This document shows positions 1 through 32,768 of a stretch of 32,768 bases of DNA, in pieces. The stretch covers positions 1-32,768 of the forward strand of contig JAFZSO010000060.1 in NCBI GenBank assembly GCA_017619355.1, in the 5' to 3' direction. Made by a program: the position numbers and the translations under genes. Origin of the DNA: Muribaculaceae bacterium. GTDB lineage: Bacteria > Bacteroidota > Bacteroidia > Bacteroidales > Muribaculaceae. The notes beneath the pieces are model-generated. The model saw only the letters and a list, made by a program, of their open reading frames with translations. It had not been told where the DNA came from and ran no database searches. How positions within the stretch are numbered: the first letter of the stretch is position 1; each line of letters opens with the position of its first letter.

Positions 1-259
1 GAGTGTCGATCAAGTTGATCTTGAATCGCTCTCCGCCGTAAGACCAGAATGCCGTAGTAGCAGCAGACGTGATCGTGATGCCACGCTCCTGCTCCTGCAC
101 CATCCAGTCCATCGTAGCTGCGCCGTCATGCACCTCGCCGATCTTGTGAGTAAGACCAGTGTAGTACAGAATGCGCTCCGACGTGGTAGTCTTTCCGGCA
201 TCGATGTGAGCCATGATGCCAATGTTGCGCGTGTATTTCAGCTGTTCGTCAGTCGTCAT
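1..259 (-). CDS. fusA: Elongation factor G, N-terminal part (runs off the window)
   Basis: Translation elongation factor G, the ribosomal translocation GTPase. The first 86 codons are present, starting [20 protein letters not shown]. The P-loop AHIDAGKTT (residues about 17-25) and the switch I region around [11 protein letters not shown] are visible, as expected for the GTPase domain of EF-G. The ATG at 259 lies 14 bp downstream of the rpsG stop, so it is the third gene of the rpsL-rpsG-fusA str operon. The rest of the gene lies beyond the left edge. The switch motifs and context make this call very safe; tetracycline-resistance TetQ-type paralogs are unlikely in this operon position. Confidence 0.97.
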
Positions 260-273
260 TTATCGTGTAGCGA

Positions 274-750
274 TTAGAATCTGAAATGAGCGAATGCACG
301 GTTAGCCTCGGCCATGCGGTGCATGTCCTCTTTGCGCTTGAATGCGCCACCCTGCTCATTGTAAGCATCAATGATTTCAGCAGCGAGCTTGTCGGCCATA
401 GTCTTGCCGCCACGCTTGCGAGCGAAGTTGATAAGATTCTTCATTGAAATCGACTCTTTGCGGTCGGGACGAATCTCGGTAGGAACCTGGAATGTAGCAC
501 CACCAATGCGGCGAGACTTCACCTCCACTTGAGGAGTCACCTTCTCTAATGCGGCCTTCCAGATCTCGAGAGGAGTCTTCTCCTCTTTTTCCATTTTCTT
601 ACCCACGAGGTCGAGGGCACCGTAGAAAATAGTGTAAGAAGTGTTCTTCTTACCATCATACATCAGGTGGTTCACGAATTTAGTTACGCGCACATCACCG
701 AACTTGGGATCGGGCAGAATGATCCGTTTTTTGGGCTTAGCCTTTCTCAT
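274..750 (-). CDS. rpsG: 30S ribosomal protein S7
   Basis: Ribosomal protein S7, the primary 16S rRNA-binding protein that nucleates the head of the 30S subunit. The 158-residue product starts [19 protein letters not shown] and has the usual S7 hallmarks: a basic N-terminus, the [12 protein letters not shown] region and [14 protein letters not shown] at mid-length. Length is normal for Bacteroidetes S7. It sits between rpsL (161 bp upstream) and fusA (14 bp downstream) on the same strand, in the standard str operon order. In E. coli, S7 represses this operon by binding the rpsL-rpsG spacer; whether the 161-bp spacer here does the same cannot be judged from the sequence. Confidence 0.99.
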
Positions 751-911
751 TGTTAATTAAAATTGTAGTTTTTGTCTGCTTGGTTGTTGCTTCTTTGATC
801 TTCAGCTGTCCAACGCTTTGGACGCTTACTCAACCGTTTGTTCATCAATCCAATAAAATCAAAAACTAAGTTTTTAAATTTTTGTTTTGGTTTTAGTAAT
901 TTAGCCGATTA

Positions 912-1295
912 TCACTTCTTCGACTCTTTGGGACGCTTGGCGCCATACTTCGAACGGCGCTGAGTGCGACCTGCTACACCTGCTGTGTCGAGCGTGCCAC
1001 GCACAATGTGGTAACGCACACCGGGGAGGTCCTTCACACGTCCGCCACGCACCATCACGATTGAGTGTTCCTGCAGGTTGTGGCCCTCACCGGGAATGTA
1101 AGAGTTCACTTCCTTGCCGTTGGTCAATCTAACGCGTGCAACCTTACGCATAGCCGAGTTAGGCTTTTTAGGCGTAGTCGTGTAAACGCGAACGCACACA
1201 CCGCGACGCTGAGGGCAAGAGTCCAAAGCAGGCGACTTGCTGGTCGATTCCAGCGATGTACGGCCTTTTCTTACTAATTGCTGAATTGTAGGCAT
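912..1295 (-). CDS. rpsL: 30S ribosomal protein S12
   Basis: Ribosomal protein S12 of the decoding centre. The product is 127 residues and begins [12 protein letters not shown]. The two loops where streptomycin-resistance mutations arise are intact: [12 protein letters not shown] with lysine at residue 43, and [13 protein letters not shown] with lysine at residue 88. Both positions carry the wild-type residue, so the gene shows no classical rpsL streptomycin-resistance change. It is the first gene of the str operon, with a convincing Bacteroidetes promoter 140-170 bp upstream. Confidence 0.99.
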
Positions 1296-1434
1296 CTTAG
1301 TTCTGTTTTACGTTTTTGTTTTAATTAATTAATACTTTATTTATTTACTTCCGGACCCTTTTCGCACACAATTTTCTCTCACTAAATCAAACGATTAGCG
1401 AAAGAAATGCGGGATTTTTGGCCCAAAAGTGTTG

Positions 1435-1466
1435 CAAAGTTACGCACTAATTGGCTAATAACCAAA
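1435..1466 (-). promoter_or_regulatory. Promoter of the str operon
   Basis: On the minus strand a perfect -7 box TAACTTTG (1442-1435) follows a TTTG -33 box (1466-1463) with 20 bp between them, matching the Bacteroidetes housekeeping consensus. Transcription would start near 1428, giving an rpsL leader of about 130 nt. The rest of the 1296-1590 gap is AT-rich and holds one weak inverted repeat (1533-1538 with 1559-1564) without a T tract. Confidence 0.8.
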
Positions 1467-1590
1467 TATTTTTAGGGTGATTTTGCCGAATTTAGGGGGT
1501 TATTTCCTGAAAGACCCCGAACCATGTTTCACAACCCACTAATTATCAGGCTATTTGATGGGTTCGTTGTAAACGAATATTTAAGGCAAT

Positions 1591-2136
1591 TTAAAAAGGT
1601 TTAATATTTTTTAACTCGACTCCACGCTTGTCTTTTTCGCTCAAAAGCAGTTCAGACTGGGGCAAGAGCCAGTTGATGGCGAGAGCGGGATCGTTGAATT
1701 TCAGGGTAACCTCGCTTTGAGGGGCATACACATTATCTACTTTATACTGGAACTGGGCCACCTCGCTCAGCACCACAAAGCCGTGGGCGAAACCGCGGGG
1801 AATGAAGAACTGCAAGCCCTGGGCCGCATCGAGCTCCACGGCCACATGCTGGCCAAATGTGGGGCTGTCGCCACGCAGATCCACAGCCACATCGAGCACC
1901 CTACCCTGCGACACGCGCACCAGCTTGGCCTGGCTCCACACACCTTCCTGGAAGTGGAGGCCACGCAGCACGCCATAGGAGGACAGCGACTCGTTGTCCT
2001 GCACAAAATCGATTTTGCCCACATGAGCCTCAAATTCCTCTTTCTTGAAAGTCTCGCAAAAATAGCCGCGCTCATCGCCAAAACGCTTGGGCTTGATGAG
2101 CCACACACCTTTTATATATTGTTCGATGAATTCCAT
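1591..2136 (-). CDS. rfbC: dTDP-4-dehydrorhamnose 3,5-epimerase (RmlC family)
   Basis: Cupin-fold epimerase that converts dTDP-4-keto-6-deoxyglucose to dTDP-4-keto-rhamnose on the route to dTDP-L-rhamnose for surface polysaccharides. The 181-residue protein, starting MEFIEQYIKGVWLIKPKRFG, has the diagnostic LRGLHFQ motif with the catalytic histidine at residue 61, the paired tyrosine at 131 (FQYKVDN) and the PRGFAHGF strand near 113-120. The frame is open further upstream, but the start at 2136 is chosen because the promoter -7 box lies at 2155-2162, inside that extension, and because RmlC proteins begin here. No rfbA, rfbB or rfbD genes lie beside it, so it is a detached copy. Some RmlC relatives make other deoxysugars, so the exact product is less sure than the family. 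Confidence 0.93.
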   Translation of the reverse strand: MEFIEQYIKGVWLIKPKRFGDERGYFCETFKKEEFEAHVGKIDFVQDNESLSSYGVLRGLHFQEGVWSQAKLVRVSQGRVLDVAVDLRGDSPTFGQHVAVELDAAQGLQFFIPRGFAHGFVVLSEVAQFQYKVDNVYAPQSEVTLKFNDPALAINWLLPQSELLLSEKDKRGVELKNIKPF

Positions 2137-2154
2137 GTCACACAAAATTTTCAG

Positions 2155-2182
2155 CAAAGTTACACACAATTTGGGAAACAAA
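2155..2182 (-). promoter_or_regulatory. Promoter of the rfbC-type epimerase
   Basis: Minus-strand -7 box TAACTTTG (2162-2155) with a TTTG -33 box at 2182-2179, 16 bp apart (a little short). The predicted start near 2148 gives a leader of only about 12 nt before the ATG at 2136. Confidence 0.6.
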
Positions 2183-2225
2183 CACCCACCTTTCGCATAA
2201 AAACACAGCAGATTCACTGTTCAAT

Positions 2226-2260
2226 GCAAAAAAGAGGTGCCCGAGCTGTCTCAGGCACCT
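2226..2260 (-). terminator. Rho-independent terminator after the secreted paralog pair
   Basis: Read on the minus strand, a 7-bp stem AGGTGCC/GGCACCT (2260-2254 with 2241-2235), extended by a GAG/CTC pair inside, is followed by a run of six T. It lies downstream of the 2346-3377 gene and upstream of the rfbC promoter, separating the two transcription units. Confidence 0.8.
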
Positions 2261-2345
2261 TCATGTTTCGTTTAACTACTCTTGCCGCACAACGCCTATA
2301 TATAATAATATATTAAGGTGTGATTGCTGGGCGGGAAAAGCGAGA

Positions 2346-3377
2346 TCACTTAAGTTCTTTGAGCTTATTCTGCCACCACTTGCGGGCATTCTTGTCCTTG
2401 AGGCCGGTTACAGCCTGCTTGAGCCAATCCTTATACATGTCGGGGGCTGCCTCAGCGAGCCAGAGAAGGTTATCGGCCATCAGGTCTTCATCTTCATGAG
2501 TTGCTATCCAAGGCAAGGCCACATCAGCATGACGAAGGCACAGGGCCGACCCTTTCAGTTCCATTTGCAGCACATTATTGGCTGCTGTGCTCTCGGCGTC
2601 TTTTTCAGTGAGTTCATCCTCTGTATTGTCGGCCCACTTGGCTAAATTGTTGACCGCTGCCACATCAAATTCACTCACAGGAGTCTGCATCATCATGAGC
2701 ACATCCATGCCGATACCATCATATTCGCCCTTCACCTTACTCACCGTTCGCTCATTAACAACCTTTTCCCCATCGCGGGGTTCAGGCAGGCCCGAGGGGC
2801 GACTGCCGCGCGACTCGATGGCGGTTGCCACGGGCGTCAGCTGATGCAGCTTTCCGCCACTGCTGAGGAGGAACGGGTTATAAATGGTTCCTTCTTTCTC
2901 ATAAGGATAACCACCTTTAAGGGTGCTCCAGAATGTGTAAGTTCGCTTCACCTTCAGTGTGTCGCCCGTCAATTCGTAGGCGATGGTAGTGCTTGGCTGA
3001 TACCGCATCTCGGGATTTCGGTCAATCACAAGACAGCGCACATCGCCCATCATACCCAAAAGGGCACCATCCACGAAGTTGCCTTTCTTGTCAAGGGTCA
3101 CAGCATAGATCTCGGTCGGAAAACCATTGTTGCCACGGCCCACATAAAGGATCACCACACTAAAGAGGTCGCGCTGCTGCAAGTCGCTCACCTCTGCGTT
3201 TACGGTGTCGAGCACTGCCGGGTTGTGCAGCAGCACTTTATCGAGCAGCTGGTGCGCCGTTGCGGCGGGAATCGGTTCATCCACCTTCAACGACTTCACA
3301 TCAACGCCAGCGTAGGCATTACAAGCAAGCAGTGCTGTTGCAGCCATAAGTCCAAGTGTTTTGATAATGGATTTCAT
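2346..3377 (-). CDS. Secreted protein of unknown function, tandem paralog 2
   Basis: I do not recognise a family. The 343-residue product starts with a signal peptide (MKSIIKTLGLMAATALLAC, probable cleavage after NAYA near residue 23) and then reads as a soluble periplasmic or surface protein. It is clearly a paralog of the gene just upstream (3406-4404): both begin GV(D/N)(V/L)K after the signal peptide, share a VLD..(A/V).EV.D(L/M)Q.R block followed by a YVGR strand, a (T/I)(E/Y)LYA-like strand, GDTL.V.RTY in mid-protein, IESRG or VESHG near residue 190, and end with LKDK.AR.WWQN.L. The C-terminal part, rich in acidic residues and Trp-Leu pairs, looks helical. The gap to the upstream paralog is 28 bp, so the two are probably co-transcribed. 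Confidence 0.75.
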   Translation of the reverse strand: MKSIIKTLGLMAATALLACNAYAGVDVKSLKVDEPIPAATAHQLLDKVLLHNPAVLDTVNAEVSDLQQRDLFSVVILYVGRGNNGFPTEIYAVTLDKKGNFVDGALLGMMGDVRCLVIDRNPEMRYQPSTTIAYELTGDTLKVKRTYTFWSTLKGGYPYEKEGTIYNPFLLSSGGKLHQLTPVATAIESRGSRPSGLPEPRDGEKVVNERTVSKVKGEYDGIGMDVLMMMQTPVSEFDVAAVNNLAKWADNTEDELTEKDAESTAANNVLQMELKGSALCLRHADVALPWIATHEDEDLMADNLLWLAEAAPDMYKDWLKQAVTGLKDKNARKWWQNKLKELK

Positions 3378-3405
3378 ATCACATTACATATAATATGGTG
3401 AAGAA

Positions 3406-4404
3406 TTATAAACCTTGTTGCATCAGCCAATTTTGCCACCACTGACGGGCCTTCTTGTCCTTGAGTGAAGGAACTATCGCCTTCAGCCAGTCGGCCTCTT
3501 TGAACTCGTTCTCGAGGACGGCTCTCGACATGAAGTTGCTGAACGCCTCTTTACCCTTGTTCTTGGCAATCCAGGTGAGGAAGGGTTCGGCATTGCGCAA
3601 GCCCAAAGCAGTGCTCCAGCGTGCGAATTCGCTGACGTTGATGTTTGATGGCGAAGTGGCTGGCTCGTCGGCACTCGATTCCTCAAGGTCAACAAATTCC
3701 TTGCCCAACTTGTTGAATTCGTTCAAGTCGAGCTTGGCGCTGAGGGGCTGATGAGCCATATCGAGAAGCTTAACGCCCAGAATGCTGTAAAGGCCTTCAA
3801 CTTCGCCGGTAATGGGATCGTCACCGCTAGAGGCATTCACGTCGCCATGGCTCTCCACAGCCGAAACCTTGGTGGGAAGCTGGGTGAAGGTGCCTTTGGG
3901 GTTGATGAGATAGTAGCTGTTGAGATTGCCAACCTGATTGAAGAACTTGCCCACTATCGAGGTTCCGTAGCGATAGGTGCGCTCCACGCCCAGCGTGTCG
4001 GCCACTATGCTATAAGGGATGTCGGGCATTGTCTCCATATAGTAGCCATCGGGCAAACTGACCTTGACGCACTGCGTATCGCCAGTGTAGCCCAGCATCA
4101 TGCCATCGATGGCATTCCAGCCCGAGTCGAACGACATGGCATAGAGTTCAGTATTGATAAGGGTGCTCATGCGGCCCACATAGAAGAAGACCACCTTCAC
4201 ACCACCAGGACGTTCCTGCATATCAGCCACTTCCACAGCCACGCGGTCGAGCACCGAGAGGTCGTGCATAAACACCTTTCCAAGCACAGCCTTGGCTTCG
4301 TAAGTGGGCACTTCAGCGTACAGATAATCCTTCAGGTTAACACCTGCCGACGCATTTATCGCCAACATTGCACATGTGGCAAACAGAATCTTTGATAGTT
4401 TCAT
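3406..4404 (-). CDS. Secreted protein of unknown function, tandem paralog 1
   Basis: No family recognised. The product is 332 residues with a signal peptide (MKLSKILFATCAMLAINASA, cleavage near residue 20). It aligns along its whole length with the next gene (2346-3377), sharing the YVGR strand, the D(T)L.V.RTY strand and the C-terminal LKDKKARQWWQNWL, though overall identity looks low, so the duplication is old. It is the first gene of the pair; a -7 box at 4442-4449 lies 38 bp upstream, back to back with the promoter of the divergent nucleotidyltransferase operon. Neither protein has a lipobox, a T9SS tail or a membrane segment beyond the signal peptide, so a periplasmic location is the simplest reading. 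Confidence 0.75.
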   Translation of the reverse strand: MKLSKILFATCAMLAINASAGVNLKDYLYAEVPTYEAKAVLGKVFMHDLSVLDRVAVEVADMQERPGGVKVVFFYVGRMSTLINTELYAMSFDSGWNAIDGMMLGYTGDTQCVKVSLPDGYYMETMPDIPYSIVADTLGVERTYRYGTSIVGKFFNQVGNLNSYYLINPKGTFTQLPTKVSAVESHGDVNASSGDDPITGEVEGLYSILGVKLLDMAHQPLSAKLDLNEFNKLGKEFVDLEESSADEPATSPSNINVSEFARWSTALGLRNAEPFLTWIAKNKGKEAFSNFMSRAVLENEFKEADWLKAIVPSLKDKKARQWWQNWLMQQGL

Positions 4405-4441
4405 AGAGTTACTTTTTTAAAGGTTTTGTAATTGTTTTGTG

Positions 4442-4449
4442 CAAATATA
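4442..4449 (-). promoter_or_regulatory. Promoter -7 box for the secreted paralog pair
   Basis: Minus-strand TATATTTG fits TAnnTTTG. A partial -33 box (CTTG, 4470-4467) is 17 bp upstream. Expected transcription start near 4435, about 30 nt before the ATG at 4404. Confidence 0.5.
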
Positions 4450-4572
4450 GCAATTATTTTTGAAAACAAGCAGATTTTTCAACATATTTAAAATAATGTA
4501 TCTCATTAGAGTCGCTATAGGCCTTTATCATACGCAGATTGGAGTAAATAATTGAGTTTTTGGGGTGAATCA

Positions 4573-4604
4573 TTTGCACAACTCGAAATAAATCACGAAA
4601 TTTG
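4573..4604 (+). promoter_or_regulatory. Promoter of the nucleotidyltransferase/L,D-transpeptidase operon
   Basis: TTTG at 4573-4576, then 20 bp, then GAAATTTG at 4597-4604 (one mismatch to TAnnTTTG). Transcription would start near 4611. That rules against the in-frame ATG at 4602 and supports the start at 4650. Confidence 0.55.
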
Positions 4605-4649
4605 CATAGATACTGCGTTTACTACCCGTTACAGATACTGACAATTATC

Positions 4650-5837
4650 ATGAACACTCGCAATATTATCCTGTTTGACGACAACGATGTGAGGAAAAAC
4701 CTCCTCCCCATCACCTATACGCGCCCCATTGCTAAAATCAGGGTGGGCATCACCACCATCGAGGAGAAGTGGCAGGCACTGCTGGGTTACAACAGCTGCT
4801 CCTACCTGACGGCATCGTACCTGAAATGCAAATTCCCGCTGGTGGTCAAGCGCCACAACCTGATGATAGCGGGGCACATCATCCCCACTGCCGAGATTGC
4901 CGAGCTCACCGCGAAGCTGAATCTGGGCGAGGCGCTGTGCTATGGCGACCAACTCATAGCCTTCTACGGCACAGCCCGCGACTTCGACCACAGGCGTTTT
5001 GCCAAGGTCATCACGCCCAAGAAGGCGCCCATCTCCATCCAGTATCTCTACCACATCTTCGAGGCCAACGGCGAAGTGCTCAAGCAAGACTTCGACCACC
5101 TCACCCAAGGGCGCCAGTCGGCACCCCTCTCTCCCACCAACACTGTGGTGGGCGATCCGAGCCGCATCTTCATTGAAGAAGGGGCAAGCGTGGAAGGAGC
5201 CTTCCTGAACACGCGCGAGGGGCACATCTACATAGGCCCCGATGTGGAGGTGATGGAGGGTTCGTGCATCCGTGCACCCTTTGCCGCCTGCCATCATGCC
5301 AAGGTGAAGATGGGTGCCAAGGTGTATGGCGCCACCACGCTTGGACCGCACTGCAAGATAGGCGGCGAGGTGGAGAATACCGTGATGATAGGCTACAGCA
5401 ACAAGGCACACGACGGCTTCATAGGCGATGCCGTGATTGGCGAGTGGTGTAACATCGGCGGCGGCACATCTGCCTCCAACCTCAAGAACGACTACACTGA
5501 AATCAAGCTGTGGAACTACGGCGCCAAGCGATTCATGCGCACAGGACTGCAATTCTGCGGCCTGATCATGGGCGACCATTGCAAGACGGGCGTGAACTGC
5601 ATGATCAACACCGCCACCGTGCTGGGTGTGGGCGTGAACATTCACGGAGCCGGCTTCCCGCGCAACTTCGTGGCGTCGTTCATGGAGGGCGGCAGCACCA
5701 CGGGATTCAAGAATGTGAAACTCGATGCCTTCTTTGCCCTGGCCGAGCGCGTGATGGCAAGGCGTGGCATGAAACTCACCGATGCCGACCGCGAGATTTA
5801 CACCGATATTTACGAAATGGCTAAACGCTACAAATAA
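4650..5837 (+). CDS. GlmU-like sugar nucleotidyltransferase with left-handed beta-helix
   Basis: A 395-residue protein of the Bacteroidetes 'putative sugar nucleotidyltransferase' family related to GlmU. The N-terminal half (MNTRNIILFDDNDVRKNLLP, then TRPIAKIRVGITTIEEKW) is the divergent nucleotidyltransferase domain. The C-terminal half from about residue 170 shows hexapeptide repeats of a left-handed beta-helix (IYIGPDVEV, AKVKMGAKVYG, CKIGGEVENTVMIGYSNKAHDGFIGDAVIGEWCNIGGGT), as in the acetyltransferase/trimerisation domain of GlmU. By family it should activate a sugar phosphate to a nucleotide sugar; the substrate is not evident. It heads a probable operon with two L,D-transpeptidases and an SH3b protein (13-bp gap to the next gene), which suggests a role in envelope or peptidoglycan precursor supply. 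That link is inference. The start at 4650 is favoured by the promoter position. Confidence 0.88.
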   Translation: MNTRNIILFDDNDVRKNLLPITYTRPIAKIRVGITTIEEKWQALLGYNSCSYLTASYLKCKFPLVVKRHNLMIAGHIIPTAEIAELTAKLNLGEALCYGDQLIAFYGTARDFDHRRFAKVITPKKAPISIQYLYHIFEANGEVLKQDFDHLTQGRQSAPLSPTNTVVGDPSRIFIEEGASVEGAFLNTREGHIYIGPDVEVMEGSCIRAPFAACHHAKVKMGAKVYGATTLGPHCKIGGEVENTVMIGYSNKAHDGFIGDAVIGEWCNIGGGTSASNLKNDYTEIKLWNYGAKRFMRTGLQFCGLIMGDHCKTGVNCMINTATVLGVGVNIHGAGFPRNFVASFMEGGSTTGFKNVKLDAFFALAERVMARRGMKLTDADREIYTDIYEMAKRYK

Positions 5838-5850
5838 ACTACACTACGAT

Positions 5851-6468
5851 ATGAAAAAAGCACTCATTCTGCTCATGGCCGTGATGCTCATTGCACCCGC
5901 CATGAATGCCCAAAAAAAGGCTTTCACCAAGAAGGCCACAACCACTGTTAAGACCAAGACCAAGGCCAAGACTTCAACGACTAAAGAGACCAAGCCCTAT
6001 TTCATTGTCATCTCCAAGAAAGACCTGAATTTGCGCGTTTATAAGGCCGAAAAAGGCGACACCACACTGGTGCAGCAGTTCGATGCCTGCTTGAGCAAAA
6101 ACAAGGGCAACAAGCAACGCAAGGGCGATATGCGCACGCCCGAATCGCCCGCTGGCAAGCCCTTCTCAATCACGCAGATACAGGATGCCAGCACTTGGAA
6201 GCACGACTTCAAGGACGGCCGTGGCAACATCAAGGCCTACGGGCACTGGTTCCTGCGTCTGCTCACTCCAGGGCATAGCGGCATAGGCATTCACGGCAGC
6301 ACCAACAACGAGAGCAGCGTGCCGGGCCGTGCCAGCGAAGGCTGCATACGCCTGCGCGATGCCGACATCATCACACTCAAGGAGAAGTATGCCTATGTGG
6401 GCATGCCCGTCATCATCAAGGGCGAGAACGAGGGGCTGCTTCCCTTTGAGGCACGACTGGAGCAATAA
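5851..6468 (+). CDS. Secreted L,D-transpeptidase (YkuD family)
   Basis: A 205-residue exported protein. Residues 1-20 form a signal peptide ending AMNA; residues 21-48 are a Lys/Thr-rich linker; the YkuD catalytic domain runs from about 50 to 190. The active-site signature is complete: histidine 148 in GIGIHGSTNN and the nucleophile cysteine 165 in ASEGCIRLRD. Such enzymes cross-link peptidoglycan stems (3-3 links) or attach proteins to it. The domain is highly similar to that of the lipoprotein at 7064-7687, so the two arose by duplication. The start at 5851 gives a proper signal peptide; the upstream in-frame extension overlaps the preceding gene. It is 13 bp downstream of the nucleotidyltransferase. 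Confidence 0.92.
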   Translation: MKKALILLMAVMLIAPAMNAQKKAFTKKATTTVKTKTKAKTSTTKETKPYFIVISKKDLNLRVYKAEKGDTTLVQQFDACLSKNKGNKQRKGDMRTPESPAGKPFSITQIQDASTWKHDFKDGRGNIKAYGHWFLRLLTPGHSGIGIHGSTNNESSVPGRASEGCIRLRDADIITLKEKYAYVGMPVIIKGENEGLLPFEARLEQ

Positions 6469-6534
6469 ACCTTGGGGCGTTTTTCAAGTCAAATATCTAT
6501 AGAACCATTCTTAACCATTAATCATAAAACAATT

Positions 6535-7056
6535 ATGAAAAATTTTAAATCATTACTCCTTGTCGCTGCATTTGCACTGTGCAGCGTTATGGCATGGGCC
6601 GACGCCCAGGTAGTGGTGACTGGCACCAATGTGCGACTGCGCACCGCTCCATCGCTCAACTCACAGACACTCACCTACAGCAATGGCGTGAACATTCACC
6701 CCAAGAAGGGCGAGAAACTTACCTGCACCGGCAAGACCGGCGACTTCTACCAGGTCATCTACAAGGGTCAGAAAGTGTACATTTCCAAGCAGTTTGCCAA
6801 ACCCGTAAGCACTGGCAAGACCGCTACCACAACTACCGCCAGTCAGGGACAGCGTTATGTGGTGGTGACTGGCACCAACGTGCGTCTGCGCAAGTCGCCC
6901 TCGATCAAGGGAGCCATCTACACCGTGAACGCTGCTCCCGTCTATCCCAAGAAGGGCGAACGCATCAAATACATGGGCGAAGCTGGTGACTTCTACAAGG
7001 TGAATTACAACGGCAACTACCTGTACATTTCTAAGCAGTTCTCACGCCTTGAATAG
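6535..7056 (+). CDS. Secreted protein with two bacterial SH3 domains
   Basis: A 173-residue protein with a signal peptide (about residues 1-22, ending MAWADA) followed by two SH3b repeats of about 65 residues. Each repeat starts VVVTGTNVRLR.(A/S)PS, has a P.KKGE strand, then GDFY.V.Y.G..(V/L)YISKQF. A Thr/Ser-rich linker separates them. SH3b domains usually bind peptidoglycan or guide cell-wall enzymes. Lying between two L,D-transpeptidase genes, with 66 bp before it and only 7 bp after, it may act as a wall-targeting partner for them. This is inferred from context. The start at 6535 is chosen because the signal peptide begins there. Confidence 0.88.
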   Translation: MKNFKSLLLVAAFALCSVMAWADAQVVVTGTNVRLRTAPSLNSQTLTYSNGVNIHPKKGEKLTCTGKTGDFYQVIYKGQKVYISKQFAKPVSTGKTATTTTASQGQRYVVVTGTNVRLRKSPSIKGAIYTVNAAPVYPKKGERIKYMGEAGDFYKVNYNGNYLYISKQFSRLE

Positions 7057-7063
7057 TCTGGTC

Positions 7064-7687
7064 ATGAAGCATTTCCTATTCATTGCAACCGCACTTTTGC
7101 TCATGGCGTGCTCGGGCGGCAAGTCCGAGGGCAGCGGCGAGAACGGCGGTGAAGCCAAACCGCAGTCGGTGGCCGGAACGCCTGCCGACAAGGCCACGAT
7201 TTACAGCGACGCCGAGTTCGACGAGAGCAAGTCATTCATCGTCATCTCGAAGAAGGACCTGCGACTCTATGTCTACGCCGACATCAACGGCGACACCACT
7301 CTCATCGCCCACTTCCCCGTGTGCCTAAGCAAGAACAAAGGCCAGAAGCAGGGCAGCGGCGACATGCGCACCCCCGAGAGCGAACCCGGCAAGCCATTCA
7401 CCATCAGGCAGATTCTGAATGCGAGCGACTGGCACCACGACTTTGGTGACGGACGCGGCAGCATCCTTGCCTATGGTAACTGGTTCCTGCGCCTCGAGAC
7501 CCCATTCAGTGGCATCGGCATCCACGGCAGCACCAACAACGAAGAGAGCGTGCCGGGCCGTGCCAGCGAGGGCTGCATCCGACTGCGCGATGCCGACATC
7601 ATCACCCTTAAGGAGAACTATGCCTATGTGGGCATGCCCGTCATCATCAAGGGCGAGGACCAAGGTCCACTCCCCTTCGAGAAATAA
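7064..7687 (+). CDS. Lipoprotein L,D-transpeptidase (YkuD family)
   Basis: A 207-residue predicted lipoprotein: MKHFLFIATALLLMAC with the lipobox cysteine at residue 16, then a Gly/Ser/Glu-rich linker (17-55) and a YkuD domain (about 57-197). The catalytic histidine is at 154 (GIGIHGSTNN) and the cysteine at 171 (ASEGCIRLRD). It closely matches the soluble enzyme at 5851-6468, including the LSKNKG, GDMRTPES and YAYVGMPVIIKGE blocks. The main difference is the membrane tether, so the cell makes one free and one anchored version from the same operon. No terminator is obvious after it. The start at 7064 gives the lipoprotein signal and lies 7 bp past the SH3b stop. Confidence 0.92.
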   Translation: MKHFLFIATALLLMACSGGKSEGSGENGGEAKPQSVAGTPADKATIYSDAEFDESKSFIVISKKDLRLYVYADINGDTTLIAHFPVCLSKNKGQKQGSGDMRTPESEPGKPFTIRQILNASDWHHDFGDGRGSILAYGNWFLRLETPFSGIGIHGSTNNEESVPGRASEGCIRLRDADIITLKENYAYVGMPVIIKGEDQGPLPFEK

Positions 7688-7704
7688 CTCGCTTTATGGG
7701 TGAA

Positions 7705-7736
7705 TTTGCACAAATGCGGATTAATGTGTAATTTTG
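7705..7736 (+). promoter_or_regulatory. Promoter of the outer-membrane barrel gene
   Basis: TTTG at 7705-7708, exactly 20 bp, then TAATTTTG at 7729-7736: a full match to the Bacteroidetes consensus. The start near 7743 leaves a leader of about 108 nt. Confidence 0.8.
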
Positions 7737-7751
7737 CACTACCCGATCGGT

Positions 7752-7780
7752 TGCCGGCACCACACAAGCGGGTGACGGCA
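7752..7780 (+). promoter_or_regulatory. Stem-loop in the 5' leader of the barrel gene
   Basis: TGCCGGCACC (7752-7761) pairs with GGTGACGGCA (7771-7780) in a 10-position stem with one mismatch and a 9-nt loop. It lies just after the predicted transcription start and has no T tract, so it is a leader structure rather than a terminator. Its role is unknown. Confidence 0.4.
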
Positions 7781-7850
7781 TGCTCACAGCCGAGAGGTCT
7801 TGCTATTATATGAATTGCCATGTGAGCTGGCATTTTTAAAAAATTTAGGC

Positions 7851-8318
7851 ATGAGAAAAATATTTGTCATCATCTGTGTCGCTGTGCTGGGCATTGCCTC
7901 TGCACACGCCGAGAAAGGCCAGAAAGGCCTGGGATTTAACGTGAATTATGGTACTGAAATCGAGAACTTCGGTCTGGGTGCCAAATTCCAGTATTTCTTC
8001 ACCGACAACCTGCGTGGCGAAGCTTCGTTCAACTACTTCTTCAAGAAGAACAACTACTCGATGTGGGATTTGAATGCCGACATACACTATCTCTTTAACG
8101 TGAGCGACCGCTTCCACCTCTACCCCATTTTGGGGCTCACCCTTGCTAATGCCAATCCCGAAGGATTTGACAGCACCACTAAATTTGGTGCCAACATTGG
8201 TGGTGGTGCTGAATTTGATATAGCACACGATCTCTCAGTAAACTTCCAAGTGCGTTACTCGGCTGTGAGCAAAATCGATCAAGCTGTCATCAGCCTCGGT
8301 GCAACCTACAAGTTCTAA
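7851..8318 (+). CDS. Small outer-membrane beta-barrel protein
   Basis: A 155-residue protein with a signal peptide (MRKIFVIICVAVLGIASAHA, 20 residues) followed by alternating hydrophobic/polar strands typical of an eight-stranded outer-membrane barrel (OmpW/OmpA-like, PF13505-type). Glycine-rich strand starts (GLGFNVNYG, GLGAKFQYFF), FGANIGGGAEFDI and a C-terminal strand ending in aromatic F (ISLGATYKF) support this. No specific substrate or function can be read. It is a single-gene unit with its own promoter and a strong terminator. The start at 7851 is the one that gives the signal peptide. Confidence 0.82.
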   Translation: MRKIFVIICVAVLGIASAHAEKGQKGLGFNVNYGTEIENFGLGAKFQYFFTDNLRGEASFNYFFKKNNYSMWDLNADIHYLFNVSDRFHLYPILGLTLANANPEGFDSTTKFGANIGGGAEFDIAHDLSVNFQVRYSAVSKIDQAVISLGATYKF

Positions 8319-8344
8319 CGCAATCGATGATTAACTGACACAAG

Positions 8345-8379
8345 GAGGTGTGCACGACCTGTTGCACGCCTCTTTTTTT
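8345..8379 (+). terminator. Rho-independent terminator of the barrel gene
   Basis: A 10-bp stem (8345-8354 with 8363-8372, one G-U pair), 8-nt loop, followed by seven T. Confidence 0.85.
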
Positions 8380-8436
8380 GCCTTGCAGCAGGCACTTTTT
8401 TCGCTGAATCATGCCAAAAATTTCGAGAAAAAACAT

Positions 8437-8444
8437 TACTTTTG
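8437..8444 (+). promoter_or_regulatory. Promoter -7 box of the M6 peptidase gene
   Basis: TACTTTTG fits TAnnTTTG; no TTTG is seen at the expected -33 position. The start near 8451 gives a 75-nt, A-rich leader. Confidence 0.5.
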
Positions 8445-8525
8445 CCATGCTAATGACAACTTAACACTGGCACATGACCGATGACAGTAAAGTTTTGAAA
8501 AAACAATTATCTAACAATTAACAAA

Positions 8526-11096
8526 ATGCTTAAAAAACTATTCTTTCTCCTTGTGTGTTGCAGTTTAGGCATTCAAGCCTTTGGCGTGCCTGCTTATCCC
8601 GAACCATTCACCTTCACCCAACCCGATGGAACCACCATCATGCTCAATGCTGTGGGTGATGAGTTCCAGAATGGCCTGACGACCAGCGACGGACTCACCG
8701 TCATGATTGGTGCCGATGGCTACATCTACTATCGCACTACCGCTGGCATAAGCCAAGTAACGGCACACGATGCAGCCGACCGCAACGCTGCCGAAACGGC
8801 TTTTATCGACACCAACCGTGAGCAACTGAATTTCGCCGCACAAATCACGCCTCAGGCACGAGAGCGCCGCGCTTCGGCCATGAGAGGGCCCAACCGTGTG
8901 GGAAACACCGAAGTGCCCACTATCGGCAGTCCGCGTGTGCCCATCCTCCTCGTTGAATACCAAGACAAGAGCATGAGCAACTCCAAGGAGAAGATTTCGG
9001 ACCACTACAAGACCGATGCCAAGAGCGTTTACCAGTATTTTGTCGACCAGTCGAGCGGCCAGTACACGCCCCAATTCGATGTCTATGGCATCTACACCCT
9101 CGACAGTGTCCGTGAGGAATATGGCGGCAATGTTTACGACGAGTACGGAAACCGCAACGACAAGGGCCTGGGCCGCATGGTGGAGCAAGCCATCCTGAAG
9201 GCAGGCGATGAAATTGATTGGAGCAAGTATGACAACGACGGCGACGGTGAAGCCGATGTGTGCATCGTGGTCTATGCAGGTGTGGGCGAAGCCCAGGCAT
9301 CATCGACGGTGCCCGAATCGATCTGGCCGTGCCAGTGGTATCTTTCGTCGGCCGCCTATTATGGTTATGGCGACATTGGCGCCATGGAACGTAACGGTGT
9401 TATCATTAACCGTTTTGGTGTGTTCAACGAAGTGAATGGTAGCAACGATTACGGCACCACACTCGACGGCATAGGCACCTTCTGCCACGAGTTCTCGCAC
9501 TGCCTGGGTCTGCCCGACTTCTACGACACCAACTACGGCGGACATTACGGCATGGGACATTGGAGCCTCATGTGCAGCGGCTGCTACAATGGTGTGCAAA
9601 TCAGTGGTGACACTCCTGTGGGCTACAGCGCTTATGAGAAGAACTTCATGGGCTGGCTCGATTTTACCGAGGCCGTTCCAAACACCCACTACACCTTGCC
9701 CGCACCTAATAGCGGAAACGATGTGGCAGTGCGCATCAAGGCGCTGAACAACAATGAGTATTTCATTCTCGAAAACCGCCGCAAGCAGGGCTGGGACCAG
9801 TGCATTGCCAATGGTGGTGTGCTTATCACCCATTTCACCTATATCCCTGAGCGATGGTACTACAACACGCCCAACAACGAGGACATTCAGCTCGCCACCA
9901 TCATCCCCGCAGACAACAGTCTTAACTCCTATAGCGAGAGCGGAGACCCCTACGGCAATTCCAACTACGAGTTTACAGCCACCTCAACACCTGCCATGAT
10001 GGCCAACATGGACTCCAAGGGCAACCTCGCCAGCACCACCGGAGGACACGGCACCATCGACAAACCTGTGACCGAAATCACCACCAAGAGCGATGGCACT
10101 GCCTCATTCTGGTATATGAAAACGCCCTTTGATATCTACACGCCAGTCATGCAGCCTACCGACACCACACTCGTCGACCTCACTAGCTTCACCGCACAAT
10201 GGACCGACGAGACCAAAGAACAGTATGTCAAGTCTTACACCCTGTGGGTATGCATGGACGGTTTGTCTACCGATCCCATAATGCTCGATGAGGCCGACTT
10301 CAGCAACTTGGAAACATTAGCGAGTGGTGGCTACCTGACCAATGTGTCGTCATACTATGACCAATATCTGCCCGAAGGCTGGAGCTGCGGTTCCTCCCTC
10401 TATGTCTACAATGGGTCCATCTTGATAGGCGACCAGATAAGCACCAAACTCTATGATATGCCTATGGGCTATGACAAGATTTCGGTCGTGATCAATGCCT
10501 GCTCGTTCTATGAGAGCGCTTATGGAACAGCCTTTGTGGACATCACCACCTCAGGAAGCAACGCCAGCAACGGCATCAACCTGGTTGGCGACACTCCCAC
10601 CGAACACATCTGTGTGATGGATGCAGCAGAGCAAGAGTCCATCAGCTTCTACGGTAGCAGTTACCCCATGATCAACAACATCAAGATTTATGCAGGCGAC
10701 ATCACCGAGCAAACCAAGGCTCCGTTGCTCCTTGCCATTGAAGTTGGCGACAGCACTAAGCGCACCATCACCGGCATCACCGAGAAACTCTATGAGGTAA
10801 GCAATCTTGCCGCCGGCGGTACCTTTAACTACAAGGTCAAGTCCATTTATATCGACGATAGCGAGAGCCCCTGGTCGAACATCGAACAAGTGACCCTTAG
10901 CGCAAAGGGGAAACCCGGCGACGCCAATGGCGACGGCAACGTGGATGTGAACGACGTGACCACAGTCATCAACTACATCTTGGGCAAGAATCCCAGCCCC
11001 TTTAACTATGACAATGCCAATGTGAACGGCGACACGAAGGTGGATGTAATGGATGTGACGCTCATTATCAACATCATTCTGGGACTCACCGACTGA
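8526..11096 (+). CDS. Secreted M6-family metallopeptidase with dockerin-like C-terminus
   Basis: An 856-residue exported zinc peptidase. A signal peptide (about 1-19) is followed by an M6 propeptide (FTFTQPDGT near 29-37) and the catalytic domain (about 135-400). The zinc motif is HEFSHCLGLPD, with zinc-binding H321 and H325 and catalytic E322. A YDNDGDGEADV segment (235-245) looks calcium-binding. After it come an FN3-like first half (about 535-577), an inserted beta-sandwich (about 578-740), the FN3 second half (about 745-792, ending PWSNIEQVTLS) and a 59-residue dockerin-like module (798-856) with two EF-hand-type loops, DANGDGNVDVND and NVNGDTKVDVMD; the second loop lacks the usual Gly at position 6. 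It opens the peptidase/adhesin cluster and shares its tail design with the C10 enzymes downstream. Likely surface or extracellular protein degradation. Confidence 0.92.
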   Translation: MLKKLFFLLVCCSLGIQAFGVPAYPEPFTFTQPDGTTIMLNAVGDEFQNGLTTSDGLTVMIGADGYIYYRTTAGISQVTAHDAADRNAAETAFIDTNREQLNFAAQITPQARERRASAMRGPNRVGNTEVPTIGSPRVPILLVEYQDKSMSNSKEKISDHYKTDAKSVYQYFVDQSSGQYTPQFDVYGIYTLDSVREEYGGNVYDEYGNRNDKGLGRMVEQAILKAGDEIDWSKYDNDGDGEADVCIVVYAGVGEAQASSTVPESIWPCQWYLSSAAYYGYGDIGAMERNGVIINRFGVFNEVNGSNDYGTTLDGIGTFCHEFSHCLGLPDFYDTNYGGHYGMGHWSLMCSGCYNGVQISGDTPVGYSAYEKNFMGWLDFTEAVPNTHYTLPAPNSGNDVAVRIKALNNNEYFILENRRKQGWDQCIANGGVLITHFTYIPERWYYNTPNNEDIQLATIIPADNSLNSYSESGDPYGNSNYEFTATSTPAMMANMDSKGNLASTTGGHGTIDKPVTEITTKSDGTASFWYMKTPFDIYTPVMQPTDTTLVDLTSFTAQWTDETKEQYVKSYTLWVCMDGLSTDPIMLDEADFSNLETLASGGYLTNVSSYYDQYLPEGWSCGSSLYVYNGSILIGDQISTKLYDMPMGYDKISVVINACSFYESAYGTAFVDITTSGSNASNGINLVGDTPTEHICVMDAAEQESISFYGSSYPMINNIKIYAGDITEQTKAPLLLAIEVGDSTKRTITGITEKLYEVSNLAAGGTFNYKVKSIYIDDSESPWSNIEQVTLSAKGKPGDANGDGNVDVNDVTTVINYILGKNPSPFNYDNANVNGDTKVDVMDVTLIINIILGLTD

Positions 11097-11121
11097 CGCA
11101 ATCGGTCACGCTAACGCGGCA

Positions 11122-11155
11122 AAGCCATCACTCAGCTTGGGTGGTGGCTTTTTTT
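11122..11155 (+). terminator. Rho-independent terminator of the M6 gene
   Basis: A 10-bp stem AAGCCATCAC/GTGGTGGCTT (11122-11131 with 11141-11150), 9-nt loop, then a seven-T run. The stem sequence resembles that of the A2 terminator at 17867. Confidence 0.85.
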
Positions 11156-11214
11156 GTGCTCAAAAAACGGGAATTCGCTGAAAACACACATTGTTTATAC
11201 ATTTTTCTTGACTT

Positions 11215-11249
11215 TTTGCGGCAATTCAAGAAAAAAATGATTACTTTTG
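11215..11249 (+). promoter_or_regulatory. Promoter of C10 peptidase A1
   Basis: TTTG at 11215-11218 and TACTTTTG at 11242-11249, 23 bp apart (the long end of the usual range). The start near 11256 is followed by a short AT-rich leader that resembles those of A2 and A3. Confidence 0.65.
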
Positions 11250-11297
11250 CGGTTCTGAATCACAATTTGACAGAAACTATTTTTATTTAATATCATT

Positions 11298-14200
11298 ATG
11301 CTCAAAAAAACACTTCTTTTAGTTGTTGCTTTGGCAGCAGCAGTAAATGCATGGGCTGCGCCCGTCGATGTTGCTACCGCCAAAGCCACCGCACAGCAAT
11401 ATCTTGTCAACAAGGTATATGCCGGCAAGTACATGGCTCCCGCAGCCACTGAACCCGTGCTCATCATGACCGAGATGGGCAAAGTGAACAAGGAAACACC
11501 CGTTTTCTACATCTTCAACACCGAGACCACCTACCTCATCGTAGCTGGTGACGACCGTGCCGAGGAAGTGCTCGCCTATGGCGACAAGCCACTGAATCTC
11601 GACCGCATCCCCGATGGACTCAAGGACATTCTCGCTTGCTATCAGGAAGAACTCGACTGGCTCATTTCTAACCCCGATGTGAAAGTAGAGAAACCCGCAG
11701 GCAATCAACTGCGCGCCACAGGGACCTATGGCCCGCTGCTCACAGCAAATTGGGACCAGACTGCCCCTTACTGGAATCAGTGCAAATTCACTTATAATGG
11801 AACCAGCTACCAGTGCTATACTGGTTGTCCTGCCACATCGGCCTCCATGGTGCTCTACTTCTGGAAATACCCCACTGCTCAAGTAAATGCAATTCCGTCA
11901 TATACAGCCGAGCTTGACCTCTCTTATTACAATTCGGTGAGCAACTACACCTATCCTGCCCTGTCAGCAACCACCTTCGACTGGGCTAACATGAAGGACA
12001 GCTACAGCAGCTACAACACCGCCCAGGGCACCGCAGTAGCCACCCTGATGCGCTATGTGGGCCAGGCCGAGCACATGATGTATGGTACCGAGAGCGCTGG
12101 TGGTAGCGGCATCTACACTACCGACACACAGAACATCGTGGACATGTTCACCCTGTTCGGCTACGATTCAAGCACTTGCCGCGTTGCGAACAAGAGCAGT
12201 TATTCATCTGACAATTGGGCCGCCCTCATCCAGAATGAAGTAGCAGAAGGTCGCCCCATGGTTTACACTGCAGTGAGTTCCAACGGTGGAGGTCACGCCT
12301 TTAATGTGGATGGCTACAACTCCTCGACCAACAAGTATCACGTGAACTTTGGCTGGAGTGGCGACGGCAACAACTGGTATTCGATGAACTCGTTCAGCTA
12401 CAGCGGCTACACCTTCAACCAGGGCCAGCAGGCTGTGATTGGCATCAAGCCCCCAGCATCATATTTTGGTCCCAGCATCACAGCATCTCAGTCGGCACTC
12501 AATATGACGGCTAACGTGGGCGGGACTGCTACCGCAACCTTCACTGTGACAGGCGCAAGCCTTACTGGCAACGTGAACGTGAGTGTGAGTGGCACAGGCT
12601 TCAGCGTGAGCCCCACCACCATCAGCACTACCGATGCCACTAATGGCAAGACCGTGACCGTGACCTACGCCCCCACTACGGCAGGCACCCACAATGGTAC
12701 CATCACACTGAGCAGCACTGGCGCCGACAACGTGACCGTAGCGCTGACTGGTACAGCAAAATATGCGCTCGACGCTCCTACGCTGGACAATGCCAGCAAC
12801 ATCGATGAAACATCGTTCACCGCTTCGTGGACCCACGAGGCTCCCGTCGATGTAACCTACACTCTCTCGCTGGTGCGCAACGGTTCTAATGTTTCGGGAT
12901 ATCCCAAGACGGGCATCACCACCAAGAGCTTTGATGTGACTGGCCTGGAAAGTGGCAACACTTATCAATTCAAGGTGAAAGCTGTTCCCGTGAACACCAA
13001 CCTCGCCACTGAGAGTGCGTGGTCGACCACCAAGAGCGTGAAACTCAGTGCATCGACTACTCCCAAGATTACAGCCACACCCACCGAAATCACCTTTGGC
13101 AACGTGCAGGCTGGCCAGACCACGACCCAGACCTTCAATGTAACGGGTGCCAACCTCACTGGCAACATCACCGCCACACTCACCGACCAGGATGGTGTGT
13201 ACAGCCTCGACGCAACCACAATCACCACCGCACAGGCCTCCACAGGCAAGACCATCACGGTTACCTTCGCCCCCAACGGCCGGAAGCAATTCAACGGCAC
13301 CATTACCCTCAAATCACAGGGTGCAGCCGATGTTACCATCGCCCTCACAGGTAATGGCACCTTCATCGATCCCGTGATGCTCCCTGCCGATGAAAGCCAT
13401 ATTGACATCAATAAATTCCGTGCCGACTGGACCGACGAGACTCCCGCTGCCAACGTGGCAAGCTACACCCTCGTGGTGAACTATGTGGCTCCCGAACCTG
13501 AGGTGCAACTGCTCCACTCACTTCTCGGAACAGACTTCACAGGTAGCGCCACTGGTTATTACGAGATCACCTTGCCTGCTCCCTGGGGCGGAACCAATGT
13601 GCGTGGCGGTCTGAACTCAATCATCTATTTCAGGAACAATTATAACAATGATGGTTCTTATGGAAACATCACCTACACCATTCCTGAAGGTTATCAGAAC
13701 AAGACCTTCACGATGAAGATCACTACCGCCAACACAAACGACGGCTCGGGCAATCTCACAGTTGCCACACCACAGACCAGTGCTGTAGGACACAACTTCA
13801 GCAAAAACGAGACCTTTGCTTGGGTAGTAACAGCAAGCTCTGGCGAAAAAATCACAATCACTACGACTGACAACCAATACTCGCCCGATATCGCCAAGAT
13901 TGAGGTCTATAGCGGCGACGCAACCGGCGCCAAGGCTAACGAGAGCGGCGACACCGAGACTCGCACCGTGACCGGCATCACTGCCAAGAACTACACAGTG
14001 ACCGACTTGGTTGAAGGAGGAACCTTCCTCTACAAGGTGAAAGCCGTTTATACCGATGGCACCGAGAGCGAGTGGTCGAACGAAGAAGAGGTCACCCTGA
14101 TCGAGAACCAGAATCCGGGCATGGCTGGTGACGCTAATGGCGACGGCACCGTGGACGTGAACGACGTGACCACAGTGATCAGCTACATCCTGGGCAAGAA

Positions 14201-14303
14201 CCCGAATCCGTTCAACTACGACAACGCCAACGTGAACGGCGATGAAGAAGTGAACGTGAACGACGTGACTCTCATCATCAGCATCATTCTGGGCACCAAC
14301 TGA
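11298..14303 (+). CDS. C10-family cysteine peptidase A1 with dockerin-like C-terminus
   Basis: A 1001-residue secreted peptidase of the streptopain/interpain family. Order: signal peptide (1-20); Spi-like propeptide (about 22-110, with VFYIFNTETTYLIVAGDDRAEEVLAYGDK region); mature catalytic domain (about 143-385) with nucleophile C177 in YTGCPATSASM and H333 in GGGHAFNVDGY, followed by NFGWSGDGNNWY; Ig-like repeat (393-487); FN3 (491-584); second Ig-like repeat (588-687); FN3 first half (690-728), inserted beta-sandwich (about 735-885), FN3 second half (about 893-936); dockerin-like module (944-1001) with DANGDGTVDVND and NVNGDEEVNVND loops. The family cleaves proteins broadly; the propeptide keeps the enzyme latent. 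No separate Spi-type inhibitor gene is beside it. Its catalytic half is close to that of A2, but its tail differs. Confidence 0.93.
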   Translation: MLKKTLLLVVALAAAVNAWAAPVDVATAKATAQQYLVNKVYAGKYMAPAATEPVLIMTEMGKVNKETPVFYIFNTETTYLIVAGDDRAEEVLAYGDKPLNLDRIPDGLKDILACYQEELDWLISNPDVKVEKPAGNQLRATGTYGPLLTANWDQTAPYWNQCKFTYNGTSYQCYTGCPATSASMVLYFWKYPTAQVNAIPSYTAELDLSYYNSVSNYTYPALSATTFDWANMKDSYSSYNTAQGTAVATLMRYVGQAEHMMYGTESAGGSGIYTTDTQNIVDMFTLFGYDSSTCRVANKSSYSSDNWAALIQNEVAEGRPMVYTAVSSNGGGHAFNVDGYNSSTNKYHVNFGWSGDGNNWYSMNSFSYSGYTFNQGQQAVIGIKPPASYFGPSITASQSALNMTANVGGTATATFTVTGASLTGNVNVSVSGTGFSVSPTTISTTDATNGKTVTVTYAPTTAGTHNGTITLSSTGADNVTVALTGTAKYALDAPTLDNASNIDETSFTASWTHEAPVDVTYTLSLVRNGSNVSGYPKTGITTKSFDVTGLESGNTYQFKVKAVPVNTNLATESAWSTTKSVKLSASTTPKITATPTEITFGNVQAGQTTTQTFNVTGANLTGNITATLTDQDGVYSLDATTITTAQASTGKTITVTFAPNGRKQFNGTITLKSQGAADVTIALTGNGTFIDPVMLPADESHIDINKFRADWTDETPAANVASYTLVVNYVAPEPEVQLLHSLLGTDFTGSATGYYEITLPAPWGGTNVRGGLNSIIYFRNNYNNDGSYGNITYTIPEGYQNKTFTMKITTANTNDGSGNLTVATPQTSAVGHNFSKNETFAWVVTASSGEKITITTTDNQYSPDIAKIEVYSGDATGAKANESGDTETRTVTGITAKNYTVTDLVEGGTFLYKVKAVYTDGTESEWSNEEEVTLIENQNPGMAGDANGDGTVDVNDVTTVISYILGKNPNPFNYDNANVNGDEEVNVNDVTLIISIILGTN

Positions 14304-14352
14304 TTGATTCCGAGAATTTAGGAAATCTAACCATTAGTGACCCAAACCATAT

Positions 14353-14393
14353 CAACAAGCCCTGGCGCACACCTGCGTCGGGGCTTGCTGTTG
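14353..14393 (+). terminator. Hairpin after A1, weak terminator
   Basis: CAACAAGCCC (14353-14362) pairs with the GGGCTTG..TGTTG arm (14381-14393) with a short bulge. No strong T tract follows, so termination efficiency is doubtful, but the position suits the end of A1 and its core resembles the A3 terminator. Confidence 0.5.
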
Positions 14394-14481
14394 ATTTAGG
14401 GTGCCTTATACAAAATGATAGCAATTAATTCTTTTTTTGATTTTTTTTCAAGTTTTCAATAAAAATTGCTTGAAAAATGTC

Positions 14482-14489
14482 TACATTTG
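14482..14489 (+). promoter_or_regulatory. Promoter -7 box of C10 peptidase A2
   Basis: TACATTTG fits TAnnTTTG; the -33 position lacks TTTG. The expected start near 14496 begins a leader of about 48 nt that contains AATCACAATTTGACA, also found in the A1 leader. Confidence 0.5.
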
Positions 14490-14543
14490 TGGCTCGAAAT
14501 CACAATTTGACATAAACACTATTTATTTATTAATATTTTCAAA

Positions 14544-17500
14544 ATGTTCAAAAAAGCTTTACTATCCCTTGTGGCTTTAGCAGCTGCACTGCAAGTGTGG
14601 GCGGCGCCTGTCGATGTGTCGACAGCTAAGACTAAGGCCGAACAGTACCTTACCAACAGGGTTTATGCCGGCAAGTACATGGCTCCCGCAGCCACTCAAG
14701 CCACCCTGATTAAAACAGAGATGGGCGACAATGCTCAAACTCCAGTGTTCTACATCTTCAACACGGCCTCTACATTTGTGATCGTATCAGGTGATGACCG
14801 TGCCGAAGAGATTCTCGCTTATGGCGACAAGCCCCTGAATCTTGACCGTATTCCCAAGAACATGGAGGCATGGCTCAACATCTACAAAGAGCAACTCGAC
14901 TGGCTGCTCACCCACCCTGATGTGAAGGTCGAGAAACCTGTTTCGATTAAATCGCCAAAACTCAGGGCCACAGTAACCGGCCCGCTGTTGACTGCCATCT
15001 GGGATCAGGAAGCCCCCTTCAACAACCAGTGCCATTTCACTTACAGTGGCACCTCCTATTCCTGCTACACCGGCTGTCCCGCAACATCGGCATCAATGGT
15101 GCTCTACTATTGGAAATACCCCACTGAACCGGTTGGTCCTCTGGCTTCTTATGCTGGCACACTCGAACTCAGTTACTGGAACAGCGTGAACTTCACCTAT
15201 CCGGCACTGCCACAGACCACCTTCGACTGGGACAACATGATCGACGATTATACCGGCAGCTATACCACCGCTCAGGGCAACGCCGTTGCCACACTGATGC
15301 GCTATGTGGGCCAGGCCGAGAAGATGATGTATGGCACCGCAAGTGCTGGCGGTAGCGGTATCTACACCACCGATGCACAGAATATCGCCGACATGTTCAT
15401 TGCTTTCGGCTACGACGAGGCTACTACCCGTCTGGCCTTGAAATCGAACTACACCGAGGCCTCTTGGGCACAACTTCTCCAGGAAGAGCTTGCTGAGAGC
15501 CGTCCCGTGGTGTTCATGGCTGTGGACGCTGGCGGTGGCGGTGGCCACGCGTTCAATGTCGACGGCTACAACTCAAGCACCAACAAGTATCACGTGAACT
15601 TTGGCTGGAGTGGCGACGGCAACAACTGGTACTCCATGAACGCTTTCTCCTACAGCGGCTACACATTCAGCAGCAACCAGATGATGACCGTAGGTATCCA
15701 GCCCCCCATGGGCGCCATCAAAGCCACTCCTTCAGAAGTGAATTTCCAGGGCTTTGCCGGCGAGACCTACACCCAGACCGTGAAGGTCCAGGCCCGCAAC
15801 CTTGAAAGCGACATCACCATCGAGAAGGTGGGTCCTGACAACATCACCGTGAGCCACACCACCATTACCGCCGCCGAGGCCGCCAATGGTGTCAATGTGG
15901 TTGTCACCTATGCTCCCACCGAAGCAGGAACCACCAATGCTGCCCTGAATCTCTCTTGTGCCGACGAGGATGTTGAGAGCGTGAGCGTGCCCATCACCGC
16001 TGTGGCACAGCCCCGCGTTCCCACACTCATTGTCGAGCCCACGAGCCTCAACTTCAGTTCAACGCTCGACAACACGGTGACAAAGACCTTCACCATCACC
16101 GGAGCGTTCCTGACCCACGATGTCACCCTCACCCTGAACGATACCAAGGGCGTGTTCACCGTCAGTCCTACTACCATTTCGCAAAGCAGCACCGATGTCA
16201 ACACACCTGTTACCGTTGCCGTGTCGTTTAATTCGGCCGAAGAAGGCAGCTTCAACGGTTCCATCACCATTGCCAGCGAAGATGCTGAGAGCAAGACTGT
16301 GAACCTCATAGCCATCGCTCGTGATGGTGGCACCGCTGCCGACCCCTTCCTCAACATCGCCAACTATGAGACCATCGACGAGGCTGGAGCCACCGTTACC
16401 GGCATGAACACCATCTATAAATACACCGAGTATGAAGATCAAGAGTGCGCATGGCTCACGGTTTCCAACTATGGTGCCTTGAAGGCCGATGATACTCAGA
16501 ACTGGATCACCAGCTCATCACTCTCAACCTACAGCAACAGCTGGTCGGCTTCTGATGTGTTCCCGGGCCAGAACGCCTACTTTGGCAGCAGCCAGGCTTA
16601 TTCAGTGTATGGCAGCAACTATCAGTCGTTCTATGTCACCAACTGCACACAGGTCAAGGCCTATGTGAAGGGCAGCAGCTACAGCAGCTCATCGGCATCT
16701 CTGGCAATCTATGAGTGCACGCTCAATGCCAATGGAGGGGTCACGCCCTCTACCTCAGCTGTCGAAATCAAGCAAGTGAGCAACGGTGTTGCAACCTCAT
16801 CTGAACTTGATGCCTCCAAGATTTACTTGGTGAAACTGACTGGCGGTGGCTCTTATCCCGATCTCCTGGAGATTGGTTTCCAGACTCCGCTCAGCACCAT
16901 CGAGGTTCCTGTGGCACTTCCCGCAACCGAAGTTGCAGCCAATGGCTTTACCGCCAGCTGGACCATTTGTCCAAGCGCCACAAGCTACACGCTGCGTGTC
17001 AAACCCAAACCTGCAGCCACGCTGCTCATGACTGAGACATTCGAGAAATGCGTCAGCGCTGGCGGACAAGACATCGGCGGCAGCCTCAACAACTATCTCG
17101 ACAATCCCGGCTGGACTGGCAGCAAGGTCTATACTGCCGTGGGTGGCCTCCGTTTGGGCACAGCCAGTGGTTTAGGCACTCTCACGAGTCCCGCTCTCGA
17201 CCTGTCGGCCGACAACAAGGTGAGTATCAGAATGAAGGCTCAGACCCTGAACAACGACACTGACTGCGGCCTGAAGGTTTCCTGTGGCAACGCAAGCGAG
17301 ACCATCACAGTGCCCAATAACGAATTGGGTGAATACACGATCGTACTCGACTGCACCGCTGCCGACCAGAAGGTGACATTCCAAACCACTACCAATAGCA
17401 AGCGCGTGATCATCACCGATGTCGAACTCTACTCGGGCGATGTCACCAAGACCACTCCCTCCAAGGGCTTCGACGAGACCATCATCACCAATATCACCGA

Positions 17501-17804
17501 CCTTAATTACAAGGTCACCGGCCTGCAGCCCGGCACCACATATCTCTATGATGTGAAATCGGTGAACGGCAGCACGCAGAGCAAGTGGTCGAACAAGATC
17601 GAGGTTGTCACCTTGAGCGGCGCTTCTGGCGATGCCAATGGCGACGGCGCCGTGGATGTGAACGACGTGACCGCAGTGATCAGCTACATCCTGGGCAAGA
17701 ACCCCGAACCGTTCAACATCGGCAACGCCGACATGAACGGCGATGGAGAAGTGAACGTGAACGACGTGACCCTCATAATCGGCATTATTCTGGGCGGCAA
17801 CTGA
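14544..17804 (+). CDS. C10-family cysteine peptidase A2 with dockerin-like C-terminus
   Basis: A 1086-residue secreted C10 peptidase. Signal peptide (1-20); Spi-like propeptide (about 22-110); catalytic domain (about 145-388) with C178 in YTGCPATSASM and H335 in GGGGHAFNVDGY; Ig-like repeat (392-488); second Ig-like repeat (493-593); a 190-residue domain I do not recognise (about 598-785, rich in Ser/Tyr); FN3 first half (788-819), inserted beta-sandwich (820-975, starting TETFEKC), FN3 second half (976-1025, ending KWSNKIEVVTLS); dockerin-like module (1029-1086). The catalytic half closely follows A1, with identical runs such as YHVNFGWSGDGNNWYSMN, while from about residue 515 to the end it is nearly identical to A3. 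The gene is therefore a hybrid. It has its own promoter box and terminator. Confidence 0.93.
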   Translation: MFKKALLSLVALAAALQVWAAPVDVSTAKTKAEQYLTNRVYAGKYMAPAATQATLIKTEMGDNAQTPVFYIFNTASTFVIVSGDDRAEEILAYGDKPLNLDRIPKNMEAWLNIYKEQLDWLLTHPDVKVEKPVSIKSPKLRATVTGPLLTAIWDQEAPFNNQCHFTYSGTSYSCYTGCPATSASMVLYYWKYPTEPVGPLASYAGTLELSYWNSVNFTYPALPQTTFDWDNMIDDYTGSYTTAQGNAVATLMRYVGQAEKMMYGTASAGGSGIYTTDAQNIADMFIAFGYDEATTRLALKSNYTEASWAQLLQEELAESRPVVFMAVDAGGGGGHAFNVDGYNSSTNKYHVNFGWSGDGNNWYSMNAFSYSGYTFSSNQMMTVGIQPPMGAIKATPSEVNFQGFAGETYTQTVKVQARNLESDITIEKVGPDNITVSHTTITAAEAANGVNVVVTYAPTEAGTTNAALNLSCADEDVESVSVPITAVAQPRVPTLIVEPTSLNFSSTLDNTVTKTFTITGAFLTHDVTLTLNDTKGVFTVSPTTISQSSTDVNTPVTVAVSFNSAEEGSFNGSITIASEDAESKTVNLIAIARDGGTAADPFLNIANYETIDEAGATVTGMNTIYKYTEYEDQECAWLTVSNYGALKADDTQNWITSSSLSTYSNSWSASDVFPGQNAYFGSSQAYSVYGSNYQSFYVTNCTQVKAYVKGSSYSSSSASLAIYECTLNANGGVTPSTSAVEIKQVSNGVATSSELDASKIYLVKLTGGGSYPDLLEIGFQTPLSTIEVPVALPATEVAANGFTASWTICPSATSYTLRVKPKPAATLLMTETFEKCVSAGGQDIGGSLNNYLDNPGWTGSKVYTAVGGLRLGTASGLGTLTSPALDLSADNKVSIRMKAQTLNNDTDCGLKVSCGNASETITVPNNELGEYTIVLDCTAADQKVTFQTTTNSKRVIITDVELYSGDVTKTTPSKGFDETIITNITDLNYKVTGLQPGTTYLYDVKSVNGSTQSKWSNKIEVVTLSGASGDANGDGAVDVNDVTAVISYILGKNPEPFNIGNADMNGDGEVNVNDVTLIIGIILGGN
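16080..17804 (+). repeat. 1.7-kb near-identical segment, copy 1 (A2 tail)
   Basis: The 3' part of A2 matches 23968-25689 (3' part of A3) almost base for base, offset about 7.89 kb with only a one-codon indel near 17457. It covers most of the second Ig-like repeat, the unknown domain, the split FN3 and the dockerin module. The 5' parts of the two genes are far more diverged. Confidence 0.9.
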
Positions 17805-17866
17805 TTGTAGTCCCCCACCGTTCTCTTATTCAGGTCTTCCACAAACAAGACCAGCATATTTTCAAC

Positions 17867-17904
17867 GAAAGCCATCGCCCACCTCGGCGGTGGCTTTCTC
17901 TTAT
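17867..17904 (+). terminator. Rho-independent terminator of A2
   Basis: A 13-bp stem GAAAGCCATCGCC/GGCGGTGGCTTTC (17867-17879 with 17886-17898, one G-U pair), 6-nt loop, then a short pyrimidine tract. Confidence 0.75.
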
Positions 17905-17997
17905 CTGATAGATGTAATAGAATTAGGTTAAATCATTGAAAACAATCTGCCAATCTTAATAGATATCCAATAAATATTGAAAAAAAGCATCAATTAA

Positions 17998-18029
17998 TTT
18001 GCACAAAATAGAGAAAAAGAGTAATTTTG
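17998..18029 (+). promoter_or_regulatory. Promoter of adhesin-like gene B1
   Basis: TTTG at 17998-18001, 20 bp, then TAATTTTG at 18022-18029: a full consensus match. The start near 18036 gives a leader of about 44 nt and excludes the upstream in-frame ATG at 17999. Confidence 0.8.
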
Positions 18030-18079
18030 TGCAATATTGTTTTATTAACTTTTATTGTTTAACTAATTCATTAATGCTT

Positions 18080-20020
18080 ATGAAACTTAAAACTACAGTT
18101 TTGATGTTGGCAGTAGCTCTTGCTATTCCCATCATGTCACAAGCCGAAATCAAAGTGCAGGATTGCCGCAAAGCCACTAATGTGGTATTGACCACTCCCA
18201 CTGTGAAACCCATTTCGGTGGTCACCCATGTCACTAAGGCCACAAAGGCTGTTGCCGAGGGTTATGCACAAGTTACGCTCACTGTTCTCGACAACCCCGA
18301 TGGTGCAGCTGGTGGTGGCGTATGGGGCGACGGCACTGGCTATCAGATGCTCCTCGATGCCGATGCAACCGCTTATGGCAACGTTATTCCCGAGACTGGC
18401 GGTTTCACCACCGGTGGCGATGCTTCGGCTGAATCTTATGCCGAATTTGAGTACAAGATTCCCGAGAATGCTGATGGCGCTCTGAGTACCACCAACATGA
18501 TTGTTTCGGGCACTCAATCAATAACGATTCCTGCCGGAACTTATGACTGGTGCATCACCAACCCCACTCCGGGCGACCGTCTCTGGATTGCTTCGGCTAA
18601 TGGTAGTGTTCCCGGCCGTTACGATGACTTCGTTTTCGAGTCAGGTGCCAGCTACATCTTCACCGTATCTTTCGGTGGCCAGAACGACCAAGTTGACCTC
18701 GAAATCGACGACCCCACAGCTCCTGTAATGCCCACCGAACTTGCTGCTAATCCTGCCGCAACCAGTGCAGAGATCACTTGGACTCCCGGTGAGAACAACG
18801 ATACTTGGAACCTCCGCTATCGTCCTTATGTAGAAGGTCCTCAGAACCAATTATGGGATCTCGCCGAGGATACTTATGAAGCTCAGCTCGAAGGCTGGAT
18901 GGCATATGACGCCGATGGCGACGGCAACAGCTGGGGTTTAAATCAATCAAGCGATGGCAACATCTACTTCCTTTCTAGGAGCTATTCTGGCGGTGCCCTC
19001 ACTCCCGACAACTGGCTGTTCACTCCCGAAGTTGATCTGGGCGGCACGCTCAAGTTCGATGCTTGGCAGGGACTTTCAAGCTGGCCCGACAAGATCATGG
19101 TCTATGTTTGCACTAACCCCGAATGGGAAAGTGTTGATGAATTCACCGCTATTTCCGACTTCATCCAGCCTTCCAGCAGTTCACCTGAGAACTTCGAGGT
19201 TGACCTGAGCGCTTATGAAGGAACTGGTATCATCGCCTTCCGTCACTATGACTGCACTGACCAGTACTACATCGCTATCGACAACATCGAAGTGACTGTT
19301 CCCAACCCAGTGGAAATTCCCGACTGGACCGTGGTTGAACAAGTTTCTAGCCCCTATGAGCTCCAGGGTCTGACTCCCGTTACCGAATATGAGGTACAGG
19401 TTCAGGGTGTAAATGAAACTGGCAGGGCAAGCAAATGGACCGAGTCGGTTCTCTTCACCACTCTCGAAGAAAGTGAACAACCCGTTAAGTACTACCTGGT
19501 TGGTGGCTTCAATGGCTGGAATGCCGACGAGGCTCCCGAGATCACTGAAGAAGGCGTTACTATCGATGTTCAAGCTCAGAACTTCGAAGATCCCGAAGAC
19601 ACCGCTCAAGAATTCAAGCTCATCACCATGGGTGAAGACGGCTGGATCTGGCTCGGCGGTATCGACGAGAACGGCGTTGGCTACTTCGACCTGACCAATG
19701 AAATGCTGGAGGCTGGTACCGAGATCACTATCGATGATGCAGGTGCTAACTTCCGTCTGCCCGCTGCTGGTAACTACACCATCAAGCTGGTTGAAGAGAC
19801 CGGAGAACCCTCTAAGGCTCCTGTAGAAGGCATCAAGATGGTTGTTGTGAAGAACGACAGCCCAGGTGTTGCTGTTACCGACATCAACGGCAAGGTTGTG
19901 AAGAGCATCAAGTATGTGAACCTCGCTGGTGTTGAGAGCGCTCAGCCCTTCGACGGTGTGAACATCGTGGTTACTACCTTCAGCGATGGCACCAAGGCTG
20001 CCGCTAAAGTTATCAAATAA
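18080..20020 (+). CDS. Adhesin-like protein B1: DUF2436, cleaved-adhesin, FN3, E-set, C-terminal sorting tail
   Basis: A 646-residue secreted protein with no peptidase domain. Signal peptide (1-22); DUF2436-type domain (about 65-210: VWGDGTGYQMLLDADATAYG, YDWCITNPTPGDRLWIAS, RYDDFVFESGA), a module known from gingipain and HagA adhesin regions; FN3 first half (about 215-250, TWNLRYRPY); cleaved-adhesin/choice-of-anchor J domain (about 258-408: DADGDGNSWG, GGALTPDNWLFTP, FRHYDCTDQYYIAIDNI); FN3 second half (about 415-462); SusE/F-like E-set domain (about 468-590, YYLVGGFNGWNA); C-terminal tail ending GVNIVVTTFSDGTKAAAKVIK-like, which resembles a divergent T9SS sorting domain. Likely surface binding of host or dietary protein, haem or glycans; ligand unknown. 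The start at 18080 is chosen by alignment with B3; an alternative ATG lies two codons upstream. Confidence 0.85.
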   Translation: MKLKTTVLMLAVALAIPIMSQAEIKVQDCRKATNVVLTTPTVKPISVVTHVTKATKAVAEGYAQVTLTVLDNPDGAAGGGVWGDGTGYQMLLDADATAYGNVIPETGGFTTGGDASAESYAEFEYKIPENADGALSTTNMIVSGTQSITIPAGTYDWCITNPTPGDRLWIASANGSVPGRYDDFVFESGASYIFTVSFGGQNDQVDLEIDDPTAPVMPTELAANPAATSAEITWTPGENNDTWNLRYRPYVEGPQNQLWDLAEDTYEAQLEGWMAYDADGDGNSWGLNQSSDGNIYFLSRSYSGGALTPDNWLFTPEVDLGGTLKFDAWQGLSSWPDKIMVYVCTNPEWESVDEFTAISDFIQPSSSSPENFEVDLSAYEGTGIIAFRHYDCTDQYYIAIDNIEVTVPNPVEIPDWTVVEQVSSPYELQGLTPVTEYEVQVQGVNETGRASKWTESVLFTTLEESEQPVKYYLVGGFNGWNADEAPEITEEGVTIDVQAQNFEDPEDTAQEFKLITMGEDGWIWLGGIDENGVGYFDLTNEMLEAGTEITIDDAGANFRLPAAGNYTIKLVEETGEPSKAPVEGIKMVVVKNDSPGVAVTDINGKVVKSIKYVNLAGVESAQPFDGVNIVVTTFSDGTKAAAKVIK

Positions 20021-20050
20021 GAAATCTCTATTTGAATAACACCTTATAAA

Positions 20051-20082
20051 AAACTCTCGCCCACTCCCGGGCGGGAGTTTTT
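20051..20082 (+). terminator. Rho-independent terminator of B1
   Basis: A 12-bp stem (20051-20062 with 20069-20080), 6-nt loop, T run. The core CTCTCGCC/GGCGGGAG recurs after B2 and B3. Confidence 0.85.
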
Positions 20083-20145
20083 ATGTATAATTTTCACTGA
20101 AAACAGTAAATAAGCTCACAAGAAGTTTAAAAAAAACATGATATA

Positions 20146-20177
20146 GTTGCATAAATCTACAATAATGACTATTTTTG
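20146..20177 (+). promoter_or_regulatory. Promoter of adhesin-like gene B2
   Basis: GTTG at 20146-20149 (one mismatch to TTTG), 20 bp, then TATTTTTG at 20170-20177. The start near 20184 gives a leader of about 44 nt. Confidence 0.65.
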
Positions 20178-20227
20178 TATGAATTTTACAAATCCTTCTT
20201 ATTGTTTCACTTAAAAATTATTTTTTT

Positions 20228-22189
20228 ATGAAAAAACTCTATTCACTTATTCTCATGGCCGCGCTGGCACTGCCCGCCTTGGCCAATGTAACCGCCCTGA
20301 AAGGCCAGCAGGCTCCTGCCAATGTTGACCGCGATGAGGTTGTGACAGACTTCACTTCCCTGAAGCCATTCACCGGCATCATCCAAGCTCCGAAATTGAA
20401 TCGCGAGGATGCTGTAATCTATCAATGCGGTTTCGAGACCGATGCCGAACTCGCACAATGGCAAATTATCGATGCCGATGGCGACGGCAAGAACTGGGTA
20501 CAGGAAAGCACTACCTACGCTCACAGTGGTGATTATGCCCTTATTTCGTACAGCTATCAAGGTGGAGCTCTGACTCCTGACAACTGGGCCATCTCGCCCA
20601 ACCTGCCCCTTGGCGGCACATTAACGATTTGGGCCGAGAACTACAGTGGTTACTATCCCGACACATTTGCCGTGTATGTGTGCGTGGGTGATCCTTCAAA
20701 CCTCGACAACTTCGTGAAGGTTTCTAACGACATCACTCCTCCTGCTTCCTGGACCCAGTATGACATTGACCTGGGCGCATATTCTGGCAAAGAGGGTGTC
20801 TTCGCCCTTCGTCACTACAACAGCACCGATCAGTTCAAGATCTTGATCGACGACATTTCACTCACTGCTCCCAAGGCTGCTATGCCTCAGAATGTAACCG
20901 TTGTTCCCGCTGCCACCTCAGCCGATGTGACTTGGGAAAACGAAGGCAACGTAGCATGGAATCTGCGCTACCGTCAAGTGAATCTTAAGCCCGAAACATT
21001 CTGGGACTTTGAAGATGGAGCTCTCGCTCCTTGGACCACCGTTGACAATGACGGCGACGGCTACACTTGGGGCATCTGGGATCCCATTTCACTTGGTTAT
21101 CAACCTAGCGAGGATGGCATGATCGGCAACATGTGCGTAACCTCGGCAAGCTACGCAGGTGGTTCAGCTCTCACCCCCGACAACTGGCTCATTTCGCCCA
21201 AGGTAACCATCAATGGTCCTCTCTCGTTCTGGGCTGCAGGTCAAGACCCTGATTATGCTGAAGAAGTGTTTGCTGTGTATGTGCTGGTTGGCGATGACGC
21301 CGATCCCACCAATGTGAACAGCTTCGTGAAGATTTCAGAGGACATTACTGCTGAAAGCCCCATCAAGCAATACACATTCGACCTGGCCGACTATCAGGGC
21401 CAAGAAGGTTATGTGGCCATCCGTCACTACAGTGTTACCGACATGTTCCGCCTGAACATCGACGACATCATGATTGGCGAGTGGGCTGGCGAAACCGAGT
21501 GGATTTATGTGAACGACATCAACGAGATGAACTACACCATCGAGGGCCTCACTCCCGAAACCACCTATGAAGTTCAGGTTCAGGGTAATGACGGAGAAGA
21601 AAGCAAGGGCTTGAGCAGCTGGACCGAGTCGGTTGAATTCACCACCCTCGCAGCTCCTGAAGAAGCCAAGTTCTATGTAGTGGGCGGCTTCAACGGCTGG
21701 AATGCCGATACTCCTCTCGAAATCACCGAGAATGGCGCAACCTTCGATGTGGTTGAAGATCCCGAAGATGTGGAAAGCAAGGAATTCAAGATTCTCACCG
21801 CTGGTGAGAACGACTGGCTGTGGCTCGGTGGCGAAGACGCTAATGGCGTTGGCTACTTCGAAGTGACCGACGGCATGATGACCGACGGAACCGAGATCAC
21901 TCTCGACGACGCTGGTGCTAACTTCCGCCTGCCCGGCTCTGGCAACTACACCATCACCCTCGTCAAGGATGAAGAGGAGTCTAAGGCTCCCTACGAAGGT
22001 GTGGCGATCGTTGTGAAGCAGAACAACCTCACTCCCACCGCTGTTACCGACGTGAACAGCAAGACCGTTGCCGGTGTGAAGTATGTGAACATCGCCGGTA
22101 TGGAGAGCAATGTGCCCTTCGACGGTGTGAACATCGTGGTTACCACTTACACCGATGGCACCAAGGCTGCCGCTAAAGTTATCAAATAA
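20228..22189 (+). CDS. Adhesin-like protein B2: two cleaved-adhesin domains, FN3, E-set, C-terminal sorting tail
   Basis: A 653-residue secreted protein. Signal peptide (1-19, ALPALA); first cleaved-adhesin/choice-of-anchor J domain (about 64-215: DADGDGKNW, GGALTPDNWAISP, LRHYNSTDQFKILIDDI); FN3 first half (220-250, AWNLRYRQ); second cleaved-adhesin domain (258-416: DNDGDGYTWG, SALTPDNWLISP, IRHYSVTDMFRLNIDDI); FN3 second half (about 424-474); E-set domain (about 481-597, FYVVGGFNGWNA); C-terminal tail (about 602-653) ending AAAKVIK. It has a second adhesin domain in place of the DUF2436 of B1 and B3. Its last roughly 180 residues are almost identical to those of B3. The adhesin domains suggest surface binding; the ligand is unknown. 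Confidence 0.86.
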   Translation: MKKLYSLILMAALALPALANVTALKGQQAPANVDRDEVVTDFTSLKPFTGIIQAPKLNREDAVIYQCGFETDAELAQWQIIDADGDGKNWVQESTTYAHSGDYALISYSYQGGALTPDNWAISPNLPLGGTLTIWAENYSGYYPDTFAVYVCVGDPSNLDNFVKVSNDITPPASWTQYDIDLGAYSGKEGVFALRHYNSTDQFKILIDDISLTAPKAAMPQNVTVVPAATSADVTWENEGNVAWNLRYRQVNLKPETFWDFEDGALAPWTTVDNDGDGYTWGIWDPISLGYQPSEDGMIGNMCVTSASYAGGSALTPDNWLISPKVTINGPLSFWAAGQDPDYAEEVFAVYVLVGDDADPTNVNSFVKISEDITAESPIKQYTFDLADYQGQEGYVAIRHYSVTDMFRLNIDDIMIGEWAGETEWIYVNDINEMNYTIEGLTPETTYEVQVQGNDGEESKGLSSWTESVEFTTLAAPEEAKFYVVGGFNGWNADTPLEITENGATFDVVEDPEDVESKEFKILTAGENDWLWLGGEDANGVGYFEVTDGMMTDGTEITLDDAGANFRLPGSGNYTITLVKDEEESKAPYEGVAIVVKQNNLTPTAVTDVNSKTVAGVKYVNIAGMESNVPFDGVNIVVTTYTDGTKAAAKVIK

Positions 22190-22209
22190 GAATTCACTTA
22201 TTGAATAAC
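21661..22209 (+). repeat. 0.55-kb near-identical segment, copy 1 (B2 tail)
   Basis: Matches 27341-27883 nearly base for base, apart from two codons missing in B3. It covers the E-set domain, the C-terminal tail and about 20 bp beyond the stop codon. Confidence 0.9.
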
Positions 22210-22220
22210 ACCTTATTTAA

Positions 22221-22255
22221 AACTCTCGCCTCACCACTGGGGCGGGAGTTTTTTT
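22221..22255 (+). terminator. Rho-independent terminator of B2
   Basis: A 10-bp stem AACTCTCGCC/GGCGGGAGTT (22221-22230 with 22241-22250), 10-nt loop, seven-T run. Same stem and loop as after B3. Confidence 0.87.
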
Positions 22256-22357
22256 CATCGACCAGAAAAACTATTAAAAAAGGCTGATTCATTGAAAGCC
22301 CTCACTTTTTTTTCAGATTTTTCTTCACTTTTAGTGTGGATTCATGATAATAATGAC

Positions 22358-22365
22358 TATTTTTG
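22358..22365 (+). promoter_or_regulatory. Promoter -7 box of C10 peptidase A3
   Basis: TATTTTTG fits TAnnTTTG; the -33 box is not clear. The start near 22372 gives a 45-nt leader that ends almost exactly like that of A1. Confidence 0.5.
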
Positions 22366-22416
22366 CAGTACTGAATCACAACTATCATTCACAACTATTT
22401 TTATTTTAATATCATT

Positions 22417-25400
22417 ATGTTCAAAAAATCACTACTTCTCATTGTAGCCTTAGCGGCTACACTGCAAGTGTCGGCAGCCGACGTCAACTTGGCTACCGCA
22501 CAGAATGTGGCACGGTCATTTTTGACAAGGCAGGTGGCAAACGGTCACCTCAAAGCCACCGCAATCAACAACCTCACGCTCGTGAAGGCCGAGGCATCGG
22601 TAGCGAAACCCGAAGCGGTTGACTACTACATCTTCAACTCCGACAAATCCTATGTCGTTATTGCAGGTGACGACCTTGCCCCTGAAATCCTCATGTACGG
22701 TGTGGAAGGAACTATCGACCTCAACAACATCCCCCCTGCCATGCAGTGGATGCTCAACAAATACAAATATCAGATCGACGGCATCAAGGCCGGCACGCTT
22801 AAAGCCACGGGCTTTTCTCCCAAGGCAACAACTCCGGTTGCTCCACTGGTGACTGCCAACTGGGACCAGAGCGCCCCTTACAACAACCAGTGCCCCACAA
22901 GTGGCGGCTCTCGTGCTGTAACAGGTTGCCCTGCCACCTCGCTGGCCATGTGCTACTACAAGTGGAAATGGCCCACGACATTCCCTGCTTGTGACGCAAT
23001 CAATGGCAGTGTTACTGAAGGATATTCAGCTCCCGCTCTCCCGGAACGCGAGGCCGATTGGGACAACATTATCGATGAGTACACTGGTCCCACCAACTAC
23101 AATTCAAACGCAGAACAGAAAGACGCTGTAGCATGGCTCATGCGCTATGCAGGTCAGTCTATCCCCGATTACTATTACAGTTCAAGCGCCAGCGGTGCCA
23201 ACGACCCCGAAATCTATCAAGGCGTCCTCAATATGGGCTATACCGATGCCCAATATCTCTTGCTCACCGAATTAATAGGGTCGGGATGGAGTTATACCAA
23301 TGGCCCGCAGCAGTACACTGATGCTGAATGGAACGAATTCATGCTTAATGAGCTGTACCATGGCCGCCCCATCGAGTATCTCGCCTATGACTGCAGCGGT
23401 TGGCAGCCTGCAGGTCATGCCTTCAATGTGTTCGGTTGCGACAGCAACGGAAAGTACTACGTGAACTGGGGCTGGAGTGGCGACAGCAATGGCTACTGCA
23501 CCCTGCACAACTTCACCACCGCCACCGGCTCTACAGGCCAGTCGGGTTCTTACGTGTTCAACTATGGCGAGGCCATGATCATTGGCATTGAGCCTCCTGG
23601 CGGCATCAAAGTGAACCCGACAGAGCTTGAGTATGATGGTTATGTGGGCGAGACCTACACGAAGACCATTACCGTGATGGGCAGAAGCCTGGAAAGCGAT
23701 ATTTCTCTCACTTTGAGCGGTGACGCCGCTTACAGCATCAGTCACACCACCATCACTTCAGCACAGGCTGCTGATGGTGTTGATGTGACCATTACATACG
23801 CTCCAACTGCTGCTGGCAACCACAATGCCACCATCACCCTCAGTTGTGACAGCGAAGAGGAAGAGGATGTTGTTGTGACCATCACTGGCGTGGCTCATCC
23901 ACGCGTTCCAACTCTCGTTGTCGAGCCCGCGAACCTCGAGTTCAGTGCAGCACTCGGCAAAACCGTGACCAAGACCTTCACCCTCACCGGACCGTTCCTG
24001 ACTCACGATGTTACCCTCACCCTGAACGATACCAAGGGCGTGTTCACCGTCAGTCCTACCACCATTTCGCAAAGCAGCACCGATGTCAACACACCTGTTA
24101 CCGTTGTCGTGTCGTTTAATTCGGCCGAAGAAGGCAGCTTCAACGGCTCCATCACCATTGCCAGCGAAGGCGCCGAGAGCAAGACGGTGAACCTCACAGC
24201 CATCGCTCGTGATGGCGGCGCTGCTACCGACCCCTTCCTCAACATCGCTTATTACGAGACAATCGACGAGGCTGGAGCTAATGTGAGCGGAATGAACACC
24301 ATCTATAAATACACCGAGTATGAAGATCAAGAGTGCGCATGGCTCACAGTCTCCAACTATGGCGCCCTGAAGGCCGATGATACTCAGAACTGGATCACCA
24401 GCTCATCGCTTTCAACCTACAATAACAGCTGGTCGGCTACTGATGTGTTCCCGGGCCAGAACGCCTACTTTGGCAGCAGTCAGGCTTATTCAGTGTATGG
24501 AAACAATTATCAGTCGTTCTATGTCACCAACTGCACACAGGTCAAGGCCTATGTGAAAGGCGGCAGCTACAGCAGTTCGTCGGCAACACTGGCAATCTAT
24601 GAGTGCACGCTCAATGCCAACGGAAGCATCACACCTTCAAGCACAGCAGTCGACACCAAGCAAGTGAGCAGCGGTGTTGCAACTTCAGCTGAACTTGATG
24701 CCTCCAAGATCTACATGGTGAAACTGACTGGCGGCGGCTCTTATCCCGACCTTCTGGAGATTGGCTTCCAGACTCCGCTCAGCACCATCGAGGTTCCTGT
24801 GGCACTTCCCGCAACCGAAGTTGCAGCCAATGGCTTTACCGCCAGCTGGACTATTTGTCCAAGCGCCACAAGCTACACGCTGCGTGTCGTTCCCAAGCCT
24901 GCAGCCACCCTGCTCATGACTGAGACATTCGAGAAATGCGTCAGCGCTGGCGGACAAGACATCGGCGGCAGCCTCAACAACTATCTCGACAATCCCGGCT
25001 GGACTGGCAGCAAGGTCTATACTGCCGTGGGTGGCGTCCGTTTGGGCACAGCCAGTGGTGTAGGCACCCTCACGAGTCCCGCTCTCGACCTGTCGGCCGA
25101 CAACAAGGTGAGCATCAGAATGAAAGCTCAGACCTTGAACAACGACACCGACTGCGGCCTGAAGGTTTCCTGTGGCGAAGCAAGCGAGACCATCACCGTG
25201 CCCAATAACGAAACGGGTGAATACACCATCGTGCTCGACTGCACAGCCGCCAACCAGAAGGTGACATTTGAAACCACTACCAATAGCAAGCGCGTGATCA
25301 TCACTGATGTCGAGCTCTACTCGGGCGATGTCACCAAGACCACGGCCAAGGGCTTCGACGAGACCATCTTCACCAATATCACCGACCTTAATTACAAGGT

Positions 25401-25689
25401 CACCGGCCTGCAGCCTGGCACCACATATCTCTACGATGTGAAAGCCGTGAACGCCGACTCGCAGAGCAAGTGGTCGAACAAGATCGAGGTTGTCACCTTG
25501 AGCGGCACTCCTGGCGATGCCAATGGCGACGGCGCCGTGGATGTGAACGACGTGACCGCAGTGATCAGCTACATCCTGGGCAAGAACCCCGAACCGTTCA
25601 ACATCGGCAACGCCGACTTGAACGGCGATGGAGAAGTGAACGTGAACGACGTGACCCTCATCATCGGCATTATTCTGGCTGGCAAGTAA
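22417..25689 (+). CDS. C10-family cysteine peptidase A3 with dockerin-like C-terminus
   Basis: A 1090-residue secreted C10 peptidase. Signal peptide (1-20); Spi-like propeptide (about 22-125, YYIFNSDKSYVVIAGDD); catalytic domain (about 140-395) with C171 in AVTGCPATSLAM and H334 in PAGHAFNVFG, followed by NWGWSGDSNGY; Ig-like repeat (about 400-490); second Ig-like repeat (about 495-595); unknown Ser/Tyr-rich domain (about 600-787); split FN3 with inserted beta-sandwich; dockerin-like module (1033-1090) with DANGDGAVDVND and DLNGDGEVNVND loops. The propeptide and catalytic domain differ strongly from A1 and A2, which suggests a different substrate range or processing, while the last 570 or so residues are almost identical to A2. 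It has its own promoter box and a strong terminator. Confidence 0.93.
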   Translation: MFKKSLLLIVALAATLQVSAADVNLATAQNVARSFLTRQVANGHLKATAINNLTLVKAEASVAKPEAVDYYIFNSDKSYVVIAGDDLAPEILMYGVEGTIDLNNIPPAMQWMLNKYKYQIDGIKAGTLKATGFSPKATTPVAPLVTANWDQSAPYNNQCPTSGGSRAVTGCPATSLAMCYYKWKWPTTFPACDAINGSVTEGYSAPALPEREADWDNIIDEYTGPTNYNSNAEQKDAVAWLMRYAGQSIPDYYYSSSASGANDPEIYQGVLNMGYTDAQYLLLTELIGSGWSYTNGPQQYTDAEWNEFMLNELYHGRPIEYLAYDCSGWQPAGHAFNVFGCDSNGKYYVNWGWSGDSNGYCTLHNFTTATGSTGQSGSYVFNYGEAMIIGIEPPGGIKVNPTELEYDGYVGETYTKTITVMGRSLESDISLTLSGDAAYSISHTTITSAQAADGVDVTITYAPTAAGNHNATITLSCDSEEEEDVVVTITGVAHPRVPTLVVEPANLEFSAALGKTVTKTFTLTGPFLTHDVTLTLNDTKGVFTVSPTTISQSSTDVNTPVTVVVSFNSAEEGSFNGSITIASEGAESKTVNLTAIARDGGAATDPFLNIAYYETIDEAGANVSGMNTIYKYTEYEDQECAWLTVSNYGALKADDTQNWITSSSLSTYNNSWSATDVFPGQNAYFGSSQAYSVYGNNYQSFYVTNCTQVKAYVKGGSYSSSSATLAIYECTLNANGSITPSSTAVDTKQVSSGVATSAELDASKIYMVKLTGGGSYPDLLEIGFQTPLSTIEVPVALPATEVAANGFTASWTICPSATSYTLRVVPKPAATLLMTETFEKCVSAGGQDIGGSLNNYLDNPGWTGSKVYTAVGGVRLGTASGVGTLTSPALDLSADNKVSIRMKAQTLNNDTDCGLKVSCGEASETITVPNNETGEYTIVLDCTAANQKVTFETTTNSKRVIITDVELYSGDVTKTTAKGFDETIFTNITDLNYKVTGLQPGTTYLYDVKAVNADSQSKWSNKIEVVTLSGTPGDANGDGAVDVNDVTAVISYILGKNPEPFNIGNADLNGDGEVNVNDVTLIIGIILAGK
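23968..25689 (+). repeat. 1.7-kb near-identical segment, copy 2 (A3 tail)
   Basis: Partner of 16080-17804. The match begins inside the second Ig-like repeat and runs to the stop codon; the sequence after the stop is not shared, and the two genes have different terminators. Confidence 0.9.
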
Positions 25690-25720
25690 TCACAACAGGA
25701 ATTCATTCCCTGACCCTCTC

Positions 25721-25759
25721 ACAAGCCCTGAGCCTCTGAACGCTCAGGGCTTGTTTTTT
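25721..25759 (+). terminator. Rho-independent terminator of A3
   Basis: A perfect 13-bp stem ACAAGCCCTGAGC/GCTCAGGGCTTGT (25721-25733 with 25742-25754), 8-nt loop, six-T run. Confidence 0.92.
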
Positions 25760-25849
25760 ACCCACCCCTGCGGCGGTTCAGTTCTCAAAGCCGCCACCCT
25801 ACAAGAATTAATAGAATCAATATTTTTGTCGAATAAACACTTTAATCAT

Positions 25850-25881
25850 CTTGCTTTTTTCACAAAAATTAAGTACTTTTG
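25850..25881 (+). promoter_or_regulatory. Promoter of adhesin-like gene B3
   Basis: CTTG at 25850-25853 (one mismatch to TTTG), 20 bp, then TACTTTTG at 25874-25881. A second TAnnTTTG-like box, TATTTTTG, lies at 25821-25828. The start near 25888 gives a leader of about 38 nt. Confidence 0.65.
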
Positions 25882-25925
25882 TCATGTTTTTTAAACAAAT
25901 GTTTTACCATTAATAATTTTAATTT

Positions 25926-27863
25926 ATGAAGTTTAAATTTACCGCGCTGATGTTAGCTGTAGCACTCGCTATTCCTGGCATCGCTCAAGTGAAAGATGGA
26001 GCACAACTGTTCCGCACAAAAAAGAGTACAGTGGCCGTTAATCCCACTATCAGTACTCTTAAAGTTGTAAAAGTAACCTCTCAGCTCAGAGAAGACATTC
26101 CCGCCGACCAGGCACGCATCACATTCGTTGTTCTGGATTCGGAAGATGAGGGTGCAGGCGTATGGGGCGATGGCTCTGGCTACCAGATGCTCCTCGATGC
26201 CGATGCAAACGCTTATGGCAGCATCATTCCCGAAACCGGTGCTCTTACCACCGGTGGCGACGTCGATGCAGCTACCTATGCCGAGTTTGAGTACAAGATT
26301 CCTGAGGCTGCTGACGGAGCGTTGGCTACCACTAACATGATTGTTTCGGGCACTGAAACCGCTATGATTCCTGCTGGTGTTTATGACTGGTGCATCACTA
26401 ACCCCACTCCAGGCGATCGCATGTGGATTGCTTCGGATCAAGGTAGTGTTGGTGGCCGTGCCGATGACTTCGAGTTTATTGGTGGCTGTGGCTACACCTT
26501 CACCATTTCATTAAACGAAACAACTGGTAACGACCAGACCGACCTCGAAATCTTCGACCCCACTGCTCCTCAAGTTCCCACCGCACTCACTGTTAATCCT
26601 GCTGCCACCAAAGCCGATGCTGCTTGGACTGCTGGCGATAACAACAGCGCATGGAACCTGCGCTACAGGGAGTACACTGAAAATCCTGCCCAAACAATCA
26701 CTTGGGATTTCGAAAAGGATTCAGACTTTGAAGGCTGGACCATCTATGATGCTGACGGCGACGGATATAATTGGTGGGCTAACCAAGGTTCCTCCTATTA
26801 TGCTCATTCCGGAACTGGATCTCTCTATTCGGCAAGCTACTATTCTGGAAGCCTTACCCCCGACAACTGGCTGATTTCAGATACATATCCCATGAACGGA
26901 ACACTCACCTTCTGGGCAGGTCCATATTCATCATACTGGCCCGACAACTTCGGAGCATTTGTTATCCTGGGCGAGGATTTGACAACAGAAAGCTTCGCAA
27001 ATGCTGTTCAGGTTCTTGATGACCAAGCTCCCAGTGAATGGACCGAGTACACCATCGACCTCAGCCAATTTGAAGGCCAGAAGGGACACTTCGCCATCCG
27101 TCACTACAACTGCACCAACCAGTACTATCTGTGCGTTGACGACATCACTCTCAACATTCCTGGCGACCCACTCAAAGAATGGATTCCTGTTGAAAACATT
27201 GCTGAAGCTCAATATCAAATCACTGGCCTCACTCCCGAGACCACCTATGAGGTTCAAGTACAGGGCGTGAGTGAAGATGGACGCGTTAGTGACTGGACCG
27301 AGTCAACTCTCTTCACCACCCTTGCCGAAGAGCCTCAGGAAGAAGCCAAGTTCTACATTGTTGGTGGCTTCAACGGCTGGAATGCCGATCCTCCTCTCGA
27401 AATCACTGAAGAAGGTGCAACCTTCGATGTGGTTGAAGATCCCGAAGATGTGGAAAGCAAGGAATTCAAGATTCTCACCGCTGGCGAGAACGACTGGCTG
27501 TGGCTTGGTGGCGTTGACGAGAATGGCGTTGGCTACTTCGAAATCAGCGAAGGCATGATGACCTCAGGCACCGAGATCACGCTCGACGACGCTGGTGCTA
27601 ACTTCCGTCTGCCCGGTAGCGGTAACTACACCATCACCCTGGCTAAGGAAGAGAGCAAGGCTCCCGTAGAAGGCGTGAAGATCGTTGTGAAGCAGAACAA
27701 CCTCACTCCTACCGCTGTTACCGACGTGAACAGCAAGACTGTTGCCGGTGTGAAGTATGTGAACATCGCTGGCATGGAGAGCAATGTGCCCTTCGACGGT
27801 GTGAACATCGTGGTTACCACCTACACCGATGGCACCAAGGCTGCCGCTAAAGTTATCAAATAA
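25926..27863 (+). CDS. Adhesin-like protein B3: DUF2436, cleaved-adhesin, FN3, E-set, C-terminal sorting tail
   Basis: A 645-residue secreted protein. Signal peptide (1-20); DUF2436-type domain (about 64-210: VWGDGSGYQMLLDADANAYG, YDWCITNPTPGDRMWIAS); FN3 first half (about 217-250, AWNLRYREY); cleaved-adhesin domain (about 258-410: DADGDGYNWW, LTPDNWLISD, IRHYNCTNQYYLCVDDI); FN3 second half (about 417-465); E-set domain (about 474-590, FYIVGGFNGWNA); tail ending AAAKVIK. The first half follows B1 and the last 180 residues are nearly identical to B2, so the gene is a hybrid of the two neighbours' types. No catalytic domain is present. A surface adhesin or binding role is inferred from the gingipain-type modules. 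Confidence 0.86.
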   Translation: MKFKFTALMLAVALAIPGIAQVKDGAQLFRTKKSTVAVNPTISTLKVVKVTSQLREDIPADQARITFVVLDSEDEGAGVWGDGSGYQMLLDADANAYGSIIPETGALTTGGDVDAATYAEFEYKIPEAADGALATTNMIVSGTETAMIPAGVYDWCITNPTPGDRMWIASDQGSVGGRADDFEFIGGCGYTFTISLNETTGNDQTDLEIFDPTAPQVPTALTVNPAATKADAAWTAGDNNSAWNLRYREYTENPAQTITWDFEKDSDFEGWTIYDADGDGYNWWANQGSSYYAHSGTGSLYSASYYSGSLTPDNWLISDTYPMNGTLTFWAGPYSSYWPDNFGAFVILGEDLTTESFANAVQVLDDQAPSEWTEYTIDLSQFEGQKGHFAIRHYNCTNQYYLCVDDITLNIPGDPLKEWIPVENIAEAQYQITGLTPETTYEVQVQGVSEDGRVSDWTESTLFTTLAEEPQEEAKFYIVGGFNGWNADPPLEITEEGATFDVVEDPEDVESKEFKILTAGENDWLWLGGVDENGVGYFEISEGMMTSGTEITLDDAGANFRLPGSGNYTITLAKEESKAPVEGVKIVVKQNNLTPTAVTDVNSKTVAGVKYVNIAGMESNVPFDGVNIVVTTYTDGTKAAAKVIK

Positions 27864-27883
27864 GAATTCACTTATTGAATAAC
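27341..27883 (+). repeat. 0.55-kb near-identical segment, copy 2 (B3 tail)
   Basis: Partner of 21661-22209. Identity continues past the stop codon for about 20 bp; after a short diverged spacer the terminator hairpin is again shared. Confidence 0.9.
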
Positions 27884-27896
27884 TGATAACCCTAAC

Positions 27897-27932
27897 AACT
27901 CTCGCCTCACCACTGGGGCGAGAGTTTTTTTT
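27897..27932 (+). terminator. Rho-independent terminator of B3
   Basis: A perfect 10-bp stem AACTCTCGCC/GGCGAGAGTT (27897-27906 with 27917-27926), 10-nt loop, eight-T run. Confidence 0.92.
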
Positions 27933-27937
27933 GCCCC

Positions 27938-27968
27938 AACCCGAGTTAAACCAAATTTTAATCGGGTT
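27938..27968. repeat. Short inverted repeat between B3 and the sorting-domain gene
   Basis: AACCCGA (27938-27944) pairs with TCGGGTT (27962-27968) across 17 nt. It could be an operator or a minor hairpin; nothing in the sequence decides. Confidence 0.3.
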
Positions 27969-28072
27969 AAACCCTGGGCTGTTATTCGAGTCAAAAGGGG
28001 TGAAAGAGGCTTGGAAACGCAATTCTTTCAAAAAAATTGTGCCCAAAGTGGTTTTTTTTCAAAAAAAAGATG

Positions 28073-28080
28073 TAATTTTG
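28073..28080 (+). promoter_or_regulatory. Candidate promoter -7 box of the sorting-domain gene
   Basis: TAATTTTG fits TAnnTTTG but lies only 9 bp before the ATG at 28090, and no TTTG stands at -33. If used, the mRNA would be almost leaderless. Confidence 0.4.
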
Positions 28081-28089
28081 CCTGTTGAA

Positions 28090-28401
28090 ATGAAGAAGAT
28101 TGTGTACATATCGCTCATCTGCGCATCGCTGGCAGCCGTAAATGCCTGGGCAACACCCTGGCCTGCAGGCAATCAGCGCATCGAGAATGTGCAAGCCACT
28201 GCCTCGGTACGAGGTGGCGACGGCCGCATCGTTCTCACGGCAGGGAGCGAGGACGCCGTCTTCCAAATCTACTCCATCACAGGTCAGATGGTGAAGCAGG
28301 TGAAGGTGAACGCCGAGTCGCATGTCTCGGTCGAGATGCCCAAGGGCTTCTACATCGTGAAATTTAACAACCAGTGGTCGAGAAAAGTGGTGGTTAACTG
28401 A
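28090..28401 (+). CDS. Small secreted protein consisting mostly of a T9SS type-A sorting domain
   Basis: A 103-residue protein: signal peptide (about 1-21, ending AVNAWA), a 20-residue linker, then a segment (about 44-103) that reads as a complete T9SS type-A C-terminal domain: GRIVLTAG, FQIYSITGQMVKQVKV, VEMPKGFYIVKFNNQWSRKVVVN. Such domains normally follow a large cargo and direct it through the type IX secretion pore for surface attachment. Here no cargo domain is present. The gene follows the adhesin/peptidase cluster on the same strand. It may be a remnant of a larger cargo gene or a functional mini-protein. The start at 28090 gives a proper signal peptide; an upstream in-frame extension from 27931 would spoil it. 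Confidence 0.75.
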   Translation: MKKIVYISLICASLAAVNAWATPWPAGNQRIENVQATASVRGGDGRIVLTAGSEDAVFQIYSITGQMVKQVKVNAESHVSVEMPKGFYIVKFNNQWSRKVVVN

Positions 28402-28435
28402 TCCCGGGCTCCGGAATCTGTTGTCACCTGAAACG

Positions 28436-28477
28436 CTATCATTACCTGTGCCATGAGCTTGGAATGATAGTTTTTTT
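28436..28477 (+). terminator. Rho-independent terminator of the sorting-domain gene
   Basis: An 8-bp stem CTATCATT/AATGATAG (28436-28443 with 28463-28470), 19-nt loop, seven-T run. Confidence 0.75.
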
Positions 28478-28517
28478 GTTTGTTAATTAACTGATTTTAA
28501 ACCATAAAACCAAGCCT

Positions 28518-29978
28518 ATGTCGGTTCTTGCCCAGTCGGTCTCTTACTCCTATGTGGTGTTCATCATTTTCACCATACTGTATGTGCTGACCATACTGGG
28601 ACTGATAGGCGTGGTCATCTCCGAGAACCGCAATCCCGTGAAGTCGCTTGCCTGGGTGGCCGTGCTCATCTTGCTGCCGGTGCTGGGCGTGTTCCTCTTC
28701 CTGCTGTTCGGCCGCAGCCTCAAGGGTGTGCGCATGATTTCGCGCCGCAAGAGCAACAAGCTGCTGGGCGATGTGGCCAACGAGAAAATCGACCTTGACC
28801 AGACAGGAATCAACGACGAGAGCAAGCAAATCGCGCGCCTGGTGAACTCCATCGTCGAGCCGCACTTCTTCACCGGCAACGAAATCGAGATTTTCACCAG
28901 CGGGCAGGAAAAATTCGACGCCCTCAAGCGCGACATGCTCGCCGCCAAGGAATACATCCACCTCCAGTACTACATCTTTGCGCGCGACAAGATAGGCCGT
29001 GAGATTCGCGACATCCTGGTGCAGAAGGCGCAGGAGGGCGTGAAGGTGCGGGTCATCTACGACCACATCGGCTCCTTCCTGCTCAACATGTCGTTCTTCC
29101 GCAAGATGCGCAAGGCGGGCGTCGAGGCATATCCCTTCCTGAAGGTGACCATCATGGAGTTTGCCAACCGCCTCAACTGGCGCAACCACCGCAAGATGGT
29201 GATTATCGACGGCAAGGTGGGCTACATAGGCGGCATGAACATCGCCGACCGCTATGTGACCGGCTCCAAGCACAAGCTCAAGCACAAGCAGCCCTGGCGC
29301 GACACGCACCTGCGCATTGTGGGCAACGCCCTCAAGGGGCTGCAATACTCGTTTGCTGTCGACTGGAACTTCATGAAGCGCGACCTGCTCACCGAGACCA
29401 CCGCCACCTACAATGCCGCCCCTGATGCCCCCGACGCCATGCAGATTGTGAGCAGCGGCCCCACTGGGCGTTGGAACGCCATCTCGCATGTGTTCCTCAA
29501 GGCCATTGCCAATGCCAAGCGCTCGGTCTTCATCCAGACGCCCTACTTCCTGCCCACCGACGGTCTGCTCAAGGTGCTCCAGTCGGCAGCGCTGGCCAAG
29601 ATTGATGTGCGGCTCATGGTGCCGCGCACCCCCGACTCGCGCCTGCTCAAATACTCGTCATACTCCTACATCAAGGAGTGCCTCCAGGCAGGCATCAAGG
29701 TTTATTTCTACGAGAACACCATGATGCACTCCAAGTGCGTGATTGTCGACGACGAATTCGTCACCACGGGCTCCACCAACTTCGACTTCCGCAGTTTCGA
29801 GCACAACTTCGAGTGCAATGTGATGGTCTATAGCAAGCAGTTCAACGAGCGCATGAAACGCATCTTCATGGCCGACCTCAAGAACTGCACGCGCATCATC
29901 CTGCCGCACTGGCGCCGCCGCCCTGCGCAGCAGCGCGTCCTGGAGTCGCTTGCCAGGCTCATGAGTCCCATTCTCTAA
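28518..29978 (+). CDS. cls: Cardiolipin synthase (phospholipase D superfamily)
   Basis: A 486-residue membrane enzyme that condenses two phosphatidylglycerol molecules into cardiolipin. Two N-terminal membrane helices (about 10-33 and 43-64) precede two phospholipase-D catalytic modules. Both HKD motifs are complete: H224, K226, D231 in NHRKMVIIDGKVGYIGGMNI, and H404, K406, D411 in MHSKCVIVDDEFVTTGSTNF. Length and layout are those of bacterial Cls. The ispE gene follows after 15 bp, so the two are probably co-transcribed. A terminator separates the gene from the secreted-protein cluster upstream; I see no clear TAnnTTTG box before it. Confidence 0.95.
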   Translation: MSVLAQSVSYSYVVFIIFTILYVLTILGLIGVVISENRNPVKSLAWVAVLILLPVLGVFLFLLFGRSLKGVRMISRRKSNKLLGDVANEKIDLDQTGINDESKQIARLVNSIVEPHFFTGNEIEIFTSGQEKFDALKRDMLAAKEYIHLQYYIFARDKIGREIRDILVQKAQEGVKVRVIYDHIGSFLLNMSFFRKMRKAGVEAYPFLKVTIMEFANRLNWRNHRKMVIIDGKVGYIGGMNIADRYVTGSKHKLKHKQPWRDTHLRIVGNALKGLQYSFAVDWNFMKRDLLTETTATYNAAPDAPDAMQIVSSGPTGRWNAISHVFLKAIANAKRSVFIQTPYFLPTDGLLKVLQSAALAKIDVRLMVPRTPDSRLLKYSSYSYIKECLQAGIKVYFYENTMMHSKCVIVDDEFVTTGSTNFDFRSFEHNFECNVMVYSKQFNERMKRIFMADLKNCTRIILPHWRRRPAQQRVLESLARLMSPIL

Positions 29979-29993
29979 CCTCACCTCCTCGCC

Positions 29994-30824
29994 ATGATCG
30001 TATTCCCCAACGCCAAAATCAACTTAGGGCTCAACATTGTTGAGCGCCGCCCCGATGGCTACCACAACATCGAAACCGTGTTCTACCCCATCCCGCTGTG
30101 CGATGCGCTCGAGATTGTGCCCTCCCACGGCACCGATGCCACCCTCACCTGCTATGGCAACGAGGTGAACTGCCCGGTGGAGAAGAATCTGGTGATGAAG
30201 GCCTACCGTCTCTTGCAGCAGAGGCACCAGCTGCCACCCGTCGATATTTTCCTATATAAGCACATCCCTGACGGGGCTGGGCTGGGCGGAGGCTCAAGCG
30301 ATGCCGCTTTCACCCTCTCCACGCTCAACCACATGTTCAGCTTGGGCCTCGGCAGCGAAGAGCTGGCTGCTCACGCCGCCACACTGGGGGCCGACTGCGC
30401 CTTCTTTATCTACAACACCCCCATTATGGCCACGGGCATCGGCGATGTGATGTCGCCCATCAGCGTGAGCATCGAGGGACTCACCCTGCTGCTCATCAAG
30501 CCGCCCGTGTCGGTACCCACCAAGGCCGCCTACGCACAGGTCACCCCCAAGCCAGCCCAGGTGCCCATCCCCAGCATACTTGAGCAGGAACCGCAGCAGT
30601 GGCGCGATGCCCTCGTCAACGACTTCGAGGCCAGCGTCTTTGCCCAGTACCCCGAACTGGCGCACATCAAGCAAAGCCTCTACGATGCCGGCGCCCTCTA
30701 CGCCGCCATGTCGGGTTCAGGTTCCTCCATCTTCGGCATCTTCCCGGGCACCATCTCCCGCTCACAACTCGAGCGCCTCCCCCTGCTCACCCACTACCCC
30801 ACCCACTTCCTCCTCCCCCTCTAA
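29994..30824 (+). CDS. ispE: 4-diphosphocytidyl-2-C-methyl-D-erythritol kinase
   Basis: GHMP-family kinase of the non-mevalonate (MEP) isoprenoid pathway; it phosphorylates CDP-methylerythritol at the 2-hydroxyl. The 276-residue product has all the usual blocks: PNAKINLGLNI at the N-terminus with catalytic lysine 8, RRPDGYHNIETVF, the ATP-binding IPDGAGLGGGSSDAAF (91-106), the catalytic aspartate 134 in GADCAFFIYN, and the C-terminal AMSGSGSSIFGIF loop. It follows cls by 15 bp. Confidence 0.96.
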   Translation: MIVFPNAKINLGLNIVERRPDGYHNIETVFYPIPLCDALEIVPSHGTDATLTCYGNEVNCPVEKNLVMKAYRLLQQRHQLPPVDIFLYKHIPDGAGLGGGSSDAAFTLSTLNHMFSLGLGSEELAAHAATLGADCAFFIYNTPIMATGIGDVMSPISVSIEGLTLLLIKPPVSVPTKAAYAQVTPKPAQVPIPSILEQEPQQWRDALVNDFEASVFAQYPELAHIKQSLYDAGALYAAMSGSGSSIFGIFPGTISRSQLERLPLLTHYPTHFLLPL

Positions 30825-30912
30825 ACCGCTGATCATCTGATACTACGGATAAATCAGACAATGAATGACAACGAATGACAATGTTTTTCATTGATGACAA
30901 TTGTTGGAGGAC

Positions 30913-31178
30913 GCCCTGCGGGCTTAAAATTTGATTTTTATTAATGTACGGTAAAAAGTCCGTTAGGACTGTCAAGAACTTAGGCAGGGGTGAAGCCGCA
31001 GGCGAGAACCCCTGTCAATTTAGATGTGCCTCGCATTTAGTCCCATCGGGACGACAGAATGTGAACCAAGTTCTTATCTGTCGCCCCTAATGGGGCTAAT
31101 TATATTGAATACCGCCCTAAAACAGGGGTTGCGCTTCGCTCCACCACCTGTCTATTATCTGCCCAGCCCTATCGGGCT
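30913..31178. repeat. Series of short GC hairpins, interspersed-repeat-like element
   Basis: Successive small stem-loops with 3-4 nt loops: GCCC-TGC-GGGC (30913-30923), AGTCC-GTTA-GGACT (30957-30970), a larger CAGGGGT/ACCCCTG stem (30985-30991 with 31008-31014) holding an inner GCC-GCA-GGC, GTCCC-ATC-GGGAC (31040-31052), GCCCC-TAAT-GGGGC (31083-31096) and AGCCC-TATC-GGGCT (31165-31178). CGACAGA (31052-31058) also pairs with TCTGTCG (31077-31083), joining two of them into a nested structure. Comparable GC-hairpin repeats occur between genes in many Bacteroidales genomes, so a dispersed mobile or REP-like repeat is the likely nature. Confidence 0.7.
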
Positions 31179-31374
31179 TCATGCGCCGGTGGTTTTTGGG
31201 GGATGGAAGGGAACGGTGGGAAGCATGGGAACGATGCAACTTTTGGGAAAAATGGGAAAAATGCAGTTGCGTTTCGTAACTTATTGATTTTAAGCTATGT
31301 GAATGTTTTAACATCATACTGCGTTCGTTGTTGATCGTGTACTATCGTTAAAGTTCATGTACTACCGTCGGAGG

Positions 31375-31434
31375 ACTCGGAGTACTCGGAGTACTCGGAG
31401 ATCTCAGAGGACTCGGAGTACTCGGAGATCTCAG
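31375..31434. repeat. 9-bp tandem repeat, about 6.7 units
   Basis: Units of ACTCGGAGT or close variants (ACTCGGAGA, TCTCAGAGG) follow one another from 31375. A 27-bp higher-order block (ACTCGGAGT-ACTCGGAGA-TCTCAGAGG) starts at 31384 and begins again at 31411. Each unit is close to palindromic. Non-coding microsatellite-like DNA. Confidence 0.85.
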
Positions 31435-31712
31435 TATGAAAGATGAAATGATGTCAAAGAGCGCGTGTACGCAAATGCGTGTGGCAAAAATAGAAACAGG
31501 AGGTCATAGTAAAAATGGTAATCACGCAGATTTTGTGTGTCAATGTGTCAGTCGACGACGAGAGCATGAGGTTAATTTGTCACTTTCAGCGGCATTGGCG
31601 ACCCGTGGAACCACAGATGGCAGTTTGGCAAAGTTTTTGATATAAAAAACAATGCTATCCAGAACAACTGGACGAGTCCAAACATCCAATGAAACTTAAA
31701 TTCAGAACAAAT

Positions 31713-32300
31713 ATGTCGAAGAAAGAAAATAAAGAGAAGAAGGCACTCGACGAAGAGCAGCAGGAAATGCAGCCCGACGAGAACCTGAATCAGGAAGAAC
31801 AGGAAGCTACCGAAGAAACACAAGAAGAAGTGCACGAAGAGACCGACGAAGAGAAAATCGCCCGTCTCGAGGCCGAACTTGACAAGGAAAAGAAGGAATA
31901 TGTGTTCCTGCTTGCCGAGTTCGACAATTTCCGCAAACGCACACTGCGCGAGAAGCAAGACCTCATCAAGAACGGGGCCGAGAAGGCCATGCTTGAGCTG
32001 CTTCCCGTGATCGACGATATGGAGCGCGCCCTGCAGGCCATTGACGAGGGCAGTGACCTCGACAGCCTCAAGGAGGGCGTAACACTCATCCACAGCAAGT
32101 TCATGAAGTATCTTGAATCACAGCAGGTGAAGCCCATGAACAGCACTGGCGAAGACTTTGACAGCGAGGTTTTCGAGGCTGTGACCATGTTCCCCGCCCC
32201 CGACGAGAGCCAGCGCGGCAAGGTGATTGACACCGTGCTCAAGGGCTATATGATTAACGACAAGGTTTTGCGACACGCCAAGGTGGTGGTCGGACAATAA
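31713..32300 (+). CDS. grpE: GrpE, nucleotide exchange factor of DnaK
   Basis: Co-chaperone that releases ADP from DnaK. The product is 195 residues from the chosen start MSKKENKEKK. Residues 1-60 are a highly charged, Glu-rich region; a long coiled coil (about 55-110) contains the family signature EFDNFRKRTLREK; the C-terminal beta domain ends with VLKGYMINDKVLRHAKVVVGQ, typical of GrpE. An ATG eight codons upstream (31689) is also in frame; 31713 fits the usual N-terminus better. dnaJ follows after 16 bp. Confidence 0.96.
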   Translation: MSKKENKEKKALDEEQQEMQPDENLNQEEQEATEETQEEVHEETDEEKIARLEAELDKEKKEYVFLLAEFDNFRKRTLREKQDLIKNGAEKAMLELLPVIDDMERALQAIDEGSDLDSLKEGVTLIHSKFMKYLESQQVKPMNSTGEDFDSEVFEAVTMFPAPDESQRGKVIDTVLKGYMINDKVLRHAKVVVGQ

Positions 32301-32316
32301 ACAACACTGACGCAAT

Positions 32317-32768
32317 ATGGCAAAAAGAGACTACTACGAAGTGCTGGGCGTTAACAAGAACGCTACCGACGATGAGCTCAAGAAGGCTTATCGCAAGATG
32401 GCTATTAAATACCACCCCGACCGTCAGCAAAACAAGTCGGAAGCCGAGAAAAAGGAAGCCGAGGAGAAATTCAAGGAGGCTGCCGAGGCCTATGATGTGC
32501 TCAGCGACCCCAACAAGCGTGCCCGCTACGACCAGTTCGGCTTTGCCGGCGACCAGATGGGCGGCGGCTTTGGCGGTGGCATGTCGATGGACGACATCTT
32601 CTCGCACTTCGGCGACATATTCGGCGACTTCTTTGGCGGTGGCGGCGGCTTCGCGAGCCGTGCCAGCGGCGGGGGCTCCCGCGTGAAACGCGGCAGCGAC
32701 CTGCGCATTCGCGTGAAGGTGAACCTGCACGATGCCGCCCATGGCGTGGAAAAGAAACTGAAACTGCC
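32317..32768 (+). CDS. dnaJ: Chaperone DnaJ, N-terminal part (runs off the window)
   Basis: Hsp40 co-chaperone. The 150 codons present show the J-domain (residues 1-75, [12 protein letters not shown]) with the essential HPD at 33-35 (KYHPDRQ), then a Gly/Phe-rich linker (about 75-125: [19 protein letters not shown]) and the start of the first substrate-binding domain ([18 protein letters not shown]). The zinc-finger region lies beyond the right edge. It is in an operon with grpE, a common arrangement in this phylum. Type I DnaJ rather than CbpA is likely from the linker and the next segment. Confidence 0.96.

Follow-up and report, generated by a model that had tools for sequence, protein, structure and literature searches.

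The window, by which we mean the whole stretch of 32,768 nucleotides that was analysed, carries eight consecutive forward-strand genes for one predicted M6 peptidase, three predicted C10 peptidases, three adhesins and a mini-protein. These and the flanking features are listed below with their positions in the window.

4602..8318, + strand: left flank, a conserved gene set (names are our reading of the translations)
8437..8444, + strand: -7-type box TACTTTTG upstream of the M6 gene
8526..11096, + strand: predicted M6 peptidase P0001 (Pfam M6 73.5 bits, TIGR03296 177 bits), with a C-terminal Dockerin_1 at 10914-11081
11298..14303, + strand: predicted C10 peptidase P0002; I69 propeptide, fn3/Ig-like parts, dockerin at the C-terminus (14124-14288)
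14544..17804, + strand: predicted C10 peptidase P0003; I69 propeptide, dockerin at the C-terminus (17628-17789)
18080 (likely start)..20020, + strand: adhesin 1, P0004, with DUF2436, cleaved adhesin, fn3 and a T9SS-type tail at 19847-20017
20228..22189, + strand: adhesin 2, P0005, with two cleaved-adhesin domains, without DUF2436, and a T9SS-type tail at about 22040-22186
22417..25689, + strand: predicted C10 peptidase P0006; I69 propeptide, dockerin at the C-terminus (25510-25674)
25926..27863, + strand: adhesin 3, P0007, with DUF2436, cleaved adhesin and a T9SS-type tail at about 27714-27860
28090..28401, + strand: mini-protein (eighth gene, ATG start), composed solely of signal peptide and T9SS type A sorting domain
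28518..29978, + strand: cardiolipin synthase of the right flank, 90.5% identical to the one beside the counterpart locus of a congener (G167)

The Pfam domains and their coordinates confirm the one M6 and three C10 peptidases of the initial annotation, each with a terminal dockerin, which is of type I. The catalytic domains of P0002, P0003 and P0006 scored 149, 152 and 125 bits and their Dockerin_1 domains 33-45 bits. Together with the propeptide and the motifs GCPATS and GHAFNV, which we take to be those of the catalytic Cys and His, this places them in family C10 as predicted peptidases. P0001 is likewise a predicted M6 peptidase by its domain and by HEFSHCLGLPD, presumably the M6 zinc motif, of which HEFSH is present in the translation. 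Three of the 11 C10 genes of the assembly start inside 11.1 kb here, and random placement gave any such triple in 0.8% of trials. Peptidase and adhesin are separate polypeptides with their own genes, as had been proposed. The description of three adhesins made of DUF2436 and cleaved adhesin holds for P0004 and P0007 (DUF2436 180 and 161 bits), the only DUF2436 proteins found by profile search of the whole assembly, but not for P0005. Similarly, a row of eight secreted-protein genes agrees with the signal peptides read by eye in all eight products, but the eighth is neither peptidase nor adhesin. RNA genes and tRNAs, sought as marks of insertion, were not found.

Each gene had been said to have its own promoter box and usually its own terminator. 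The box TACTTTTG is read here as a Bacteroidota -7-type box of the motif TAnnTTTG. All eight upstream gaps contain this motif, where base shuffles predict 1.01, so that the first statement is borne out for it. The two-box pattern TTTG-N17-23-TAnnTTTG is found four times in the window against 0.38 expected and precedes just two genes of the eight (11215 and 17998). Sigma-70-type promoters showed no excess (20 versus 15.7 in shuffles, sd 4.3). Plus-strand hairpins with a T-run follow six of the seven genes from the M6 gene to P0007, none being listed behind P0005, which agrees with the second statement. The five highest rows of the hairpin scan are all intergenic; its total of 25 is near that of shuffles (18.7, sd 4.4; inside about 1.5 sd).

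The adhesins resemble gingipains RgpA and Kgp and HagA of Porphyromonas gingivalis in having DUF2436, cleaved adhesin, a signal peptide and a T9SS-type tail, and P0007 matched the solved structures of the PrtH DUF2436 (9isp, E 3e-35) and the Kgp adhesin (3m1h, 4itc). HagA and PG0411 of P. gingivalis are DUF2436/cleaved-adhesin proteins without a peptidase; the three adhesins here have this HagA-type composition, DUF2436 and/or cleaved adhesins free of a peptidase. Unlike in RgpA and Kgp, the peptidases belong to C10 and M6 instead of C25, lie on separate polypeptides and bear dockerins. The single gingipain-type precursor of peptidase and DUF2436/cleaved adhesin is absent here and is found, with C10, in two congeners (L091, L098). 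No gingipain C25 was detected in the locus or in the assembly, which is 89% complete; both C25 frames found belong to PorU sortases (894 and 716 bits against a cut-off of 420), and C25 peptidases encoded elsewhere are thereby ruled out as missing partners. A split pair is, moreover, already described in P. gingivalis W83, where the adhesin-free gingipain PG0410 adjoins the peptidase-free adhesin protein PG0411 (PMC5266723). The likeness lies in the neighbourhood of the two parts; in W83 the peptidase is a gingipain and each partner carries a T9SS CTD, whereas C10 and M6 peptidases with dockerins are present here. 'Disassembled gingipain', the term of the initial annotation, is therefore a loose name.

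The C10 peptidases with their propeptides are comparable to PrtT and periodontain of P. gingivalis and to interpain A of Prevotella intermedia, the latter giving P0003 its best match among solved structures (3bb7, E 1.5e-40). PrtT is a CTD-family protein (PMC5266723), whereas the C10 proteins described here end in a dockerin. For S24-7/Muribaculaceae, T9SS as well as M6 and C10 peptidases have been reported, with a streptopain homologue among the proteins carrying a T9SS domain; the word dockerin has no occurrence in the main text of that paper (PMC4936053).

The T9SS components SprA (2728 bits) and PorU are present in the assembly. The tail of the mini-protein scored 31.5 bits with TIGR04183 (cut-off 23) and 22.4 with the Pfam sorting-domain model, below its cut-off of 27. 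The tails of all three adhesins score under the curated TIGR04183 cut-off (P0004, 17.7 bits). Profile comparison with 23 canonical-looking sorting-domain ends nevertheless gave a probability of 92 (E 6e-7, 30 columns), against 0.1 for dockerin. This homology suggests that the adhesin tail is a divergent, below-cut-off T9SS type A sorting domain. A SusE/F-like domain in front of the tail was a by-eye reading and was rejected, since Pfam found nothing there.

The same adhesin core may end in either module. Among 71 congener DUF2436 frames that include their 3' end, 22 have the adhesin-type tail, 19 a dockerin (four of these with residues behind it) and 30 another end, of which 23 match the end motif of canonical-looking sorting domains. 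At one chromosomal site, the last adhesin has a T9SS-type tail in P0007 and a dockerin in its G167 counterpart. Dockerin and T9SS-type tail thus stand in for each other, including at a shared site, and this exchange is a clue to the role of dockerins in Bacteroidota even if there is no cohesin receptor.

The dockerin is not peculiar to the locus. Every one of the 11 C10 frames in the assembly matches a Dockerin_1 frame by contig and frame length, and the 2.63 Mb contain at least 140 Dockerin_1 matches (best 150 of 255 candidates scored), against nine sorting-domain matches above the cut-off; a link special to these genes is thereby ruled out. As a genome-wide tag, the dockerin says nothing special about the locus. 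Of the best 30 matches, 29 stop within five residues of the frame end. Thirty sampled dockerin proteins, most of them N-terminally cut, included LRR_5 (12), CBM26 (3), C10 (2) and M6 (2) domains and no glycoside hydrolase catalytic family. Dockerins were present in 101 of 101 congeners. A dockerin was found in 15 of 16 congener C10 frames with their 3' end in the stretch, the remaining one being a piece before an in-frame stop. Exceptions to this rule are the fused C10s of L091 and L098, which finish in the adhesin tail; no dockerin was found in C10 frames of L100 (titled Prevotella), L117 (Bacteroidaceae) and L131 (Bacteroidia).

Candidate receptors are encoded in the same genome. In P0010, a multi-cohesin, scaffold-like protein, three cohesins (65.6 bits, cut-off 24.1) are accompanied by a dockerin that by eye resembles those of the enzymes; dockerin-bearing enzymes and a scaffoldin-type protein, both cellulosome-like traits, hence occur together. 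With a cohesin profile, the 13 top-ranking of 15 PDB matches were cohesins (best E 0.0017). P0011 and P0013 have sorting-type ends by eye and no Pfam cohesin match, the cohesin of P0013 being visible solely with our iterated profile. Pfam cohesins were found in 46 of the 101 congeners at E 1e-3 (37 above cut-off), one locus (L294) encoding four (111.6 bits). Of 29 congener cohesin loci, 16 show a dockerin followed by a cohesin-type domain (our profile) and a tail (by eye), and in eight of these a second cohesin gene lies directly behind. The adhesin-tail profile matches five of the 29 (L303, L311, L312, L316 and L318; E ≤1.6e-17). Their frames contain Pfam cohesins above cut-off (26.3-31.4 bits), but in the whole-protein scan two of the five tail-bearing proteins fall below it (L318, 21.7 bits; L311, none). 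The tail-bearing protein of L307 also misses this cut-off and that of L292 passes it (41 bits).

C-terminal type I dockerins and multi-cohesin proteins that themselves bear a dockerin are shared with the cellulosomes of Bacillota; the Gram-negative setting and the T9SS-type tails are not. The usual Bacillota surface anchors differ from such tails. Dockerins in Bacteroidetes bins (PMC6071333; PMC10266427) and a two-cohesin protein in one Prevotellaceae genome (PMC5830445) are in print. No title on T9SS-anchored cohesins appeared among the matches listed, and an earlier description is possible.

The reading we prefer, at slightly less than even odds (probability about 0.45), is that the locus represents a surface-proteolysis cassette of two kinds of exported parts, adhesins with their own T9SS-type tails and peptidases tethered by dockerins, likely to cohesin proteins. 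If the adhesin tail is a divergent T9SS sorting domain, as its homology suggests, each of the three adhesins would be expected to be exported and anchored on its own. The four peptidases would be held at the cell surface by the type I dockerin that tags the secretome in general, and its receptor would most likely be cohesin proteins with T9SS-type tails, an architecture seen in congeners for which we infer the binding. In this gut bacterium, a relative of rumen species, enzymes and adhesins would probably sit on one outer surface, and it is because of this shared surface, not through dockerin-adhesin binding, that the two would meet. In the C10 lineage of P0006, pairing may be tight enough for relatives to have a single polypeptide. 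The broader view, that the genus has a Gram-negative, T9SS-anchored cohesin-dockerin surface to which a few tailed cohesin proteins are exported and on which much of the secretome, every C10 peptidase of this genome among it, rides by a dockerin in place of the T9SS tail, is doubtful. If true, it would constitute a counterpart of the cellulosome that degrades protein, with adhesins borne on tails of the same kind, a Gram-negative cohesin-dockerin assembly serving at least partly for the breakdown of protein and not of fibre. A dockerin could then replace a cargo's own sorting domain in type IX secretion, and the prediction of Bacteroidota surface proteomes would change.

Alternatively, the dockerin might itself be the export or retention signal, or dock to a non-cohesin receptor, and simply substitute for the T9SS sorting domain. 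We regard this as unlikely, albeit the best-placed competitor. The alternation of the two tails in DUF2436 proteins and at one site is consistent with it, as are the 55 of 101 genomes that have dockerins and no cohesin match, among them the single-contig G082 (34 dockerin matches, no Pfam cohesin match). Rumen genomes with dockerins and without cohesins have been reported, Ruminococcus albus 8 being the precedent (PMC9763041). Against it stand clear multi-cohesin, scaffold-like proteins, L294 in the genus and P0010 in the genome itself. Furthermore, the dockerin fold is not known to act in export.

Another reading is that the peptidases and adhesins bind each other directly after export and form one gingipain-like complex. 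G167 has its locus at the same chromosomal site and keeps the order M6, C10, adhesin. Its left flank is conserved as well, with identities of 85% (sugar nucleotidyltransferase-like), 79% (SH3-like), 80% (small outer-membrane-type protein) and, for two L,D-transpeptidase-like genes, 94% (over 152 of 228 residues) and 82%. In L091 and L098, C10 is fused to DUF2436 and cleaved adhesin in one reading frame. These two, P0006 and the C10 of G167 form a clade with support 100/100 in a tree whose C10 sample is biased, not extending to P0006-like members from the rest of the genus; all four members are either fused to DUF2436 or no more than two genes away from it. A direct complex would account for these pairings; the fusion, however, was probably a single event passed to two species, and the peptidase tag is used genome-wide and is not adhesin-specific. 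Conserved C10-DUF2436 neighbourhood, proposed as a check, failed in the genus: the 76 DUF2436 regions contained four C10 in 1.19 Mb against four in 0.79 Mb of control stretches, with 6.97 expected by density. Genus-wide synteny of C10 or M6 with DUF2436 was thus not above background (M6, three focal versus no control genes, p 0.28); cleaved-adhesin genes are commoner near DUF2436 than in the controls. Peptidase-adhesin pairing therefore stands for one C10 clade and not for the genus. The hypothesis of the initial annotation, a surface proteolytic system whose parts meet after export, is supported in part, and we consider a direct complex distinctly improbable.

Compared in 22 windows of 150 bases, the P0003 and P0006 genes show 50-74% identity across the first half (11 windows) and 86-98% across the second, and P0005 and P0007 are 84-92% identical in the last three of 13 windows and 35-68% in the earlier ones. 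A duplication hot spot, with surface-protein genes made neighbours by local duplication and module copying without joint function, would explain these near-identical 3' parts behind diverged fronts, the mosaic C10 of G167 (P0006-like front, P0002-like rear) and the low linkage across the genus, but is the least probable of the readings considered, given that G167 retains site and order, that in G151 (L205) a C10/DUF2436/cleaved-adhesin fusion is again grouped with M6 and with a further cleaved-adhesin gene, and that both functions occur fused in one protein.

The locus lies on contig C4 of an assembly of 2.63 Mb (74 contigs, 89% complete) and comprises eight secreted-protein genes on one strand, in the order M6, C10, C10, adhesin, adhesin, C10, adhesin and mini-protein; the signal peptides of all eight were read by eye. 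On its left stands a conserved flank (up to 8318), on its right cardiolipin synthase (28518). The genes for which positions are needed here, all on the same strand, are:

14544–17804, second C10 peptidase (P0003)
20228–22189, second adhesin (P0005)
22417–25689, third C10 peptidase (P0006)
25926–27863, third adhesin (P0007)
28090–28401, mini-protein

Domain matches agree with the initial annotation in that one M6 and three C10 peptidases are present, Dockerin_1 forming the C-terminal end in 4/4; the C10 proteins also contain an I69 propeptide. The description of the three adhesins as DUF2436 plus cleaved-adhesin proteins holds for the first (P0004) and for P0007, but not for P0005, which has two cleaved-adhesin domains only and lacks DUF2436. 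A C-terminal tail of ~50 residues, by profile comparison probably a divergent T9SS type A sorting domain, is common to all three. A promoter box for each gene, as had been proposed, is seen as TAnnTTTG upstream of 8/8 genes (1.01 expected), but the stricter two-box pattern fits only 2/8.

Ahead of the tail, residues ~470–577 of the three adhesins form a conserved domain (VGGFNGWNAD...) without a Pfam match; by eye, it looks like SusE/F. Residues 22–74 of P0007 matched ubiquitin chains at the whole-sequence level (E 5e-9), with no individual stretch passing by itself; the summing of repeats by the search is the probable cause. Encoded between P0007 and cardiolipin synthase, the mini-protein (~103 residues) pairs a signal peptide with a T9SS sorting domain and has no other part.

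The gene pairs P0003/P0006 and P0005/P0007 are 84–98% identical at the DNA level in their rear parts and 35–74% in their front parts. This rear-only near-identity points to recent module copying within the locus.

The dockerin is a tag of the whole genome. At least 140 Dockerin_1 matches occur in the assembly (150 of 255 candidates scored), and in 29 of the 30 best-scoring matches the dockerin lies ≤5 residues from the frame end. These 30 proteins match LRR_5 (12), DUF285 (4), CBM26 (3), C10 (2) and M6 (2), a tally that covers partial sequences, most being incomplete at the N-terminus. Judged by contig and frame length, each of the assembly's 11 C10 frames coincides with a dockerin frame. Twenty-nine C10 loci of congeners yielded 30 frames, 15 dockerin-ended, 14 incomplete and one a piece before an in-frame stop. 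Exceptions to the rule are two fused C10s (L091, L098), which end in the adhesin tail; C10 frames of L100, L117 and L131 (records titled Prevotella, Bacteroidaceae and Bacteroidia) also showed no dockerin. Dockerins were found in 101/101 genomes of the genus search, with up to 57 candidates scored per genome. In the literature searched, we found no account of a genome in which every C10 peptidase has a dockerin in place of a sorting domain. A further unusual and large C10 protein (frame of 1571 residues) was seen in genome G155 (L359, 2010–6722).

DUF2436 occurs in 51/101 genus genomes and in 10/79 drawn from the family (own genome counted in both), C10 in 99/101 genus genomes with 1–28 copies each. 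Linkage was assessed in 76 regions (1.19 Mb, many of them truncated where the contig ended) covering 82 of the 84 non-own DUF2436 places, all except G172:C105 and G154:C28, against 40 control stretches (0.79 Mb) hand-placed on the same contigs. Conserved C10–DUF2436 linkage, to which the initial annotation had looked for support, was not found genus-wide: C10 occurred in 4 DUF2436 regions versus 6.97 expected and 4 in controls. M6 gave 3 versus 0 (p 0.28) and, with DUF2436 frames left out, dockerin frames 43 versus 24 (p 0.53) and cleaved-adhesin frames 22 versus 1 (p 1.6e-4). Hence, adhesin genes group with adhesin genes and not with C10 in general.

One C10 lineage does, however, travel with a DUF2436 adhesin. 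In G151 and G161 (L091, L098), a single frame of 1224 or 1262 residues comprises C10, DUF2436, cleaved adhesin and adhesin tail, the C10 part being 63–67% identical to P0006 over ~500 residues. A tree built from 50 C10 domains unites P0006, the C10 of the related genome G167 and the two fused C10s in one clade (100/100), with P0002 (the first C10) and P0003 adjacent. The remaining domains were best Pfam scorers, own-genome C10s or from DUF2436 and control regions; owing to this bias, P0006-like C10s without DUF2436 may exist. A C10–DUF2436 fusion was not found described in the literature searched. According to PMC5266723, P. gingivalis has DUF2436/cleaved-adhesin proteins without peptidase, PG0410/PG0411 are a split pair, and the modules are exchanged combinatorially; PMC4936053 indicates that C10 and M6 together with T9SS were already known for the family.

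G167 shares the left flank (five genes, 79–94% identity), followed by M6 (70%), a composite C10 with a P0006-like front (73%) and a P0002-like rear (66%), a dockerin protein matching neither C10 nor M6, and, at the contig end, a DUF2436 adhesin (60% to P0004). A second contig starts with DUF2436, cleaved adhesin and dockerin, then a mini sorting-domain protein, cardiolipin synthase (90.5%), ispE and grpE (76% each). At the same site, therefore, the last adhesin (45% identity between the two) ends in a dockerin in G167 but in a T9SS-type tail in the present locus. The G167 mini-protein (L082, 2287–2640) holds the equivalent place.

Among 82 DUF2436 frames of congeners, 11 were incomplete; the other 71 ended in the adhesin tail (22, two of them C10-fused), a dockerin (19, four with residues behind) or otherwise (30). 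In 23 of these last, the end matches a motif of canonical-looking sorting domains; a few of the 30 are fragments. The adhesin-tail profile (25 sequences, three from the window) matched the 23 canonical-looking ends with probability 92 (E 6e-7, 30 columns) versus 0.1 for dockerin. Exchange of dockerin and sorting-domain tails was not found described in the literature searched. The genome encodes SprA, two PorU sortases and nine TIGR04183 matches over cut-off. The two PorU genes are close neighbours in L323 (1814–7837 and 7887–16254; 894 and 716 bits), with two dockerin-ended proteins beside them.

The adhesins would be exported via their own tails and the peptidases held by their dockerins, with cohesin as the best candidate receptor. 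Elsewhere in the assembly, P0010 combines three cohesins (65.6 bits) with a dockerin; its gene stands behind that of P0011, an N-terminally incomplete subtilase-type protein with a sub-cut-off dockerin match and a sorting-type end. On contig C67, P0013 (dockerin, sorting-type end) precedes P0012, whose cohesin-like domain is under the Pfam cut-off (22.5 bits in one scan, none in another). Cohesin matches occur in 46/101 genus genomes, 37 over cut-off. Twenty-nine congener cohesin loci were read, one per genome, the cohesin-type domain by iterated profile and tails by eye. Sixteen showed dockerin, cohesin-type domain and tail in that order, and in eight of these another cohesin gene follows immediately in the same orientation. 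The adhesin-tail profile matched 5/29 (E 1.6e-17 or better), and in the genome search all five frames had a Pfam cohesin over cut-off (L303 31.4, L311 28.6, L312 28.3, L316 27.4, L318 26.3 bits), mostly the domain preceding the dockerin. Whole-protein scans gave 21.7 bits for L318, no cohesin match for L311, 41 for L292 and four cohesins at 111.6 for L294. The shared tail ties adhesins to candidate cohesin anchors in congeners. Against a cohesin receptor counts that Pfam shows no cohesin in 55/101 genus genomes. One of these, the single-contig congener G082, has 34 dockerin matches and is well suited for asking what dockerins bind.

The most similar adhesin loci belong to MAGs whose titles read Bacteroidales, Muribaculaceae, Prevotellaceae or Porphyromonadaceae; ruminant stomachs are the source of many of them, which suggests a rumen Muribaculaceae as host. 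DUF2436 plus cleaved-adhesin proteins were also seen in MAGs titled Clostridia, Bacillota etc. (L107, L109–L111, L113, L114, L116, L118, L119, L121, L124–L127, L129). Some of them carry a dockerin, others a hydrophobic end resembling an anchor, and their occurrence there suggests exchange between phyla.
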